Positions 1 through 64,000 of a stretch of 64,000 nt of DNA are shown piece by piece. Every line of letters starts with the position of its first letter. Within the stretch, counting starts at the first letter, position 1. The stretch spans positions 248,001 through 312,000 of the forward strand of contig NZ_BONW01000002.1 in the NCBI RefSeq assembly GCF_016862915.1. The letters run 5' to 3'. The translations under genes were made by a program, and so were the position numbers. This stretch comes from Plantactinospora endophytica (GTDB lineage Bacteria; Actinomycetota; Actinomycetes; Mycobacteriales; Micromonosporaceae). The notes beneath the pieces are model-generated. The model made no database searches. It worked only from the letters and a program-made list of their open reading frames with translations, and was not told the DNA's origin.

Positions 1-2761
1 GAACTCGCCGGAGCAGGTGACGCTGGAGCGCTACCGCTCGGTGCTGGCGCCCCGGATCGGCGCCTGGCTGGTCGCGATCGGAGTGATCGTCGGACTCTTC
101 GCCGGGCTCTCCGCGCAGACCCGGTGGAGTCAGTGGATGCTCTTCCGGAACTCGCAGAGCTTCGGCATCGAGGACCCGGAATTCAAGATCGATATCGGGT
201 TCTACGTCTTCCAGTTCCCGTTCCTGCGCTATCTGCTCGGGGTCGGCTTCACCGCGGTGGTGCTGGCCGTGATCGGCTCGCTTGCGATGCACTACGTCTT
301 CGGCGGGGTGCGGCTACAGGGCATCGGCGACCGGATGACCAACGCCGCCCGGGCGCACCTGACCACGCTGGTCGCGGTCTTCGTCCTGCTCAAGGCGCTG
401 GCGTACGTGCTCGACCGGCGGGCGATGCTGCTGGAGTTCAACGAGGGCGTCGACCTGTACGGCGCCGGCTACGCCGACATCAACGCGCTGCTGCCGGCCA
501 AGGAGATCCTGGCCTACATCTCGGTGGTGGTCGCGCTGGCGATCATCCTGTTCTCCAACGCCTTCATCCGGAACCTGGTCTGGCCCGGCATCTCGCTGGC
601 CCTGCTCGGCATCTCGGCGGTGGCGATCGGCGGCATCTACCCGTGGGCGGTGCAGACCTTCGAGGTCAAGCCGAGCGTCAAGGACAAGGAAGCCGCGTAC
701 ATCGAGCGCAGCATCACCGCCACCCGGGACGCCTTCGGGATCGCCAACACGGTGCAGGCGCCGTACAGTGCGGCGAACCTCAAGCCGCCGGAGTCGCTGG
801 CCACCGACACCTCGGTGGTGCCGAACATCCGGCTGCTGGACCCGCAACTGGTCTCCGAGACCTACACCCAGCTCCAGCAGGTGCGTGGCTTCTACGACTT
901 CGGCCCGAAGCTCGACATCGACCGCTACCAGGTGAACGGCGAGACCCAGGACTACGTCGTCGGGATGCGGGAGATCAACTACCTGGAGCTGACCGACCAG
1001 CAGAGCAACTGGATCAACCGGCACACCGTCTTCACCCACGGGTACGGCCTGGTCGGCGCCCCGGCCAACCAGGTGGTCTGCGGCGGGCAGCCGTACTTCG
1101 TCTCCGGCTTCCTCGGCGAGCGTGCCGAGGAGGCGTGCTCGTCGGCGACCGAGACGATCCCGGCCACCCAGCCGCGGATCTACTACGGCGAGCAGATGGA
1201 CGGGAGCGACTACGCGATCGTCGGGCAGACCGAGGGGAAGAACCCGGTCGAGTTCGACCGGCCGACCGGCCGGGAGGGTGGCGAGCAGTACTACACCTAC
1301 ACCGGGTCGGGCGGGGTGGAGATCGGCTCCTTCGGCCGCCGGCTGCTCTACTCGATCAAGGAGCAGGAGCCGAACTTCGTACTCTCCGGCGCGATCAACG
1401 ACGCCTCCAAGCTGCTCTACGTGCGTAACCCCCGGGACCGGGTGGAGAAGGTGGCGCCGTTCCTCACCCTGGACGGCGACCCGTACCCGGCGGTGGTCGG
1501 CGGGCGGATCCAGTGGATCGTCGACGGCTACACCACGGCGGCCACCTACCCGTACGCCGAGCGGGTGAACCTCCAGCAGGAGACCGCCGACGAGCTGACC
1601 GGGCTGGGCACCTTCGAACTCGCCCGGGAGGACGTCAACTACATCCGGAACTCGGTCAAGGCGACCGTCGACGCGTACGACGGCACGGTGACGCTCTACC
1701 AGTTCGACGACACCGACCCGGTGCTGAAGGCCTGGAACAAGGCGTTCGGCGGCGACCTGGTGAAACCGAAGTCGGAGATCCCGGCCGACCTGGCGGCACA
1801 CTTCCGCTACCCGGCCGACCTGTTCAAGGTGCAGCGCAACCTGCTGGCGAAGTTCCACGTCACGGACCCGTCCGAGTTCTTCTCCGGGCAGGACTTCTGG
1901 GAGGTGCCGAACGTCCCGGACGCGCCGGACACCGGCGAGAAGCAGCCGCCGTACTACCTCTACACCCAGTTCCCGGGTCAGGAGGCGGCGCGGTTCCAGC
2001 TCACCTCGGCGGTCACTCCGCTCGGCCGGCAGAACCTCGCCGCGCTGATCAGCGGGTCCTACCTGAACGGCCAGCCCCGGCTGGAGGTGCTGGAACTGCC
2101 CGACCAGACGGCGGTCTCCGGGCCGGTTCAGGTACACCAGAAGATGACCAACAACGCCAACATCCGGCAGGAACTCAACCTGCTCACCTCGAACCAGGCC
2201 CAGGTGCAGTACGGCAACCTGCTCTCGCTGCCCTTCGGCGACGGCATGCTCTACGTCGAACCGGTGTACGTGAAGAGCAACCAGCAGAACGCCTATCCGC
2301 TGCTGCAACGGGTGCTGATCTCGTACGGCGACGGCGGCCAGTACGTGGTGTTGGCGAACAGCCTCGAAGAGGGCATCAAACAGCTCGTCGAACAGGGCAA
2401 GAAGGCGGGTGCGGAAACACCGACGACGCCACCGCCGCCGACCGACGGGAGCCCGAATCCGACGCCCACACCGACGGCACCGCCGCCGACCAGCACTCCG
2501 CAGTTCACTCCGGAACTGGCCGCCGCGGCGGCCAAGGTGCAGACCGCGATCGGCGAGGTCAAGGCGGCCCAGACGTCCGGCGACTTCGAGCGGTACGGCC
2601 GGGCACTGAAGGCGCTCGACGACGCGATGACGGAGTTCCAGAACGCGCAGCGGGCGGCGGGCAACCGGGCGCCGACCGCAGGAGGAACAGCGGCACCGGC
2701 CGGCTCCACCGGGCCGAGCGGCGGTACGCCCAGCCCGCCAGCGGCGTCGCCGAGCGGCTGA
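1..2761 (+). CDS. UPF0182 family membrane protein, 5'-truncated by window edge
   Basis: The reading frame is already open at base 2 (NSPEQVTLERYRSV...) and continues about 919 codons, so the true start lies before the window; the GTG at 17 is internal. UPF0182 proteins are actinobacterial membrane proteins of roughly 1000 residues and unknown function. Seen here: membrane segments in the first ~220 residues (for example around VAIGVIVGLFAGLSA and ISVVVALAIILF), then a long extracytoplasmic domain, then a Pro/Thr-rich linker and a helical, Ala-rich tail with a low-complexity end. A perfect 12-bp hairpin at 2781-2810 follows the stop. Family assignment is confident from overall architecture; the biochemical role is unknown. 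Confidence 0.9.
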   Translation, partial: NSPEQVTLERYRSVLAPRIGAWLVAIGVIVGLFAGLSAQTRWSQWMLFRNSQSFGIEDPEFKIDIGFYVFQFPFLRYLLGVGFTAVVLAVIGSLAMHYVFGGVRLQGIGDRMTNAARAHLTTLVAVFVLLKALAYVLDRRAMLLEFNEGVDLYGAGYADINALLPAKEILAYISVVVALAIILFSNAFIRNLVWPGISLALLGISAVAIGGIYPWAVQTFEVKPSVKDKEAAYIERSITATRDAFGIANTVQAPYSAANLKPPESLATDTSVVPNIRLLDPQLVSETYTQLQQVRGFYDFGPKLDIDRYQVNGETQDYVVGMREINYLELTDQQSNWINRHTVFTHGYGLVGAPANQVVCGGQPYFVSGFLGERAEEACSSATETIPATQPRIYYGEQMDGSDYAIVGQTEGKNPVEFDRPTGREGGEQYYTYTGSGGVEIGSFGRRLLYSIKEQEPNFVLSGAINDASKLLYVRNPRDRVEKVAPFLTLDGDPYPAVVGGRIQWIVDGYTTAATYPYAERVNLQQETADELTGLGTFELAREDVNYIRNSVKATVDAYDGTVTLYQFDDTDPVLKAWNKAFGGDLVKPKSEIPADLAAHFRYPADLFKVQRNLLAKFHVTDPSEFFSGQDFWEVPNVPDAPDTGEKQPPYYLYTQFPGQEAARFQLTSAVTPLGRQNLAALISGSYLNGQPRLEVLELPDQTAVSGPVQVHQKMTNNANIRQELNLLTSNQAQVQYGNLLSLPFGDGMLYVEPVYVKSNQQNAYPLLQRVLISYGDGGQYVVLANSLEEGIKQLVEQGKKAGAETPTTPPPPTDGSPNPTPTPTAPPPTSTPQFTPELAAAAAKVQTAIGEVKAAQTSGDFERYGRALKALDDAMTEFQNAQRAAGNRAPTAGGTAAPAGSTGPSGGTPSPPAASPSG

Positions 2762-2780
2762 CCCGGATCGGCTCCGAACT

Positions 2781-2810
2781 CCCGGCGGCGGCGATATGGC
2801 CGCCGCCGGG
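2781..2810 (+). terminator. Hairpin terminator after UPF0182 gene
   Basis: A perfect 12-bp GC stem (2781-2792 with 2799-2810) with a 6-nt loop GATATG lies 20 nt after the stop codon. No U tract follows, as is common in actinomycetes. Confidence 0.6.
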
Positions 2811-2826
2811 TAGTTCGCCCCCCGTT

Positions 2827-2856
2827 TTGCGGGGCGTGGGCGGTGTGCGCTAGTGT
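2827..2856 (+). promoter_or_regulatory. Promoter of first initiator tRNA
   Basis: TTGCGG, an 18-nt spacer and TAGTGT end 11 nt before the mature tRNA 5' end. The second tRNA copy has the matching arrangement, which supports both. Confidence 0.55.
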
Positions 2857-2867
2857 TAACGAGCCGA

Positions 2868-2944
2868 CGCGGGGTGGAGCAGCTCGGTAGCTCGCTGGGC
2901 TCATAACCCAGAGGTCGCAGGTTCAAATCCTGTCCCCGCTACCA
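2868..2944 (+). tRNA. Initiator tRNA-Met (CAT), copy 1
   Basis: This is a 77-nt cloverleaf with anticodon CAT, a GGG/CCC anticodon stem, a mismatched first acceptor pair (C1 and T72) and an encoded CCA. The three G:C anticodon-stem pairs and unpaired position 1 are hallmarks of initiator tRNA. It differs from the copy at 3230-3306 by one base (T versus C just before the T stem). Confidence 0.97.
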
Positions 2945-2959
2945 CAGAACCATTCAGTT

Positions 2960-3000
2960 AGAACCCGGTTTCCCGATTACGGGGCCGGGTTCTTGCTTTT
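2960..3000 (+). terminator. Terminator of tRNA copy 1
   Basis: A 9-bp stem (2960-2968 with 2985-2993) encloses a smaller CCCG/CGGG hairpin and is followed by TGCTTTT, an intrinsic terminator 15 nt after the tRNA. Confidence 0.75.
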
Positions 3001-3049
3001 CCTGTCTCTGGCGCCCTTTCCCGCCCGTGGGCACTCTTTCCCGTGGATC

Positions 3050-3170
3050 GCGCTTGAACTCGTGGCGCTTGAACTCGTGGCGCTTCGACCGGAGTGCGTG
3101 AACTCGTGGCGCATCGACTCATGGTGCTTCGACCCGAGGGCTTGAACTCGGGGCGCTTGGAGGTGTGGCG
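3050..3170. repeat. Degenerate 16-nt tandem array between the two tRNA genes
   Basis: The unit is close to CGCTTGAACTCGTGG with a 16-nt period. The copies at 3050-3065 and 3066-3081 are identical, and about five later copies drift. No coding frame is supported across it. It fills most of the spacer between the first tRNA terminator and the second tRNA promoter. Confidence 0.75.
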
Positions 3171-3189
3171 CCGATCGACAGTATTCAAG

Positions 3190-3218
3190 TTGGACTTGGG
3201 CGCGCGTTGGGCTAGGGT
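3190..3218 (+). promoter_or_regulatory. Promoter of second initiator tRNA
   Basis: TTGGAC, a 17-nt spacer and TAGGGT end 11 nt before the mature 5' end at 3230. The geometry matches copy 1 although the surrounding sequence is different. Confidence 0.6.
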
Positions 3219-3229
3219 TCATCCAGCGA

Positions 3230-3306
3230 CGCGGGGTGGAGCAGCTCGGTAGCTCGCTGGGCTCATAACCCAGAGGCCGCAGGTTCAAATCCTGTCCCCG
3301 CTACCA
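3230..3306 (+). tRNA. Initiator tRNA-Met (CAT), copy 2
   Basis: It has the same 77-nt initiator cloverleaf as 2868-2944, with CAT anticodon, GGG/CCC anticodon stem, C1/T72 mismatch and encoded CCA. There is one substitution relative to copy 1. Its own promoter and its own strong terminator indicate an independent transcription unit. Confidence 0.97.
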
Positions 3307-3311
3307 GCACG

Positions 3312-3348
3312 AGAACGGCCCCTCGGAAATCCTCCGAGGGGCCGTTCT
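3312..3348. terminator. Strong bidirectional terminator
   Basis: A perfect 16-bp stem (3312-3327 with 3333-3348) with a 5-nt loop follows tRNA copy 2. It also sits 60 nt past the end of the convergent gene ending at 3408, so it probably serves both. Confidence 0.85.
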
Positions 3349-3407
3349 GCTGCTTACGGATGTGGCCAGAGCAGGTGTGGCGGCCACCCACCCACGGGTA
3401 CGGAAGG

Positions 3408-4319
3408 TCAGCCGGTCTGTCCGACCCTGTCCACGACGGCGAGGGCCAGCACCGCCGACGATTCCGAGACGCCGAGGAAGGCGTAGCTCTTCGGGTCGAA
3501 GACGAGGACGACCTCACCCGAACGTCCCGTCGACGGCCAGGCGATTCCGATGCCCGAACGGCCCGCGCCGTCCGTGACGTTCTCGACCGCGCGTAGCCCC
3601 GGCACCGCTGCCGCCGCCTCGTAGAGCGCGGCCCGGGACTGCGGTCGCAGGTAGCCGCTGGCGAAGTAGTAGACGTCCTTGCCGGCGGAGTTCACCGAAT
3701 CGACCTTGCCGTTGCGGTGCTCGGTGAGATAGGCCCCCATCGCCGCCGCGTCGGTGGGCATGTCGGCGCGATAGCCGGGTGCCGGGGTGCACGGCTCGGT
3801 CCGGCCCGGAAGCACGTTGTTGCCCTTCACCACGGCGGCCCGCCCGTTCCGGCAGCCCGGGATGACGGCCTCCTTACCCCCGCCGCCGCCGGAGGCGGTC
3901 CTCACCAGGCCGTTCCTGGTCCCGTCCACGGACAGCCAACTCTCCCGCAGCTCCCGGCCCTGCTGGCTCCGGGTGTAGATGAACTGGTCGGGCCGGGGGG
4001 TGGTGTCGGGCAGCCGGAGCGCTGCGGCCGCCGCGTTCCGCAGCACCTGGCTGGCCTCGGCCCTGGCGGCCGGCACGTCACCGCCGACCTGATCGGGGGC
4101 GAGTACGAGTACCGAGACGATCGCCGCCGCGACACCCGCCGCCGCCACACCGCCGAACACGAACCGCCAACCCCGGCGAGCGTCGCGTCGGATCGTGGTG
4201 GGCGCGGGGGGCGTGGCGGTCAGCACAGCCAGCAACCGGTCACGGGCCGGCGCCAACTGGTCAGGGGTTGCCAGCGGGATCTCCTGACCCACCTGCTGGA
4301 GCAGTCGCAGATCATCCAT
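3408..4319 (-). CDS. CU044_5270-type membrane protein, ECF sigma partner
   Basis: The 303-residue product has a short cytoplasmic N-terminus rich in charged and Pro residues, one membrane helix at about residues 51-73 and a large extracytoplasmic domain. It resembles the CU044_5270 family, which in actinomycetes is often encoded directly after an ECF sigma factor. Its start overlaps the end of the sigma gene by 8 nt, so the two are translationally coupled. A role as sensor or anti-sigma partner is inferred from this context. No ZAS zinc motif is visible, so it is not a classical zinc anti-sigma factor. Confidence 0.75.
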   Translation of the reverse strand: MDDLRLLQQVGQEIPLATPDQLAPARDRLLAVLTATPPAPTTIRRDARRGWRFVFGGVAAAGVAAAIVSVLVLAPDQVGGDVPAARAEASQVLRNAAAAALRLPDTTPRPDQFIYTRSQQGRELRESWLSVDGTRNGLVRTASGGGGGKEAVIPGCRNGRAAVVKGNNVLPGRTEPCTPAPGYRADMPTDAAAMGAYLTEHRNGKVDSVNSAGKDVYYFASGYLRPQSRAALYEAAAAVPGLRAVENVTDGAGRSGIGIAWPSTGRSGEVVLVFDPKSYAFLGVSESSAVLALAVVDRVGQTG

Positions 4320-4926
4320 TGCTCAGTGCCTCCTCGATCGTGCCGGTGAATTCGCCGCCCAGCTCCGCGCGGAGCAACCTGCGGACACGGTTGAGTCGTG
4401 AACGCACGGTGCCGACCGGTATGTCCAGCGCTGCGGCCACCTCGTCGTAGGTCAACTCCTCCCACGCGACCAGCAGCAGCACGTCCCGGTCGCCGTTGGA
4501 GAGCCCGGCCAGGGCACCGAACAACACCTGGCGCAGCGACTGCGCGGTCACCGCCGTGGCGACCCGGTCGGCGTACGGCGCCTCGCTCGTCGCCGGGAGG
4601 TGCGCTTGGCGCAGCCGGTACTCGCGTTCCTCCTCGCGCCGGTGCTGCCCGACGACGTTGGTGGCGATCCCGTACAGCCATGGCCGGGCGTCGGGATGGG
4701 CGGTGTCGAAACGTTCCCGACGACGGAACGCCGCAAGGAACGTCTCGGCGACCATGTCGTCCGCCACCTCGGCACCGAGCCGACGCCGCAGGTAACGGTG
4801 GATGGACGGCGCGTGCCGGTCGAAGATCACCGCAAAGCTCTCGGGATCCCGGACGGACCGCTCGATGACGGCCGCGTCCGTCAGCGTACTGACGTCGACA
4901 GCCTTGACCCGTCTTAGACGATTCAT
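4312..4926 (-). CDS. ECF RNA polymerase sigma factor
   Basis: The 204-residue protein has sigma region 2 at about residues 28-95 (motifs DDMVAETFLAAF and ARPWLYGIATNVV) and region 4 at about 130-190 (LTYDEVAAALDIPVGTVRSRL). It would direct core RNA polymerase to its own regulon promoters. The ATG start follows GAAAGG. A possible promoter upstream reads TGAACT-N17-GATAAC on the minus strand. The overlapping downstream gene is the likely regulator of its activity. The regulon cannot be read from the sequence. Confidence 0.92.
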   Translation of the reverse strand: MNRLRRVKAVDVSTLTDAAVIERSVRDPESFAVIFDRHAPSIHRYLRRRLGAEVADDMVAETFLAAFRRRERFDTAHPDARPWLYGIATNVVGQHRREEEREYRLRQAHLPATSEAPYADRVATAVTAQSLRQVLFGALAGLSNGDRDVLLLVAWEELTYDEVAAALDIPVGTVRSRLNRVRRLLRAELGGEFTGTIEEALSNG

Positions 4927-5172
4927 GCACGACCTTTCGCGGAGCAGGGCATCATCGCCTGTTATCCGCAGGCCGCAGGAAAACAGTTCACGAAGGACTG
5001 CCGACGCGGGGGGTGCTCACCCGGCCACCGTCTGGGACCGGATCGGTCAACTCGGCCACCTCCGGGCAGCGAGCGACGGCGGGGCCACGGTGGGGCCACG
5101 GGCGATGACCGCGACATGAAAGAGCCGTGTGTTCTGCTTCCCCGGACGGAGTGACCGGCCGGGGAGGGTCCG

Positions 5173-5718
5173 ATGATGGTGCCGCTGCCGGAGTTACCGG
5201 CACGACAGACGGGAGGCAGGCAATTGTTGACCGGGGCCGTACTGGTCGCCGCCGCGATGACCACCGGGCTGGTGGCCGGCGTGTTCCTGCTGTACGCGCA
5301 CACGATCATGCCCGGCCTGGGGCGCACCGACGACCGTACTTTCGTGGGCGCGTTCCAGGCGATCGACCGGGCGATCATCAATCCGTTTTTCATGGCGTGC
5401 TTCTTCGGCGCGCTGGTCCTCACCGGGGTCGCCGCCGCGCTGCACCTGCGGGCGGGGCACCGTGGCGTACTGCCGTGGCTCGTCGTCGCGTTCGGGCTCT
5501 ACCTGGTGGTGGTCGTGATCACCCTGGCGGTGAACGTACCGGTCAACGACGCCATCAAGGCGGCCGGCGAGCCGGACCGGATAACCGACCTCGCCCGGGT
5601 ACGCCGGGACTTCGGCGAGGCGAGGTGGCGGGCCTGGAACCTGGTCCGGGTCGTGCTGAGCTCGACGGCGTTCGGCTGTCTGCTCGTCACGCTCGTCCTG
5701 CACGGCCGCCGGGGCTGA
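5173..5718 (+). CDS. DUF1772 (anthrone oxygenase-like) membrane protein
   Basis: The 181-residue protein has four predicted membrane helices (about 20-42, 72-92, 98-120, 158-178). Between helices 3 and 4 lies the conserved NVPVNDAIK stretch and a W-rich segment (RWRAWNLVR) typical of DUF1772. Some family members act as anthrone oxygenases, but no polyketide genes are nearby, so function is open. The ATG at 5173 follows GGGGAGGG. A TTG at 5224 preceded by GGGAGG would give a shorter protein starting at the first helix and is a real alternative. The gene is monocistronic and convergent with the MFS gene. Confidence 0.75.
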   Translation: MMVPLPELPARQTGGRQLLTGAVLVAAAMTTGLVAGVFLLYAHTIMPGLGRTDDRTFVGAFQAIDRAIINPFFMACFFGALVLTGVAAALHLRAGHRGVLPWLVVAFGLYLVVVVITLAVNVPVNDAIKAAGEPDRITDLARVRRDFGEARWRAWNLVRVVLSSTAFGCLLVTLVLHGRRG

Positions 5719-5765
5719 ACCCGGAGCGGGGCGTCGGGTCGGGTACGCGGAGGCGTCGCGTCGGA

Positions 5766-5810
5766 CAAGGCGCATCGGGCACGCGGTGCCGGCGTACCCG
5801 ATGCGCCTTG
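5766..5810. terminator. Bidirectional terminator between convergent genes
   Basis: A perfect 14-bp stem (5766-5779 with 5797-5810) lies between the stop of the DUF1772 gene and the stop of the MFS gene. Confidence 0.75.
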
Positions 5811-5824
5811 GGTCCGGGCCCCGG

Positions 5825-7552
5825 TCAGCCGGGCGTGCCGGGCCGCTCGGGGCGGTCGGCCCGCGGGGCGATCAGCGAGGCGACCGCCCCGACCACCGCC
5901 ATCGCGATGGCCAGCCAGAACACGATCGTCAGCCCGTCGTGGAACGGTGCGGAGATCAGGTTCGGGAAGAACGACCGCCCGACCAGGGTCTCCGCGTTGG
6001 CGGCCGGCAGCGCGTCGAGGATCTGCGGCCCGAGCAGTTGCTGGATCGGGTTGTAGCCGAGGAACGCGGCGAAGAGCGTGCCGACCGGTGGCAGCTCGGC
6101 GATCGAGTGCGCGGCCGATTCGGGTACGCCCTGCGCGGTCAGCCCGGTCTCCAGGGTCTGCGGCAGCGACCTGGCCAGCCCGGCGACCATCAGCGAGAAG
6201 AAGACCCCGATCGAGAGCACCATGCCGGCGTTCTGGAAGGTGGCCCGCATCCCGGAGGCCGCGCCGCGCAGCTTCGCCGGCACACTCGACATGATCATCG
6301 CGGTGTTCGGGGCTGCGAAGAGGCCGCCGCCGAGCCCGTTGAGGAAGACCAGCGCCGCGAAGACCCAGTAGTCGAAGTCGCTCGGCACGAGCAGCAGCCC
6401 GGCGAAGGAGGCGGCCATCACCAGCAGCCCACCGGCGGCGAAGAGCCGCTCGCCGAACCGGTCGGAGAGGGCACCGGCGAGCGGGCCGGCGGCGAGGAAC
6501 CCGATGGTGAGCGGCAGCAGGTAGATGCCGGCCCAGAGCGGGGTGCGTTCGTAGTCGTAGCCGTGCAGCGGCAGCCAGATTCCCTGCAACCAGATGATCA
6601 GCATGAACTGGAGGCCGCCCCGGGCGATCGAGCCGAGCAGGCTGGCCGCGTTGCCGCCGGCGAAGGCGGTGATCCGGAACAGCCGCAGCGGGAACATCGG
6701 CTCGGCCACCCTGCTCTCGATCAGGCAGAACGCCGCGAGTACGGCGACACCGCCGAGCAGCCCGGCCAGTACCCACGGGTTGGTCCAGCCCATGGTGTGC
6801 CCGCCGTACGGCTGGATCCCGTACGTGATGCCGGCCAGCAGTGCGGTCAGTCCCACCGCGAAGGTGAGGTTCCCCCACCAGTCGATCCGGCCCTCGACCC
6901 GGCTCCGGGTCTCCCGCAGCGACCGGTACGCCCAGACGGTGCCGACCAGTCCGATCGGCACGTTCACCCAGAAGATCGATCGCCAGTTCCACTCCGCCAG
7001 CAGGCCGCCGAGGACCAGGCCGAGGAACGAGCCGGCGATACCGGCGACGATGTTGATCCCGAGGGCTGTGCCGCGCTGCTTCGCGGGGAACACGTCGGTG
7101 ATGATGGCTGCCGAGTTCGCCATCAGCATCGACCCGCCGACGGCCTGCAACACCCGCCAGCCGATCAGCCAGAGCGCTCCGCCGCCCCCGTCGAACGGGT
7201 CCAGGGAGAGCACGACCGAGGTGACGGTGAAGAGCGCGAAGCCGGCGTTGTAGATGCGTACCCGGCCGTACATGTCGCCGAGCCGGCCGAGGGTGACCAC
7301 CAGAACCGCGGTGACCAGCATGTACCCCATCAGCATCCAGAGCAGGTAGCTGACGTTGCCGGGTTCGAGCGGGTTCAGGTGTACCCCGTTGAAGATCGCC
7401 GGTAGCGAGATCAGCACGATCGACGAGTTGATCGTGGCGAGCAGCATCCCCAGGGTGGTGTTGGAGAGGGCGATCCACTTGTAGCGGGGATGCTCCGCGC
7501 CGACGGCCATGCCGCGCCGCGAGGCTCCGGAGCCGGTCGTCGTGGTCGTCAT
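5825..7552 (-). CDS. DHA2-family MFS efflux transporter
   Basis: The 575-residue protein is a 14-helix major facilitator of the drug:H+ antiporter-2 (EmrB/QacA) type. It carries motif A after helix 2 ([14 protein letters not shown]) and the antiporter motif C region ([18 protein letters not shown]). The ATG at 7552 overlaps the TGA of the upstream marR gene by one base, so the two are an operon with coupled translation; a GTG one codon earlier is possible. MarR control implies induction by a small toxic or phenolic ligand. The substrate is not predictable. Confidence 0.9.
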
Positions 7553-8085
7553 CACGTTCCCCGCCCCGGATCGGCGGCAGGGTCGGTGCCGGGCTCGGTC
7601 GTGGTCGGGGTCGGCACCGGTACGGCGGCCGGCGGCGAGGCGGCGGCGAGACGTTCGAGTACCCGCAGCGACAGTTCGATGGCGGCCCGCTCCTCGGCCG
7701 AGACGTCGCCGAGCAGTTCGGACAGCTTCGCGGCACGGGCCCGGCGGCGGTGGCGTACCAGCTCACGCCCGGCCGGGGTGATCGCGACCGCGACCACCCG
7801 GCGGTCGGCCGGGTCGCTCCGCCGTTCGGCCAGCCCGTCCCGTTCCAGCCGGCTGACGAGCTGGGTCATCCCCGGCTGGGTCACCCCCTCGGCGACCGCC
7901 AGGTCGGAGACCCGGTGCGCGCCGAACTCCTCCAGCCGGTAGAGCGTCGATGCCGCGGTGAGGCTCAGCCCGTCCGGGGTACTGAGCCGGCGGAGCAGCC
8001 CGAGCAGTCGGTCGAAGCTGGTCACGGTACGGAGCAGAGCCGCCTCGCCCGCCTCCGGCCCGGCCTCGGGAGGTCGTGTCGTCAC
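7552..8085 (-). CDS. MarR-family transcriptional regulator
   Basis: The 177-residue product has a winged-helix domain at about residues 35-130. The recognition region is [27 protein letters not shown] and the wing is [19 protein letters not shown]. The C-terminal 30 residues are Pro/Thr-rich and disordered. It is the first gene of an operon with the DHA2 efflux pump, and it very likely represses its own promoter in the AT-rich segment 8093-8130 until a ligand binds. The GTG start has no clear ribosome site and is close to a -10-like TGTAAAACT, so the message may be near-leaderless. Confidence 0.9.
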
Positions 8086-8092
8086 CGGGACA

Positions 8093-8130
8093 GTTTTACA
8101 TCACCTGCTTATAGAAGTGTCTTATGATTC
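8093..8130 (-). promoter_or_regulatory. Probable marR/MFS promoter and operator
   Basis: This is an unusually AT-rich 38-nt island between marR and the small membrane protein gene. It contains CTTATAGAAG (a CTT/AAG dyad) and a second CTTATG half-site, as expected for an autoregulatory MarR operator. No experimental anchor is available. Confidence 0.4.
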
Positions 8131-8250
8131 GGCGCACAGCCGGCTCGCGGCATCGACCTCGCTCGCTGCCCGGCCGGCTTTCCGAGGGTTACGGTGCGGT
8201 ACTCGGCCGCGTTGCCGGCGGGACTTGCCCGCAGACCCGAGGATGTAGCC

Positions 8251-8496
8251 ATGGAGATTTTCCGGAACTGGTGGGTCCGCCTGACCGCAGTGCTTGGTAC
8301 GGCGGCGTTGACAGTGTTCGTACCGGCCGTGGCCTGGGCCTCGACCGGACCCGGCGAGATGGTGGTGGAGGCGGCCCGCCGCCGCACCCGGGGCAGCTTC
8401 GGGCTCTGGGGGCTGATCTGCTGCCTGATCGTGGTCGGCGTGATCGTGGCGGTTCTGGTCCTCGTCATGCGGAACCGCAGGTCGGGCAAGCGCTGA
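8251..8496 (+). CDS. Small secreted/membrane protein, unknown
   Basis: The 81-residue protein starts at ATG 8251 behind CCGAGGATG. It has an N-terminal signal-like helix ending in VAWAS (about residue 30), a short basic middle (AARRRTRG) and a C-terminal membrane helix (LICCLIVVGVIVAVLVLVM) followed by a basic tail. The layout suggests a type I or hairpin membrane protein with its C-terminus inside. No family is recognised. It is monocistronic and ends at a bidirectional hairpin shared with the solute-binding protein gene. Confidence 0.65.
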   Translation: MEIFRNWWVRLTAVLGTAALTVFVPAVAWASTGPGEMVVEAARRRTRGSFGLWGLICCLIVVGVIVAVLVLVMRNRRSGKR

Positions 8497-8550
8497 GCGG
8501 TTTCGCGCGTTCGGTGGCCCCTGGCCATGGGGACGTCCGCGCCGGACATC

Positions 8551-8597
8551 GGGAAAGGACCCCTCCGCCGGCCGGTGACGGCGAGGGGTCCCTTCCC
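8551..8597. terminator. Bidirectional terminator
   Basis: A 15-bp stem with one mismatch (8551-8565 with 8583-8597) lies between convergent stops at 8496 and 8608. Confidence 0.75.
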
Positions 8598-8607
8598 GGC
8601 GAACTGA

Positions 8608-9951
8608 CTAGCTGGTCAGCGCGGCATTCGCCTGGCTGATGAAGGCGGCTGCCGCCGCCCGGGGGGTGGCCTTGCCGAACTGCACGCTCTCCGCCGCCTG
8701 GATCAGCAGTTGCTTGATCGTGGCGTGGCCCTTCGGCGGCGGCACCGGAGCCGCCCCGAACTTCTCCGTCATGGTGGTCTCGAAGGCGACCGACTGCTTC
8801 ATGCTCTCGTCGGTCAGCGACGCCTCCACGGCCCGCCGGACGTCCAGGTTGGCGCTGAGGCCCCGCTCGGTGCCGAGGATCTCGCCGGCCACGGCGTCGT
8901 TGACCAGGAAGTCGATGACGTGCACCGCCGTCTCCGGGTGGCGGGTCCCCCGGAAGGCCGCCCAGTAGAGCGAGGCCCGGGCCCACTGCGCGGCCGGGTT
9001 GCCGGGATAGCTGACCACCTCGAGCCTGTCCTTGGTGAGCTTCTGCAACTCCGAAAGCTGGTTCGACCAGACGAACGAGGTCGCCGCCGTACCAGTGCTC
9101 ACCAGTTGCTTGGTGACGTCACCGCCGTTCGCGGGCTGGGTCACCCGGCCGGGCGGGGCGGCCTCGCGTTCCCGGGCCCCCGCCCACAGCTCGAACCAGC
9201 GGGTCAGGTCGCTCTCGGTGAAGCCCATCTGCCGGCCCCGGTAGAGCTCCTTTTCCTGGGACCGCAGCCAGACCCAGAGGGCCTTGTAGTCGGCCGAGGG
9301 GTCCATGGTGCCGTAGACCTTGCCGTCGCTGCGTTCGGTGATCCGCGCGGCCCAGTCGAGATAGTCCTCGTAGGACATCCCGATGGTCGGCTCGGGCAGG
9401 TCGAGCCGGTCGAGCAGGCTCTTGTTGTAGATCAGGCCGGGCGTGTTCTCCGCCGCCGCTGCGGCGACCGTACGGCCGGTGACCTGACTGGACTGGGCCA
9501 GGCCGGCCGGCAACTTCCGCAGGTCGAGTACGTCGGACCGGACGTAGTCGGTCAGGTCCAGCAGGATCTCGCGCTGCGCGTACTCGGTCAGGTAGTTGTC
9601 GTCGATCTGGAAGATGTCCGGGGCGTTGCCGGCGGCGGCCTCGGTCGAGAGCTTGTCGAAGTAGCCGGCGTTGCCCTGGTGGGTGAACTTGAAGGTGACG
9701 TCCGGATAGCGCTCGGTGTAGACGTCCAGCGCCTTCTTGGTCAGCTCGGCACGCCGGTCACCGCCCCACCAGAAGACGGAGAGTTCGACCTTGCTGTTCT
9801 TCGGTGCGGCATCCTCGGCGGTGCAACCGGAGGCGAGCGCGGTGACGACGACGAGCAACGCGGCACCCAGCCGCCGGCCGAGTCGGCCGGCCGGAGGTCT
9901 GCCTGCCACCGGGGGTCTGCTTGCCGTGGGGGAGGGGAGGGGAAGAGGCAC
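8608..9951 (-). CDS. ABC-type extracellular solute-binding lipoprotein
   Basis: The 447-residue protein is a family 1 extracellular solute-binding protein. It has a type II signal peptide with lipobox LASGC (Cys43), then VELSVFWWGG and the usual sugar-binding-protein fold motifs (PDIFQIDDNYLTEYA; GLIYNKSLLDRL). The start is GTG 9951 because AGGAG precedes it by 5 nt; the frame stays open upstream but lacks a ribosome site. It would bind a sugar outside the cell and deliver it to an importer. No permease or ATPase gene is adjacent on either side, so it is an orphan component that must work with permeases encoded elsewhere. Confidence 0.88.
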   Translation of the reverse strand: MPLPLPSPTASRPPVAGRPPAGRLGRRLGAALLVVVTALASGCTAEDAAPKNSKVELSVFWWGGDRRAELTKKALDVYTERYPDVTFKFTHQGNAGYFDKLSTEAAAGNAPDIFQIDDNYLTEYAQREILLDLTDYVRSDVLDLRKLPAGLAQSSQVTGRTVAAAAAENTPGLIYNKSLLDRLDLPEPTIGMSYEDYLDWAARITERSDGKVYGTMDPSADYKALWVWLRSQEKELYRGRQMGFTESDLTRWFELWAGAREREAAPPGRVTQPANGGDVTKQLVSTGTAATSFVWSNQLSELQKLTKDRLEVVSYPGNPAAQWARASLYWAAFRGTRHPETAVHVIDFLVNDAVAGEILGTERGLSANLDVRRAVEASLTDESMKQSVAFETTMTEKFGAAPVPPPKGHATIKQLLIQAAESVQFGKATPRAAAAAFISQANAALTS

Positions 9952-10157
9952 GACAACTCCTGACGAGCACGTCGGGTCAGCTGTGACGGGCAACCGGATC
10001 ATTTACACAGCCGACCTCGGCGGGTGTCAACGCCCGTACGGGCAAGATCGTCCCAACCGCTGCCCCGAACGGCCCGGGTGTCCGCCTCGGGCCGTCGATC
10101 CGGCCGGCCGTCGGGCCGCACCGGGTCGGGCCCGGCCACCGTGATGTACTTGGGCAC

Positions 10158-10988
10158 GTGGAACTGCTGCATTCGGGCAAGGTCAGGGACGTCTACGCCG
10201 ACGGCGACGACCTGATCCTGGTCGCCTCCGACCGGGTCTCCGTCTACGACGTGGCGCTGCCGACGCCGATCCCGGACAAGGGCAAACTGCTCACCGCGCT
10301 GTCGCTCTGGTGGTTCGAGCAGCTCGCCGACCTGGTGCCGAACCACGTCGTCTCGGCCACCGACGTGCCGGCCGAGTGGGCCGGGCGGGCGATCCGGGTA
10401 CGGCGGCTGGAGATGATCCCGGTCGAGTGCATCGCGCGCGGCTACCTCACCGGTTCCGGCATCAAGGAGTACGCGAAGACCGGCGCCGTCTGCGGCGTAC
10501 CGCTGCCGCCCGGCCTGGTGGAGGCGTCGATCCTGCCCGAGCCGATCTTCACGCCGACCACCAAGGCGCCGCAGGGCGAGCACGACGAGGCGATCACCTT
10601 CGCCGACGTGGTGGCCAAGGTCGGCTCCGAGACCGCCGAGCGGCTCCGCGACGTCACCCTGGCCGTCTACCGGCGTGGCGCCGAACTCGCCGCCGACCGG
10701 GGCATCCTGGTCGCCGACACCAAACTCGAACTCGGCTGGGCACCGGACGGCACGATGGTGCTCGGCGACGAGGTGCTGACCTCGGACTCGTCCCGGTTCT
10801 GGCCGGCCGACGCATACCAGCCCGGCCGCGACCAGCTCTCGCTGAGCAAACAGTTCGTCCGGGACTGGGCGGTCGGCACCGGCTGGGACAAGACCGGACC
10901 GGCCCCCGAGATGCCGCCGGAGGTCGTCGAAGCCGCCCGAACCCGTTACGTCGAGGTCTACGAACGGCTCACCGGCCGCCGCTGGTAG
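10158..10988 (+). CDS. purC: SAICAR synthetase (PurC)
   Basis: Phosphoribosylaminoimidazole-succinocarboxamide synthase catalyses ATP-dependent joining of CAIR and aspartate in purine synthesis. The 276-residue protein begins MELLHSGKVRDVY, the family's standard N-terminus, from GTG 10158. It carries the SAICAR motifs IPVECIARGYLTGSG and LVADTKLELG. It is monocistronic and not linked to other pur genes. Its last codons (LTGRRW-stop) form the first unit of a 46-nt tandem repeat that runs to the end of the convergent glycosyltransferase gene. Confidence 0.97.
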   Translation: MELLHSGKVRDVYADGDDLILVASDRVSVYDVALPTPIPDKGKLLTALSLWWFEQLADLVPNHVVSATDVPAEWAGRAIRVRRLEMIPVECIARGYLTGSGIKEYAKTGAVCGVPLPPGLVEASILPEPIFTPTTKAPQGEHDEAITFADVVAKVGSETAERLRDVTLAVYRRGAELAADRGILVADTKLELGWAPDGTMVLGDEVLTSDSSRFWPADAYQPGRDQLSLSKQFVRDWAVGTGWDKTGPAPEMPPEVVEAARTRYVEVYERLTGRRW

Positions 10989-11105
10989 TCGACGTCTTCG
11001 AGTCTGCGGGCGCCTCACCGGCCGCCGCTGGTAGTCGACGCCTTCGGGCCTAGGAACGGCTTACCGGCCGCCGCTGGTGGTCGACACCTCCGACCCGTCG
11101 GTTGT
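10968..11105. repeat. 46-nt tandem repeat joining purC end and glycosyltransferase end
   Basis: Units begin at 10968, 11014 and 11060. The first 27 nt of units 1 and 2 are identical, so the purC ending (L-T-G-R-R-W-stop) is repeated downstream. Unit 3 differs at a few positions and supplies the stop codon of the minus-strand gene (TAA at 11063-11061). Confidence 0.9.
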
Positions 11106-12290
11106 CGGGGGCACGTCGTCGCCGGTGAGCCGGAACGCGTCGCCGCCCTGGCTGGCGTGCACGACCGGCAACCCGGCGCCGGACAACGGCAGGTCGTGTG
11201 CGGCGAGGAAGCCGGCCACCGCCGCCGACCAGGGAAAGCGCTCGGCCTGCCGGCGGGCCGCCGCCCGGCGTTCCGGAGCCGGCCGGCCGGCCAACTCCAG
11301 CACGGCGTCGGCGTACGCCGGTCCGTCGCCGGGCGCGGCCAGCCCGGCCGGACCGACCACCTCCGGCAGCGCGCTCTCCGCGCTCGCCACCACCGGGGTA
11401 CCGCTGGCCAGCGCCTCCAGGGCGGCCAGGCCGAACGTCTCCACCGGCCCGGGCGCCAGCACCACGTCGGCGGTGCCGAGCAGTCGGGCCAGCAGGTCCC
11501 GGTCGGCGACGTACCGCAGGAACCGGACCGGCAGGCCGTCCCGGGCGGCGGTCGCCCGCAGCCGCTCCCGGCGCGGCCCGTCGCCGACCACCACCAACAC
11601 CGCCGGTACGCCCCGGGCCCGCAACCCGGCCAGCGCGGCGAGGGAACGCTCGGGACGCTTCTCCGGGGAGAGTCGCCCGCAGTGCAGCAGGAGCAGCTCG
11701 TCGGGTTCGGCGTAGACGGCACGCAGCAGCGGGTCGTACCGGTCCGGGTGGAAGTGGTCGAGGTCGACCCCGAGCGGCACCTGACGCAGGTTGCCGGCGC
11801 CGATCCGTCGGAACTCCGCCGCCGCCCACGAGGTGGTGCAGACGATCTGGTCGTGCAGGGCGACGGTACGCAGGTTGAGCCGGTCGGCCACCCGACGGAG
11901 CTGACCACCGGGCAGCAGCCGGAGGAGCCCGTCCAGGCTCTCGTGCGACACCATCATGCTCCGTACGCCGTGCCGGCGGGCCCAGGCGCCGGTCCAGCGC
12001 AGCGTCGTCCGGTCGGAGATCTCCAGCCGGTCGGGACGCAGCTCGCGCAGCAGCCGGGCGAGCCGGACCCGGTCGACGATCACCCGGTAGCCGCCCATCC
12101 AGGGCACGGCCGGGCTGGCCAGGGTGATCACCCGACCCTGCTCGGTCAGCTCGTCGGTGTCGCGTCGGCCGGGCATCACCAGCACCGGCTCGTGCCCGGC
12201 GGCGGCGTACCCGGTGCCGAGCTGGCGCAGCGCGGTACGCAGCCCGCCCGAACTCTCGGTGATGAAGTTGGCCAGCCGCACGATCCTCAT
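11061..12290 (-). CDS. GT4-family glycosyltransferase
   Basis: The 409-residue protein is a GT-B fold glycosyltransferase. The N-terminal acceptor domain begins MRIVRLANFITESSGG. The C-terminal nucleotide-sugar domain has the Glu-rich signature GPVETFGLAALEALASGTPVV near residues 285-305. AGGAGG lies 6 nt before the ATG. Its close neighbour on the same strand encodes a second GT4 protein of the MgtA type, which suggests a shared role in mannosylated lipid or polysaccharide synthesis. Donor and acceptor are not determinable here. Confidence 0.88.
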   Translation of the reverse strand: MRIVRLANFITESSGGLRTALRQLGTGYAAAGHEPVLVMPGRRDTDELTEQGRVITLASPAVPWMGGYRVIVDRVRLARLLRELRPDRLEISDRTTLRWTGAWARRHGVRSMMVSHESLDGLLRLLPGGQLRRVADRLNLRTVALHDQIVCTTSWAAAEFRRIGAGNLRQVPLGVDLDHFHPDRYDPLLRAVYAEPDELLLLHCGRLSPEKRPERSLAALAGLRARGVPAVLVVVGDGPRRERLRATAARDGLPVRFLRYVADRDLLARLLGTADVVLAPGPVETFGLAALEALASGTPVVASAESALPEVVGPAGLAAPGDGPAYADAVLELAGRPAPERRAAARRQAERFPWSAAVAGFLAAHDLPLSGAGLPVVHASQGGDAFRLTGDDVPPTTDGSEVSTTSGGR

Positions 12291-12331
12291 GCCGCCTCCT
12301 CGTTCCGTTCGTCGGCGGCATGAGTTTCCGC

Positions 12332-12445
12332 ACTGGGTTGATCGATCCTCGGGTGGTTCCTGCTCGGATGGTCGGTACTGGGTTGATCGATGCTCGGGTG
12401 GTTCCTGCTCGGATGGTCGGTGTCGAGGTGGTCGAGGTGGTCGAG
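12332..12445. repeat. 45-nt tandem duplication plus 9-nt repeats
   Basis: Two 45-nt copies (12332-12376 and 12377-12421) differ at one base and are followed by two and a half copies of GTCGAGGTG. The array lies between the two glycosyltransferase genes, downstream of the second one's stop. Confidence 0.9.
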
Positions 12446-12462
12446 CCCGTGGTGTCGCCCGG

Positions 12463-13635
12463 TCACGCGGCCGCCTGCCGGAGCCGGAACAGCCGGCCCG
12501 GCCGGGAACCGCCGACCGCCGGAGCCTCCGCGAGCACCGCCGTGTAGTGCCCGATCAGCTCGTCACCGATCGCCGCCCAGGTACGCCCGCGAACCGCCGC
12601 CCGCCCCGCCCCGCCGTACGCCGCCCGGCGCTCCAGGTCGGCGACGAGTCGGGCGATCGCGGCGGTGAACCCGTCGGCGTCGTCCGGCGGAACCAGGTAA
12701 CCGGTCCGGCCGTCCTGCACCAGGTCGAGCGGTCCACCGGCGGCCGGTGCCACCACGGGCAGGCCGCTGGCCATCGCCTCCTGCACCGTCTGGCCGAACG
12801 TCTCGTACGGCCCGGTGTGCGCGAACACGTCGAGGCTGGCGTAGATCCGGGCCAACTGCCGGCCGTGCCGGGGGCCGACGAAGAGCGCGTGCGGCAGTGC
12901 TCGGCGCAGTGCGGGCGCGGCCGGCCCGTCACCGACCACCACCACCCGTACCCCGGGCAGCGTGCTCGCCCCGGCCAGCAGGTCCACCCGCTTCTCCACC
13001 GCCAGCCGGCCCACGTAGCCGACCAGTACCTCGCCGCCGGGGGCGAGGGCGCGGCGCAACGCGTTGCTCCGGTTGTCCGGCCGGAACCGCTCGCTGTCCA
13101 CCCCGCGCTGCCACAGCCAGATCCGCTCGATGCCGTGCTCGTCCAGGGCGGTGGCGGTGGCGGTGGACGGGGCGAGGGTACGGTTCGCCGCGTTGTGCAC
13201 CCGGCGCAGCCAGCGCCAGGCCACCTCCTCGGTCAGCCGGACCCGGTACGCCCGCGCGTACGCCGCGACGTCGGTCTGGTAGACGGCCACCGACGGCAGC
13301 CCCATCGCCCTGGCGACCGCGACACCCCGGGCGCCGAGCACGAACGGGCTGGCCAGGTGCACCACTTCGGTGTCGTGCCCGCGCAGCGCCGCCGCCAACT
13401 CCCGCCCCGGCAGGCCGAGCCGGAACTGCGGGTAGCCGGGTGTCGGCACCGACGGCAGGCGTACCACCGGATAGGGCAGCGCGTGGGCGGCGTCCCGTAC
13501 GCCGGGCGCCGGTTGTGGTGCGATCACCAGCGGTCGGTGACCACGCCGGACCAGATGCTCGGCGACCCGGACGACCGAATGGGCCACCCCGTTGACGTCC
13601 GGCGGAAAGGATTCCGTGACGATCGCGATCCGCAT
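12463..13635 (-). CDS. GT4 mannosyltransferase, MgtA-like
   Basis: The 390-residue GT-B enzyme begins MRIAIVTESFPPDVNGVAHS, close to GDP-mannose-dependent alpha-mannosyltransferases (MgtA/PimB type) of actinobacteria. The donor-site signature GPYETFGQTVQEAMASGLPVV is near residues 270-290, with LVPPDDADGF after it. It probably transfers mannose to a membrane glycolipid at the cytoplasmic face. The gene precedes the other GT4 gene in the same direction, 172 nt apart with repeats between, so co-transcription is plausible but unproven. Confidence 0.85.
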   Translation of the reverse strand: MRIAIVTESFPPDVNGVAHSVVRVAEHLVRRGHRPLVIAPQPAPGVRDAAHALPYPVVRLPSVPTPGYPQFRLGLPGRELAAALRGHDTEVVHLASPFVLGARGVAVARAMGLPSVAVYQTDVAAYARAYRVRLTEEVAWRWLRRVHNAANRTLAPSTATATALDEHGIERIWLWQRGVDSERFRPDNRSNALRRALAPGGEVLVGYVGRLAVEKRVDLLAGASTLPGVRVVVVGDGPAAPALRRALPHALFVGPRHGRQLARIYASLDVFAHTGPYETFGQTVQEAMASGLPVVAPAAGGPLDLVQDGRTGYLVPPDDADGFTAAIARLVADLERRAAYGGAGRAAVRGRTWAAIGDELIGHYTAVLAEAPAVGGSRPGRLFRLRQAAA

Positions 13636-13818
13636 GGGCTCACCGTCGTGCAGGTCGTCGCCGTCCAGGTCACGGCATCATGACCTGCCGGCGAACTGTC
13701 AGCGACGAAGCGAGGAGCGCGGTGACGTGTCGATGGCTCTGCCCGGTTCGCTGCCGATCGGCCCCTGGTCACGGAGTCCAGGACCACCGTTCCGGCCCAG
13801 TGGCTGATCCTCGGGGTC

Positions 13819-14012
13819 GGGCGGTGAGCGGGACTGTTCCTCGGTGCCGGCTCATCGTCGGGCGGTGAGTGGAACTGGTCCTCCGCGTTGGCTCAGGGTT
13901 GGGCGGTGAGTGGATCTGGTCCTCCGCGTTGGCTCAGGGTTGGGCGGTGAGTGGATCTGGTCCTCGGCGTTGGCTCAGGGCTGGGCGGTGACTGGTACGA
14001 CGCCGGGGAGCG
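13819..14012. repeat. 41-nt tandem array grown from a gene end
   Basis: Units start exactly 41 nt apart at 13819, 13860, 13901, 13942 and 13983. Units 2-4 are nearly identical. The stop codon of the minus-strand gene (13977-13975) lies in unit 4, and the same T-A-Q-P-stop end is echoed in the units farther downstream. The array accounts for half of the 339-nt spacer; the rest (13636-13818) shows no gene. Confidence 0.9.
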
Positions 14013-15153
14013 GCTGTCCGGCGGGCGTCGGTGGTTGGCCCGCATGCGGAACGGTCAGCGGCGCGATCAGCCCGCCGGCCGTCAGGGCCAGCAACGCCGC
14101 GCCGGGCAGCACCGCCAGGCCGTCCGCCGGATAACTCGTGCCGGCCAGCGCGAAGAGCGACGGCGCGGCGAATATCGAGACGAACAGGGAGAGGAAGAGC
14201 ACCAGCACACCGACCGGCAGGCTGGCGACGGCGACTGCGGTCCAGAGCGCCAGGTCGCGGCCCCGACGCCCGGGCGGGCGGCGACGGAGCAGAGCCAGCA
14301 CGGCGACCAGCAGGGGCCCGGCGAGCAGCACGCCGAACGAGGTGCTCTCCTGTGCCATCCCGGCGCCGGTGCCGGTGCCCAAGGCGGCGAGCAGCAACGC
14401 CGGTAGCGCGGCACCGGCCAGCAGGACGCGCGGGCGCGGCGTCCGCCCTCGGGCCGCGCCGACGGCGAAGGCGGCCAGTACGACGAAGAGCACCGGCAGT
14501 ACGGCGGTGACCCCGGGCAGCCCGACCGGCAGGAAGGGGTGGTTTACCACCGGGGTCCCCTGGAGCAGCGGCAGCGGGGCGCAGCAGGCGGCGGCGACCG
14601 CGACGATCGCGAGCCGGCGCCCGACGACGTGCGACGGGATCTCGACGCTCGGCGGCCGGGCGAGCCAGCCGGCCGCCGCCAGCACGACGGCGGCGACGCC
14701 AAGGGTGAACGCCAGGCCGGTGCTTCCGCCGACACCGTTCCGCTCCACGATCCCGTCCACCCCGAGCAGCAACGCGGTGGTGGCCGTCGCCAGGACCAGC
14801 CCGGTCGGGCGGTGCGCGAGCACGGTCAGCAGGCCGAGCCCGGCCAGTAGGATGGCCGCCCAGCGCAGTTCGGCGACCCAGAGGAAGATCTCGCCGTCGC
14901 CGCCGGGCATCGGCGCGGTCCGCGCCACCACCGGCATCCGGGGCGTGAGCACCGCCACGGTGTACGCCCAGCAGCAGAGCGCGCCGGCCAGCCCGACCAG
15001 CCCGGCGACCCGGGTCGCGACCATCGACGCCGTGATCCCCAGGGTCTCCGGGGTCTCCGGGGTCTCCGGGGTCTCCGGGGTCTCCGGGGTCTCCGGGGTC
15101 TCCGGGGCGGACGGTGCCGGAGCGGGCGCGGCGGCTGGCTGCTCGGAGGTCAT
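13975..15153 (-). CDS. Polytopic membrane protein, unknown
   Basis: The 392-residue protein has roughly ten hydrophobic segments and a hydrophilic N-terminus. The start at ATG 15153 is chosen because a -10-like TACGCT (minus strand, 15165-15160) ends 6 nt before it, a leaderless arrangement. The longer TTG start at 15216 has no support. Residues about 17-38 are an ETP tripeptide repeat encoded by a 9-nt minisatellite. No family is recognised with confidence. It is monocistronic, and its 3' end is repeated in the downstream 41-nt array. Confidence 0.7.
   Translation of the reverse strand: MTSEQPAAAPAPAPSAPETPETPETPETPETPETPETLGITASMVATRVAGLVGLAGALCCWAYTVAVLTPRMPVVARTAPMPGGDGEIFLWVAELRWAAILLAGLGLLTVLAHRPTGLVLATATTALLLGVDGIVERNGVGGSTGLAFTLGVAAVVLAAAGWLARPPSVEIPSHVVGRRLAIVAVAAACCAPLPLLQGTPVVNHPFLPVGLPGVTAVLPVLFVVLAAFAVGAARGRTPRPRVLLAGAALPALLLAALGTGTGAGMAQESTSFGVLLAGPLLVAVLALLRRRPPGRRGRDLALWTAVAVASLPVGVLVLFLSLFVSIFAAPSLFALAGTSYPADGLAVLPGAALLALTAGGLIAPLTVPHAGQPPTPAGQPLPGVVPVTAQP
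15043..15105. repeat. In-frame 9-nt minisatellite (Glu-Thr-Pro)
   Basis: Seven 9-nt units of the type GGTCTCCGG (plus strand) encode a run of Glu-Thr-Pro in the cytoplasmic tail of the membrane protein. The unit length is a multiple of three, so copy-number change would keep the frame. Confidence 0.9.
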
Positions 15154-15227
15154 GGCGACAGCGTAGTTGTGGTCGACCGCCGCTGCGGTCCGTCGATCCG
15201 CCGTCCGCTCCGCCAAGGTCTACAGTG

Positions 15228-15395
15228 GCTCGTCCCCGGTCGCTCAGCTCTGGTCGCTCATCCCCGGTCATTCAGCTCTCGTTGCTCGGCCCCGGTCGAT
15301 CGTCCCTGGTTGGTCGGCTCTGGCCGCTCGCCCCCGGTCGCTCGTCTCCAGTCGGTCGGCTCCAGTCCGTCAGCTCCGGTCGGTCAGCTCCGGTC
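15228..15395. repeat. 14-nt tandem array, 12 units, includes a stop codon
   Basis: Twelve consecutive 14-nt units related to GGTCAGCTCCGGTC run without a gap. The unit at 15382-15395 contains the stop codon (15386-15384) of the large minus-strand WD40 gene. The next units repeat D-R-S-stop nucleotides with increasing divergence away from the gene. Confidence 0.92.
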
Positions 15396-18300
15396 GGGAC
15401 GGTTGCCGTCGAGCAGGAAGGTACGCCGCTCCTCCGGGCTGAACGGTCTGGTGGCTCGGCTGTCGACGGTGTGCAGGAGTTGTTGGAGGGAGCCGCAGAC
15501 GTCACAGCTCCAGATCCGTACCGAGCCGTCGGAGTGCACGGTGGCGAGCCGTTCGCCGTCCGGGGCGAACGCGAAGCCGAGCGGCCCGGGGCCGAGCGTA
15601 CGCAGGGTCACCGGTTCGGTGGCTCCCGAGGCGGACCAGAGCTGGACCCCGACGAGTTCCTCGCCGCCGCCGAGGATGGCGAGGTGCCGCCCGTCCGGCG
15701 TGTACGCCAGCCGGGTGGTGGCGGCACCCTGACCGGCGGCGGAGAGCACCACCCGGGCCCCGCCACCGCTCGCCGGCCAGATCCGGATGGTGCTGTCCCG
15801 GCTCAGCGCCGCCACCGAACCGCCGTCGGGGCTGAACGACACCGAGCTGACCGGTTCGGCGCCGCCGTCCAGGGTGGCGACCGGCTTCCCGGCGACGGTC
15901 CAGACGCGTACGCCGCCGTCCCCGGTACCGGTCGCCACCCGGGCACCGTCCGGGCTGAACGCCGCCGCCGCTGAGCCGGTCGGCGCCAGGTCGACGGCGA
16001 TCGGGCGGTCGTCGAGCCGGTCCCAGAGCCGGATGCCGCCGCTGCCGCTGGTCAGCAGCCGTCGGCCGTCCGGCCCGAAGACGACCCGGGTCGCCCGCAC
16101 GGCGTCGAAGGCAGCCAGTTGCCGCTTGGCCGCCCAGTCCCAGAGTCGGACCGTCCCGGTCGCGTCGAGGCTGGCCAGCCGCCGTCCGTCCGGGGCGAAG
16201 GCGACGTCCATGGTCATGCCGGCGTGCCCGGACAGTACGACCGGGGCGGCGGTGCTGACCGCGATCGTCGTACCGGCCGTCGATGGGGTTGGTCGGGCAG
16301 GTGACGAAGTGCGGGCGGGCGGTACGGGCCAGACCCGGACCGTACCGTCGAAGATGCCGGCGCTGGCCAGGTGGGTGCCGTCCGGGCTGAACCGGGCGGC
16401 GTGCACCAGACCGGCGTGCGGCTGTGCGATCGTCGGGTCGAACGGGCCGCCGATGTCCCAGCGCCGGACGGTGCCGTCCTGACCGACGCTGACCAGCCGG
16501 CCGTCCGAGGTCAGCGCGACCGCGCAGACCGTGCCGGCGTGTCCGCGCAGTGGCAGCGGGTCGAACGCACCGGTCGGGTCCCAGATCGTGATCACGCCGT
16601 ACGCGTTCTTGGTGACCAGCCGGCGCCCGTCCGGGCTGAACACGGCGGGAAAGGCGCTGCGCAGCCGGCCGAGTACCGTCGGCGGGCCGCCGTCGGTCGG
16701 CCAGCTCCGCAGCACGCCGCCGTCCTCGGTGGTGGCGTTGTCGGCGGCGACGATCCGGGTGCCGTCCGGGCTGAACAGCAGGCCGTCGGCGGTGGCGGTG
16801 GAGTCGGGCAGCGACGTCGGCGCCCGGTCCAGCACCGGCGACCCGACCTGCCAGATCCGGGTCGGGTCGCCGGTGCTGGCCACGGCGAGCCGCCGCCCGT
16901 CCGGCGACCAGGCCAGCGAGAAGACGCTGCCCCGCGCGGCCGGTAGCGGGCGGGCCCGGGGCGTGCCGGTCAGTTCCCAGATCCGGACCACGCCGGCCGA
17001 GTCCCCGGTGGCCAGCCGGCGGCCGTCCGGACTGAACGCGACGTCCCGGACCGGACCACGGTGACCGGGCAGCGACACCGGGGGCCGGCCGGGGTCGGCG
17101 GTGTCCCAGAGCCGCACCGAGGGGGACTCGCCCGCGCTGGCGACCCGCCGGCCGTCCGGGCTGATCGCCAGCGCGGTCAGCAGTTCCGGGCCCGGCTCGG
17201 CCAGCGTGACCGGTGGCAGGTCGGGTGCGGCCGGCTGCCAGACCTGTACGGACTTGTGCTCCCCGGCGGCCACGGCGTACCGGCCGTCCGGGGTCAGCTC
17301 GGCCTGCTTGATCGGCGCGGCGAAGACCTGCCGCCCCTCGATCCCGCGCCAGCTCAGCGTCGCCTGCCGCAACACCGCTTCGGCCTCGGCGTCCGGCCGC
17401 AGCTCGAAGGCCCGCCGGGCCAGCAGGAAGGCGAGCTGTGGATCGCGGGACATCTGGGCCCGCGCCCCGGCGACCAACTGCCGGTGTACGGCGAGATCCC
17501 GCTGCCCCCGCGCCTGCCGGGCCTGCACCACCGCCACCGAGGCCAGCACGGTCACCACCGAGACGACGACCGCCAGCGCGGCACCGAGCAGGCGTCGCCG
17601 CCGCCGCCGACGGGCGGTCGAGCGGTCCTCGGCCCGCCGGCTGACGTCCAGGTACTCCCGTTCCGTGCTGGTCAGGCTCTCCGGGTGCGCGTCCGCCCAC
17701 GCCCGGGCCCGGGACAGTGCCAGCCCCCGGTAGAGCCCGCCCGGGTCGTGGTCGAGCGACCGCCACACCGCCGCCGCCTGGGTGAGCTGCCGGTGCACGC
17801 GTACGCCGTCGAGGTCCTCCTCCAGCCAGCGGCGCAGCCGGGGCCAGGCGTCGAGCAGCGCCTCGTGGGCCAGCCGTACCGAACGGTCGTCCAGGGTGAC
17901 CAGTCGGGCGGCGGCGAGTCGTTCCAGTACGCCCGAGGTCAGCGCGTCCGTCTCGGCCAGTTCGGCCCGGTCCACCCGGCGGGCGGTCGGCACCCCGGCC
18001 CGGTCCAGCGGCGCCGTCGGCTCGTCCCCGGTGCCGATCTCCACCATCCGCAGCAGTACGTGCCGGGCCGCCCGCCGCTGGCCGGGGTCGAACTCCTGCC
18101 AGATCCGTTCGGCGGTCTGCGCCACCGCGCCGTCGATCCCGCCGGCCGCCTGGTAGCCGGTGAGGGTCACCGCGCTGCCCCGGCGCCGCCGCCACGCCTC
18201 CAGCAGCACGTGCGAGGCGACCGGCAGCGCCCCGGCCCGGCCCGCCACCTGGGCCACGATGGTGGAGACCAGGGCGCCCTCGACCATCGCCCCGGCGCGC

Positions 18301-19226
18301 TCGGCGGGACGTACCACGGCGTCCCGGACCTGGGCGGCGGTCATCGGCCCGACCAGCACCTGGGCGTCGGACAGCGCCGCCACCAGGTCAGGCAGCTCGG
18401 CACAGTGCCCGTAGAAGTCGGCCCGTACCCCGAGCACCACCCGCAGCCGGCTGTCCGGCGCGGCGACGGCGGCGAGCAGCGCGGCCACGAACCCGGTCCG
18501 GGCGTCGGCGTCCCGGCAGAGCGTGAAGACCTCCTCGAACTGGTCGACCACCAGCCACAGCTCCGCCTCGGCGGGAGCGTCGGCGAGCAGTTGCCGGACG
18601 GTCAGGTGCAACCGGGCCGGGTCGACGGCCAGGTCCGCGCGGAGCGCACCGGCCGGGATCCGGAGCAGCCGGGCGAGCTGTACCGCCAGTTCGCCGAGCG
18701 GATCCGGCCCGGGGGTCAGCACCAGCACCGGCGGCCGTTCCGGTCGGCTCGTGACGGCAGGCACCAGCCCGGCCCGGAGTACCGACGACTTGCCGCTGCC
18801 GGAGGCGCCGAACAGGGCCACGAACCGGCGGCCGGTCAGCCGCTGCCGCAGGTCGTCGACGACGTCCTCCCGGCCGAAGAACCACTCGGCCCGCTCCGGC
18901 CCGTACGCCAGCAGGCCCTGGTAGGGGCTGTCGTCGGGGAGCGGACCGGCCGGAGCGGGGACCTCGTCGCGGGCGAGTTGGCGCCAGCGGGCCTCCCACT
19001 CGGCCGGGTCGCCGCCGCACGCGGTCACGTACGCCAGGGTGACGGCCAGGGTCGGCAGCCGCCGCCCGCCGGCCGCCTCGGACAGGGTGGTGGCGGAGAA
19101 GTGTGCCCGTCGGGCCAGTTCCCGGTAGCCGGGGGAGCCGGCCTTCTCCCGCAGCAGGCGGAGTCCGGCGGCGAACTCCCGCACCTCCGGAGTTCCCGGC
19201 CCCAGCGCGCCCTCTGGTCGCGGCAC
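15384..19226 (-). CDS. HTH / nSTAND ATPase / WD40 repeat protein
   Basis: The 1280-residue protein has four parts. An XRE-like helix-turn-helix is at about 15-75 (YRELARRAHFSATTLSEAAGG). An nSTAND-type P-loop ATPase is at about 100-480, with Walker A GASGSGKSS at 140-148 and Walker B LWLVVDQFEE at 223-232. A single membrane helix is at about 546-568 after a poly-Arg stretch. Some 13-14 WD40 repeats (FSPDGRRLA-type motifs) run from about 640 to 1245. Such proteins are thought to be signal-sensing switches whose propeller detects a ligand. The start is GTG 19226, because the frame upstream encodes low-complexity Ser/Arg sequence. No effector gene is adjacent. Confidence 0.85.
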   Translation of the reverse strand: MPRPEGALGPGTPEVREFAAGLRLLREKAGSPGYRELARRAHFSATTLSEAAGGRRLPTLAVTLAYVTACGGDPAEWEARWRQLARDEVPAPAGPLPDDSPYQGLLAYGPERAEWFFGREDVVDDLRQRLTGRRFVALFGASGSGKSSVLRAGLVPAVTSRPERPPVLVLTPGPDPLGELAVQLARLLRIPAGALRADLAVDPARLHLTVRQLLADAPAEAELWLVVDQFEEVFTLCRDADARTGFVAALLAAVAAPDSRLRVVLGVRADFYGHCAELPDLVAALSDAQVLVGPMTAAQVRDAVVRPAERAGAMVEGALVSTIVAQVAGRAGALPVASHVLLEAWRRRRGSAVTLTGYQAAGGIDGAVAQTAERIWQEFDPGQRRAARHVLLRMVEIGTGDEPTAPLDRAGVPTARRVDRAELAETDALTSGVLERLAAARLVTLDDRSVRLAHEALLDAWPRLRRWLEEDLDGVRVHRQLTQAAAVWRSLDHDPGGLYRGLALSRARAWADAHPESLTSTEREYLDVSRRAEDRSTARRRRRRRLLGAALAVVVSVVTVLASVAVVQARQARGQRDLAVHRQLVAGARAQMSRDPQLAFLLARRAFELRPDAEAEAVLRQATLSWRGIEGRQVFAAPIKQAELTPDGRYAVAAGEHKSVQVWQPAAPDLPPVTLAEPGPELLTALAISPDGRRVASAGESPSVRLWDTADPGRPPVSLPGHRGPVRDVAFSPDGRRLATGDSAGVVRIWELTGTPRARPLPAARGSVFSLAWSPDGRRLAVASTGDPTRIWQVGSPVLDRAPTSLPDSTATADGLLFSPDGTRIVAADNATTEDGGVLRSWPTDGGPPTVLGRLRSAFPAVFSPDGRRLVTKNAYGVITIWDPTGAFDPLPLRGHAGTVCAVALTSDGRLVSVGQDGTVRRWDIGGPFDPTIAQPHAGLVHAARFSPDGTHLASAGIFDGTVRVWPVPPARTSSPARPTPSTAGTTIAVSTAAPVVLSGHAGMTMDVAFAPDGRRLASLDATGTVRLWDWAAKRQLAAFDAVRATRVVFGPDGRRLLTSGSGGIRLWDRLDDRPIAVDLAPTGSAAAAFSPDGARVATGTGDGGVRVWTVAGKPVATLDGGAEPVSSVSFSPDGGSVAALSRDSTIRIWPASGGGARVVLSAAGQGAATTRLAYTPDGRHLAILGGGEELVGVQLWSASGATEPVTLRTLGPGPLGFAFAPDGERLATVHSDGSVRIWSCDVCGSLQQLLHTVDSRATRPFSPEERRTFLLDGNRPDRS

Positions 19227-19348
19227 TGTTCTACCCCGCTCGCTCGCCTGTCGCTCGTCGTCGTCCGGCTCGCCGAGGCTCGCGCGGCGTCTTCCCTGCT
19301 CGCTCGCGTGTCGCTCGGCGTGGTCGTCCGTCGACTGTCCGGAGTTGA

Positions 19349-19379
19349 TTGTCCGGGTCGGCGGCCCGAAGCCGGACAA
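19349..19379. promoter_or_regulatory. Inverted repeat in divergent spacer
   Basis: TTGTCCGG (19349-19356) and CCGGACAA (19372-19379) form a perfect 8-nt dyad spaced by 15. A further TGTCCGG half-site is at 19336. It lies between the WD40/nSTAND gene and the divergent secreted-protein gene and may be an operator, possibly for the HTH of the neighbour. Confidence 0.35.
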
Positions 19380-19453
19380 CGAGTCGGCGACTAGACATCG
19401 ATACAGCCGGGGTGCGCCAGGCGCCCCACCAGTCAGATCACGAGGTACCAGTA

Positions 19454-20068
19454 ATGCGATCCACTCTCCTCCGCAGCCCGCTCCGCCAGCTCTTCGTGCG
19501 GTCCCCGGGTGCGACAGTTCCTCGGGCGTCCGGTCGGTCCGGCCGGCGGCTCGGAGCGACGGCGGCGATCCTGCTCGGCCTGACCGTGGCCCTGCTCGCC
19601 GGAACCGCGTCACCGGCCAGTGCCGCGATCATCACCGTGCAGGACGGTTTCGAGGGCAACCAGGCGGCGAACTGGAGCTTCACCCACGTCGGTGACGGCA
19701 CCGGCGGGATCAGTTCGTTGCAGACCCACAACGGGGTCAAGGACGGCTTCCTCTCGATGCGCAGCGCCGGCTTCTCCTCGGTCGGCCGGCGGGTCGCCCT
19801 GCCGACGACCACGAACTGCACGGCCGGCATCTGGGTGAATCCGGTCGGGGCCACGCAGCAGATCAACTTCGAGATCATCGAGCCGGTCAGTTTCACGTAC
19901 GTGGCGCTGCAGACGGTGGTGTTGAGCGGGGACGCCCCGTACACCTTCGTCTCCACCTCGTGGAACCACGGCCCGACGGACATCCTGGTCCGGGTCTCGC
20001 TGATCGGCGCCAACGGCGTGCAGCTCGGCACCTGGGTCGACGACCTGGGCATCCTCTGCATCACCTGA
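19454..20068 (+). CDS. Secreted beta-sandwich-like protein, unknown
   Basis: The 204-residue protein has a twin-basic N-terminal region (RSGRRLG) and a long hydrophobic helix ending in SPASAA near residue 57, a signal peptide. The mature part (VQDGFEGNQAANWSF...) looks like a carbohydrate-binding-module-like beta sandwich: short alternating strands, many aromatic residues and two Cys. ATG 19454 is chosen by its ribosome site (GAGG) and the signal peptide. It stands alone, divergent from the WD40 gene, and ends at a strong hairpin. Function is unknown. Confidence 0.7.
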   Translation: MRSTLLRSPLRQLFVRSPGATVPRASGRSGRRLGATAAILLGLTVALLAGTASPASAAIITVQDGFEGNQAANWSFTHVGDGTGGISSLQTHNGVKDGFLSMRSAGFSSVGRRVALPTTTNCTAGIWVNPVGATQQINFEIIEPVSFTYVALQTVVLSGDAPYTFVSTSWNHGPTDILVRVSLIGANGVQLGTWVDDLGILCIT

Positions 20069-20091
20069 GTCGGCGACGTTCGACGAAACGC

Positions 20092-20121
20092 GGGTGCCGT
20101 CCCCTCCGGGGGGCGGCACCC
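20092..20121. terminator. Hairpin terminator
   Basis: A 13-bp stem with one G-T pair and a TCCG loop follows the secreted-protein gene. It sits between convergent genes and may also stop glpK transcription. Confidence 0.75.
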
Positions 20122-20183
20122 CTCGCGCGGTTCGGGACCAGGATCTCCCGGCGGTACGAGTCAGACCACAGGCAGCGGCGCCG

Positions 20184-21698
20184 TCACTCGTCCTCGACCC
20201 AGTCCAGGGTGCGGGCCACCGCCTTGCGCCAGTTGCGCAGCTCGCGGTCCCGGTGCGCTGGGTCCATCGCCGGCTCCCAGTCGGCGTCCTGGCGCCACTG
20301 CCCGCGCAGCGTCTCCAGGTCCGGCCAGAAACCGACCGCGAGCCCGGCCGCGTACGCGGCACCGAGGCAGGTCGTCTCGCTCACCCTCGGTCGGACCACC
20401 GGTACGTCGAGCACGTCGGCGAGGAACTGCATCAGCAGGTTGTTCGCGGTCATCCCGCCGTCCACCCGGAGCCGGCGCAGCGCCACGTCCGAGTCGGCGT
20501 TCATCGCGTCGACCACCTCGCGGGTCTGCCAGGCGCTCGCCTCCAGCACGGCCCGGGCCAGATGACCCCTGGTGACGTACCCGGTCAGCCCGGCGATCAC
20601 CCCACGGGCGTCGCTGCGCCAGTGCGGGGCGAAGAGCCCGGAGAAGGCCGGTACGACGTAGCAGCCGCCGTTGTCCTCGACGGTCCGGGCCAACTCCTCG
20701 ATCTCCGGTGCGCTGGAGATCAGCCCGAGGTTGTCCCGCAGCCACTGCACCAGCGACCCGGTGACCGCGATCGCCCCCTCCAGGGCGTACGTCGCCGGCT
20801 CGTCGCCGATCCGGTAGCCGACCGTGGTCAGCAGCCCGTGCCGGGACGCCACCGGACTCCGGCCGGTGTTGAGCAGCAGGAAGCTCCCGGTCCCGTAGGT
20901 GCACTTGGCCTCGCCGGGCTGGAAGCAGGTCTGCCCGAACAGCGCCGCCTGCTGGTCGCCGAGGGCGCTGGCCACCGGTACCCCGGCCAGCGGGCCGGCG
21001 CCCTCGCCCCCGGACAGGCCCTCCGCGGTGCCGTAGACCTCGGCCGAGGAGCGGATCTCCGGCAGCATCCCGGCCGGGATGTCCAGTACGTCGAGGATCT
21101 CCGGGTCCCAGTCGAGGGTCCGCAGGTCCATCAGCAGCGTACGGCTGGCGTTGGTCACGTCGGTGACGTGCCGCCCGGTCAGTTTCCAGATCAGCCAACT
21201 GTCCATGGTGCCAAACAGCACCTCGCCCCGGACGGCACGCTCGCGCAGCCCGCCGACGTTGTCGAGGAGCCAGCGCAGCTTCGGCCCGGCGAAGTAGGTC
21301 GCCAGCGGCAGCCCGGTGCGCTCCCGGAACCGCGCTTCGCCGTACTCGGCGTCGAGGCGGCGCAGCAGTGCGGCGGTGCGGGTGTCCTGCCAGACGATGG
21401 CGTGGTGCACCGGCCGGCCGGTGGCCCGGTCCCACACCACCGTGGTCTCGCGCTGGTTGGTGATGCCGATCGCGGCGAGCCGGCCGGCGCCGATCCCGGC
21501 CCCGGCGAGCGCCTCCGGCACCACCTGGGCGACCGCCGTCCAGATCTCCTCGGCGTCGTGCTCGACCCAGCCCGGTCGCGGGAAGATCTGCCGGTGCTCG
21601 CGCTGGGCCATCGACACGATGCTGCCGGCGGCGTCGAAGACGATGCACCGGGACGAGGTGGTGCCCTGATCGATCGCGGCGACGAACTGATCGGTCAT
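20184..21698 (-). CDS. glpK: Glycerol kinase
   Basis: The 504-residue FGGY-family kinase phosphorylates glycerol to sn-glycerol 3-phosphate. Motifs include [14 protein letters not shown] at the N-terminus, [12 protein letters not shown], and the FGGY signature region [13 protein letters not shown] with [18 protein letters not shown]. The length matches the family. ATG 21698 is supported by TACGGT on the minus strand (21711-21706) exactly 7 nt upstream, a leaderless promoter. No glpF or glpD is adjacent, so uptake and oxidation genes lie elsewhere. Confidence 0.97.
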
Positions 21699-21749
21699 TC
21701 GCAGCACCGTACCCGGCCCGGAGGTCCGCGTCACCCGGCTGCCCGGAGG

Positions 21750-21891
21750 CCCGCGTCATCCGCCTCGGCGGCCCGCGTCATTCGGCCCGCAGTCCCGCGT
21801 CATTCGGCTCGGCGGCCCGCGTCATCCGGCGCAAGGCCGGCCGTGACCCGCTCGGCGGTGTCGACTTCACCCGCTCGGCGGTGTCGGTTCC
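21750..21891. repeat. 22-nt and 23-nt tandem arrays upstream of glpK
   Basis: Four 22-nt units start at 21750, 21772, 21794 and 21816 (core CCCGCGTCATYCG). They are followed by two 23-nt units at 21846 and 21869. The second of these contains the stop codon of the RsbW-like gene (21869-21867 on the minus strand). Confidence 0.85.
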
Positions 21892-22331
21892 GGTCCACCA
21901 CCCAGGCCGGCGCTGATCCGTACGGTGGTGCCCTCGGGACCGCTCTCCACCAGCATCTCGTCGCTGAGTTGCCGGGCCAGCCACAGCCCCCAGCCACCGG
22001 CGATCTCCGGCGCGGGGCGCCGCCGTTCGTCGAGCCGGGCGGTACCGATCCCGCCGCCGGTGTCGGAGACGAGGCAGTAGAGGGTCTGACCCGTACGCCA
22101 GAGCCGCAGCCAACCCCGCCCGCCGCCGTGCCGTACCGCGTTGGTGATCAACTCGTTGATGGCCAGTACGAAGTCGTCCAGCCTGGTGCCGTCGAGGCCG
22201 GCCGCCTCGGCGCACGCGGTGACGGTGTGCCGGATCTCGGTCACCCGGTCGGCGTCGAAGGTCTGGGCGAGCAGGGGCGGGGTCCCGTCGGGCGCGACAG
22301 CGGTGGGTGCGAGGGGATCTATGTCGCTCAT
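21867..22331 (-). CDS. RsbW/SpoIIAB-like ATP-binding regulator
   Basis: The 154-residue protein is a GHKL ATPase domain. The N box is FVLAINELITNAVRHGGG (about 65-82), the G1 box is VSDTGGGIG and the G2 region is GGWGLWLARQLSDEM. Proteins of this type bind and inhibit alternative sigma factors and phosphorylate STAS antagonists. No sigma factor or STAS gene is adjacent, so the partner is unknown. The long open frame upstream of ATG 22331 belongs to the shadow of the divergent kinase gene. Confidence 0.85.
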   Translation of the reverse strand: MSDIDPLAPTAVAPDGTPPLLAQTFDADRVTEIRHTVTACAEAAGLDGTRLDDFVLAINELITNAVRHGGGRGWLRLWRTGQTLYCLVSDTGGGIGTARLDERRRPAPEIAGGWGLWLARQLSDEMLVESGPEGTTVRISAGLGGGPEPTPPSG

Positions 22332-22475
22332 GGCCCGTCCCGCCGCTGGTCGTCGATTCCTTTCGTGGCTTTCCCACCCTACGTCAGGGTATGTAGCTGC
22401 GCATCCGGGCCGACGGGCGGGTTGACCCGGGTGTACGGGGTCGTCCCCTTCGCCGCGCTGTGCGATGGTCGGTCC

Positions 22476-23657
22476 GTGCCGGACTCGTCGAGCGACGCGC
22501 CGGGCGGGCGCCGCCGCGACCCGCCGGGCAGTTCCCAGGCCCCGCTGTGGCGGTCCATCGCCGTCTACCGGTTCGCCGCCCTGGCGTACGTCGCCGTGCT
22601 GGCGGTACGGAACCTGAACGACTACGCCCATCCGGTGGCCGGTGCGGTGCTGCTGCTGGCGATGACCGGCTGGACGGTGTGCAGCGCGTACGCGTACGCC
22701 GATCCGACCTGGCGGCGCTGGCCGCTGCTGCTGGCCGACCTGGCCGTGGTGCTGGCGGTGGTGCTGGCCGCCCCCCGGGTGGTCGGCCGGGACGTCCTCA
22801 ACGACGGCGTGCCACCGCCCAGCGTCGCCTGGCTGGCCGGGCCGGTGCTCGCCTGGGCGGTCTCCGGCGGACGGCGGCGCGGCGTGGTGGCCGCGCTGGT
22901 GATCGGCGGTACCGACCTGGTCGCCCGGGAGCGGTTCGTGCAGGGCTCGCTGACCGGCGCCGCCCTGATGCTGCTCGCCGGGATCGCCGTCGGGCACGTC
23001 GTCCGGCTCGCGGTGGTCGCCGAGGAGCGGTTGCAGCAGGCGGTCGAGTTGGAGGCGGCGACCCGGGAGCGGGAACGGCTGGCCCGAGGCATCCACGACT
23101 CCGTCCTCCAGGTGCTGGCCCTGGTCCAGCGTCGGGGCGCCCACCTGGACGGCGAGGCCGGTGAGCTGGCCCGGCTCGCTGGTGAGCAGGAGGCGGCGCT
23201 CCGGTCGCTGATCGCCAGCCGGGCGCCGACCGGGCTGGACCGGCAGGAGGTCGACCTGCGCTCACTGCTCGGCCGGTACGCCTCGGCCACCGTCTCGATC
23301 GCCGCCCCGGCGACGGCGGTGCCGCTGCCCGCCGGGGTCGCCGGTGAACTGGCGGCGGCGGTCGGCGCGGCGCTGGACAACGTGGCCCGGCACGGCGGCG
23401 GGCGGGGCTGGGTGCTGGTCGAGGACGATCCGGCGGCGGTCACCGTCTCGGTGCGCGACGACGGGCCGGGCTTCCCGCCGGGGCGGCTCGCCGAGGCGGC
23501 CGGCCAGGGGCGGCTCGGTGTGGCCCAGTCGATCGAGGGACGGATCGCCGACCTGGGCGGCACGGTCCGGATCAGCTCGGCGCCGGGCGAGGGTACCGAG
23601 GTCGAGCTGCGGGTGCCGCGCGGCCGTACCGTTCCGGAGCAGCGCGCGGACCGGTGA
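22476..23657 (+). CDS. MacS-type sensor histidine kinase
   Basis: The 393-residue protein has an N-terminal DUF5931-like membrane domain with about five helices (residues 25-185). A HisKA_3-like phosphoacceptor segment ERERLARGIHDSVLQVLALVQ follows, and then a GHKL ATPase domain (VGAALDNVARHGG; VRDDGPGF; GRLGVAQSI; GEGTEVELRVP). It would autophosphorylate the His in GIHDSV and pass the phosphate to the LuxR-type regulator 150 nt downstream. The start GTG 22476 gives MPDSSSDA. The stimulus is not predictable. Confidence 0.9.
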   Translation: MPDSSSDAPGGRRRDPPGSSQAPLWRSIAVYRFAALAYVAVLAVRNLNDYAHPVAGAVLLLAMTGWTVCSAYAYADPTWRRWPLLLADLAVVLAVVLAAPRVVGRDVLNDGVPPPSVAWLAGPVLAWAVSGGRRRGVVAALVIGGTDLVARERFVQGSLTGAALMLLAGIAVGHVVRLAVVAEERLQQAVELEAATRERERLARGIHDSVLQVLALVQRRGAHLDGEAGELARLAGEQEAALRSLIASRAPTGLDRQEVDLRSLLGRYASATVSIAAPATAVPLPAGVAGELAAAVGAALDNVARHGGGRGWVLVEDDPAAVTVSVRDDGPGFPPGRLAEAAGQGRLGVAQSIEGRIADLGGTVRISSAPGEGTEVELRVPRGRTVPEQRADR

Positions 23658-23807
23658 CGCGTAGTCTGGTCGGCTCGCGGCGGACCGTCCACATCCCGAC
23701 ACCGGTTGCCGGGTACCACGACCGTCCACACGGGGATGCCGGCGACGCGCAGGTGGGCGCCGGTCGGCGGACGTACCGGAAGGGCCGGCTCGTCTAGGCT
23801 CGCCGGT

Positions 23808-24473
23808 GTGACCGACGAGGGTGTGCCGGCAGTCCGGGTGATGGTGGTCGACGACCATCCGATGTGGAGGGAAGGGGTGGCCCGGGACCTCACCGAGGCG
23901 GGCTACCACGTCGTCGCCACCACCGGCGAGGGGCGGCAGGCGGTCCGGGTCGCCCCGGCCACCCGGCCCGACGTCGTCGTACTCGACCTGCAACTGCCGG
24001 ACGTCTCCGGAGTCGAGGTGCTCCGCGCGCTGCTGGCCGAGCTGCCCGGGGTGCGGGTGCTGATGCTCTCGGCCAGCGGCGAACAGCAGGACGTGCTCGA
24101 CGCGGTGAAGGCCGGGGCGACCGGCTACCTGCTCAAGTCGGCCGGGCCGGCGGAGTTCCTGGACGCGGTAGGGCGTACCGCCGCCGGTGACGCGGTCTTC
24201 ACGCCGGGACTGGCCGGGCTGGTGCTAGGGGAGTACCGGCGGATCGCCGCCGCGCCGGCACCGGCCGGCGACGACCTGCCCCGGCTCACCGAGCGGGAGA
24301 CGGAGGTACTCCGGCTGGTCGCCAAGGGGATGTCCTACAAGCAGATCGCCGGCCGGCTCGGCCTGTCGCACCGTACGGTGCAGAACCACGTGCAGAACAC
24401 GCTCGGCAAGCTGCAACTGCACAACCGGGTCGAACTGACCCGCTACGCCATCGAGCAGGGGCTGGACGACTGA
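23808..24473 (+). CDS. NarL/LuxR-family response regulator
   Basis: The 221-residue protein has a receiver domain with the acidic pocket VVDDH near residues 13-17, phosphoacceptor Asp in VVVLDLQLPD near 60 and Lys in LLKSAG. A LuxR helix-turn-helix follows (LTERETEVLRLVAKGMSYKQIAGRLGL; VQNHVQNTLGKL). It is the partner of the preceding kinase. A TAGGCT element at 23795-23800 ends 7 nt before the GTG start, so it can also be made from its own leaderless promoter. Its last codons are duplicated just downstream. Confidence 0.93.
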   Translation: MTDEGVPAVRVMVVDDHPMWREGVARDLTEAGYHVVATTGEGRQAVRVAPATRPDVVVLDLQLPDVSGVEVLRALLAELPGVRVLMLSASGEQQDVLDAVKAGATGYLLKSAGPAEFLDAVGRTAAGDAVFTPGLAGLVLGEYRRIAAAPAPAGDDLPRLTERETEVLRLVAKGMSYKQIAGRLGLSHRTVQNHVQNTLGKLQLHNRVELTRYAIEQGLDD

Positions 24474-24498
24474 TCAGGCTCCACGACTGATCAGGCTC
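24466..24498. repeat. 17-nt duplication of the response-regulator stop region
   Basis: ACGACTGATCAGGCTC occurs at 24466-24481 and again at 24483-24498. The first copy contains the true stop TGA, the second an echo of it. Confidence 0.9.
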
Positions 24499-24516
24499 GA
24501 CGGGGCGGGGGCCGGG

Positions 24517-25083
24517 TCACGGGGGCGGCTGGGTCTCGTTGATCGCCAGTTCCTCGGCGCTCGCGCCGCCGCCGGCCGCGCCCCGGTCGAAGGCGACGGA
24601 GTCGGTCTCGTCGTCGTCCCGGGCACCCTCGTCCGGCTCCACCAGCCGGCCGACCGGGCCACCGCCCGGCGCGTCGCCCAGGTTGCCGTGATCGTAGATC
24701 GACACCGGCGAGTTCGGGTCGGAGGTCGGCCCCGGATCCATCACGTCCGCGTCGAGCTGCGCCTCGGCGGCGGCCTCGTCGCTGTCCGCCTCGCCGGAGA
24801 TCGCCTGGTCCACCGGGCCGGCCAGCGGGTCGTCGACCAGCAGCTCGGGGCGTTCCTGGCCGAGTTTGTAGTCCAGCGGCTCCCCGTCGGCCTGCTCCTC
24901 GGCGGTGTTGCCGTACCGGTCCACCGCCAGCGGCCGGTCGGCGGGCAGTGCGGCCGGATCCCAACCGTCCGCCTCCCGACCGGTGGCGACGTCGTCACCG
25001 GCCGACGAGTCGTCGTCGGCGGTGCCGGGCAGGCCCTCCGCCTCCGGGTCGGACACGGGCGTCGGAAACTCGTTACTGCGCAT
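24517..25083 (-). CDS. DUF5709 acidic protein
   Basis: The 188-residue, strongly acidic protein is rich in Asp, Glu, Pro and Gly with almost no hydrophobic segments. It has the family stretches DRPLAVDRYGNTAEEQ, GEPLDYKLGQERPEL and SIYDHGNLG. DUF5709 is widespread in actinomycetes and uncharacterised. The protein is probably cytoplasmic and largely disordered. It is convergent with the response-regulator gene 44 nt away and divergent from the glycosyltransferase gene. Confidence 0.85.
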   Translation of the reverse strand: MRSNEFPTPVSDPEAEGLPGTADDDSSAGDDVATGREADGWDPAALPADRPLAVDRYGNTAEEQADGEPLDYKLGQERPELLVDDPLAGPVDQAISGEADSDEAAAEAQLDADVMDPGPTSDPNSPVSIYDHGNLGDAPGGGPVGRLVEPDEGARDDDETDSVAFDRGAAGGGASAEELAINETQPPP

Positions 25084-25349
25084 GACAGGTCACTACCCGC
25101 TGCCCGGCTAGCCGTAACCGGGCAAAGCCCGACCGCCCGGACCGCCCGGCGCGGATTAGCCGGCGGCGGAGCGGGAAGGACGGCGGTGGTGAGGTCGGTG
25201 ACCGGCTCCCGCGACGCCGGCCGTCGGCGACGGAGGCCCGGCCGGTGGGGTCCGCGCACCGGTTTGCCAGGTTTCCGCTCGGCCCGTCGTGGTTAATGGG
25301 AGCCTCTGATCGAACGGCCCTGGCCCGTAGCCGTCGCTGGAGGTGACCC

Positions 25350-26549
25350 ATGCGCGTTGGCCTCGTCTGTGCACACGCCGGCCCGCCGCAGTCCAGTCGC
25401 GGCCAGTTCGCCGGTACGCACCAGCACGTGGCCCGGGTGGCCGCCGAGCTGACCGGGCGAGGCCACGACGTACGGGTGTACGAGCGGCTCGACGATCCGG
25501 ACGCGCCGCCGACCAGCGACATCGGCGGGTACCGGGTGGAGCGGGTGCCGGTCGGCCCGACCCGGCGTACCGCCACCGGCGAGCTGGTGCCGCACGTGCC
25601 CGAACTCGGCCGCTGGCTGACCGACCGCTGGGCGGCGGACTGGGCGCCCGAGGTGGTGCACGGGCACTTCTGGATCGGCGGACTGGCGGCGGCCAGCGCC
25701 GTCCGGGACACCGTCATTCCGGTCGTACAGACCTTCCACTCGCTCGGTGTCGAGCAACTCCGGCACCTCGGCGAGGCGTACCGGGGGCCGGGGCAACGGA
25801 TCCCGCTGGAACTGGCGCTGACCCGGGCGGTCGACATGGCGGTGGCGCAGTGCACCGACGAGGTCGACGAACTGACCCGGATGGGGTTGCAGCGGGCCTC
25901 CGTCGTGGTGGTGCCGGCGGGGGTGGACACCGAGCTGTTCGCCCCGGAGGGCGAGGCGGTGTCCCGGGACCGGCGGCCCCGCATCCTGGCTGCCGGCGGA
26001 CTTGACCCGGGACACGGGCAGGAGGACCTGATCCGGGCGTTGCGGCTGGTCGGGGACGTCGAGCTGGTTATCGCCGGTGGCCCGGCCGCCGACGGACTGA
26101 ACGGCCACGCCGAGGCCCGCCGGCTGCGGGAGGTCGCCGAGCAGAGCGGCGTCGCCGACCAGATCCATCTGGTCGGCGCGGTGCCGCACGACCAGATGCC
26201 CGCGCTGTACCGCTCGGCCGACGTGGTCGCCTGCACACCCCGGTACGCCTCCGCCGGCCGGATCCCACTGGAGGCGATGGCCTGCGGGGTGCCGGTGGTC
26301 GGCTACTCGATGGGCGGCATCGTGGACACCGTGGTCGACGAGGTGACCGGCCGGCTCGTCCCACCCGGCGACGTACGCGGCCTCGGCGTCACACTGCGCC
26401 GGCTGCTCGCCGCCGACGCGGAGCGGTTCGCGTACGGGCACGCGGCGGTGGACCGGGTCCGGTGCAGCTACACCTGGGACCGTACGGCCGGTGCGCTGGA
26501 GCGCCTCTACGAGCGGGTGGTACTCCGCCGCCAGCCCGCGACGAGCTGA
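25350..26549 (+). CDS. GT4-family glycosyltransferase
   Basis: The 399-residue GT-B enzyme begins MRVGLVCAHAGPPQSS. It has the HGHFWIGGLAA motif of the acceptor side and a donor-site segment RYASAGRIPLEAMACGVPVVGY near residues 300-322. GGAGGTGA lies 5 nt before the ATG, a strong ribosome site. The protein resembles D-inositol-3-phosphate glycosyltransferase-like family members, but the typical MshA context is missing, so the substrate is left open. The stop-codon region is imperfectly duplicated 29 nt downstream. Confidence 0.85.
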   Translation: MRVGLVCAHAGPPQSSRGQFAGTHQHVARVAAELTGRGHDVRVYERLDDPDAPPTSDIGGYRVERVPVGPTRRTATGELVPHVPELGRWLTDRWAADWAPEVVHGHFWIGGLAAASAVRDTVIPVVQTFHSLGVEQLRHLGEAYRGPGQRIPLELALTRAVDMAVAQCTDEVDELTRMGLQRASVVVVPAGVDTELFAPEGEAVSRDRRPRILAAGGLDPGHGQEDLIRALRLVGDVELVIAGGPAADGLNGHAEARRLREVAEQSGVADQIHLVGAVPHDQMPALYRSADVVACTPRYASAGRIPLEAMACGVPVVGYSMGGIVDTVVDEVTGRLVPPGDVRGLGVTLRRLLAADAERFAYGHAAVDRVRCSYTWDRTAGALERLYERVVLRRQPATS

Positions 26550-26580
26550 CCGGCCGCCGCCAGCCCGGCGACGGGTCGAC
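26527..26580. repeat. 29-nt duplication of glycosyltransferase gene end
   Basis: GCCGCCAGCCCG at 26527-26538 recurs at 26556-26567 and is followed in both cases by a related ACGRGYYGACC segment. The first copy holds the stop TGA. Confidence 0.7.
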
Positions 26581-26622
26581 CGCTCGGCACGGTGGAACCC
26601 GACCGGACGGAACGGGCGAGGC

Positions 26623-27600
26623 TCAGCGGCGGGGGATCGGGGCGATCGAGGTCGACCGGCGGCGGTTCGGGGCGGGACGCCTCGGCACCCGCTCGGCGGG
26701 TCGGGCCGGCAGTGCCGCCCTGGACCGTGCGGGCAGTTCCCGGCCACGTTGGTCGGGCAACAGGGTGTGCGTGTGCTGCGGTTCGGCGTACCGGGTCAGG
26801 CCGAGCACCGCGACCAGGGTGACCAGGAAGCCGACCCCGGCCAGCCACTCCCGGCCGGGCCAGATCCGGTCGCCGAGCAGCAGCAGCCCGACGATCGCCG
26901 CCGGCACCGCCCCGGCGGCGTCCATCGCGGCCACCGCCGCCGTGGTCGAGCCGCGCTGCATCGCGAGGCCGAGCAGCAACTGGCCGACGACCGAGTGGGT
27001 GATCAGCAGATAGAGCAGGGGGTCACGGAGGAAGGCGTCGAACGAGTGCACCGAGGCCAGCGGCCGGGCGGCCACCGCAGCGGCCGAGAACGCCAGCCCG
27101 GCCAGCGAGCCGAGCGCCACCGAGCCCGGTGCGCCGTGCAGGCGTACCGCGAAGAAACCGAGCCCGCCGATCACGCCGAGCGCGACCACCAGCCCGGCCA
27201 CCCCGGCGGTCCCGAGCTGCCTCGACGGCGCCGGTTTCGCGGCCAGCACCAGGGCGGTGATCCCGACCAGCAGCAGTACCAGCAGGAACACCTCGGCGGC
27301 CGGCAGCCGCCACTTGAGCACCAGCACCCCGAGCAGCGCGGTCACGCCCAGCCCGGCCGCCACGCTCGCCTGCACCAGGAAGAGCGGCAGGTCGCGCCGG
27401 GCCAGGAAGGCGAGCACGAAGCCGAGCATCTGGCAGGTCAGCCCGACCAGGTAGCTGCGGTGCCCGGCCAGCCGCAGCAGCAGCCCGGGGTCGAAGGTGT
27501 GGTGCAGGGTCGTTCGCGTCGCGGCCACCGACTGGAGCAGGTTGGCCACGCCATAGGCGGCGATCATGGCCGCGAGGAAGCACCAACCGGTGGACACCAC
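26623..27600 (-). CDS. DMT-type membrane transporter
   Basis: The 325-residue protein has about nine to ten membrane helices in the EamA-like (drug/metabolite transporter) pattern and a Pro/Arg-rich cytoplasmic tail of about 45 residues. The second half carries motifs such as AAVAAMDAAGAVPAAIVGLLLLGD, typical of the family's second repeat. The start is uncertain between GTG 27600 and GTG 27597. It lies 41 nt after hisN on the same strand, so it is probably co-transcribed with hisN. Substrate is unknown. Confidence 0.75.
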   Translation of the reverse strand: MVSTGWCFLAAMIAAYGVANLLQSVAATRTTLHHTFDPGLLLRLAGHRSYLVGLTCQMLGFVLAFLARRDLPLFLVQASVAAGLGVTALLGVLVLKWRLPAAEVFLLVLLLVGITALVLAAKPAPSRQLGTAGVAGLVVALGVIGGLGFFAVRLHGAPGSVALGSLAGLAFSAAAVAARPLASVHSFDAFLRDPLLYLLITHSVVGQLLLGLAMQRGSTTAAVAAMDAAGAVPAAIVGLLLLGDRIWPGREWLAGVGFLVTLVAVLGLTRYAEPQHTHTLLPDQRGRELPARSRAALPARPAERVPRRPAPNRRRSTSIAPIPRR

Positions 27601-27641
27601 CTGGCGAGGATAGAGGCTGATGCGCCGGTTCGCTCGGCCGG

Positions 27642-28433
27642 CTAGCCGAGCCGGTCGAGCAGATCCTGGTGCAGTTTGCCGTTGCTGGCGATCGCGCTGC
27701 CGCCACCCGGGCCGGGGCGTCCGGCCAGGTCGGTGAAGGTGCCGCCGGCCTCGGTCACGATCGGGATCAGCGCCGCCAGGTCCCACAGCGACAGCTCCGG
27801 CTCGACCATCGCGTCGACCGCGCCCTCGGCGACCAGCATGTAGCCGTAGAAGTCGCCGTACGCCCGGCTGCGCCACACGGCGCGGATGATGTCGAGCATC
27901 GGGTCGAGCCGGCCGGTCTCCTCCCAGCCGTGCAGCGAGGAGTAGCAGAAGCTGGCGTCGGCGAGCCGGCCGACCCCGGAGACCCGGATCGGGGTGGCCG
28001 CCGCCTGGTGCTTGCCCGCGTACGCGCCGAGGCCGGTCGCGGCCCACCAGCGGCGGCCCAGCGCGGGCGCGGAGACCAGCCCGACGACCGGCGTGTCGCC
28101 GTCCATCAGCGAGATCAGGGTGGCCCAGATCGGCACCCCCCGGACGAAGTTCTTGGTGCCGTCGATCGGGTCGATCACCCACTGCCGGGTGCCGGCTCCG
28201 GCGGGTGCGGCGGAGGCGCCGTACTCCTCGCCCAGCACGCCGTCCCGGGGACGGGTGCGGGCCAACGTGGCCCGGACGGCCTTCTCCACGGCGGTGTCCG
28301 CGTCGGTGACCGGTGTCAGGTCCGGCTTCGACTCCACGTGCAGGTCCAGGGCCCGGAACCGGGCCATCGAGATCGAGTCTGCGGTGTCGGCGAGCATGTG
28401 CGCCAGGGACAGGTCGTCCGCGTACCGGGCCAT
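27642..28433 (-). CDS. hisN: Histidinol-phosphatase, IMPase family
   Basis: The 263-residue protein belongs to the Mg-dependent inositol monophosphatase fold. It has GEEYG (about residue 70), the metal site WVIDPIDGTKNFVRG (about 86-100) and the C-terminal SLWDLAALIPIVTEAGG. In actinobacteria this subgroup is HisN, removing phosphate from L-histidinol phosphate in histidine synthesis. TAGGTT (minus strand, 28446-28441) ends 7 nt before the ATG, indicating a leaderless promoter back-to-back with that of the divergent gene. Closeness to aroA-rsgA fits the actinobacterial neighbourhood. Confidence 0.9.
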   Translation of the reverse strand: MARYADDLSLAHMLADTADSISMARFRALDLHVESKPDLTPVTDADTAVEKAVRATLARTRPRDGVLGEEYGASAAPAGAGTRQWVIDPIDGTKNFVRGVPIWATLISLMDGDTPVVGLVSAPALGRRWWAATGLGAYAGKHQAAATPIRVSGVGRLADASFCYSSLHGWEETGRLDPMLDIIRAVWRSRAYGDFYGYMLVAEGAVDAMVEPELSLWDLAALIPIVTEAGGTFTDLAGRPGPGGGSAIASNGKLHQDLLDRLG

Positions 28434-28485
28434 GGCGGGAAACCTACTCGATCCCGTCCAGTCGAGTGCGTTAGCATCCCGCGCC

Positions 28486-29091
28486 GTGGCCACCGAACCG
28501 ATTTCCGACCTGTCCCCCGAACTCCTGATCGGTCTGCTCGCCGAACCCGACCGGCTGGCCACCTTCGCCGCCATGGTGCTCGGCGCGGGCGATCCGGCCG
28601 AGGTGGCGGAGCGGACCGGGCTGCCCGCCCGGACCGTGGTCGCCGCGCTGCGCCGGCTGGAGACCGGCGGCCTGGTCGAGACGGTGGACGGCCGGACGGT
28701 CGCCCTGGTCGGGGCGTTCAAGGAGGCGGTACGCGCACATCCGCCCGCCGCCGCCGAGCCGGACGTGGAGCTGGACCCGGACCGGGCCACCGCGACGGTA
28801 CTCCGGGCCTTCGTCCGGGACGGCCGGATCAGTCAGATGCCGGCCGCCCAGGGCAAGCGTCGGCTGCTGCTGGAACACGTCGTGACCACCTTCGAGCCGG
28901 GGGTGCGGTACTCCGAGCGTGAGGTGAACGCCCTGCTCCGGGCCTGGTACGACGACTACGCCGCGCTGCGCCGCTACCTGGTCGACGAGGTGCTGCTGAC
29001 CCGCCGGGACGGCGTCTACTGGCGCAGCGGCGGCCCGGTCGACCTCGACCCGGGTCCGGCCGCCACCGACCCCGACGGCATCGACCGTTAG
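28486..29091 (+). CDS. ArsR-like winged helix / DUF2087 regulator
   Basis: The 201-residue protein starts with a winged-helix domain (about 20-75, EVAERTGLPARTVVAALRRLETGGLV). It ends in a DUF2087 domain (about 115-180, FEPGVRYSEREVNALLRAWYDDYAALRRYLVDE, with RRDGVYW). DUF2087 occurs with ArsR/SmtB-like regulators. No conserved metal-binding Cys pair is seen, so metal sensing is doubtful. TAGCAT at 28472-28477 lies 8 nt before GTG 28486, a leaderless layout. The end (DGIDR-stop) is echoed by an 85-nt duplication shared with the convergent rsgA end. Confidence 0.8.
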   Translation: MATEPISDLSPELLIGLLAEPDRLATFAAMVLGAGDPAEVAERTGLPARTVVAALRRLETGGLVETVDGRTVALVGAFKEAVRAHPPAAAEPDVELDPDRATATVLRAFVRDGRISQMPAAQGKRRLLLEHVVTTFEPGVRYSEREVNALLRAWYDDYAALRRYLVDEVLLTRRDGVYWRSGGPVDLDPGPAATDPDGIDR

Positions 29092-29238
29092 CCCCCCGCC
29101 ACTCGGCGTCCGGTAACTCCGCTACTCGTCGGTGCCGGCCCGGCACGTCAGCAGCCCCGACGGCGTCGACCGCTAGCCCCCGCTACTCGGCGTCTGATAA
29201 CTCCGCTACTCGACGGCGCCGGCCCGGGACGCCAGCAG
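29070..29238. repeat. 85-nt tandem duplication carrying both convergent gene ends
   Basis: Copy 1 (29070-29154) contains the real stop of the DUF2087 gene and a decayed echo of the rsgA end. Copy 2 (29155-29238) contains an echo of the DUF2087 end (P-D-G-V-D-R-stop) and the real rsgA stop. The copies differ by a 1-nt indel and scattered substitutions. Confidence 0.92.
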
Positions 29239-30270
29239 TCGGCGGAACGACGCCAGCCGGCGCGGGTCGGCGTTGCCGGCCGCCACCCAGGCGTCCAGGG
29301 CGCAGTCGGCCTCGTCCGGGGTGTGCTCGCAGTTGGGCGGGCACTCGACGGTCCCCTCGACCAGATCGGGGAAACCGTGCAGCAGGCTGTCGGCCGAGAC
29401 GTGCGCCAGGCCGAAGCTGCGTACCCCGGGGGTGTCGACGATCCAGCCGGGATGGGTCCGCCGGTTGCCGGGCAGCGACGGCAGGCGCAGCGCCACCGCG
29501 CTGGTGGAGGTGTGCCGGCCCCGGCCGATCGCGCTGACCGTGCCGACCGCCCGGTCCGCCGCCGGGACAAGCCGGTTGACCAGCGTCGACTTGCCCACCC
29601 CGGAGTGCCCGACCATGACCGAGACGCGCTCGGCGAGCAGCCCGCGCAGCTCGTCGAGGTCCGAGCCGGGGCCGACGAGTACGTGCGGCAGGTCGAGTTC
29701 CGCGTAGTAGCCGAGCACCCCGTCCGGCGGCGCCAGATCCGACTTGGTCAGGCAGAGCAGCGGTTCGATGTCGGCGTCGTACGCCGCCACCAGGCAGCGG
29801 TCGATGAACCCGGTCCGGGGCGGTGGGTCGGCCAGCGAACTGACGATCACGAGCTGGTCGGCGTTGGCCACCACGACCCGTTCCAGCCGCCCCTCGGCGG
29901 TGGTCTCGTCGTCGTCGGCGGTACGCCGCAGCACCGAGGTCCGCTCGGCGATCCGGACGATCCGGGCCAGCGCCCCGGCCGCACCGGAGGTGTCGCCGAC
30001 CAACGCGACCCGGTCGCCGACCACCACCGACTTGCGGCCCAGCTCGCGGGCGCGCATCGCGGTGACGGTCCCGTCGGCACCGCCCCGTTCGACCTGCCCG
30101 CCGGCCGGGTCGTCGCCGACCACGCAGGTGTAGCGGCCGCGGTCGACGGCGATCACGAACCCGTCGACGGCGTCGGAGTGCCGGGGCCTGGTCCGGGTAC
30201 GCGGGCGCGACGAACGACCGGGTCGGACCCGTACGTCGTCCTCGTCGTACTCCCGCCGCTTGCCCGCCAG
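29206..30270 (-). CDS. rsgA: Ribosome small-subunit-dependent GTPase RsgA
   Basis: The 354-residue, circularly permuted GTPase assists 30S maturation. G motifs appear in permuted order: LTKSD (G4), GHSGVGKSTLVN (G1) and DTPGV (G3). A C-terminal zinc site has Cys, Cys, His and Cys (CPPNCEH...C). No ATG, GTG or TTG opens the frame before position 30156, but the conserved N-terminal sequence (KRREYDEDDVRVRPGR) is encoded upstream in frame. The likely start is CTG 30270, preceded by GGGGAG at 5 nt spacing. It lies 69 nt after aroA on the same strand, so the two form an operon. Confidence 0.92.
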   Translation of the reverse strand: MAGKRREYDEDDVRVRPGRSSRPRTRTRPRHSDAVDGFVIAVDRGRYTCVVGDDPAGGQVERGGADGTVTAMRARELGRKSVVVGDRVALVGDTSGAAGALARIVRIAERTSVLRRTADDDETTAEGRLERVVVANADQLVIVSSLADPPPRTGFIDRCLVAAYDADIEPLLCLTKSDLAPPDGVLGYYAELDLPHVLVGPGSDLDELRGLLAERVSVMVGHSGVGKSTLVNRLVPAADRAVGTVSAIGRGRHTSTSAVALRLPSLPGNRRTHPGWIVDTPGVRSFGLAHVSADSLLHGFPDLVEGTVECPPNCEHTPDEADCALDAWVAAGNADPRRLASFRRLLASRAGAVE

Positions 30271-30339
30271 CTCCGCTCCCCGTTTTCTCGCGTTCGTCTC
30301 CGGGCGGCGGCGATCAGCGAGGGGACGGACCGGTCCCGG

Positions 30340-31650
30340 CTATCGGCGCCCGTCGCCGCCGGTCACCATCGTCGACCATAGTGCCGGGAACTCGGGCATG
30401 GTCTTGGAGGTACACGCCACGTCGTCCAATTCGATGCCGGGAACGGAGAGCCCGATCACCGCCGCCGCGTGTGCCATCCGGTGGTCGGCGTAGGTCCGGA
30501 AGGCGCCGCCGTGCAGTGGCCGGGGCCGGATCTCCAACCCGTCGGCGGTGTCGGTGACCTCGGCGCCGAGCCCGTTCAGCTCGCGGGCCAGCGCGGCCAG
30601 CCGGTCGGTCTCGTGGCCCCGGATGTGTGCCACGCCACGGAGCCGGGACGGCGAGTCGGCCAGTACGGCGAGCGCGGCCAGCACCGGGGTGAACTCGCTG
30701 ACGTCGGAGAGGTCGGCGTCGAGCCCGTGGATCACTCCGGTGCCGCGTACGGTCAGGCCGTCGGTGCCCAGGGTCACCTCGCCGCCCATCCGGGACAGCA
30801 GCTCACGGAGCGTGTCGACCGGTTGCAGGCTGCTGCGCGGCCAGCCGAGCAGGGTCACCCCGCCCCCGGTGACCAGTGCGGCGGCGAAGAACGGCACGGC
30901 GCCGGAGAGGTCCGGCTCGATGTCCCAGCCGCGCCCGGAGAGCCGCCCCGGCTCCACCACCCAGACGTCCGGGGTGCTGTCGTCGACGGCGGCACCGGCG
31001 GCCCGGAGCATCTGCACGGTCATCCGCAGGTGTGGCGCGGACGGTACCGGTGGGCCGACGTGCCGGACCACGATCCCGCGGTCGAACCGGGCCCCGCCGA
31101 GCAGCAGCCCGGAGACGAACTGGCTGGACGCCGAGGCGTCGATCACCACCTCGCCGCCGAGCACCCGGCCGGAGCCCTGCACGGTCAGCGGCAGGCTGGC
31201 GCCCTCGGTGGTGTCGATGCGTACGCCGATGGAGCGGAGCGCCTCGACCAGCGGGCCGAGCGGGCGTTGCCGGGCGTGCGGGTCGCCGTCGAAGGTGACC
31301 GGCCCCTCGGCCAGCCCGGCGACTGGCGGGACGAACCGCATCACGGTGCCGGAGAGGCCGACGTCGACGTGCGCCGGGCCGTGCAGCGGGTTGGGCCGGA
31401 CCAGCCACCGTTCGTCGTCCACAGTGGAGACGTGCGCGCCCATCCCGCGCAGGCCGCCGGCCATCAGCTCGGTGTCCCGGGCGCGGAGCGGGTGACGCAG
31501 CGTGGAAGGGCCGTCGGCGACCGCGCTGAGCACCAGCGCCCGGGCGGTCAGCGACTTGGAGCCGGGCAGCCGCAGCGTCGAGGCGACCGGGTCGGTCGCG
31601 GTCGGCGCGGTCCAGGGTTCGAGCGGGCGGACCGCCGTCAGGTTCGGCAC
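30340..31650 (-). CDS. aroA: EPSP synthase (AroA)
   Basis: 3-phosphoshikimate 1-carboxyvinyltransferase makes EPSP from shikimate 3-phosphate and PEP in the shikimate pathway. The 436-residue protein has LPGSKSLTARALVLSA near residues 28-43, GLSGTVMRFVPP near 100 and the C-terminal RTYADHRMAHAAAV. GTG 31650 is chosen as it gives the standard N-terminus; CAGAAT lies 6 nt upstream and may be a leaderless -10. It is the first gene of the aroA-rsgA operon and divergent from the SRAP gene across a 33-nt repeat array. Confidence 0.96.
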   Translation of the reverse strand: MPNLTAVRPLEPWTAPTATDPVASTLRLPGSKSLTARALVLSAVADGPSTLRHPLRARDTELMAGGLRGMGAHVSTVDDERWLVRPNPLHGPAHVDVGLSGTVMRFVPPVAGLAEGPVTFDGDPHARQRPLGPLVEALRSIGVRIDTTEGASLPLTVQGSGRVLGGEVVIDASASSQFVSGLLLGGARFDRGIVVRHVGPPVPSAPHLRMTVQMLRAAGAAVDDSTPDVWVVEPGRLSGRGWDIEPDLSGAVPFFAAALVTGGGVTLLGWPRSSLQPVDTLRELLSRMGGEVTLGTDGLTVRGTGVIHGLDADLSDVSEFTPVLAALAVLADSPSRLRGVAHIRGHETDRLAALARELNGLGAEVTDTADGLEIRPRPLHGGAFRTYADHRMAHAAAVIGLSVPGIELDDVACTSKTMPEFPALWSTMVTGGDGRR

Positions 31651-31711
31651 CGGTACATTCTGCCTCGCCGGCCCGGGCCGGGCATCGGAGCCTCGGTCCC
31701 TCCCGCCTGAC

Positions 31712-31862
31712 GGGACGGCCGGCCGGCGCCGTCCGGGCCCGCGCGGCACGGCCGACCGGCGTCTTCCGTGTCCGCGCGGGACGGCCGACCGGCGTCTTCC
31801 GGGCCCGCGCGGGACGGCAGGCCCGCGCCTCTTCGGGCCCGCGCGGGACGGCCGGCGGGCGC
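31712..31862. repeat. 33-nt tandem array, 4.5 units
   Basis: Units start at 31712, 31745, 31778, 31811 (34 nt) and a partial one at 31845, all beginning GGGACGGC or one base different. The array fills the divergent aroA/SRAP spacer. No stop codon is involved here. Confidence 0.9.
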
Positions 31863-31885
31863 AGGAGGCGCTAGCGTGGATCACC

Positions 31886-32608
31886 ATGTGCGGCAGGTAC
31901 GCGACCACCCGTAGCGCGGCCGATCTGAGCGCCCTGTTCGAGGCGTTCGACGAGACCGGCGGTCGGTTGGCGGCCGACTACAACGTCGCGCCGACCGATC
32001 CGGTACCGATCGTGCGCGTCTCCGACCAGACGGGCGGTTCGGCGCTCTCCGTCGCCCGCTGGGGGCTGCTGCCGCACTGGGCGAAGGACACCCGGGGTGC
32101 CGCCCGCATGATCAACGCGCGGGCCGAGACCGTCGCCACCACCCGGGCGTACGCGCACCCGTTCGCCAAGCGCCGCTGCCTCGTCCCGGCCGACGGCTGG
32201 TACGAGTGGGTCCGGCGGGACGGCGGCAAGCAGGCGTACTTCATGACTCCCCGCAACGGTGAGGTGCTCGCCTTCGCCGGTCTCTGGTCGGTCTGGCACG
32301 GAGCCGGTGAACCGCTGCTGACCACCAGCGTCGTCACCACGGCCGCCCTCGGTGAGCTGGCCCTGGTGCACGACCGGATGCCGCTGCTGCTGCCCCGGCG
32401 GCGCTGGGCCGAGTGGCTCGACGGTGACGACGATCCGGCCGTGCTGCTCGCGCCGCCGGACGAGGAATCGCTGGCCGGGATCGAGATCCGGCCGGTCGGC
32501 AGGGGTGTCGGCGACGTCCGGAACGACGGGCCGGAACTGGTCGCCCGGGTACCCGCCGCGCCGCTGCGGGCGTTACCAGAAGAGCCGATCGCATCGACGC
32601 TGTTCTGA
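31886..32608 (+). CDS. SRAP-domain abasic-site protein (YedK/HMCES-like)
   Basis: The 240-residue protein begins MCGRYA, so Cys2 becomes the N-terminal nucleophile that forms a thiazolidine crosslink with abasic sites in single-stranded DNA. Other conserved parts are YNVAPTDPVPIV, ARMINARAETV (Asn and Glu), RRCLVPADGWYEW and VHDRMPLLLP (active-site His). TAGCGT at 31872-31877 ends 8 nt before the ATG, so translation is probably leaderless. The M. tuberculosis counterpart (Rv3226c) also sits next to aroA. Confidence 0.94.
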   Translation: MCGRYATTRSAADLSALFEAFDETGGRLAADYNVAPTDPVPIVRVSDQTGGSALSVARWGLLPHWAKDTRGAARMINARAETVATTRAYAHPFAKRRCLVPADGWYEWVRRDGGKQAYFMTPRNGEVLAFAGLWSVWHGAGEPLLTTSVVTTAALGELALVHDRMPLLLPRRRWAEWLDGDDDPAVLLAPPDEESLAGIEIRPVGRGVGDVRNDGPELVARVPAAPLRALPEEPIASTLF

Positions 32609-32696
32609 CTTAAGAACCGCGTATTTGCCTGCACCGATTTGCCACCGTTCGGGGTGGATCGTCGCACAGAGTTTTCCCCACCTTTGCTGAGAGCCC

Positions 32697-32726
32697 TTGT
32701 CACGCATAGTGGTGGTGCGATAGAAC
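32697..32726 (+). promoter_or_regulatory. Promoter of WhiB gene
   Basis: TTGTCA, an 18-nt spacer and TAGAAC lie about 80 nt before the whiB-family start. The leader also carries a strong purine-rich ribosome site just before the ATG. Confidence 0.45.
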
Positions 32727-32808
32727 ACAGCGCCGGCAGTGGGTGTCGGCTCGCACAGGGCGAGCGGCACTCATCGATCTTCGTCGGTCCCACGGGGGAG
32801 GTGGGTGA

Positions 32809-33213
32809 ATGACACGGGCGCGGATGCCACGCCCGCACGAGGTTGCCGCTGCGCGACGAGACCCGAGGTTGCTTCGGGCACTCAGCGAGCGGCGTCTGGA
32901 CGATGCCTGGCGTACCCGGGGGGTGTGCCAGAGCGTGGACCCGGAAACATTCTTTCCGGCGCCCAGCGAGCCGGCCGATTCGGCCGTCGCGCTGTGCAGG
33001 ACATGTGACGTGCAGGGACCCTGCCTCGCCTGGGCGCTTGAGGTGGGTGACTGCCACGGCGTGTGGGGGGCGACCACACCGCGTGAACGCCGGGCGATGC
33101 TGGTCGCCTGGCGGGACCAGGTCGAACATGACCCGGACGCGGTCGCCGATGCCGGGCCGCCGGTCCGGGATCGGCTGCTGACCCTCATCCCGCTGAGTAC
33201 GAGTCGCCGCTGA
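32809..33213 (+). CDS. WhiB-family iron-sulfur regulator
   Basis: The 134-residue protein has the four-Cys [4Fe-4S] pattern of WhiB proteins: Cys in TRGVCQSVDPETFF, then Cys-x2-Cys-x5-Cys in ALCRTCDVQGPCLAWALE. The G[VI]WG turn (HGVWGATT) and a basic C-terminal region follow. It would bind a sigma factor and DNA in response to redox or NO. The ATG follows GGGGGAGGTGGGTGA, a very strong ribosome site. The N-terminal 35 residues are longer than in WhiB1. Its stop region is echoed 20 nt downstream. Confidence 0.9.
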   Translation: MTRARMPRPHEVAAARRDPRLLRALSERRLDDAWRTRGVCQSVDPETFFPAPSEPADSAVALCRTCDVQGPCLAWALEVGDCHGVWGATTPRERRAMLVAWRDQVEHDPDAVADAGPPVRDRLLTLIPLSTSRR

Positions 33214-33331
33214 CCCGTCCGCCGCGCCGCTGACCGGGTCGTACCGGTCGTCGGCCGGTCAGGTCGTGTCCGTACCTTGGCCGGCACCGTCGGCCGGGTG
33301 CCGGTGGCAACACCGGATCACCTGGTCGGCG

Positions 33332-33395
33332 GTGCGACAACGCCTGCCGGTGGTGCGAAAGCACCTGACCGGCGTACGACAACGCCTGGTCGGCG
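33332..33395. repeat. 21-nt tandem array
   Basis: Three 21-nt units start at 33332, 33353 and 33374 (core GTGCGACAACGCCTG), with a partial copy before them. They lie in the spacer between the WhiB gene and the hydrolase gene. Confidence 0.8.
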
Positions 33396-33428
33396 GTGCC
33401 TTACGGTGCGGTGCCATACAGTGGCGCC

Positions 33429-34043
33429 GTGCGACGTACCGGCGAGATCGACACTCCACGGGGCCCGGCCCGGGTGGATGTCGACGTGCCGCGTACCGAC
33501 CCGGCGACCCTGCTGGTGCTCGGACACGGCGCGGGCGGCAGCGTGGACGCGCCGGACCTGGTCGCGCTCCGGGACGCGGCGGTCGGGGCCGGCCTCGCGG
33601 TGGCCCGGGTCACCCAGCCGTACCGGGTCGCCGGTCGGCGGGCACCCGCGCCGGCCGGCCAGCTCGACGAGGCATGGGTGGCGGTCGTGACGGAGCTGCT
33701 GGCCGGCTTCCGCCCGACCCCCACCCTGGTCGTCGGCGGCCGGTCCAGCGGCGCCCGGGTCGCCTGCCGGACCGCCGGCACGCTGGGCGCGGCCGGGATC
33801 GTGGCGCTCGCGTTTCCGCTGCACCCGCCCGGCCGGCCCGAGCGGTCCCGGGCGGCGGAGCTGCGTACGGGGCTGCCGACCCTGGTGCTGAACGGCGATC
33901 GCGACCCGTTCGGGGTACCCGCCGGCGAGCCGGGCGTCCGGGTCGAGGTCCGACCGGGTGAACGGCACGACCTGCGGGTCGATCCGGCGGGTACGGCCGA
34001 ACTGGTGCTCGACTGGCTGCGCGAACAGGGCTGGGCGGGCTGA
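33429..34043 (+). CDS. Alpha/beta hydrolase, KANL3/Tex30-like
   Basis: The 204-residue protein has LVLGHGAGGSVDAPDL near residue 33, the nucleophile-elbow-like GGRSSGARVAC near 105, ALAFPLHPPGRPE and LVLNGDRDPFG with a late His (ERHDLRV). This matches the small dienelactone-hydrolase-like KANL3/Tex30 group, whose substrates are unknown. GTG 33429 is preceded by TACAGT (33417-33422) at 6 nt, a leaderless layout; an in-frame ATG at 33396 lies before that promoter element and is rejected. Confidence 0.8.
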   Translation: MRRTGEIDTPRGPARVDVDVPRTDPATLLVLGHGAGGSVDAPDLVALRDAAVGAGLAVARVTQPYRVAGRRAPAPAGQLDEAWVAVVTELLAGFRPTPTLVVGGRSSGARVACRTAGTLGAAGIVALAFPLHPPGRPERSRAAELRTGLPTLVLNGDRDPFGVPAGEPGVRVEVRPGERHDLRVDPAGTAELVLDWLREQGWAG

Positions 34044-34056
34044 GCCGACTGTCTCG

Positions 34057-34103
34057 TACGGCCGGGTGGCGGTGCCGCCTCCTACGGCCGGGTGGCGGTG
34101 CCG
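34057..34103. repeat. 26-nt tandem duplication
   Basis: TACGGCCGGGTGGCGGTGCC occurs at 34057 and again at 34083, with 21 nt identical. It starts 14 nt after the hydrolase stop. Confidence 0.85.
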
Positions 34104-34284
34104 GCGGGGCTGGACGGGATCCGGCCGTTTCTGTCGTACCCGCGTGGTCGTTGCTCCTTCTGATGCCGGACACCGAGGCTGATTCTCCGAATCGGCCGCG
34201 GCGCCCGGTTTCATCCTCCCAGGCCCTTCCTGGTCCCAGTCGTGGGTAGTCGACCACGGCCGGGGCCAGGGATGGGCGGTGGAC

Positions 34285-34310
34285 GGAATGCGCCGCCGGG
34301 TACGGCGGTT
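34285..34310 (+). promoter_or_regulatory. SigR-type autoregulatory promoter
   Basis: GGAAT (34285-34289), exactly 18 nt and GTT (34308-34310) match the published Streptomyces SigR promoter consensus GGAAT-N18-GTT. It lies 42 nt before the sigR start codon, as expected for the thiol-stress autoregulatory loop. Confidence 0.85.
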
Positions 34311-34352
34311 ACAACTCCCGGAAGCCAGTGGAGCCACAAGGGGGTTTACCCG

Positions 34353-35204
34353 GTGTCTACCGAGACACGGAGCCTGGAGCACGACCGCGAGGTGCGGTTG
34401 CCCGACCGGCGGCGGAACGGCCCGCCCTCCCGGTCCTCGGGTGACCGGCCCGGGGTGGGTGCCGGCACCGCCCGAACCGAGTCGCCGGGCCGCGCTTTCC
34501 GCGTATCCTCGGCGGGACAGCCGAATAACGCTGCGGCGGTGGGGAAGAAGACTGCCGCGCCGGTTCGGTACCGAGGCGAGGGAGACGGCCGGTTGACAGC
34601 GGAGAAGACGGACGAGCGCAGAGCCCGGTTCGAACGTGACGCGCTGCCCTTCGTCGACCAGTTGTACGCCGCCGGCCTGCGCATGACCCGCAACCCGGCC
34701 GACGCGGAGGACCTGGTCCAGGAGACCTTCCTGAAGGCGTTCGCCGCGTTCCACCAGTTCGAAGAGGGCACGAACCTCAAGGCGTGGCTCTACCGGATCC
34801 TGACCAACACCTACATCAACTCCTACCGCCGTCGGCAGCGGCAGCCCGTGCAGGCGCCCACCGAGGAGATCACCGACTGGCAGCTAGCCGAGGCCGAGTC
34901 GCACACCTCCAGCGGGCTGCGCTCGGCCGAGACCGAGGCGCTGGACCGGCTGCCGGACAGTGACGTGAAGGAGGCGTTGCAGCAGCTCCCCGAGGAGTTC
35001 CGGCTCGCCGTCTACCTCACCGACGTCGAGGGGTTTTCCTACAAGGAGGTCGCCGACATCATGGGTACGCCGATCGGCACCGTGATGTCCCGGTTGCACC
35101 GTGGTCGGCGGAACCTACGGAAGCTGCTTGAGCGCTACGCTGCCGATCGGGGCTTCTCGTCCGCCCCGTCGACCAGGTCCGCCGCGGCTGGCCGGGAGGT
35201 GTGA
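34353..35204 (+). CDS. sigR: Thiol-oxidative-stress sigma factor SigR/SigH
   Basis: The 283-residue protein has a long, disordered N-terminal extension (about 85 residues) and then sigma region 2 ([39 protein letters not shown]). The linker [23 protein letters not shown] is typical of SigR/SigH. Region 4 follows ([38 protein letters not shown]). GTG 34353 fits the SigR promoter at 34285-34310. A shorter isoform starting near TTG 34593 ([16 protein letters not shown]) is likely, as Streptomyces makes long and short SigR. It is coupled to rsrA 4 nt downstream and controls thioredoxin and thiol homeostasis genes. Confidence 0.95.
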
Positions 35205-35208
35205 GCGA

Positions 35209-35493
35209 ATGAGTTGCGGTGAACCGCACGAGACGGACTGCCGTGAGGTCCTCACCGAGGTATACCTCTACCTCGACCTGGAGTGCGCGGACGAGCGGCG
35301 CAACCTGATCCGGGACCATCTCGACGAGTGCTCGCCGTGCCTGCGCGAGTACGGCATCGAGCAGGAGGTCAAGGCGCTGGTCGCCCGTTGCTGCGGCAAC
35401 GAGACCGCGCCCGCCGAACTCCGCGAGCGGCTCCGGGTCCGCCTCGCCGAACTGGTCTTCGAGACCGACTCCCGGGAGTACCTGCCCGACTGA
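35209..35493 (+). CDS. rsrA: Zinc-binding redox anti-sigma factor RsrA/RshA
   Basis: The 94-residue protein has the ZAS zinc motif His-x3-Cys-x2-Cys (DHLDECSPCLREYG, about residues 37-50), an N-terminal Cys11 and a CC pair near 66. It binds and holds SigR; oxidation to a disulfide releases zinc and SigR. It starts 4 nt after the sigR stop and is co-transcribed from the SigR promoter, forming a closed feedback loop. Downstream lies an array of repeats containing its stop-codon context. Confidence 0.95.
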   Translation: MSCGEPHETDCREVLTEVYLYLDLECADERRNLIRDHLDECSPCLREYGIEQEVKALVARCCGNETAPAELRERLRVRLAELVFETDSREYLPD

Positions 35494-35660
35494 CCCGCTG
35501 TCGACGGCGCCCGGTCGACCCGTCGACGGGCCGCTACTGACCGGTGTCGACCGGGCGCTTCTGACCCGTGGCGACCGAGCCGAACTGGCCCGGCGCTGAC
35601 TGAGCCGCTACTGACCCGTGTCGACCGAGCCGAAACTGGCCCGGTGTCGGCCGGGGCGCT
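35486..35660. repeat. Repeat array after rsrA
   Basis: Related units around CTACTGACCCGTGTCGACCG recur at least five times in irregular spacing, beginning with the rsrA stop (GACTGACCCGCTGTCGAC). It occupies most of the 290-nt spacer before the bL37 gene. No gene is seen in the rest. Confidence 0.75.
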
Positions 35661-35783
35661 AATGACCGGCCGGGCCCCGTCCGACGGATCGCCGGGCGGG
35701 CCGGGGTGCCGCGAACGCGTGTACCGCGATCGCCGACGGATCCCGTGCCCCGCCCGGCCGCCCGGGCTCGGCCTGCGCCGGGC

Positions 35784-35858
35784 TCAGGAGTTGGGGCGCT
35801 TGCCGTGGTTGGCGGCGCTCTTCTTACGTGCCTTCTTCTTCCGCGACTTCTTCGCCAT
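35784..35858 (-). CDS. Ribosomal protein bL37, 24 residues
   Basis: This micro-gene encodes 24 residues: MAKKSRKKKARKKSA, then ANHGKRPNS and stop. The ANHGKRPN ending and the very basic N-terminus match bL37, a tiny large-subunit protein described in mycobacterial ribosomes. GGAGGTCAGC precedes the ATG, an ideal ribosome site. It is too short for ordinary gene finders. It stands alone between rsrA and the biotin-carrier gene. Confidence 0.9.
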   Translation of the reverse strand: MAKKSRKKKARKKSAANHGKRPNS

Positions 35859-36121
35859 GCTGACCTCCGTCTGCCTATCGGTGGGCGGTGCCGGCCGTCA
35901 TCGCCGGCCGCCCGTCTGTTGCTCGCGTGGTGCTCGCGCCCGGCAATCCTCCCATGCGCGGCTCGGCCGGCCCGCCGAGGCGGTGCGCCCGGCCCGCGCG
36001 ACCGGCGGTTGGTCGCCGCGCCCGGCACGCCACCGGCGGTTGGTCGCCGCCGTGCCTACGCCGGCCACCGTCGCATGATTGGATACCGTTCGCAGGCAAC
36101 AGCGACGACGAGGGGGAACCG

Positions 36122-36337
36122 ATGGCCGAGGAAATCCGCGCCGAGATGGTGGCGAACGTCTGGAAGGTCGTGGCCGCGGCCGGCGACTCGGTGTCCGAGG
36201 GCGACACGCTGGTGATCCTCGAATCCATGAAGATGGAGATCCCGGTGGTCGCCGAGTCGGACGGGGTGCTCCGGGAGCTCGCCGTCAACGAGGGCGACGT
36301 CGTGCAGGACGGCGACCTGATCGCCGTCATCGAATGA
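36122..36337 (+). CDS. Biotin/lipoyl-attachment carrier protein (TB7.3-like)
   Basis: The 71-residue protein is a single biotinyl domain with ESMKMEIPV, where the Lys is the biotinylation site. It is a free-standing carrier related to M. tuberculosis Rv3221c (TB7.3), which likewise lies beside the sigH-rshA genes. AGGGGGAACCG precedes the ATG. Its stop overlaps the start of the GNAT gene (ATGA), so the two are translated together. Which carboxylase uses it is unknown. Confidence 0.93.
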   Translation: MAEEIRAEMVANVWKVVAAAGDSVSEGDTLVILESMKMEIPVVAESDGVLRELAVNEGDVVQDGDLIAVIE

Positions 36338-36885
36338 CCGGCGTGCTGGTTCGGGTCGCCGAGCCGGCCGACTTCGACGCGATAGCCCGGCTCACCGTGG
36401 CGGCGTACCGGGCGGACGGGCAGCTCGACAGCGAGCACGGGTACGAGCAGGCGCTCGCCGACGTACCGGCCCGGGCGGGTGCCGGCGAGCTGCTGGTGGC
36501 CGTCGACGAGGTGACCGGGGAACTGCTCGGGGCCGTGCTGTTCGTGCTGCCCGGCTCGGCGTACGCCGAGATGTGTGTCGCCGACGAGGCCGAGTTCCGG
36601 ATGCTGGCGGTGGATCCCGGGGCGCAGGGCCGGGGCGCCGGGAAGGCGCTGGTCCGGGCCTGCGTGGACCGGGCGAGGTCGCTCGGCCGTACCCGGGTGG
36701 TCATCTGCGCCCGCAGCTTCTCCGCGCCCGCGCTGCGGCTCTACGCGGGATTCGGTTTCGTCCGTACGCCGGACCGGGACTGGTCGCCGGCAGCCGGCGT
36801 GGAACTGCACGCCCTGCGCCTCGATCTGGTCGACGGGTCGACCGCCGAGCCGGAGTCGCACCGGGCCGGCTGCGGCACCCGCTAG
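36334..36885 (+). CDS. GNAT-family N-acetyltransferase
   Basis: The 183-residue protein has the acetyl-CoA-binding motif A (FRMLAVDPGAQGRGAGKALVRACVDRAR, about residues 88-115) and motif B (SAPALRLYAGFGFVRTPD). The substrate is unknown. It is coupled to the carrier-protein gene by an ATGA overlap. Its stop TAG shares the palindrome CTAG with the stop of the convergent tetR gene, giving a 4-nt overlap. Confidence 0.88.
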   Translation: MTGVLVRVAEPADFDAIARLTVAAYRADGQLDSEHGYEQALADVPARAGAGELLVAVDEVTGELLGAVLFVLPGSAYAEMCVADEAEFRMLAVDPGAQGRGAGKALVRACVDRARSLGRTRVVICARSFSAPALRLYAGFGFVRTPDRDWSPAAGVELHALRLDLVDGSTAEPESHRAGCGTR

Positions 36886-37502
36886 ACCGGCCGGCCCGAC
36901 TCCGCCCCGGAGTCGACGACCGGTCCGGCGGGGGTCTCGCCGATCCGGTCGAGCAGCTCGTTGGCGATCTCCAGCGCCAGTTCCTGCCGTTCCCTGGTGC
37001 TGATCTCCCCGCGCAGCGCGAACAGGCTGCCGTGTACGGCGAAGAGCGCCAGCGTCGCCCTGAGTTGTCCGGCCGGCGACGGGTCGGCCCGGGAGAGCAG
37101 TTCGGCGATCGAGAGCATCCGGTCCCGCATCATCTGCCCGGAGGACAGTTGGTGGACCACCGTCCGGTTCTGCTCGAAGAACTGCACCACGTTCCGACCG
37201 TCGTCGCCGAAGATCTCGTCGCAGTAGCGGCGCAGCGTGGCCCGGCGGCCGTCGGCGTCGCCGGGCTGTTCCCGGGCCCATTCGAGCAGCTTGTCCAGCC
37301 GGTCGATCCGGTCGGACACGATGCTGTCGACGATGTCGTCCTTGCTCTTGAAGTGGTAGTAGAGCGCGGCCTTGGTGACACCCAGTCGCTCGGCGATCTC
37401 CCGCAGCGAGGTCTTCTCGTAGCCCTGCTCGGTGAAGAGCTCCAGGGCCACGGTCTGGATCCGGGACCGCGTGTCGCCTGTGCTGCCGGTCACCCGGACC
37501 AC
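36882..37502 (-). CDS. TetR-family repressor
   Basis: The 206-residue protein has the N-terminal helix-turn-helix YEKTSLREIAERLGVTKAALYYHFKSKDDI (about residues 28-58) and a variable ligand domain. It is divergent from the DHA2 efflux gene, and the spacer holds two CGGCAAGTA elements 24 nt apart, so it is the likely repressor of both. A GTG nine nt inside (VTGSTG) is an alternative start. Ligand is unknown, probably a pump substrate. Confidence 0.9.
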   Translation of the reverse strand: MVRVTGSTGDTRSRIQTVALELFTEQGYEKTSLREIAERLGVTKAALYYHFKSKDDIVDSIVSDRIDRLDKLLEWAREQPGDADGRRATLRRYCDEIFGDDGRNVVQFFEQNRTVVHQLSSGQMMRDRMLSIAELLSRADPSPAGQLRATLALFAVHGSLFALRGEISTRERQELALEIANELLDRIGETPAGPVVDSGAESGRPV

Positions 37503-37515
37503 CTTCCGTAATCGC

Positions 37516-37580
37516 TTGACGGGTACCCGGCGCCCAACTTACCGTACGGCAAGTAGAATCACTAGCCGGTCGGCAAGTAA
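37516..37580 (+). promoter_or_regulatory. Efflux promoter with TetR operators
   Basis: TTGACG-N18-TACCGT is overlapped by CTTACCGTACGGCAAG (37538-37553), a near-perfect dyad. CGGCAAGTA at 37547-37555 repeats at 37571-37579. Repressor binding there would block the promoter. Confidence 0.65.
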
Positions 37581-37611
37581 GCACGTTGTAACTCAGGGGG
37601 AGAGCCTACCG

Positions 37612-39195
37612 ATGACCACGATGGCGGAGGCGCCGGCAAGACCAGTCAACATCAGGGTCGTGCTCGGCGGCCTGATGATCGCGATGATGCTCGCGATGCT
37701 CGACAACATGATCGTCAGCACGGCGCTGCCGAGGATCGTGAGTGAGTTCGGCGGGCTCAACCACTTCACCTGGGTGGTCACCGCGTACGTGCTCGCCACG
37801 ACCGTCTCCACCCCGATCTGGGGCAAGTTCGGCGACCTGTACGGCCGCAAGACCGTCTTCCTCAGCTCGATCGTGCTGTTCCTGTTCGGCTCGGCGCTCT
37901 GCGGGATGGCCGGCTCGGAGATGCTCGGCGGCCCCGGCGACGGGATGATGGAACTGATCGCGTTCCGCGCGGTGCAGGGCCTCGGCGCGGGCGGCCTGAT
38001 GGTCGGCGTGATGGCGATCATCGGCGACCTGGTACCGCCCCGGGAGCGGGGACGCTACCAGGGCATGATCGCCGGCATCATGGCCATCGCCATGGTGGCC
38101 GGTCCGCTGGTCGGCGGCTTCATCACCGACCACCTCTCCTGGCGCTGGGCGTTCTACGTCAACCTGCCGCTCGGCGGCGTGGCGCTGATCCTGCTGGCCA
38201 CCCGGATGCACCTGCCGAAGTACCGCACCGAGCACCGGATCGACTGGCTGGGCGCCGCCCTGCTCTCGATCGGCATCACCGCGATCGTGCTGGTCACCAC
38301 CTGGGGCGGCAACGAGTACGACTGGACGTCCGGCCAGATCCTCGGGCTGGCCGCGCTCGCCGTACTCTCGCTGGCCGCCTTCGCGCTCGTCGAGCGGCGG
38401 GTGCCGGAGCCGATCCTGCCGCTGAGTCTCTTCGCCAACCGCAACTTCGCGGTGATCTCGGTGATCGGCTTCCTGCTCGGCTTCGCGATGTTCGGCGCGA
38501 TGAACTTCCTGCCGCTGTTCCAGCAGACCGTGCAGGGCGCCTCAGCGACGAACAGCGGCCTGCTGCTGCTGCCGCTGATGTTCGGCATGCTGGTGGTGTC
38601 GATCGTGGTCGGCCGGGCGATCACCAAGACCGGCCGGTACCGGGCCTTCCCGATCGTCGGCGGGATCGTGATGACCGCCGGGATGGCGCTGCTGGCCATG
38701 CTCGACGTCGACACCGGCAAGCTGGAGTCCTCGCTCTACATGATCGTGCTCGGCGTCGGGATGGGCTTCCTGATGCAGACCTCGATGCTGATCGCGCAGA
38801 ACAGCGTCGAGCAGAAGGACCTCGGCGCGGCGAGCGGCGCCGCCACCTTCTTCCGGTCGATCGGCGGCTCGTTCGGCATCTCGCTCTTCGGCGCGGTCTT
38901 CGCGAACCGGCTGGCCGACTCGCCCGCCGGCGCGATGATGGCCGGCGGCGGCGAGGGCGCCGGAGTGGACCCGGCCGCACTGCGCACACTGCCGCCGGAA
39001 CAGCAGCACGCGGTGCTCGGCGGTCTCGCCGACGCGATCGGGGTGGTCTTCGTCTGGGCGGTGCCCTTCGCGCTGGTCGTCGCGGTACTGGCCTGGTTCG
39101 TCAAGGAGATCCCGCTGCGCGGCGGCCCCACCGACGCGGCCGACACCCCGGAGGAGCAGGCCGAGATCGCCCTGGCCAGCCCACCCGTACGCTGA
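37612..39195 (+). CDS. DHA2-family MFS drug exporter
   Basis: The 527-residue, 14-helix transporter has LDNMIVSTALPRIVSEF in helix 1 (motif D), GKFGDLYGRKTVFL (motif A) and the antiporter motif C region AMVAGPLVGGFITDHLSWRW. The ATG follows GGGGGAGAG. It forms a regulated pair with the divergent tetR gene and resembles exporters of antibiotics and dyes. It ends at a 22-bp hairpin. Within the rsrA/carrier-pdtaS neighbourhood it appears to be an insertion relative to mycobacteria. Confidence 0.92.
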   Translation: MTTMAEAPARPVNIRVVLGGLMIAMMLAMLDNMIVSTALPRIVSEFGGLNHFTWVVTAYVLATTVSTPIWGKFGDLYGRKTVFLSSIVLFLFGSALCGMAGSEMLGGPGDGMMELIAFRAVQGLGAGGLMVGVMAIIGDLVPPRERGRYQGMIAGIMAIAMVAGPLVGGFITDHLSWRWAFYVNLPLGGVALILLATRMHLPKYRTEHRIDWLGAALLSIGITAIVLVTTWGGNEYDWTSGQILGLAALAVLSLAAFALVERRVPEPILPLSLFANRNFAVISVIGFLLGFAMFGAMNFLPLFQQTVQGASATNSGLLLLPLMFGMLVVSIVVGRAITKTGRYRAFPIVGGIVMTAGMALLAMLDVDTGKLESSLYMIVLGVGMGFLMQTSMLIAQNSVEQKDLGAASGAATFFRSIGGSFGISLFGAVFANRLADSPAGAMMAGGGEGAGVDPAALRTLPPEQQHAVLGGLADAIGVVFVWAVPFALVVAVLAWFVKEIPLRGGPTDAADTPEEQAEIALASPPVR

Positions 39196-39220
39196 CCGCC
39201 GGCACCAGCCCGGCTCCCGA

Positions 39221-39281
39221 CCTGACCTGTACACCAGAGGCGTAACACAGGCTCGATAGCGCCTCTGGTGTACAGGTCAGG
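39221..39281. terminator. Perfect 22-bp inverted repeat, bidirectional terminator
   Basis: Bases 39221-39242 and 39260-39281 are exact reverse complements with a 17-nt loop. It lies between the convergent stops of the MFS and TPR genes. It lacks a U tract but is the longest perfect stem noticed in the window. Confidence 0.8.
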
Positions 39282-39306
39282 AGGAAAGCCATCCGTCCGG
39301 TGCTGG

Positions 39307-41151
39307 TCAGGCGTGCCGGGTGAGGCGCCGCCACAGTCGGTCCAGCAGTCGGGTGAACCGGCGCTGCCGGGGTGCCACCGGACCGGCGCCGTCCCTGGCG
39401 AGCAGCAGCTTCGCGGTGTCCACCGCGGCCGGCTCGGCGGACGGGGTGGCCAGCACCAGGTGGGCCAGCGAGCGCAGTACGCCGACCGGCCGCCGCTGGG
39501 CCACCTCGACCGCGTCGCCCAGCCGCTCGGCGGCGACCCGGGCCACCTCGTCCCGCACCGACGGGTCCACCCAGGCGGCGGTGACCAGGGCGAACAGCGC
39601 CGCCTCGGTGACCCAGTCCTCGACGCCCCAGAGCAGGTCGAGCAGTACCCGGCGTCGGGTCGAGTCCGGCCACGGCTCGTCGGTGCGGTGGTGCAGCAGC
39701 CCGAGGCAGACCCAGACCTGGACGCAGCGCACCCACAGGGTCGGGTCGTGCCGGCTCAGGGTGCGGCCCAACTCGGTCGGCGGTGGGGCCGGCGGATGCG
39801 CCAGCAGGCCGAGCAGGTCGTCGAGTTCGAGCGTGGCGAGCCCGACCGCCGCGTCGTAGGCGGCCGGTGGGTGCGGCCAGGCGGGGTGCGCCAACTGCTG
39901 GATCCGGCGTACCGCCGGTTCGGCGGGGGCGGGCACGACCGGCAGGACGATGTCACCGGTGTACTCCCACAGCCGGTGCCCGACCGGCCGGCGGGGCTCG
40001 CGGGGATCCGGCTCGGGGATGGCGTCGACCGTGACGAACAGGTCGGGGGCGGCGTCGTGCAGGGCACGCTGTGCGCTGGGCGGCTCCGGCCCGCGCAGCG
40101 TCAGCCGGCTGCCGTCGGCCGGTTCGCCGGTGGCCAGCCGCTGCCGCAGCGTCACCGCCACCGTCTCGGTGGCCGGCGGTATCCGGCCCAGCCACGGCTG
40201 GCCCTGGCAGCACTCCGCGAGGTCGCTGTGCTCGTGCGAGTCGTCCGGATGGTCCCGCTGGAAGTCGGCCAGCGCCACCAGGTGGCCGAGGTCGCCGTCG
40301 CGGCGGTAGCGCAGCCGGTGACCGGTGTGCACCGCGCAGTCGAAGGCCGGGTCCCGGGCCAGCGCCCGGTCGATCCAGCCCAGCGCCTCGTCGAGCCGGC
40401 CGTGGTCGGCGAGGGTGCCGGCGATGTCGGCGTACACCGAGAGGTCGTCGGGGTCGTGGTCGACGGCCCGGCGCAGCGCGGCGAGTGCCTCGCCGGTCCG
40501 CCCGGCGCTGCGGTAGGCGTAGCCGAGCCAGACCTCGGAGAGTTTCGACGGCAGTTCCCGGGCACCCTGGCCGGCCCACTCGACGGCCTGGCCGACCGCG
40601 CCGACCCGGCGGGCCAGTGCGGAGGCCGCGCCGAGCAGCAGGCCGTGCCGGGGATGCGCCGCCACGGCGTGCCGGGCCAGCCGCAGATAGGGCCAGAGCG
40701 GTTCGCGGGCGGTCTCCGGCACCGGGTCGGAGATGCCGGCGCAGACCTGCATCAGCACCCGGGCGATCCGGTCCGGGTCGAGGTTGCCGGGCAGTTCGGG
40801 CGCGCTGACCCAGGGCACGCCGGCCCAGTCGGCCGACGGGACGTGGCCGGTGGCGGCGGCCAGCAGTTCCAGCCCGTCGCCGGGGCGGCCGGCGGCGGCG
40901 AGCAGGTGCGCGCGGGCCACCACGGTACCGATGAACGGGTGCTGGTCGAGCGGGAAGAGGTCCACCCCGCCGCCGGACCGGGCGGCGAGCTGGGCCAGCG
41001 CCTCGTGCACCTCGGGCATGGTCGGGGCGTACGCGATGGCTCCGGCCAGGTGGCCGGCGGCGTGCCGGAGATCGCCCTCGTCCAGCGCCAGCCGGGCCAG
41101 CGCGAGTTCCCCCTCGGCCGAGAGCCGGGGGTCGTCCGTTCCCTCGGGCAC
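39307..41151 (-). CDS. Tetratricopeptide-repeat protein, unknown
   Basis: The 614-residue protein has TPR-type helix pairs, clearest at about residues 15-60 and 180-270 (EVWLGYAYRSAGRTGEALAALRRAVDHDPDD; GTLADHGRLDEALGWIDRALARDPAF). A mixed domain follows, and then a helical C-terminal third rich in Arg and Trp. No enzyme motif or membrane helix is seen, so it is likely a cytoplasmic scaffold. GTG 41151 is the chosen start; the frame upstream runs into the SIS gene's antisense shadow. It is divergent from the SIS-domain gene. Confidence 0.75.
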   Translation of the reverse strand: MPEGTDDPRLSAEGELALARLALDEGDLRHAAGHLAGAIAYAPTMPEVHEALAQLAARSGGGVDLFPLDQHPFIGTVVARAHLLAAAGRPGDGLELLAAATGHVPSADWAGVPWVSAPELPGNLDPDRIARVLMQVCAGISDPVPETAREPLWPYLRLARHAVAAHPRHGLLLGAASALARRVGAVGQAVEWAGQGARELPSKLSEVWLGYAYRSAGRTGEALAALRRAVDHDPDDLSVYADIAGTLADHGRLDEALGWIDRALARDPAFDCAVHTGHRLRYRRDGDLGHLVALADFQRDHPDDSHEHSDLAECCQGQPWLGRIPPATETVAVTLRQRLATGEPADGSRLTLRGPEPPSAQRALHDAAPDLFVTVDAIPEPDPREPRRPVGHRLWEYTGDIVLPVVPAPAEPAVRRIQQLAHPAWPHPPAAYDAAVGLATLELDDLLGLLAHPPAPPPTELGRTLSRHDPTLWVRCVQVWVCLGLLHHRTDEPWPDSTRRRVLLDLLWGVEDWVTEAALFALVTAAWVDPSVRDEVARVAAERLGDAVEVAQRRPVGVLRSLAHLVLATPSAEPAAVDTAKLLLARDGAGPVAPRQRRFTRLLDRLWRRLTRHA

Positions 41152-41232
41152 CGACTCGACCCTTCGCGTACGTGGAAATTCCCCTGGGTTGGGGAGCCTA
41201 GGGCATGGCGACGGCGGGTGGTGATCTACTGC

Positions 41233-41284
41233 GCAAAGCTGATCGTTAGATTGCTCAAACGCGTGCAATCGTGCAAAGCTGAGC
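41233..41284 (+). promoter_or_regulatory. Operator-like region before SIS gene
   Basis: GATTGC (41249-41254) and GCAATC (41265-41270) form a perfect 6-nt dyad with a 10-nt spacer. It is flanked by direct repeats GCAAAGCTGA at 41233 and 41273. The region is AT-richer than its surroundings and probably binds a sugar-responsive regulator. Confidence 0.45.
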
Positions 41285-41320
41285 ATGGAACGCGCGGGAA
41301 TCGCGCATGAGGAGGTCACC

Positions 41321-42376
41321 GTGGCACAACCGGGAGCCGGCATGGCGGCGGACATCGCCGAGCAGCCGGAAGGCTTCGCGCGACTGCTCGAACCGGCCTC
41401 GACGGCCGCGATCGCGCAGGTCGCGGCCGTGATCGCCGAACGCCGGCCGAAGCACGTGGTGTTCACCGCACGGGGCACCTCGGACCACGCCGCGCTGTAC
41501 GCCGCGTACCTGACGGAGATCCGGCTCGGGCTGCCCGCCGGGCTCGCCTCGCCGAGCACCGTCACCGTGTTCGGCGCCCGCCCCGACCTCTCCCAGGCAC
41601 TGGTCGTCGGAGTGAGCCAGAGCGGCGGGTCGCCGGACCTGACCGAGGTGCTCCGGGTCGCCCGGGAATCCGGCGCGTTGACCCTGGCGGTGACCAACGC
41701 GCCCGACTCCCCGCTGACCGCCGCCGCCGAACTCTCCGTCGACGTGGCGGCCGGGCACGAGCGGGCGGTCGCCGCGACCAAGACGTACACCGCCGAACTG
41801 CTCGCGCTGCTGCTGCTGGTCGAGGGGATCCGGGCCGGGGACGGGGTGCTCCCGGCCGAGGAGCGGGCCGGGCTGGCGGCACTGCCCGAGCTGGCCGCGC
41901 AGACCCTCGCCGACCCGACCCCGGGGCAACTCGCTCCCCGCTACCGCTTCGCGGACCGGATGGTCACCACCGGGCGCGGGTACGCGTACCCGACGGCCCG
42001 GGAGGCGGCGCTGAAGCTGATGGAGACCAGCTACCTGCCGGCGCTCGCCTTCTCCGGCGCCGACCTGCTGCACGGCCCGCTGGCGATGACAGACCCGGAC
42101 GTACCGGTGCTGGCCGTCGTCGGCAATGGGCCGGGTGGAGCCGCGATGCGGGACGTGGTCGGCAAACTCGGCGAACGCGGCGCCGACCTGGTCGTCGTCG
42201 GCCCGGGTGGGGCTGCCGGAGCCGCCGCCCAGCTACCGGTGCCCGAGGTCGACGAGCGGTACGCGCCGCTGCTGGACATCCTGCCGGTGCAGCGGCTCGC
42301 CATGGCCCTCGCGCTGACCCGGGGCGAGGACCCCGACGCGCCACGGGGACTGAACAAGGTCACCGCCACGCTCTGA
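41321..42376 (+). CDS. Tandem SIS-domain aminosugar enzyme (GlmS/NagB-II-like)
   Basis: The 351-residue protein has two sugar-isomerase (SIS) domains: FTARGTSDHAALYA and GVSQSGGSPDL with ATKTYTAELLAL, then TGRGYAYPTAREAALKLMET and ADLLHGPLAM. The layout matches the isomerase half of GlmS without the glutaminase domain, as in glucosamine-6-phosphate deaminase (NagB-II) or AgaS proteins. GTG 41321 is chosen because GAGGAGG lies 5 nt upstream; an in-frame ATG at 41285 lies before the ribosome site. The stop region is duplicated 19 nt downstream. No aminosugar transport genes are adjacent. Confidence 0.85.
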   Translation: MAQPGAGMAADIAEQPEGFARLLEPASTAAIAQVAAVIAERRPKHVVFTARGTSDHAALYAAYLTEIRLGLPAGLASPSTVTVFGARPDLSQALVVGVSQSGGSPDLTEVLRVARESGALTLAVTNAPDSPLTAAAELSVDVAAGHERAVAATKTYTAELLALLLLVEGIRAGDGVLPAEERAGLAALPELAAQTLADPTPGQLAPRYRFADRMVTTGRGYAYPTAREAALKLMETSYLPALAFSGADLLHGPLAMTDPDVPVLAVVGNGPGGAAMRDVVGKLGERGADLVVVGPGGAAGAAAQLPVPEVDERYAPLLDILPVQRLAMALALTRGEDPDAPRGLNKVTATL

Positions 42377-42395
42377 GACCACCGCCACGCTCTGA
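42358..42395. repeat. 19-nt duplication of SIS gene stop region
   Basis: CACCGCCACGCTCTGA occurs ending at 42376 (the real stop) and again ending at 42395, so T-A-T-L-stop is repeated exactly. Confidence 0.92.
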
Positions 42396-42457
42396 TCCGG
42401 CCCTCGCCCGGTGCTGTGTGATACCCGTACCGGGCGTGGTCGTGGCAGGCTTGCCCC

Positions 42458-44098
42458 GTGTCCACGCTGCGCGATCTCGCCGAGGAGCACACCGGGCTGC
42501 GTCCGGTCGACGTCGACCACCTGCACCGGGTGGCCGGCGACTGGCAACTCCTCTCCGATCTCTCCTTCGCGGATCTGCTGCTCTGGGTGCCGGTCAGCGA
42601 CACCGACGGCTTCGTCTGCGTCGCCCAGGTACGCCCGACGACCGCGCCGACGGCGTACCAGGACGACCAGGTGGGGCGGATCGTCGGCGGTCCCGAGGTG
42701 GCGCACCTGGCGATCGCGTACAGCCAGGGCCGGATCTGGCGGGAGGGCGACCCGGTCTGGTACGGCGACACCCCGGCCCGGCACGAGGCGATCCCGGTCC
42801 GGCTGCGTTCCGGCGACGGGGAGTCCGGTGAGGTGATCGCCGTGGTGGGCCGGGACACCAACCTCTCCACCGCGCGCACCCCGAGCCAGCTCGAACTGAA
42901 CTACCTCACCACCGCCGACGACCTCGCCCAGATGCTCTCCGACGGCACGTTCCCACCGGTACGCCACCCGGGGGAGACCACCACCGCGCCCCGGGTCGGC
43001 GACGGGCTGGTCCGGCTGGACGCCAACGGCAAGGTCACCTACGCCAGCCCGAACGCGCAGTCGGCGTACCGGCGGCTGGGGTTCGCCTCGCACCTGGTCG
43101 GCGAGGACCTGGCGGCGCTGAACGGCCGGCTGGCCGCCGACCCGCTGGAGGGGACCGAGGCGGCCAACCGGGTACTGGCCGCGTTGCGCGGCGAGGCGCC
43201 GCCGCGCCGGGAGATCGAGGCGCGCGGCGCGACCGTGCTCACCCGGGCCCTGCCGCTGATGCCCGCCGGGGTGCCGATCGGCGCGCTGGTGCTGGTCCGG
43301 GACATGACCGAGGTACGTCGCCGGGACCGTGCCCTGATCACCAAGGACGCCACCATCCGGGAGATCCACCACCGGGTGAAGAACAACCTCCAGACCGTCG
43401 CCGCGCTGCTCCGCCTCCAGGCCCGCCGGGTCGGCATCCCCGCCGCCCGGGCCGCGCTGGAGGAGTCGGTACGCCGGGTCGCCTCGATCGCCCTGGTGCA
43501 CGAGACCCTCTCGATGTCGAGCGACGAGGCGGTCGAGTTCGACGGCATCGTGGACCGGGTGGCGGCGGCTGCCGCCGAGGTGGCCGCGACCGAGGTCCCG
43601 GTGCGGGTACGCCGGCAGGGCAGCTTCGGGGTGCTGCCGGCGGAGATCGCCACCTCGCTGGTGATCGTGCTGAACGAGTTGCTGCTCAACGCCGTCGAAC
43701 ACGCCTTCCCGGAAGCGGGAGAGAACGCGGTCGAGCAGGCCCTCTCGGAGTCGGTGGAGAGCGACGTGATACCGCTGGCCACCGCCGTGGACGCGTCCGC
43801 CGCGACCGGTGTCCAGGACGGAGCCGCCGCGACCGAGCCGCAGCCGACGGCCGGCCCGGCGCAGGCGGAGCCGGCCGAGGTGGTCGTCTCGGCACACCGG
43901 TTCCGTAAGCAACTGCACGTCACGGTCGCGGACAACGGCCGGGGGCTGCCGGAGGACTTCGACGCCGACCAGGGCAGCCGACTCGGCCTCCAGATCGTCC
44001 GGGCGCTGGCCACCGGGGAGTTGCGCGGCACCATCGAACTCCGCAACCGCGCCGGCGCCGGCACCGAAGCGCTGCTGGTGGTCCCACTGGCCCGCTAG
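42458..44098 (+). CDS. pdtaS: PdtaS-type sensor histidine kinase
   Basis: The 546-residue protein has an N-terminal GAF-like domain (about 1-150) and a PAS domain (about 180-285, DGLVRLDANGKVTYASPNA). A HisKA_2 segment EIHHRVKNNLQTVAALLRLQARR (about 303-325) and a GHKL ATPase follow. It phosphorylates an ANTAR regulator (PdtaR) that acts on RNA. Between the N box (VLNELLLNAVEHAFPE) and G1 box (VADNGRGLP) lies a ~60-residue Ala/Glu/Pro-rich insert, unusual for the fold. M. tuberculosis Rv3220c is the counterpart, also near whiB1. Confidence 0.93.
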   Translation: MSTLRDLAEEHTGLRPVDVDHLHRVAGDWQLLSDLSFADLLLWVPVSDTDGFVCVAQVRPTTAPTAYQDDQVGRIVGGPEVAHLAIAYSQGRIWREGDPVWYGDTPARHEAIPVRLRSGDGESGEVIAVVGRDTNLSTARTPSQLELNYLTTADDLAQMLSDGTFPPVRHPGETTTAPRVGDGLVRLDANGKVTYASPNAQSAYRRLGFASHLVGEDLAALNGRLAADPLEGTEAANRVLAALRGEAPPRREIEARGATVLTRALPLMPAGVPIGALVLVRDMTEVRRRDRALITKDATIREIHHRVKNNLQTVAALLRLQARRVGIPAARAALEESVRRVASIALVHETLSMSSDEAVEFDGIVDRVAAAAAEVAATEVPVRVRRQGSFGVLPAEIATSLVIVLNELLLNAVEHAFPEAGENAVEQALSESVESDVIPLATAVDASAATGVQDGAAATEPQPTAGPAQAEPAEVVVSAHRFRKQLHVTVADNGRGLPEDFDADQGSRLGLQIVRALATGELRGTIELRNRAGAGTEALLVVPLAR

Positions 44099-44235
44099 CC
44101 CATCCGGCTTCCCGACCGAAAGTCCCACGTCAAGATCGCGCTGTTCCCGGGAAGATGCGGCCTCAGCGGCAGACGGAGGGGACTCTTACCGGGAAAGAGC
44201 GGCCGGCCCCTGCTGGCGGCCCGGTTGCCCGGTTG

Positions 44236-45660
44236 TCAGCGGGCGGCCGGAGGGTGGGTGAGCAGGGCCACCGTGAGACCTGGCACCGTCCAGGTGGTGT
44301 CGAGGCGGTACCGGGTGCGTAGCGGGTCTGCTCGGGTTTCGGGCAGGTGGGCCAGCGGATCGGCGTGTGCTCCCCAGCGCAGCAGCCAGAGTCGATCAGC
44401 CGTGGCCAGGCAGCGCTCGGGTTCGGAGCACTCGGTGGCCCAGAAGTCGGCGCGACCTACCTGGTCCTGGACGAGGAGCACGTCCCGGGGGCGGTCGGTC
44501 CGTAGGTAGTACGCGGTGGCCAGGTCGAGGAAGGCCCAGCCGTTCCGGGGCACGTAGACGATGCCGTCGCCCGGGCGCTGGTGGGCGGCGATGATGCGTA
44601 CCGCTGCCGGATAGTCGACCGGGGCGGTGCGCGGCCACTCGTGGGTGCGCCGTACCGCGGCCTGTTCGGGTACGCCGAGCAGGGCGGTGAGCAGCACGAT
44701 CGCCAGGGCGGCGGCAAGCCGGAGCGGGGCGAGGGTGGCGGCGGCGAGCAGGCAGCCGAACGGGACGACGAAGAGCAGGTAGCGGGGTACGAAGAGCGGC
44801 GTGAACTGGCCGGCGGCGAAGAGCAGCAGTGCCGGCAGCAGCACGGTCAGGCCGACCAGCACACCCCGGCGTCCCCGGGTGGCGACCGCGACGGCGGCGA
44901 GCCCGACCAGCAGTCCGCCGACCACGCCGGCCTGCACCACGCTGCCGGGCAACCCGAGCAGGTCGCCGACCCCGGGCCGGCCCACCCAGTCGAGTTGCCG
45001 GCCCTGCTGGCTCCGGCCGAGCACCGCCAGTGGCGCCAGCACCAGTCCGGCCACGGCCACGGCGACCAGCCACGGCAGCCGTACCCGATCGCGGCGCGCG
45101 AGCAGGACGGCGAGTGCGTGCCCCACGACCAGGCTGACCGCGAACAGGTTGGCCAGGCCCAGCCCGGCGACCGCCGCCGCGTAGCCGGCCCAGCGCGGCG
45201 ACGCCGGCCGGTCCACGGCCCGGCACAGCAGCAGCGTGGCCAGCACCGCGAGCAGGGTGACCAACGCGTACGGGCGGGCCTCCTGGCCGTACCGGGAGGT
45301 GCTCGGCAGCACCGCGAAGAGCAGCCCGGCGAGCAGCCCGGCCCGGCGGCCGAAGAGCCGCGCGCCGAGCAGGGTGGTAAGCGCGGCGGCTCCGGCCATG
45401 GCGAGTGCGGACGGCAGCCGCAGCGCGACGACGGAGTCCCCGGCGACCGCGATCCAGCCGTGCATCAGCAGGTAGTACGGTCCGCTGACCGCGTCGATGG
45501 TGCCGACCAGCCGGAACAGGTCGCCGAGCGGGCGGGAGGCGGCGCTCCAGGTCGCCAGCTCGTCGCGCCAGAGCGGGGCGTGGTCGAGTCGCACGGCGGT
45601 GACGAGGAGGGTGGCCAGGGCCGGCCAGAGCCAGCTCGCCCGGCGGAACCGATCCGGCAG
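44236..45660 (-). CDS. GT39-like membrane mannosyltransferase, start uncertain
   Basis: The protein is a polytopic GT-C glycosyltransferase. It has a first-loop Asp region (LDHAPLWRDELATWSAA), YYLLMHGWIAVAGDS and about ten helices, ending in a short soluble domain. Such enzymes use polyprenyl-phosphate sugars at the outer membrane face. The first canonical in-frame codon is GTG 45594, yet the typical first helix (WLWPALATLLVTAV) is encoded upstream of it. Starting at CTG 45660 would include it, but no ribosome site is seen; a frameshift after ATG 45726 is the other explanation. It is divergent from the sulfur operon. Confidence 0.7.
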   Translation of the reverse strand: MPDRFRRASWLWPALATLLVTAVRLDHAPLWRDELATWSAASRPLGDLFRLVGTIDAVSGPYYLLMHGWIAVAGDSVVALRLPSALAMAGAAALTTLLGARLFGRRAGLLAGLLFAVLPSTSRYGQEARPYALVTLLAVLATLLLCRAVDRPASPRWAGYAAAVAGLGLANLFAVSLVVGHALAVLLARRDRVRLPWLVAVAVAGLVLAPLAVLGRSQQGRQLDWVGRPGVGDLLGLPGSVVQAGVVGGLLVGLAAVAVATRGRRGVLVGLTVLLPALLLFAAGQFTPLFVPRYLLFVVPFGCLLAAATLAPLRLAAALAIVLLTALLGVPEQAAVRRTHEWPRTAPVDYPAAVRIIAAHQRPGDGIVYVPRNGWAFLDLATAYYLRTDRPRDVLLVQDQVGRADFWATECSEPERCLATADRLWLLRWGAHADPLAHLPETRADPLRTRYRLDTTWTVPGLTVALLTHPPAAR

Positions 45661-45827
45661 GACGATCCGGCGGGCAGGTCGGGAGGAACCGTGTTCTATG
45701 CCGGATGAGGTGCTATCTGTCGCATTAGTTCCAATATCCGGAATCGTAGCGTGAAGCTGGCCACAGTGGGTCCGGCAGGCGGGATCGGATCGCGCGACTG
45801 TGGTTCGCCGGTTAACGGTGTGGCAAC

Positions 45828-45935
45828 ATGACGGGTATGACCGCCGCCGTGCGCCGCTTCGCGAGGCCGGGATTCACCTCCCGCCGCCACGTGGACTACG
45901 GCCGCGTACGCAGCGCGATCTGTCCGGCCCACTGA
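45828..45935 (+). CDS. Putative cysteine-attenuation leader peptide
   Basis: The 35-residue ORF reads MTGMTAAVRRFARPGFTSRR, then HVDYGRVRSAICPAH and stop. It matches the actinobacterial sulfur-gene leader peptides with RRHVD...R...SA-C near the end. It sits 147 nt before sirA. Ribosome stalling at the late Cys codon when Cys-tRNA is low would alter folding of the downstream mRNA and raise sulfite-reductase expression. A second ATG at 45837 could also start it. The assignment rests on motif and position. Confidence 0.75.
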   Translation: MTGMTAAVRRFARPGFTSRRHVDYGRVRSAICPAH

Positions 45936-46012
45936 CGCCACCCGGACCGTTCCGTCCCGGGCGTGCAGCGCGCCGGCCCCCTCCGACACCGTCTCGCCGA
46001 CACCGTCGTGTC

Positions 46013-46028
46013 CGGCCCGCGAGGGCCG
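46013..46028 (+). promoter_or_regulatory. Hairpin in sirA leader
   Basis: CGGCCC-GCGA-GGGCCG is a stable 6-bp stem with a GCGA tetraloop, between the leader-peptide stop and the sirA ribosome site. It is a candidate element of the attenuation mechanism. Confidence 0.35.
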
Positions 46029-46082
46029 AGTGCCGTCGCCTGCGCGTCCACCGAGCCACACCGATCAACGGAGGACGCCGCC

Positions 46083-47819
46083 ATGGCGGTCAGCGACACC
46101 CCCGCCCGACCCGACGCCACCAGCGCACCGGCGGGCACCGGCGCACGCGCGGCCCGACCGGCCCGTCGTCCGCGCGGCGAGGGGCAGTGGGCGCTCGGGC
46201 ACCGGGAGCCGCTCAACCCCAACGAGCGGACCAAGAAGGACGACAACCCGCTGAACGTACGGGCCCGGATCGAGAACATCTACGCGCACCGGGGCTTCGC
46301 CTCGATCGACCCCGCCGACCTGCGCGGGCGGTTCCGCTGGTGGGGGCTCTACACCCAGCGCAAGGCCGGGATCGACGGCGGGCGTACCGCCGTGCTGGAG
46401 CCGGAGGAGCTGGAAGACGAGTACTTCATGCTCCGGGTCCGGATCGACGGCGGCCAGCTCAGCCTGGAGCAGCTCCGGACGATCGCCGACATCTCACAGC
46501 GGTACGCCCGGGACACCGCCGACATCACCGACCGGCAGAACATCCAACTGCACTGGATCCGGGTCGAGGACATGCCGGAGATCTGGCGCCGGCTGGAGGC
46601 GGTCGGCCTACAGACCACCGAGGCGTGCGGCGACTGCCCCCGGATCGTGCTCGGCAGCCCGGTCGCCGGAGTGGCCGAGGACGAGAGGCTCGACCCGACC
46701 CCGGCGATCGACGAGATCGTCCGCCGCTACGTCGGCGACCCGCAGTACTCCAACCTGCCGCGCAAGTTCAAGTCCTCGATCTCCTGGCTGGCCGACACGC
46801 CGTACGAGGTCAACGACATCTCCTTCCTCGGCGTCGAACACCCCGAGCACGGCCTCGGCTTCGACCTCTGGGTCGGCGGCGGCCTGAGCACCAACCCGAT
46901 GCTGGCGCAGCGGCTCGGCGTCTGGGTGCCGCTGGACGAGGTACCGGACGTCTGGGCCGGCGTCGTCGGGATCTTCCGCGACTACGGCTACCGCCGGCTG
47001 CGGCACCGGGCCCGGCTCAAGTTCCTGGTCGCGGACTGGGGTGTGGCGAAGTTCCGCGAGGTGCTGGAGAAGGAATACCTGGGCCGGGGCCTGCTGGACG
47101 GGCCGGCGCCGGAGCTGCCGGCGAAGCCGATCGACCACATCGGAGTGCACCGGCAGCGGGACGGGCGCAACTACGTTGGCGCCGCCCCGGTGGTCGGCCG
47201 GGTCTCCGGCACCCAGCTCGCCGAACTGGCCGACGCCGCCGCCGAGCACGGCAGCGGCCGGGTGAGCCTCACGCCGTACCAGAAACTGCTGGTCCTGGAC
47301 GTGCCGCCGGAGCGGACCGACTCGCTGGTTTCGGCACTGCGCCGGATCGGCCTGGAGGCGTTCCCGTCGGTCTGGCGGCGCGACACCATGGCCTGCACCG
47401 GCCTCGAATACTGCAAGCTCGCCATCGTCGAGACCAAGGCCCGGGGCCAGGAGCTGGTGGCCCGGCTGGAGGAGCGGCTCGCCGGAGCCGACCTCGGCGA
47501 GGGGCTCAGCATCCACATCAACGGCTGCCCGAACGCCTGCGCCCGGACCCAGACCGCCGACATCGGCCTCAAGGGCCAGCTCGTGGTCGGGCCGGACGGG
47601 CGCCAGGTCGAGGGCTTCCAGGTGCACCTCGGCGGCGGCCTGGGCATGGCCCAGGGCCAGTCCGCCGGCTTCGGCCGCAAGCTGCGCGGCCTCAAGACCA
47701 CCGCCGCGGAGCTGCCCGAGTACGTCGAGCGGCTCACCCGCCGCTACCTGGACGGCCGCACCGAGGGCGAGAGTTTCGCGAACTGGGTGGTGCGGGTCGA
47801 CGAGGAGCAGCTGCGATGA
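46083..47819 (+). CDS. sirA: Ferredoxin-dependent sulfite reductase
   Basis: The 578-residue siroheme/[4Fe-4S] enzyme reduces sulfite to sulfide with six electrons from ferredoxin. Cluster ligands are in TMACTGLEYCKLA (Cys-x5-Cys) and INGCPNACAR (Cys-x3-Cys). Two ferrodoxin-like halves are visible (ADITDRQNIQLHWI; RVSLTPYQKLLVLD). A Tyr in GLYTQRKAG and a Cys in ACGDCPR are candidates for the Tyr-Cys crosslink known in M. tuberculosis SirA. GGAGG lies 8 nt before the ATG. It is the first enzyme gene of a four-gene coupled operon. Confidence 0.95.
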   Translation: MAVSDTPARPDATSAPAGTGARAARPARRPRGEGQWALGHREPLNPNERTKKDDNPLNVRARIENIYAHRGFASIDPADLRGRFRWWGLYTQRKAGIDGGRTAVLEPEELEDEYFMLRVRIDGGQLSLEQLRTIADISQRYARDTADITDRQNIQLHWIRVEDMPEIWRRLEAVGLQTTEACGDCPRIVLGSPVAGVAEDERLDPTPAIDEIVRRYVGDPQYSNLPRKFKSSISWLADTPYEVNDISFLGVEHPEHGLGFDLWVGGGLSTNPMLAQRLGVWVPLDEVPDVWAGVVGIFRDYGYRRLRHRARLKFLVADWGVAKFREVLEKEYLGRGLLDGPAPELPAKPIDHIGVHRQRDGRNYVGAAPVVGRVSGTQLAELADAAAEHGSGRVSLTPYQKLLVLDVPPERTDSLVSALRRIGLEAFPSVWRRDTMACTGLEYCKLAIVETKARGQELVARLEERLAGADLGEGLSIHINGCPNACARTQTADIGLKGQLVVGPDGRQVEGFQVHLGGGLGMAQGQSAGFGRKLRGLKTTAAELPEYVERLTRRYLDGRTEGESFANWVVRVDEEQLR

Positions 47820-47992
47820 GCGGCGAGACCCGGGCCGCACCGCTCTACTGCCCGTACTGCGGCGAGGAGGACCTGCGACCCAACGAGGCGTCGCACGGTG
47901 CCTGGGAGTGCCGGGCCTGCGCCCGGGTCTTCACGGTGAAGTTCACCGGCCTGCTCGCCACCGCACTCCCGACCGAAGGAGAGCACTCATGA
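47816..47992 (+). CDS. Small zinc-ribbon-like protein of the sulfite operon
   Basis: The 58-residue protein has two Cys-x2-Cys knuckles (YCPYCGEEDLRP and ECRACARVF) separated by 17 residues, a zinc-ribbon or rubredoxin-like pattern. Its ATG overlaps the sirA stop (ATGA), and its own stop overlaps cysH in the same way. The strict coupling suggests a stoichiometric accessory or electron-transfer role with SirA or CysH. Its function is not established. Confidence 0.85.
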   Translation: MSGETRAAPLYCPYCGEEDLRPNEASHGAWECRACARVFTVKFTGLLATALPTEGEHS

Positions 47993-48750
47993 GCCCCGTC
48001 GTCGCAGCCAATCTCGGGTTGGTCAAGCTCGGTCCGCAGGTGCCGGCCGGCCCGTCCCGGCGGGACCCGGACGAGCTGCGGGCGCTGGCCGAGGAGGCGA
48101 ACCGCGAGCTGGACGGCGCACCGGCCCAGGAGATCGTCCGCTGGGCGGCCGGCGAGTTCGGCGACCGGTTCTGCGTCACCAGCTCGATGGCGGACGCCGT
48201 ACTCGCGCACGTGGTGTCCCGGGTCGTGCCCGGGGTGGACGTGGTCTTCCTCGACACCGGCCTGCACTTCCCGGAGACCCTCCGGGTACGCGACGCGGTC
48301 GCCCGTACCCTGCCGGTCAACGTACGGTCCATCCGTCCTCGGCAGACGGTCGGCCAGCAGGACGGCGAGTACGGCCCCCGGCTCTTCAACCGGGCGCCGG
48401 ACGAGTGCTGCGCGCTGCGCAAGGTGGAGCCGCTGGAGCGGGCGCTGGCCGACTACGACGCCTGGGCGGCCGGACTGCGCCGGGACGAGTCGCCGACCCG
48501 GGCCAACACTCCGGTGGTCGGCTTCGACCCGCGACGGGGCAAGGTCAAGGTGAACCCGATCGCCGCCTGGACCCAGGCCGAGGTCGACGCGTACATCTCC
48601 CGCTGGAACGTGCCGGTCAACGAGCTGTTCCGGCAGGGCTACACCTCGATCGGCTGCTGGCCGTGCACCCGGCGCACCAAGGCCGGCGAGGACCCCCGGG
48701 CCGGCCGGTGGGCCATGTTCGAGAAGACCGAGTGCGGCCTGCACGTGTGA
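47989..48750 (+). CDS. cysH: Adenylylsulfate (APS) reductase CysH
   Basis: The 253-residue protein reduces activated sulfate to sulfite. The CC pair (DECCALRKVEPL) and CWPC (GCWPCTRRTKAGED) ligate a [4Fe-4S] cluster, marking it as an APS rather than PAPS reductase. The C-terminal ECGLH holds the catalytic Cys. Other motifs are FCVTSSMADAVLAH and FLDTGLHFPET. It is coupled to genes on both sides. No cysDN genes are in the window, so APS must come from enzymes encoded elsewhere. Confidence 0.95.
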   Translation: MSPVVAANLGLVKLGPQVPAGPSRRDPDELRALAEEANRELDGAPAQEIVRWAAGEFGDRFCVTSSMADAVLAHVVSRVVPGVDVVFLDTGLHFPETLRVRDAVARTLPVNVRSIRPRQTVGQQDGEYGPRLFNRAPDECCALRKVEPLERALADYDAWAAGLRRDESPTRANTPVVGFDPRRGKVKVNPIAAWTQAEVDAYISRWNVPVNELFRQGYTSIGCWPCTRRTKAGEDPRAGRWAMFEKTECGLHV

Positions 48751-49682
48751 CCGGGAAGGGCGCCGGGCGGCAGCCGCTGCTGGTGGCCGGGCCAACGGGC
48801 AACGTCGAGCCGGGCGCCGCAGCGTCGGCGGCCGGGCTGGTCCCGGCCCCGGTGGTGCTGGTGGCACACGGCAGCGGTGATCCACGGGCCGCCCGCACGA
48901 CCGAGGCGCTGACCCGGGCCGTCGCGGCGGCCCGGCCGGGGCTGCTGGTCCGGGCCAGCTATCTCGACCACGGCCCGCCCCGCCCGGGCGCGGTACTGGC
49001 CGAGCTCGCGGCGGCGGGGCACCGGCAGGTCGTACTGGTGCCGCTGCTGCTCACCGCCGCGTACCACGGCCGGGTGGACATCCCCGGTGCCGTCGAGGCG
49101 GCCCGGGCGGCCGGGCTGCGCATTCCGGTACGGACCGCCGAGGTGCTCGGCCCGACGGCGGGAGGAGTCGACCCCCTGCTGCTGGCCGGGCTGCGGCGCC
49201 GGCTGGCCGAAGCGGTCGGTGCGGCGGCCCTGGACGGGGGAAGCGTGCCGGCTCCAGCCGTCGGTGGCGGCAGCGTGCCGGGTCCGGCGGTCGACGGCGG
49301 CGGACGTGTGCCGGGGTTGGCCGGCGGGATCGACGGGGTGGTGCTGGCCGCCGCCGGCACCCGGGACGCCGCCGCCCGGGAGACGGTCGTTCGGGCGGCT
49401 GAGGCGCTCGGTGCGGCCACGGGCCTGCCGACCCGGGTCGGGTACGCCTCTGCGGCCCCACCGACGGCCGGTACGGCAGTCCGCGCGCTCCGGGAGGCGG
49501 GTGCCCGACGGGTGGCGGTCGCCACGTACTTCCTGGCGCCGGGCCGGCTCTGCGAGTCGGCGCTGGCGTCGGCCCGGGAAGCCGGTGCGGTGGCTCTGGC
49601 GGCTCCGTTGGGCGATGCGCCGGAACTGGCCCGACTGGTGCTGGCCCGGGTGGACGCCGTACTCGCCGGTGACACGCCGTAG
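48747..49682 (+). CDS. Sirohydrochlorin ferrochelatase-like (CbiX) protein
   Basis: The 311-residue protein has two CbiX half-domains: VLVAHGSGDPRAARTTEALTRAV with LVPLLLTAAYHGRVDI, and VVLAAAGTRDAAARETVVRAA with VATYFLAPGRLCESALA. A Gly/Pro-rich repeat linker (GGSVPAPAVGGGSVPG) joins them. It probably inserts iron into sirohydrochlorin to make the siroheme used by SirA. The GTG start overlaps the cysH stop (GTGA). The order sirA-cysH-chelatase matches M. tuberculosis Rv2391-Rv2393. Confidence 0.9.
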   Translation: MTGKGAGRQPLLVAGPTGNVEPGAAASAAGLVPAPVVLVAHGSGDPRAARTTEALTRAVAAARPGLLVRASYLDHGPPRPGAVLAELAAAGHRQVVLVPLLLTAAYHGRVDIPGAVEAARAAGLRIPVRTAEVLGPTAGGVDPLLLAGLRRRLAEAVGAAALDGGSVPAPAVGGGSVPGPAVDGGGRVPGLAGGIDGVVLAAAGTRDAAARETVVRAAEALGAATGLPTRVGYASAAPPTAGTAVRALREAGARRVAVATYFLAPGRLCESALASAREAGAVALAAPLGDAPELARLVLARVDAVLAGDTP

Positions 49683-49970
49683 TCCTGACGGTGACACATG
49701 TCGATGACGCATGATGACCGAGCGTAGTTGCCGACTGCGGAGCGTCATCGTACGGCGATGAACTCCTTCGGCCTCGGTTTCGGCCGGTGTCCGATGCGTC
49801 TCCCCGAGTCGGGTAATCGAGGGTGGAATCGCGGTCGGTGGGTGCGAAATCACTTCGGGTTCGGTGTCGGGGAATTGATCAGCGGAATGTCGTCGATCCA
49901 CTATCCATCGTCACCACAACAGCAGAACGCGTTCCCGGAACAACGGAACGTGTTAGCCCGGAACGGCAGA

Positions 49971-49999
49971 ACGCCCCGGGGGTACGAGCCCCGGGGCGT
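49971..49999. terminator. Terminator after whiB1
   Basis: A perfect 11-bp stem (49971-49981 with 49989-49999) with a 7-nt loop lies 20 nt past the whiB1 stop on the minus strand. The rest of the spacer from 49683 holds only a weak dyad (49926-49954) and no gene. Confidence 0.7.
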
Positions 50000-50019
50000 C
50001 CGATGTGTCGTGTGGTCGG

Positions 50020-50277
50020 TCAGGCAGAGTGAGCGCGCAGGACCCGAAGGCCACCACGGCGCTTGACGGCGCGCCGTTCTTCTTCGCTCATTCCGCCCCA
50101 GACTCCGGCGTCCTGACCGGATTCGAGTGCCCACTGCAGGCACTCGTCGGTCACGGAGCAACGCCGGCAGACGGCCTTGGCCTGCTCGACCTGCAGGACT
50201 GCCGGCCCGGACGTTCCGATCGGAAAGAACAGCTCCGGGTCCTCGTCGCGGCAGGCAGCATGGTGGCGCCAGTCCAT
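50020..50277 (-). CDS. whiB1: WhiB1/WblE essential iron-sulfur regulator
   Basis: The 85-residue protein has the WhiB1/WblE sequence: MDWRHHAACRDEDPELFFP, AVCRRCSVTDECLQWALESG, GVWGGMSEEERRAVKRR. Four Cys hold an NO-sensitive [4Fe-4S] cluster, and the protein binds the principal sigma factor. AGGAG lies 8 nt before the ATG. The 430-nt upstream spacer holds two CRP-like sites (50481-50496 and 50541-50556). The gene lies near pdtaS, as in M. tuberculosis (Rv3219/Rv3220c). Confidence 0.95.
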   Translation of the reverse strand: MDWRHHAACRDEDPELFFPIGTSGPAVLQVEQAKAVCRRCSVTDECLQWALESGQDAGVWGGMSEEERRAVKRRGGLRVLRAHSA

Positions 50278-50480
50278 GGCGGCAACACTCCTCAATCTGG
50301 GTGGGCGGCAGTGCTTCGTGCGTTCGTGGATCTTTTCTATATGCGTCCGCGGTGCCGATCGCGACGGTGTGCAGCCCCGTCCGTTCGACAGCGCGAGAGC
50401 AGGCTTTGTGTTGTGGGACCCACGTGGCGTCGATCGTTGTCGAACGCGCTCACGCAATGTCCCGGTAACTCAAGTTCGCT

Positions 50481-50496
50481 TGTGAATACTTTCACG
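50481..50496. promoter_or_regulatory. CRP-like site A upstream of whiB1
   Basis: TGTGA-ATACTT-TCACG is a perfect GTGA-N6-TCAC palindrome in an AT-rich context, flanked by an outer AGTTCG/CGAACT dyad. It lies about 205 nt before the whiB1 start. Confidence 0.65.
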
Positions 50497-50540
50497 AACT
50501 CCCGCGATGTCAAGGGTAGCGCCCGGAAAAACTCTGGGCA

Positions 50541-50556
50541 GGTGAGACAGGTCACG
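50541..50556. promoter_or_regulatory. CRP-like site B upstream of whiB1
   Basis: GGTGA-GACAGG-TCACG again matches GTGA-N6-TCAC perfectly. Its centre is exactly 60 nt from that of site A. The rest of the 430-nt spacer (50278-50706) shows only an AT-rich stretch near 50610-50625 and no gene. Confidence 0.6.
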
Positions 50557-50706
50557 GCCCATATGTCCGGATTTCCACTCTCGTCGACACCCGGTGCGCC
50601 ACAGCCGAGAATCAATATAGTACAGTCCGGCCGACATTGCTGGCATTTCCGGCACCGCCCTCACGAGATGCTGTAGAGGTTCGCTACCGCTCGCTGTACC
50701 CCAGGC

Positions 50707-51657
50707 TCAGCAGATTACTCGCAGTGCGGCCGGGACGGACGTGAATCGGACTTTGTTCCGCTCACCCAGGTAGTCGCCGTCCAGTTGGAACGCCTGCGGC
50801 TGCTCGGCGACCAGGGTGAACTCGTCGAGGTCGTGTAACCGCAGGATCTGCCGGCCGCGGGGGTCCGGCCGCCGGGACAGACTCTGGCTGACCATCCTGG
50901 TGGTGCTCTGCACCCGTAGCCGGCGTAGCGCGAGTACGTCCAGACCCAGGTCGAACGAGGCGTCCGGGTTCGGGTTGACCTCGCGGTCCCCGACGTACGT
51001 CCACGGCGCGGTGTTCTGGATGACCACCGTGGCCAGCTCACCGTCGGTGGTCTCGCCCGGCCGCTCCAGACGGATCGCCGGATGCCGCCGCTCGGCGCCC
51101 ACGAGGTACTGGCTGACGATCGACCGCAGGTACAGGCTCGGCGTGGAGACCCGGCCCCGGCGGCGGGCCCGCTCCACCCGATGGATCACCGCCGCGTCCA
51201 TGCCCAGCCCGGCGCAGAAGGTGAAGTACCGGTCGTCGGCGAGCCCGAGGCCGATGGTGCGGGCCCGCCCCACCCGGAGCGCCTCGAGGATCATGCTGGT
51301 CGCCTCCGGCCACTCCCGGGGCAGACCCAGCGCCCGGGCGAACACGTTTGTCGACCCGCCCGGCACGGCCGCGAGCGCGGGCAGCCGTTCGGCCGGCGGT
51401 CGATCCCCGACGCCGCCCGACGGACCGGCGGTCATCAGCCCGTTGACCACCTCGTTGACGGTGCCGTCGCCGCCGAGGGTGACCACCAGGTCGACGCCCT
51501 GCCGGGCGGCCGTCCGAGCCAGCGCGACCGCGTGTCCCCGGCGCCGGGTGTACTCCACGGTGAGATCCACCTCGCTGCGGAGCGCGCGGAGGAGTACGTC
51601 CCGGCCCCGGCCCGTCGTGGTGGTGGCCTTGGGATTGACCACCAGGATGGCCCGCAT
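50707..51657 (-). CDS. Diacylglycerol/lipid kinase family protein
   Basis: The 316-residue protein has the DAGK catalytic-domain motifs MRAILVVNPKATTT, the nucleotide-binding VVTLGGDGTVNEVVNGL (about residues 57-73) and AVPGGSTNVFARALGLP (about 95-111). The C-terminal domain ends with FQLDGDYLGERNKVRFTSVPAALRVI. It would phosphorylate a lipid alcohol at the membrane. It is upstream of whiB1 on the same strand but separated by 430 nt with CRP-like sites, so it is probably a separate unit. Confidence 0.9.
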   Translation of the reverse strand: MRAILVVNPKATTTTGRGRDVLLRALRSEVDLTVEYTRRRGHAVALARTAARQGVDLVVTLGGDGTVNEVVNGLMTAGPSGGVGDRPPAERLPALAAVPGGSTNVFARALGLPREWPEATSMILEALRVGRARTIGLGLADDRYFTFCAGLGMDAAVIHRVERARRRGRVSTPSLYLRSIVSQYLVGAERRHPAIRLERPGETTDGELATVVIQNTAPWTYVGDREVNPNPDASFDLGLDVLALRRLRVQSTTRMVSQSLSRRPDPRGRQILRLHDLDEFTLVAEQPQAFQLDGDYLGERNKVRFTSVPAALRVIC

Positions 51658-51699
51658 GGGCGGCACTGTACCGCGAGCCACCGGGGTATCGTGGCGGCC

Positions 51700-52104
51700 G
51701 TGACAACGGACCCCGAACCGGCACCCGGCCCACTGCGCTGGGCGGTGTGGCTGCTCCGCGCCGAGGGGATCGGGCTGGCCCTGCTGACGCTCTTCCTGGT
51801 CTACGAACTGTTCACCGCGACCGCGACCGATCTGCTCTCCGCACTCCTGGTCACCGTCTTCGCGGCGGGCGGCGCGGTGCTGCTCTGGGCGATCGGCACC
51901 GCACTCGGCCGACGCCGCTCGGCGGCCCGTGCCCCGGCCATCGTGTTGCAGCTCATGCTGCTGCCGGTCGGCTACTACATGATCGTCGGCGGGCTGGCCT
52001 GGCTGGGCGGGCCGCTGATCGCACTCGGTCTGCTGGTCGTCGGCCTGCTGATCAGTACGGCGACCAACCGGGCGCTCGGCTTCGACACCGAACGGGCGGC
52101 CTGA
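51700..52104 (+). CDS. Small four-helix membrane protein, unknown
   Basis: The 134-residue protein has four predicted membrane helices (about 17-38, 44-66, 76-95, 98-118) and short charged ends. GTG 51700 is supported by TATCGT at 51687-51692 exactly 7 nt upstream, a leaderless layout. No family is recognised. It is divergent from the lipid-kinase gene with only 42 nt between starts, so the promoters overlap. Confidence 0.7.
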   Translation: MTTDPEPAPGPLRWAVWLLRAEGIGLALLTLFLVYELFTATATDLLSALLVTVFAAGGAVLLWAIGTALGRRRSAARAPAIVLQLMLLPVGYYMIVGGLAWLGGPLIALGLLVVGLLISTATNRALGFDTERAA

Positions 52105-52341
52105 CGGCTGCCGGTGCGCGAGGCTGACCGGACGGCTGTAGCGCGCAAGCGGAATGGTGAGTGACGCGGCCGCCGGCCCGGAGGGTGCGCGTGGATGACC
52201 TGACGGCTGTAGCGGCCCACCGATCCGCGGGCTTCGACTGGTTCTGACGCGGGCCGGCGAGCGACAAGGCGACTCGACGGCGCCGGAGGCCACGGTCGGC
52301 TCGACGGCTGTCGGTTGGCTCGACGGCTGTCGCCGGAGGGT

Positions 52342-52393
52342 TCAGACCTCAGCGGCGCACCGGCGGCTCAGACCTCGGCGGCGCGCCGGGTGA
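52342..52393. repeat. 26-nt duplication of RsbW-like gene end
   Basis: TCAGACCTC begins units at 52342 and 52368. The second holds the true stop of the minus-strand gene; the first encodes R-C-A-A-E-V-stop against the gene's R-R-A-A-E-V-stop. The preceding spacer from 52105 has further GACGGCTGT repeats and no gene. Confidence 0.88.
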
Positions 52394-52775
52394 GCAGGAC
52401 GATGGTGGCCCGGTCGCCGGTGGCGGTCGCCGTGGCCGAGGTGGTCAGCGCGGTCAGCACCTTCCAGGCGAACGACGACTCGGCCGGCAGTCGTGCGCCC
52501 CGGGTGGTGGTGACGGAGACCTCGACGGTCAGCGCGTCGTCGGTAACCGCGAACCGGCAGTCCAGTTCGGCGTCCCGGGTCGCGATGGCCAGCAGCATGG
52601 CGCAGGCCTCGTCGACGGCGATCCGCAGATCCTCGATCTCGTCGAGGGCGAAGTGCAGGCGTGCGGCGAGGCCGGCGGTCGCCGTCCGCAGCACACCGAG
52701 GTAACCACCGTCGGCGGGCACGGTGAGCAGGACGACGTCGTCGCCGGTCGTCGGCGGTGTGGTCAGCGAAGTCAC
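52368..52775 (-). CDS. RsbW-like anti-sigma factor
   Basis: The 135-residue protein is a compact GHKL domain with FALDEIEDLRIAVDEACAMLL (N-box helix, Asp and Glu present) and a C-terminal FAWKVLTALTTSATATATGDRATIVLL. The G1 box is not clearly recognisable, as in other SigF/SigB-type anti-sigma factors of this subgroup. It is one of two RsbW-like genes in the window. No sigma or antagonist gene is adjacent. GTG 52775 is the chosen start. Confidence 0.8.
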   Translation of the reverse strand: MTSLTTPPTTGDDVVLLTVPADGGYLGVLRTATAGLAARLHFALDEIEDLRIAVDEACAMLLAIATRDAELDCRFAVTDDALTVEVSVTTTRGARLPAESSFAWKVLTALTTSATATATGDRATIVLLTRRAAEV

Positions 52776-52817
52776 CAGTCCTGTCCCCCCGTCCCGGACT
52801 CTACCGGCCCGTCGCAC

Positions 52818-52856
52818 CGACGTGCCGACCGGATCCGTGATCCGGCCGGCACGTCG
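52818..52856. terminator. Terminator after sodN
   Basis: An 18-bp stem with one mismatch (52818-52835 with 52839-52856) and a 3-nt loop lies 46 nt past the sodN stop. Confidence 0.8.
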
Positions 52857-52902
52857 GCGACAGCGTCCCTGCCGGACCGGGGCCGGCGGGGACGGGCAGG
52901 AC

Positions 52903-53310
52903 TCATGCCTGCTTGGTCTCCCAGAAGATCTTCGCGATCTCGTCGATCTTCTGCAGCAGCTCGTCGGCCTTGGACCCGTCGGTGGTGGCCTTGGTGCCGC
53001 CACCGCCACCGGCGAGCTTGGTGGCCTCGTTGAAGAGCTGGTGGAGCTGCGGGTACTTCTCGAAGTGCGGGGGCTTGAAATAGTCGGTCCAGAGCACCCA
53101 CAGGTGGTGCTTGACCAGCTCGGAACGCTGCTCCTTGATGATCAGCGCCCGGGTACGGAACTCGGGGTCGGTGTTCGCCGCGTACTTCTCGTCGATCGCC
53201 TTGATCGACTCAGCCTCGATGCGGGCCTGCGCGGGGTCGTAGACACCGCAGGGCAGGTCGCAGTGGGCGTACGCGAGGGTGCGTGGTGTAAGGATGCGTG
53301 GAAGTCGCAT
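52903..53310 (-). CDS. sodN: Nickel superoxide dismutase
   Basis: The 135-residue precursor carries the nickel hook HCDLPCGVYDPAQA from residue 17. The N-terminal 16 residues (MRLPRILTPRTLAYA plus adjacent) must be removed so that His1, Cys2 and Cys6 of the mature enzyme bind nickel. The body is the four-helix bundle with FRTRALIIKEQRSELVKHHLWVLWTDYFKPPH. GGAGGATCCC precedes the ATG. It converts superoxide to peroxide and oxygen. Its processing protease gene sodX is divergent, 83 nt away. Confidence 0.96.
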   Translation of the reverse strand: MRLPRILTPRTLAYAHCDLPCGVYDPAQARIEAESIKAIDEKYAANTDPEFRTRALIIKEQRSELVKHHLWVLWTDYFKPPHFEKYPQLHQLFNEATKLAGGGGGTKATTDGSKADELLQKIDEIAKIFWETKQA

Positions 53311-53393
53311 GGGATCCTCCAAGGCACGTCTGTGATGATCCAGGATGACAGTACTCCTGCGATATGTCCCCGAAGGGGCGGAGGTGAAACTCG

Positions 53394-53744
53394 GTGTCCA
53401 ACGCCCCATCCGGCAGGGGTGGCCGACCCGGTGGACCCGTCTTCGCCGTACTCGTGGTCGGTCCGTCGATGGTGCCCACCCTGCGGCACGGCGACGCGTT
53501 GCTGGTCCGGCGCGGCGGTCGCGCCATCCGCGCCGGTGACCTGGTGGTCGGTCTCTTCCGGACCCGGCCGGACCTGCTCGTGGTCAAGCGCGCGGTACGC
53601 CCCGTCGACGGCGGCTGGGAACTGCACGGCGACAACGCGCTGGTGACCGACGACTCCCGGATGTACGGCGTGGCCGACGTCCTCGGTCGGGTCGTGGCCC
53701 GCTACTGGCCCCGCCCGAAGTGGTTCGACTACCGTTCGGTATGA
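53394..53744 (+). CDS. sodX: Ni-SOD maturation protease
   Basis: The 116-residue S26-type (LexA/signal-peptidase-like) protease has the nucleophile Ser in VVGPSMVPTLRHGD and the general-base Lys in LLVVKRAV. The GDN motif (ELHGDNALVTDDSR) follows. It removes the SodN leader so the nickel hook can form. It is soluble, with no membrane helix. GTG 53394 follows GGAGG. Ni-SOD genes are usually found with this protease. Confidence 0.93.
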   Translation: MSNAPSGRGGRPGGPVFAVLVVGPSMVPTLRHGDALLVRRGGRAIRAGDLVVGLFRTRPDLLVVKRAVRPVDGGWELHGDNALVTDDSRMYGVADVLGRVVARYWPRPKWFDYRSV

Positions 53745-53894
53745 CCCTGCGGGGCAGTAACGATCCCCGTCGCCACTATGCTCTGTAGTCCATACCCGGG
53801 TGACCCCCGCACCGCTGCCGGCGATCGCCGATCTCGCGTCCAGCGCCGGCCGCTCTCGAATGGAATGCAACGTCGCGTATCCCTTGGAGTCACC

Positions 53895-55121
53895 ATGTCA
53901 TCCGCTGCCGTCGTGGACCCGTCCGATCCCGCCTTCGAGTTGCACCGGGGCGGCAAGCTGACGGTCGCCTCGACCGTGCCGCTGGCCACGCGGGAGGACC
54001 TGTCCCTCGCGTACACCCCGGGGGTGGCCCGGGTCTGCGAGGCGATCGCCGCCGACCCGGCCCTGGTCGACGACTACACCTGGGTCTCGCGCACCGTGGC
54101 GGTGGTCACCGACGGCTCGGCCGTGCTCGGGCTGGGCAACATTGGCCCGCGTGCGGCGATGCCGGTGATGGAGGGCAAGGCGGTGCTCTTCAAGCAGTTC
54201 GGTGGGGTGGACGCCGTACCGGTCTGTCTGGACACCCAGGACGTCGACGAGATCGTCGCGGTGGTGACCGCGCTGGCCCCGTCGTTCGGCGGCATCAACC
54301 TGGAGGACATCAGCGCGCCCCGGTGCTTCGAGATCGAGCGCCGGCTGGACGAGGCGCTGCCGATCCCGGTCTTCCACGACGACCAGCACGGCACCGCCGT
54401 CGTGGTGCTCGCCGCGCTGCGTAACGCCGCCACGCTGCTCAACCGCAAGCTCGGTGACCTCCGGGTGGTGGTCAGCGGTGCCGGTGCGGCCGGCGTCGCG
54501 GTGACCAAGATGCTGGCGGCGGGGGGCGTCAACCCGGCGGAGGTGGTGGTCTGCGACTCCCGGGGCATCCTGCACCGCGACCGGCCGGACCTGACCGCCT
54601 CCAAGACCGAGCTGGTCGAGCTGACCAACGCCGCCGGCCGGGTCGGCGGGATCACCGAGGCGCTGCGCGACGCCGACGTGCTGATCGGCGTCTCGGGTGG
54701 ACAGATCCCGGAGGACGCGGTCGCCGGGATGGCGCCCGGCGGTGCCGTCTTCGCGCTGGCCAACCCCACCCCGGAGGTACACCCCGAGGTGGCCGCCCGG
54801 TACGCGGCGGTGGTGGCGACCGGCCGCAGCGACTACCCCAACCAGATCAACAACGTGCTCGCCTTCCCCGGCATCTTCCGGGGCGCGCTGTCGGCCCGGG
54901 CGACCCGGATCACCGAGGGCATGAAGGTGGCCGCCGCGGACGCGATCGCGGCGGTCGCCGTGGAGGCGGCCTGGTCGGACGGCGCGCAGCCGGCCGGTGC
55001 CGGGGGCGGGCAGCTCCGGGTCGACGCGATCGTGCCGTCGCCGCTCGACCCCCGGGTCGCGCCGGCGGTCGCCGAGGCGGTGGCCGAGGCGGCCCGTCGG
55101 GACGGTGTCGCCCGCGCCTGA
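53895..55121 (+). CDS. NAD(P)-dependent malic enzyme
   Basis: The 408-residue protein decarboxylates malate to pyruvate. It has SLAYTPGVARVCEAI (Tyr), GKAVLFKQFGGVDAVP (Lys), GGINLEDISAPRCFEIE and FHDDQHGTAVVVLAAL at the metal site. The Rossmann motif is VVSGAGAAGVAV, and the C-terminal NQINNVLAFPGIFRGAL closes the site. It is the short bacterial type without a phosphotransacetylase domain. GGAG lies 6 nt before the ATG. It is monocistronic. Confidence 0.94.
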   Translation: MSSAAVVDPSDPAFELHRGGKLTVASTVPLATREDLSLAYTPGVARVCEAIAADPALVDDYTWVSRTVAVVTDGSAVLGLGNIGPRAAMPVMEGKAVLFKQFGGVDAVPVCLDTQDVDEIVAVVTALAPSFGGINLEDISAPRCFEIERRLDEALPIPVFHDDQHGTAVVVLAALRNAATLLNRKLGDLRVVVSGAGAAGVAVTKMLAAGGVNPAEVVVCDSRGILHRDRPDLTASKTELVELTNAAGRVGGITEALRDADVLIGVSGGQIPEDAVAGMAPGGAVFALANPTPEVHPEVAARYAAVVATGRSDYPNQINNVLAFPGIFRGALSARATRITEGMKVAAADAIAAVAVEAAWSDGAQPAGAGGGQLRVDAIVPSPLDPRVAPAVAEAVAEAARRDGVARA

Positions 55122-55290
55122 CCGGGCACTCCGACCCGACGCCGACGACATCCGGGCTGGCCCGGCTCACCCGGCCCAGCGTCGGGCGGTGACGGCGGAC
55201 GGCTGCTGAGTCGCCGACGACGGGCGGGCTGGTGGCGGCCGGGCCGCCGACGGCGGGCGACCGGTTACGGCCCGGTGTAACGTGTCGATC

Positions 55291-56244
55291 ATGCGTGCCG
55301 CCTACGCCTCGATGTTCGATGCCGACGATCCGCTGGCCGCGCTGGTCGTCGGGGATCGACCCGAGCCGGCCCATCCGGAGCCGGACTGGGTAACGGTGCA
55401 GGTCCGGGCGAGTTCGCTCAACCATCACGACGTCTGGTCGTTGCGCGGGGTCGGGCTGGCCGCCGACCGGCTGCCGATGATCCTCGGCTGCGACGCCGCG
55501 GGCGTGGACCCGGACGGCAACGAGGTCGTGGTCTATCCGGTGGTTCCGGACCCGGCCGATCCCCGGGGGCTGTCGCTGCTCTCCGAACGGCATCCCGGCA
55601 CGCTCGCCGAGCGGGTGGCGGTGCCGCGCGCCAACCTGGTGCCGAAGCCGCCCGGGCTCACCTTCGCCGAGGTCGCCTGCCTGCCGACCGCCTGGCTGAC
55701 CGCGTACCGGATGCTGACCACCCGGGGCAGGGTGGAGGCGGGAGAGTCGGTGCTGGTGCAGGGGGCCGGTGGCGGCGTGGCGACCGCCGCCGTGGTGCTC
55801 GCGGTGGCGCTGGGCAAGCGGGTGTACGCGACCAGCCGCGACCCGGGCAAGCGGGACCGGATCACCGGGCTGGGCGCGACGGCGGTGGAGCCGGGAGCCC
55901 GGCTGCCGGAGCGGGTCGACGTGGTGATCGAGACCGTCGGTGCCGCGACCTTCGACCACTCGCTGAAGTCGGCCGCACCGGGCGCCCGGATCGTCGTCTC
56001 CGGCGCGACCGCCGGGTACGAGCCGCCGGTGAACCTCCGTCGGGTCTTCGCCATGCAACTGGAGATCCTGGGCTCGACCATGGGTACCCCGGCGGAACTG
56101 GCCGAGCTGCTCGGACTCTGCGTGCAGCGGGGGATCCGGCCGGTGATCGACAGCAGCTACCCGTTCTCGGAGGTCCGGCCGGCGTTCGCCCGACTGCTCT
56201 CCGGAGAGGTCTTCGGCAAGGTGGTGCTGGACCACACCGCGTAG
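55291..56244 (+). CDS. Zinc-independent MDR oxidoreductase (quinone-reductase-like)
   Basis: The 317-residue medium-chain dehydrogenase/reductase has a GroES-like N-terminal domain (SSLNHHDVWSLRGVG; LGCDAAGVV-like segment). Its Rossmann domain has VLVQGAGGGVATAAVVLA. The four-Cys structural-zinc lobe and catalytic zinc ligands are absent. It probably reduces a quinone or enone with NADPH. TAACGT at 55278-55283 ends 7 nt before ATG 55291, supporting that start and leaderless translation. The last 20 nt are imperfectly repeated after the stop. Confidence 0.88.
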   Translation: MRAAYASMFDADDPLAALVVGDRPEPAHPEPDWVTVQVRASSLNHHDVWSLRGVGLAADRLPMILGCDAAGVDPDGNEVVVYPVVPDPADPRGLSLLSERHPGTLAERVAVPRANLVPKPPGLTFAEVACLPTAWLTAYRMLTTRGRVEAGESVLVQGAGGGVATAAVVLAVALGKRVYATSRDPGKRDRITGLGATAVEPGARLPERVDVVIETVGAATFDHSLKSAAPGARIVVSGATAGYEPPVNLRRVFAMQLEILGSTMGTPAELAELLGLCVQRGIRPVIDSSYPFSEVRPAFARLLSGEVFGKVVLDHTA

Positions 56245-56268
56245 CGCCGGACCGCACCGCGTCCGCCT
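56229..56268. repeat. 20-nt duplication of oxidoreductase gene end
   Basis: GGACCACACCGCGTAGCGCC (with the stop TAG) is followed directly by a 16/20 identical copy, and then by looser CCGGTGTCC-type repeats to about 56335. Confidence 0.75.
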
Positions 56269-56383
56269 ACCCGGTGTCCGCCGGTTCGGTGTCTACCGGT
56301 CCGGCGTCCGGCGATCCGGTGTCCCGCCGGTCCGGTCCCGGGCGTGAACTGCGGTGTTCACGGCTCGAACACGCGCGGTGACA

Positions 56384-56440
56384 GGATTTGAAAATCCGGA
56401 CATCCTGCCCGGGTTCAAAACGGGCAGCGGGGCAGGATAA
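56384..56440 (+). ncRNA. Possible structured element with alternative pairings
   Basis: The segment ATCCTGCCCG (56402-56411) can pair with CGGGCAG (56421-56427, 7 bp) or with GGGCAGGAT (56430-56438, 9 bp), which exclude each other. AGGAT at 56383-56387 offers a third partner. A GGATT/AATCC hairpin (56384-56397) precedes. It lies before the candidate promoter at 56476, so it would belong to a longer transcript or act as DNA. No known riboswitch consensus is recognised. Confidence 0.3.
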
Positions 56441-56475
56441 GTCACCGACAATGCGTGGGAAAGTCGGGGTAAAGC

Positions 56476-56504
56476 CTGACTTTAGGAAAAATAAAGGTTA
56501 CGTT
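56476..56504 (+). promoter_or_regulatory. Candidate promoter of beta-helix gene
   Basis: CTGACT-N17-TACGTT lies in an A-rich stretch about 108 nt before the ATG at 56612. Confidence 0.4.
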
Positions 56505-56611
56505 TCCGCCCTTTCCTTCACGTCTCCGTCCGGTTGGGACCGGCGGGTACAGTCGTCCCGTTCCGCCCCGCTGATCGCGGACGATCTGTACGACGAAGGA
56601 GTCGGATCTTG

Positions 56612-57973
56612 ATGAGTTTCTCTGTGGCGGGTCAGCATAATCGACAAAGGCCACCATCCCGTCGTGCCCGTGGGCGCGGCTGGCGTACGCCACGATCCCT
56701 GGTGGTGGGTTCGGCGACGCTGGGGATCATTCTCGCCGGAATCGGTGTGGCGGTCGCCAGCAGTGGCGACGGGTCGATGACCATAACCCGGAACGGGGCC
56801 GTACTCGACGGTCGCAAGATCGACGGGTACGTGCACATCAAGGCGGACAACGTAACGATCAGGAATAGCACGATCAAGTACGGCGGAGCGCACACCGTAC
56901 GGATTTTCGATGGTTTTTCCGGCGCGTTGATCGAGAACACCAGGATTTCCTGCACCCGACCCGGGACGAATGGTGTGGTGTTCGGCAACTACACCGCCCG
57001 CAAGGTACGCGTCGTGGGCTGCAAGAACGGATTCCTACACTCTCCGGAGGCCCCGGCGACGATCATCATGTCGACCTGGAACGGCAAGCCGGTTGCCGCC
57101 GGCGACCTGCCGCCGGCCGCCGAGCCGAAGCCGACCCCCGAGCCCACCAGGTCGACGCCCGGTAGCCGGCCGACGCCGGCCCGGCCGACCCCGGCGGCCG
57201 GCGCGACCTCGACGAAGGCGCCGACCACCCGGGCACCGTCCTCCTTCCCCGGCCCGGACGACACCGGCGTACCGGCCGGCACCACGTTGCGGGCCTCGGG
57301 CTCGATCAAGGCGACCCAGGACGGTCAGGTGTTCAGCGGCCTGAACATCAACGGCTGCGTGACCGTCCTCGCCAAGAACGTCGTAATCCGGAAGTCCCGG
57401 ATCACCTGCGGCGGTATCTACTCGATCCGCACGATCAACGCGGTGAACCTGCTGGTCGAGGATGTCGAGATCAACGGCTTGGGAAAGAACTCGGCGGCGG
57501 TCTGCTGCGGCGAATACACGTTGCGCCGGGTCGACATCAGCAACGTGATCGACGGACCACGGCTCGGCAGCGACGTGGTGGTCGAGGATTCGTGGATCCA
57601 CCACCTGACCCGGGGACCGGGCTCGCACAACGACACCCTCCAGACCACCGGCGCGTCGAATATCGTGGTCCGGGGCAACACGCTGGAGGCGTACAACCCG
57701 GTCACCAGGGATCCGTTCAACGCCTGCCTCATGATCGGCTCCACCACCGGGCCGATCGTCTCGAATCTGCTCTTCGAGGGCAATTACTGCAACGGCGGAA
57801 ACTATTCCATCGGAATCCGTACCGACCTGAACGCCAACAACATCCGGCTGAGTGGCAACGTCTTCGGGCGTAATTACAGATACGGCGTGATCGCCCGGCC
57901 GGACCAGCGCGGTATCACCTGGGACAGGTCGAGCAACCTCTTCGCGGACAACCGCAAGCCGGTGGTGGGGTAA
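56612..57973 (+). CDS. Secreted two-module right-handed beta-helix protein
   Basis: The 453-residue protein has a basic N-terminus, one membrane/signal helix (SLVVGSATLGIILAGIGVAVASS, about 31-53), a first beta-helix module (about 58-150) and a Pro/Thr-rich linker (about 160-210). A larger second beta-helix module follows (about 220-453). Both modules open with the same pattern of D-G-x-V/I-x-G-x-x-I-x-G and V-T/V-I-R-x-S-x-I. This is a pectate-lyase-like parallel helix, but no polysaccharide-lyase active site is evident. GAAGGAG lies 10 nt before the ATG. Its target, possibly a cell-wall or plant polymer, is unknown. Confidence 0.8.
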   Translation: MSFSVAGQHNRQRPPSRRARGRGWRTPRSLVVGSATLGIILAGIGVAVASSGDGSMTITRNGAVLDGRKIDGYVHIKADNVTIRNSTIKYGGAHTVRIFDGFSGALIENTRISCTRPGTNGVVFGNYTARKVRVVGCKNGFLHSPEAPATIIMSTWNGKPVAAGDLPPAAEPKPTPEPTRSTPGSRPTPARPTPAAGATSTKAPTTRAPSSFPGPDDTGVPAGTTLRASGSIKATQDGQVFSGLNINGCVTVLAKNVVIRKSRITCGGIYSIRTINAVNLLVEDVEINGLGKNSAAVCCGEYTLRRVDISNVIDGPRLGSDVVVEDSWIHHLTRGPGSHNDTLQTTGASNIVVRGNTLEAYNPVTRDPFNACLMIGSTTGPIVSNLLFEGNYCNGGNYSIGIRTDLNANNIRLSGNVFGRNYRYGVIARPDQRGITWDRSSNLFADNRKPVVG

Positions 57974-57988
57974 CCCCACCCCTCGGGG

Positions 57989-58019
57989 GCGCGGCCGGTC
58001 GGGCCAGGACCGGCCGCGC
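57989..58019. terminator. Terminator after beta-helix gene
   Basis: A 12-bp perfect stem (57989-58000 with 58008-58019) with a 7-nt loop lies 15 nt past the stop. It may also serve the convergent hydrolase gene. Confidence 0.75.
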
Positions 58020-58155
58020 TCGGCTGTCCTGATCCGGTCCGGCTCGAAACCGCCGTCCAGATCCGGCTGCCGCCGGTCGCGCGCGGTCCCGCAACGGCCC
58101 TGCGACCCCGTGCCGACGAGCGACGTCACCCCGAGCCGGTCGGCAGGGCCGCCGT

Positions 58156-59157
58156 TCAGAGCCGGTCGTCGAGGGTGGCCAGGCCGCCCCGGGTCGCCTG
58201 GTTCGGCAGCCGCCGCAGGGCCCGGTCGTCGCCGTACAGGCTCCAGCGGAGGAACTCGACGGTGGTGTCGGCCACGACGTCGAGGGCCCCCTCGTCGTTG
58301 CCGAGCAGGGCGCCGACGTGGTCGCCCTTCGGCAGCGTCAGCATCGCCTTGGGCCACGGGACCCGGTCGTACGCCGCCTTGCCGGCCCGGTACGACACCA
58401 CGTCGTCGAGCTGCCCGTGCACGAAGAGCTGGGGCGCGGCCGGCCCACTGAACGCGGTACCCACCCCGAGGGCCGTACCGGCGAGCACGATCCCGGCGTC
58501 GAGCCGGGGGTCCCGGCCGGCCGTGAACAGCCCGATGGTGGTGACACCGCCGGCCGAGTGCCCGGCCGCCGCGACCCGGTCGACGGCCAGGTGGCCCCGG
58601 AACGGGTCGCCGGCCCGGCCGTCCAGGGCCAGCACCCGGGTCAGCACGTACGACGCGTCGGCCGGCTGGTTGACCACGTCGAGCACCTGGAACTCGGCGG
58701 CGCCCCGGCTGGTGTGCGGATAGCTCGGCGCCACCACCACGAAGCCCGCCGCTGACCAGCGCACCAGCAGTCCCCGGTAGTCCGACGGGCGGCCGGTCAG
58801 GCCGTGACTGAACAGCACCACCGGGAACCGGCCGGCGGCGACCGGGGCATTCCGGTCCGGCGAGCCGCCCGGAGACCCCTGCGCCGGGTACCAGACGGTC
58901 ACCGGCAGCCGGCGGTCCCCGCCCCGGTTGTAGGTCACCTCCCGCACCCCGACCGCGAACCGGCGGCTCGGCGCGCTGCCGGCCGGGATCGGGCCGGCCC
59001 CGGCGGAGCTGCCGGTGGTCGGGGTGGGACTTCCCGTCGGAGCGGGCCGTTCGGCGACCGGGCGGTCGGGCTCGGCGGAGCAGCCGACCAGGGCGCCGGC
59101 CAGGGCCGCCGCGACGGTCGCACCGGCCAGTGCGGCACGGAGGGGATGTCGGCGCAT
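58156..59157 (-). CDS. Alpha/beta hydrolase lipoprotein
   Basis: The 333-residue protein has a type II signal peptide with lipobox LVGCS (Cys at about 26), a Pro/Ser/Thr-rich linker and then a dienelactone-hydrolase/PAF-acetylhydrolase-like domain. Motifs are LPVTVWYPAQG, VVLFSHGLTGRPSDY, nucleophile elbow AAGHSAGGVTT and LFVHGQLDDVV, with His in KGDHVGALLG. It would act on esters outside the cell while anchored to the membrane. CACAAT lies 7 nt before the ATG. It is a tandem paralogue of the next gene. Confidence 0.88.
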   Translation of the reverse strand: MRRHPLRAALAGATVAAALAGALVGCSAEPDRPVAERPAPTGSPTPTTGSSAGAGPIPAGSAPSRRFAVGVREVTYNRGGDRRLPVTVWYPAQGSPGGSPDRNAPVAAGRFPVVLFSHGLTGRPSDYRGLLVRWSAAGFVVVAPSYPHTSRGAAEFQVLDVVNQPADASYVLTRVLALDGRAGDPFRGHLAVDRVAAAGHSAGGVTTIGLFTAGRDPRLDAGIVLAGTALGVGTAFSGPAAPQLFVHGQLDDVVSYRAGKAAYDRVPWPKAMLTLPKGDHVGALLGNDEGALDVVADTTVEFLRWSLYGDDRALRRLPNQATRGGLATLDDRL

Positions 59158-59248
59158 GAGATCGATTGTGCCTCGCCGGCGAACGTACCGGTCCTGGTCC
59201 GGCCGCCTGTGCCGAGACCCTCGGTGGCCGCGAACAGACCGGAGTGGG

Positions 59249-60196
59249 TCAGCCGAGCCGGTCGGTGAGGGCGGTGATTCCCGGGGCGGCGGCGCCGGCC
59301 GGCAGGGCACGCCGGGCCCGGGCGTCGCCGTAGAGCGTCCAGCGCAGGAAGTCCGTCGTCGCGGCCAGCGTCTGCGGGAAGCCGCGCCGGCCCGGGATGA
59401 GGTACTCGCCGTGCCCCTGGCCGCGTACCGTCAGGAAGGCCTTGGGCCAGGGCACCCGCCGGTAGGCGTCCCGCCCCCGGGCCACCGACACGACCCGGTC
59501 GGCGTCGCCGTGTACGAAGAGCAGCGGCGCCGGTGGCCCGCCGAAACTGGACCCGGGCATCCCGGCACCGCCGAGCACGATTCCGCCGCGCAGCCACTCC
59601 GAGTGCCCCGGCGCGAACAGCCCCGCCGTGGTGTAACCACCGGCGGAATGCCCGACGGCGGCGATCCGGGTCACCGCCAGATGGCCGGCGAACCGGTCGC
59701 CGGAGACCTCGTCCAGCTCGGTGAGGTGCCGGATCACCCGCCACGCGTCACCCGGCTGGCGGCGGATGTCGCCCCGGTCGAACCGCCGCGCCGCGCGCTT
59801 GGTGTGCGGATAGGCCGGTGCGGCGACCACGAAGCCGGCGGACGCCCACCGGGTGGTCAACGGGGCGTGCAGCTCGGGCAGGCTGTGCAGGCCGTGGCTG
59901 AACAGCACGATCGGAAACCGGCCGGCCGCGACCGGTGCGTCCCGCAGCGGTGTGCCCGGACCACCGGCGGCGGTGCCGGTCGGTTCTCCCCGGGCCGGAT
60001 ACCAGACGGTGACCGGAAGCGGGCGGGTGGTGCCGCGACCGAGATCGAGCGTACGCACGCCGACCGCGTACGTCCGATCCGGGGCTGAACCGGGCGGTGC
60101 CGCGGGAGCCGGAGCGGCGACCACCCACCCGCTGGCGGTGAGCGCGATCGGCAGCAACAGGACGAACAGCCCCGACACCTTGGGGTTCACGCGCAC
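59249..60196 (-). CDS. Secreted alpha/beta hydrolase, paralogue
   Basis: The 315-residue protein shares the same domain and motif order as its neighbour (LPVTVWYPARG; IVLFSHGLHSLPE; AAVGHSAGGYTT; LFVHGDADRVV; GQGHGEYL). It has an ordinary signal peptide ending near VVAAPAPAA instead of a lipobox. The pair therefore gives one anchored and one released enzyme. GTG 60196 is supported by TAGCGT (minus strand, 60209-60204) exactly 7 nt upstream. The 91-nt gap and separate promoter suggest independent control after an old duplication. Confidence 0.88.
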   Translation of the reverse strand: MRVNPKVSGLFVLLLPIALTASGWVVAAPAPAAPPGSAPDRTYAVGVRTLDLGRGTTRPLPVTVWYPARGEPTGTAAGGPGTPLRDAPVAAGRFPIVLFSHGLHSLPELHAPLTTRWASAGFVVAAPAYPHTKRAARRFDRGDIRRQPGDAWRVIRHLTELDEVSGDRFAGHLAVTRIAAVGHSAGGYTTAGLFAPGHSEWLRGGIVLGGAGMPGSSFGGPPAPLLFVHGDADRVVSVARGRDAYRRVPWPKAFLTVRGQGHGEYLIPGRRGFPQTLAATTDFLRWTLYGDARARRALPAGAAAPGITALTDRLG

Positions 60197-60331
60197 AACA
60201 TCGACGCTAGACGGTGGAACGCCGTACGAGGCCAGCTTTCCGGTCCTCGTACGGCGGCCACCCGGACGGTTTGTCCCGCCGTCCGCCCCCGATTCGGGTT
60301 GCCCGGCAACCCGTCCCCCGGGTACGTCGTC

Positions 60332-62617
60332 TCAGTACGTCGGCCCGGTCCCGACCGGCTCACCCCGGTACGGCGCGCCGGCCGGCAGCCCGCCATCCGT
60401 CAGCTCGCCGGCCGGCGGCTCGCCGTGGGAGAGCCGGGGCAGCCAGCCCAGCCACCGGGGCAGGTACCAGTTCCGGTGTCCGAGCAGCACCATCACCGAG
60501 GGCAGCAGCACCGCCCGGACGATGGTCGCGTCGATCAGCACCGCGACCGCGAGACCGAAGCCGAGTTCCTTCATCGACACCACCGTGCCGGTGGTGAAGA
60601 GCGCGAAGACCGCGACCATCACCACGGCGGCGCTGGTGATCACGCCGGCCGTACCCCGGATGCCCCGGGAGACCGCCAGCTTGTTCGGCCAGCCCCGGTC
60701 GTGGCCCTCGCGGATCCGGCTGAGGATGAAGACGTGGTAGTCCATCGACAACCCGAACAGGATCACGAAGAGGAACAACGGTACCCAGTTGGTGACCGAG
60801 CCGACCGACTCGAAGTCGAGCAGCGTCTCGCCCCAGCCGTGCTGGAAGACCAGCACCAGCAGCCCGTACGCGGCGGCCACCGAGAGCAGGTTGAGCACGA
60901 TCGCGGTCACCGCCACCACCAGGGACCGGAACGACACCAGCATCAGCAGGAACGCCAGCCCCAGCACGAACCCGAAGACCAGCGGCACGCTGCGGCCCAG
61001 CGCCGCGTTGAAGTCGACCGAGTCGGCGGCCAGGCCGGTCACCCGTACCTCGGCACCGTCCACGCCCTGCACGGTGCGCGGGACGATTTGTTCGCGCAGC
61101 GTGCGTACCGCCTGCTCGGAGGTGGCGTCGACGCCGGAGCCGGAGAGTCCCACCCGGACCACCGCGACCGTCCTGTCCGGGTTGACCTCGACCGTGACCG
61201 GCTCGTGCAGTTGCCCGGTGGCCACCGCCCTGGTCCGCAGTTCGTCGATCGCGGCGGTCAGCGCCGGGGTGGTGACGTCGTCGGCCCTGATCGCCACCAC
61301 GGCCGGCTCGGCGCCGCCCGGGAACGCCTGCTGCACCCGGACGAAGGCGCTCAGCGCCGGTGCCGGGTTCTTCAGCGCCGTGATGTCCTCCTCGGCGGTT
61401 CGCATGCCGAGCAGCGGCAGGGCCAGGACCAGCAGGAGCGCGCCGGCCAGCACGGCGGAGAACCGGGGCCGGCGCAGCACCGCGTTCATGATCGTCCGCC
61501 AGAACCGGCCGCTCGACTGCCGCCGGTACAGCCCCGGCACCCTACCCAGGTCGATCCGGTCACCGAGCTTGCTCAGCACCGCCGGCAGCACGGTGAGCGA
61601 CCCGACGGCGGCGGTGGCGACCACCAGGATCGTGCCGGTGGCCAGGCTGATGAAGGTGGCGTCCTGGGTCAGGAACATCCCCGACATCGCGATGATCACG
61701 GTCAGCGCCGAGATCAGCACCGACCGGCCGGAGGTGGCCGCCGCGATCGCCAGCGCCCGCTCCGGATCGGCGCCCCGGTCCCGTTCCTCCCGCTCCCGCC
61801 GCAGGTAGAACAGGCAGTAGTCCACCCCGACCGCGAGGCCCATCAGCAGCATCAGGTGCATGGTGGTGTCGACCGCCGGGGCGAACCGGCTGGCCACGGC
61901 GAGCAGCCCGAGCGAGCCGAGGAACGCGGTCAGCGCCAGCCCCATCGGCAGTACGGCGGCGAGCAGCGCCCCGAACGCCACGATCAGGATGCCCAGGGTC
62001 ACCGGAATGGAGAGCATCGACAGCCGGTGCATGTCGGCGTCGAGCGTCTTGCCGATGGCCTCGCCGATGCTGGCGCCGCCGGTCTGCGCCACGTACAACC
62101 CGGGGTGGTCCCGTTGTACGGCGGCGACCGCGTCGCGTACCGGGCCGACCCGCTCGTCGGCGTCCTCGGCCGGCCCGGCCAGGTCGAAGGTGACGAGTTG
62201 CGCGTGCCGGTCCGCCGAGACCGCGCCGGAGCGGACGTTCTCCACCCGACCGGTGCGCTCGACGGCGGTGGTGGTGGCGGTGACCGCGGCCCGGAAGGCG
62301 GAATCGTCCGCGACCAGGCTGTCGCTCTCGATCAGCACCATCTCGGTGGCCCGGTCGGGGAAACCGGCAGCGGCGATGATCTCGTCCGCCCGGCGCGAGT
62401 CGCCGTGCCCGTACTCGCTGTTCTTCGCCTCGACGGTGCCGATCGCCGAACCGAGTACGGTCGCGGCGACCACGAACAGCAGCCAGCCGAGTACGGCGGC
62501 GCGTCGGTGCCGGGCGCTCCAACCCGCGATTCTCGCGGCCAGATTGCTCTTCGGGGAGGTCGCCGGACCGGCGTCGGGGCCGGTCACCGGCGGCGGCAGA
62601 GTGGTCGACGTGGTCAT
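60332..62617 (-). CDS. MMPL/RND-family exporter
   Basis: The 761-residue protein has 11-12 membrane helices in two MMPL repeats, each with a large extracytoplasmic loop (about 60-195 and 400-540). Proton-relay signatures are GLAVGVDYCLFYLRREREE and ILFGLSMDYHVFILSRIREGH, with the conserved Asp-Tyr pair in each. Such proteins export lipids or drugs. TAGCGT (minus strand, 62629-62624) ends 6 nt before the ATG. It is divergent from a tiny membrane-protein gene across a duplicated palindrome. Confidence 0.93.
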   Translation of the reverse strand: MTTSTTLPPPVTGPDAGPATSPKSNLAARIAGWSARHRRAAVLGWLLFVVAATVLGSAIGTVEAKNSEYGHGDSRRADEIIAAAGFPDRATEMVLIESDSLVADDSAFRAAVTATTTAVERTGRVENVRSGAVSADRHAQLVTFDLAGPAEDADERVGPVRDAVAAVQRDHPGLYVAQTGGASIGEAIGKTLDADMHRLSMLSIPVTLGILIVAFGALLAAVLPMGLALTAFLGSLGLLAVASRFAPAVDTTMHLMLLMGLAVGVDYCLFYLRREREERDRGADPERALAIAAATSGRSVLISALTVIIAMSGMFLTQDATFISLATGTILVVATAAVGSLTVLPAVLSKLGDRIDLGRVPGLYRRQSSGRFWRTIMNAVLRRPRFSAVLAGALLLVLALPLLGMRTAEEDITALKNPAPALSAFVRVQQAFPGGAEPAVVAIRADDVTTPALTAAIDELRTRAVATGQLHEPVTVEVNPDRTVAVVRVGLSGSGVDATSEQAVRTLREQIVPRTVQGVDGAEVRVTGLAADSVDFNAALGRSVPLVFGFVLGLAFLLMLVSFRSLVVAVTAIVLNLLSVAAAYGLLVLVFQHGWGETLLDFESVGSVTNWVPLFLFVILFGLSMDYHVFILSRIREGHDRGWPNKLAVSRGIRGTAGVITSAAVVMVAVFALFTTGTVVSMKELGFGLAVAVLIDATIVRAVLLPSVMVLLGHRNWYLPRWLGWLPRLSHGEPPAGELTDGGLPAGAPYRGEPVGTGPTY

Positions 62618-62689
62618 GCCCCGACGCTATGAGCCGCACCGGCCGGGATCGATCCGGCGGGCACCCAGGTCCGGGGTAGGGCCGACCAC

Positions 62690-62771
62690 GCGGTCAGGGT
62701 AGGGGAGGCCTGACCTTGGTCAGGTTCGCTGCGGTCAGGGTAGGGGAGGCCCGACCTTGGTCAGGTTCGCT
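62690..62771. repeat. 41-nt tandem duplication containing a palindrome
   Basis: Two 41-nt units (62690-62730 and 62731-62771) differ at one base. Unit 1 contains CCTGACC-TT-GGTCAGG, a perfect dyad; unit 2 has one change in it. The second unit ends at the -10 element of the downstream small gene, so the array may hold operators for the divergent MMPL and small-protein genes. Confidence 0.88.
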
Positions 62772-62783
62772 AAGGTGCTCGGC

Positions 62784-62954
62784 ATGGCTGACCAGCACCC
62801 TGACCCCAGCGGCAACACCGAGGCGTTCCGGGCCTTCGCCCACACGCCCGAACAGGCCACCGCCGAAGGGCCGTCCAAGCTACCCCTGATCATCGCGCTC
62901 GCGGTCGCGGCCGTCGTCGTGCTCGTGTTGGTCGGCTGGTTCGCACTCGGCTGA
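62784..62954 (+). CDS. Small single-helix membrane protein, unknown
   Basis: The 56-residue protein has a hydrophilic N-terminus (MADQHPDPSGNTEAFRAF) and a C-terminal membrane helix (PLIIALAVAAVVVLVLVGWFALG), a tail-anchored layout. TAAGGT at 62771-62776 lies exactly 7 nt before the ATG, a leaderless promoter. Being divergent from the MMPL exporter and sharing its repeat-bearing spacer, it may be functionally linked, but no family is recognised. Confidence 0.7.
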   Translation: MADQHPDPSGNTEAFRAFAHTPEQATAEGPSKLPLIIALAVAAVVVLVLVGWFALG

Positions 62955-63024
62955 CGCCGCCGCTTCGGTCCCGGCTCCACAGCCCCGACTCTGGCTCAGC
63001 GTCGGGGCTGTGGCCCGCCTGACG

Positions 63025-63204
63025 CTAGAGGTCGTCCTCGTCGTCCAGCCGGGCGAGCCAGGTCGCGAACCGTTCGACCGGCGTCTCGAAGTCGGGGTTC
63101 AGGTCCACGAAGTCGCGCAGTCGCGCGCCCAACCACTCCAGGGTGACCGTCTCGGTGCCCCGGCGCTCGACCAGTTCCTCGATGCCTCGGTCGGTGAAGT
63201 ACAC
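63025..63204 (-). CDS. DUF6104 small protein
   Basis: The 59-residue protein begins MYFTDRGIEELVERRGTET and ends in an acidic DDEDDL. It matches the short uncharacterised DUF6104 family, which is often encoded beside kgd in actinomycetes. AGAGGA lies 6 nt before the GTG. It is downstream of kgd on the same strand, with a hairpin between. Confidence 0.8.
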   Translation of the reverse strand: MYFTDRGIEELVERRGTETVTLEWLGARLRDFVDLNPDFETPVERFATWLARLDDEDDL

Positions 63205-63230
63205 GACGTCCTCTCTCGGCGGTGCTGAGC

Positions 63231-63264
63231 GGAAGGGCCCCGCCGTGGTGTGCGGGACCCTTCC
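63231..63264. terminator. Hairpin after kgd
   Basis: A stem of 7 bp, one mismatch and 5 bp (63231-63243 with 63252-63264) with an 8-nt loop lies 10 nt past the kgd stop. DUF6104 expression would need read-through or its own promoter. Confidence 0.65.
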
Positions 63265-63273
63265 TCATCTACT

Positions 63274-64000
63274 TCAGGGGCGGGGCAGCGCCGCCTCGAT
63301 CAGCGCGGACTGCTCGACGTCGTGCATCTTCGCCGAGCCGACCGCCGGAGCGGCCGCCGCCGGCCGGGAGATCCGGCGCAGCCGTACGCCCTCCAGGTGC
63401 TCCAGCAGGTTGAGCGCCACGAACGACCAGGCGCCCTGGTTCGCCGGCTCCTCCTGGACCCAGGCGAAGTCCTCGGCGTTCGGGTACTGCGCCAGCGCCG
63501 CCCGGACCTCCTCGACCGGCAGCGGGTAGAGCTGCTCCATCCGGACGATCGCGGTGTCGGTGATGCCGCGCTCGCTGCGGGCCTGGAGCAGGTCGTAGTA
63601 GACCTTGCCGGAGCAGAGCAGCACCCGCTTGACCGCCTCCGGCGCCACCCCGGAGTTGTCGGTCAGCACCGGCTGGAAGGTACCGGTGGTGAAGTCCTCG
63701 ACGTTCGACACGCAGAGCTTGTGCCGGAGCAGGGACTTCGGGGTGAAGACCACCAGCGGCTTGCGCTTCGGCGAGAGCCCCTGCCGGCGGAGCAGGTGGA
63801 AGTAGTTCGCCGGGGTGCTCGGGATGGCGATCCGCATGTTGTCCTCGGCGCAGAGCTGGAGGAACCGCTCCGGCCGGCCCGAGGTGTGGTCCGGGCCCTG
63901 GCCCTCGTGGCCGTGCGGCAGCAGCAGCGTCACCGACGACTGCTGGGCCCACTTCACCTCGCCGGACGAGATGAACTCGTCGACCACGGTCTGCGCGCCG
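63274..64000 (-). CDS. kgd: Multifunctional 2-oxoglutarate decarboxylase/dehydrogenase, C-terminal part
   Basis: The frame is open at the window edge, so about 241 C-terminal residues of a ~1250-residue protein are present. They form the transketolase-like C-terminal domain: TLLLPHGHEGQGPDHTSGRPERFLQLCAEDNMRI, STPANYFHLLRRQ, KPLVVFTPKSLLRH, RVLLCSGKVYYDLL and WVQEEPANQGAWSFV. These are typical of the E1 component (OdhA/Kgd/SucA) that decarboxylates 2-oxoglutarate in the TCA cycle with thiamine diphosphate. The actinobacterial enzyme is fused to an E2-like N-terminus, which lies outside the window. Confidence 0.95.
   Translation of the reverse strand, partial: GAQTVVDEFISSGEVKWAQQSSVTLLLPHGHEGQGPDHTSGRPERFLQLCAEDNMRIAIPSTPANYFHLLRRQGLSPKRKPLVVFTPKSLLRHKLCVSNVEDFTTGTFQPVLTDNSGVAPEAVKRVLLCSGKVYYDLLQARSERGITDTAIVRMEQLYPLPVEEVRAALAQYPNAEDFAWVQEEPANQGAWSFVALNLLEHLEGVRLRRISRPAAAAPAVGSAKMHDVEQSALIEAALPRP

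Follow-up and report, generated by a model that had tools for sequence, protein, structure and literature searches.

Among known systems, intergenic VNTR or minisatellite loci of Actinobacteria come closest to the present case, an example being the lineage-specific tandem array in the rnc-fpg1 spacer of mycobacteria. According to the excerpted text of its description, this spacer measures 279-358 bp in the M. tuberculosis complex, whereas the other mycobacteria shown have only 1-54 bp; the copy number of its array varies among strains and is associated with fpg1 expression (PMC2734929). The same excerpt describes MIRU as a named repeat class of 40-100 bp tandem units found in spacers at 41 sites of one genome. 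Prokaryotic satellites have been presented as unique, scattered tandem repeats, partly noncoding and attributed to replication anomalies (PMC6749651, excerpt), and the excerpted account of bacterial satellites in PMC8161180 emphasizes a constant unit size. A literature search, conducted mostly on titles and abstract openings and covering few subscription journals, retrieved no paper that treats tandem repeats spanning stop codons as a class. A study of TAACTGA direct repeats in Beggiatoaceae (PMC4679880) reportedly names stop codons ten times.

This study investigated gene ends of the soil actinomycete Plantactinospora endophytica, beginning from a window of 64,000 nt (contig NZ_BONW01000002.1, assembly GCF_016862915.1). 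As at the rnc-fpg1 locus, tandem arrays occur here in spacers and are lineage specific, and the mycobacterial array starts 40 bp past the end of rnc, which is also where array coverage peaks behind genes in Plantactinospora; unlike that locus, Plantactinospora carries hundreds of unrelated arrays with no sign of function, and the variation was seen between species only (PMC2734929, excerpt). The arrays share with MIRU the arrangement of tandem units in spacers, but each locus has its own sequence and unit length. They also resemble the satellites of PMC6749651 in being unique, scattered, and partly noncoding; the term "stop codon" is absent from the excerpted part of that text.

Genes were identified using a purpose-made codon-usage caller, which was checked against the annotation of one E. 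coli stretch for its first 12 calls. Both ends agreed in 11 of them (the first being cut by the stretch end), the start of secM differed, and yacG was missed. Gene ends were then tested by ungapped self-comparison anchored on each stop, and an echo was called at a score of at least 15. Genes near stretch ends were excluded, the margin being 700 nt for the count over stops, starts, and in-gene points, 600 nt for the coverage profile around stops, 450 nt for the family-set, replicate, and E. coli comparisons, and 400 nt for echo sharing among relatives, spacer conservation, and the checks within the window.

The initial annotation had reported at least nine gene ends repeated in tandem, and all nine of the named ends were found to carry a tandem copy. 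Of the 52 called genes in the window, 9 scored at least 15 at the stop, or 10 when the DUF2087 frame was added. A 46-nt unit in 3.0 copies (10958..11093) reaches across two gene ends, the purC stop (10986-10988, + strand) and that of the convergent glycosyltransferase gene (11061, - strand), with 75 of 91 bases identical at offset 46 from the purC stop at 10988. This array is absent from P. mayteni, where 14 nt lie between the aligned flanks versus 184 in the window. The purC case suggests that duplication can hand an adjoining gene a new C-terminal end. An 84-85-nt unit in 2.2 copies (29056..29238) likewise lies over two stops, that of DUF2087 (29091, + strand; 55/64 bases at offset 84 or 25/27 at offset 85) and that of rsgA (29206, - strand; 55/62 at offset 84). 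On the - strand, a 41-nt unit in 4.5 copies (13810..13995) covers the stop of the membrane gene 13975-15216, for which a Pfam search returned no family (offset 41, 125/139 bases), and a 14-nt unit in 12.1 copies (15228..15396) covers that of the nSTAND/WD40 gene 15384-19184 (offset 28, 105/143 bases, or offset 14, 114/159).

Four further gene ends carry echoes. The RsbW-like gene 21867-23144 (- strand) ends in a 23-nt echo (21844..21886; 19/20 bases at offset 23), whose copy-2 stop has been destroyed (TGA to TCA), and a separate 22-nt array lies beyond it (21713-21830). The second RsbW-like gene, 52368-52775 (- strand), carries a 26-nt echo (52339..52389; 22/25 bases at offset 26), again with a separate array beyond it (19 nt, 52293-52332). 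On the + strand, the response regulator 23808-24473 has a 17-nt echo (24460..24502; 23/26 bases at offset 17), and the SIS gene 41342-42376 has a 19-nt echo (42361..42395; offset 19, score 16).

The same comparison was applied to a 1.26-Mb sample of the genome (approximately 13%; sample 1). The results revealed a tandem copy at 80 of 1038 stops versus 16 of 1038 starts, 13 of 1038 in-gene points, and none of 1038 resampled sequences. Outside the window, 71 of 986 genes in this sample scored at least 15 at the stop; the window is therefore richer in echoes than average, yet echoes occur throughout the genome and far more often than chance predicts. In a 0.4-Mb replicate (approximately 4% of the genome, 336 genes counted), 29 of 336 stops carried a tandem copy versus 4 of 336 for comparison. 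The excess of stops over starts was also present in Micromonospora loci, and almost no such tandem copies were found in E. coli. The family-set comparison used 64 of 80 loci, all of which include the purC region, so that the counts there are not independent; in this set, a mixed Streptosporangiales group exhibited a high noncoding repeat coverage (0.142). Short head-to-tail duplication in the little-constrained gaps behind genes is frequent in this actinomycete, and the process is real and fast.

The units are mostly 13-70 nt long (median 23) and occur head to tail in 1.8-12.1 copies, and in size and arrangement fall within the usual description of minisatellites or VNTRs (approximately 10-100 nt). 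No preferred unit length was observed; unlike the satellites of PMC8161180, as excerpted, unit sizes are smoothly distributed. Of the 68 echo genes for which two or more orthologues could be compared, 61 had a private unit, units being mostly confined to one species. The smooth lengths and private units agree with the proposal of a recurring process rather than one repeat family, and the process is also recent: none of nine echoes had a counterpart in the closest relative, whose flanks are 95-98% identical. The 98-101% identity bin was not used because it consisted mostly of one genome against itself, and a duplicate P. mayteni entry was skipped among the pairs. In the comparison of units among relatives, one called gene gave way to the DUF2087 frame on the strength of a Pfam match, with its start set by hand. 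Copy number differs between relatives, all of these comparisons being between species. Numbers can now be given for a mutational process that remodels high-GC actinomycete spacers within a few per cent divergence.

We further analyzed the position of the arrays. That stop codons are the target was not supported: in spacers longer than 40 nt, 80 of 715 stops in sample 1 had a tandem copy and so did 86 of 715 points 40 nt downstream (p=0.68), and the replicate gave 27 versus 34 of 221 (p=0.41). Array coverage was 6.6% at the stop itself, was highest at +40 to +60 (14%), and at +40 to +140 was approximately two-fold that beyond +180. The stop codon as such thus appears not to be a preferred site. 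The counter-case put forward in the initial annotation, repeats equally frequent anywhere in spacers, held in part: stops were no richer in repeats than the remainder of the 3' spacer, yet across all spacers the distribution was far from equal. Against uniform placement over all spacers, 62 stop overlaps were seen and 42 expected, because arrays crowd behind genes, and 5 start overlaps were seen and 23 expected. Under a unit-based null, stop overlaps numbered 30 versus 22 expected in convergent spacers and 33 versus 16 expected on the stop side of codirectional spacers. In 57 of 63 stop-covering arrays, the reach into the gene did not exceed approximately one unit.

Coverage was 13.6% in convergent, 8.2% in codirectional, and 3.1% in divergent spacers, the reverse of the conservation ranking obtained with array-bearing pairs removed, convergent spacers being the least conserved. 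Within genes, the unit length was divisible by 3 in 90% of 267 arrays, versus 44% of 169 spacer arrays. Of 63 perfect two-copy duplications in noncoding sequence, all but 4 had an overhang, and the overhangs were longer than expected by chance; some of them represent a partial third copy, which inflates the microhomology estimate. Slippage in general, as had been suggested, fits these overhangs, and terminating transcription would be a candidate cause of it.

On the basis of this distribution, the one-unit limit, the in-gene frame filter, the mostly private units, the neutral rate at copy-2 stops given below, the overhangs, and the low conservation of convergent spacers, the best explanation, and in our judgment a probable one, is that microhomology-type small tandem duplications are frequent and are retained where constraint is lowest. 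Duplications with units mostly of 13-70 nt would arise often at short direct repeats, presumably through slippage during replication or a related microhomology mechanism, and would soon be lost or scrambled. They would persist where an insertion is harmless, most in convergent spacers, then behind codirectional genes, and least in the promoter regions of divergent spacers. A unit straddling a stop would be as harmless as a spacer unit because translation terminates within copy 1 and leaves the protein unaltered; whenever a unit starts no more than one unit length inside the gene, the gene end is echoed. We infer that relaxed constraint, not a local mutation hotspot, produces most of the 3' bias.

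The converse, that gene 3' ends are mutational hotspots where slippage is set off by terminating or colliding transcription (R-loops, or forks stalled where genes converge), appears unlikely, although several observations favor it. Coverage declines approximately two-fold with distance from the stop, as described above, and codirectional spacers hold 91 arrays in the stop half versus 37 in the start half (approximately 2.4 to 1), although the two sides are similarly conserved in array-free pairs (0.77-0.82 toward the stop, 0.75-0.83 toward the start). Convergent spacers are richest in young arrays as well (10 in 35 kb, whereas 75 kb of divergent spacer contains 3). However, constraint predicts the same ranking of spacer types, and selection against insertions near promoters should exceed what substitutions reveal. 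It is similarly doubtful that Micromonosporaceae 3' ends, chiefly between converging genes, are true transcription-driven duplication hotspots forming a main route of spacer growth and of the remaking of gene tails. Counted against the retention of duplications under low constraint are the stop overlaps above uniform placement and above the unit-based null, and the stop-half bias despite like conservation on both sides. Counted likewise are the partial third copies among the overhangs and the young arrays (n=26), whose spread over spacer types was no more even than that of old arrays.

The initial annotation had also considered selection for transcription-ending signals. The arrays sit where 3' UTRs and terminators are expected, but beyond composition, echo spacers were less hairpin-rich than array-free spacers: the mean folding z was -0.38 in 61 echo spacers versus -1.10 in 150 array-free spacers, and values below -2.5 occurred in 11% versus 23%. 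That the arrays are multiplied terminators is thus very improbable. Selection of the extra copies as back-up stops can likewise be given almost no credence. Although 52 of 64 copy-2 stops remain stops, their identity (158/170) equals the neutral expectation, one frozen and one neutral copy predicting 0.925; in-frame offsets were at chance (43/126 divisible by 3, p=0.85), and the units are mostly private. An apparent extra conservation of copy-2 stops (0.929 versus 0.856 elsewhere) was rejected since a frozen copy 1 predicts an excess, and a control anchored at +40 revealed no anchor bias (0.829 versus 0.834). An excess of remainder-2 offsets in sample 1 (29/56) was dropped because it was not repeated in three further sets. 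Repeats over stop codons should not be taken as regulatory signals without a test.

MIRUs are related to each other in sequence. Although mycobacterial repeat units are located in intergenic spacers (PMC2734929, excerpt), the insertion of a dispersed MIRU-like family at gene ends is scarcely credible here, the units differing in length and sequence and the arrays at 10958, 12332, 13810, and 29056 having no dispersed copies among the matches listed (seven genomes, 40 candidates scored in each).

Four weaker cases had also been listed for the window; their matching to genes was made in the present analysis. The glycosyltransferase end at 11061 lies inside the purC array; the WhiB, rsrA, and oxidoreductase cases are arrays starting 27-46 nt past the stop. 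The zf-HC2 (rsrA-like) gene stops at 35493, and a 25/50-nt array (35522..35669) starts 29 nt further on without covering the stop. The WhiB gene stops at 50020 (- strand), and a 23-nt array (49918..49974) lies 46 nt past that point. The zinc dehydrogenase gene stops at 56244, with a 15-nt array (56271..56336) starting 27 nt later, and this gene has an additional sub-threshold echo on its own stop (52/77 bases).

Genes were called by codon usage in 1.264 Mb of the 9.68-Mb source genome, including the window (sample 1), and each stop was scored for its best ungapped copy 8-149 nt downstream, with a threshold of at least 15. The results revealed echoes, tandem copies of a gene's last codons and stop, at 80/1038 stops, compared with 16/1038 starts (p = 7e-12), 13/1038 points inside genes, and 0/1038 resampled sequences. 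A replicate of a further 0.4 Mb yielded 29/336 stops and 4/336 starts. The echo pattern is real, as the initial annotation had proposed from the window, where all nine gene ends that it named carry the duplicated tail. Its four weaker cases held in part: the end of the glycosyltransferase gene (11061) lies inside the purC array, and the other three are arrays starting 27-46 nt behind the stop. The window is richer in echoes than the remainder of sample 1 (9/52 versus 71/986 genes). A 41-nt unit duplicated at 97% (62690-62771) overlaps the start of a small called gene (62757-62954) with no Pfam family; provided that this gene is genuine, the case runs counter to the 3' bias.

The habit extends beyond Plantactinospora, which ranks towards its upper end. 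With 64 of the 80 comparison loci used, echoes were found at 24/332 stops and 4/332 starts in six congeners, 32/728 versus 3/728 in Micromonospora, 5/146 and 0/146 in a mixed Streptosporangiales set, 2/116 and 0/116 in Salinispora, and 1/80 and 0/80 in a Phytohabitans/Planosporangium/Rugosimonospora set. Two further comparison genomes gave 4/77 and 0/77 (G028) and 3/96 and 0/96 (G040); three gave little or nothing (G014, 1/74 and 1/74; G035, 1/49 and 0/49; G017, 0/57 and 0/57). Escherichia coli K-12 had 1/164 and 0/164. Individually, the arrays are minisatellites of a type already known, and the cause is probably ordinary, namely fast and mostly neutral tandem duplication that becomes visible at gene edges; the systematic 3' bias may be worth a short note.

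Turnover between species is evident across six congeneric genomes, where each species has its own set of echo genes. Among the 80 echo genes of the comparative set, 12 had fewer than two orthologues; in the remaining 68, the unit was private in 61 and shared in 7. Together with a smooth distribution of unit lengths, this agrees with the earlier view that no single repeat family is involved. Echoes shared with the nearest relative numbered 0/9 at 95-98% flank identity and 3/33 at 92-95%, and unduplicated sequence stands beside duplicated sequence in several pairs (e.g., loci L082/L077 of Salinispora and L039/L033 of Micromonospora). The purC proteins of the window and Plantactinospora mayteni are 95% identical, and the purC end measures 184 nt between aligned flanks in the window versus 14 nt in P. 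mayteni. Behind the RsbW-like gene at 52368, the unit is 26 nt in the window and 15 nt in the congener G006. Downstream of the orthologue of gene 39307, P. mayteni carries a near-perfect 45-nt duplication and G006 a 25-nt one; the congener comparison revealed no echo there in the window or the other four congeners. The glycosyltransferase gene adjoining purC (11061-11186) ends within the purC array. In P. mayteni, the orthologue and purC share a 20-nt overlap, and the window's protein is longer by approximately 26 unaligned C-terminal residues; apparently, array DNA was turned into coding sequence.

Stop-covering arrays extended into the gene by at most about one unit in 57/63 cases, with depths spread from zero to one unit. 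Units were divisible by three in 90% of 267 arrays wholly within genes versus 44% of 169 spacer arrays. Both the one-unit reach and the frame filter are expected if tandem duplications arise at random and the protein is protected, since the protein is not altered by a unit containing the stop. Perfect two-copy duplications lacked an overhang in only 4/63 noncoding cases, matching mostly continuing beyond one unit, and in 18/61 coding cases; sequence-blind breakpoints are estimated to leave about half without one, at a match probability of approximately 0.3 per base. This excess speaks for a slippage or repair process acting at short direct repeats, although some overhangs are partial third copies.

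In sample 1, arrays covered 13.6% of convergent, 8.2% of codirectional, and 3.1% of divergent spacer sequence (20.7, 8.7, and 4.1% in the replicate). Conservation between related genomes, computed with array-bearing pairs removed, ran in reverse: it was lowest downstream of convergent stops (0.53-0.63, 0 to +80), intermediate in codirectional pairs (0.77-0.82), and highest upstream of divergent starts (0.82-0.90, -200 to -1). The main gradient is therefore attributable to relaxed constraint. A modest mutational hotspot at gene 3' ends is nevertheless possible. Codirectional start sides are conserved about equally (0.75-0.83) yet hold only 37/128 arrays, an asymmetry that constraint does not obviously explain, and the 26 young arrays (10 convergent, 13 codirectional, and 3 divergent) were spread no more evenly across spacer types than old ones.

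That stop codons themselves are singled out fared less well. Tandem Repeats Finder arrays covered 69/1039 stops (6.6%) and 11/1039 starts (1.1%) in sample 1, and coverage was 14% at +40 to +60, 5-7% beyond +180, and 1.9% inside genes. Among genes with spacers longer than 40 nt, the stop was no more affected than the +40 point of its own spacer (80/715 versus 86/715, p = 0.68; replicate, 27/221 versus 34/221, p = 0.41); in three length classes of convergent spacers (40 to 300 nt), the two stood at 15.2/15.2, 14.7/13.7, and 15.0/17.5%. Uniform placement of arrays within their spacers predicted 42 stop overlaps (62 observed) and 23 start overlaps (5 observed), and a unit-based null predicted 22 in convergent spacers (30 observed) and, for the stop sides of codirectional spacers, 16 (33 observed). 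Most of the stop excess over uniform placement arises because arrays cluster behind genes; a copy fixed by the gene would remain recognisable longer, adding a mild excess. Selection for back-up stops was unsupported: 43/126 offsets, pooled from four sets, were divisible by three (p = 0.85), and copy-2 stop triplets, those of the downstream copy, matched at 158/170 positions (0.929), compared with the 0.925 expected when a frozen copy is paired with a neutral one, given the 0.850 identity of the spacer portions of the same pairs. Selection for transcription-ending signals was likewise unsupported, echo spacers folding less above expectation (mean z -0.38, n = 61) than array-free spacers (-1.10, n = 150).

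A long, near-perfect inverted repeat (39224-39278) behind the minus-strand gene 39307-41151 also occurs in the comparison genome G004, where, as judged by eye, the two arms have changed in a matching way; it resembles a conserved hairpin, perhaps a terminator. Two tRNA genes that score identically against Rfam (2868-2941 and 3230-3303) are separated by 290 nt, and the gap holds a 15/44-nt tandem array (3050-3159). The membrane gene 13975-15216 contains a 9-nt unit repeated 7.3 times with zero mismatches (15042-15107), likely a recent expansion in coding sequence.
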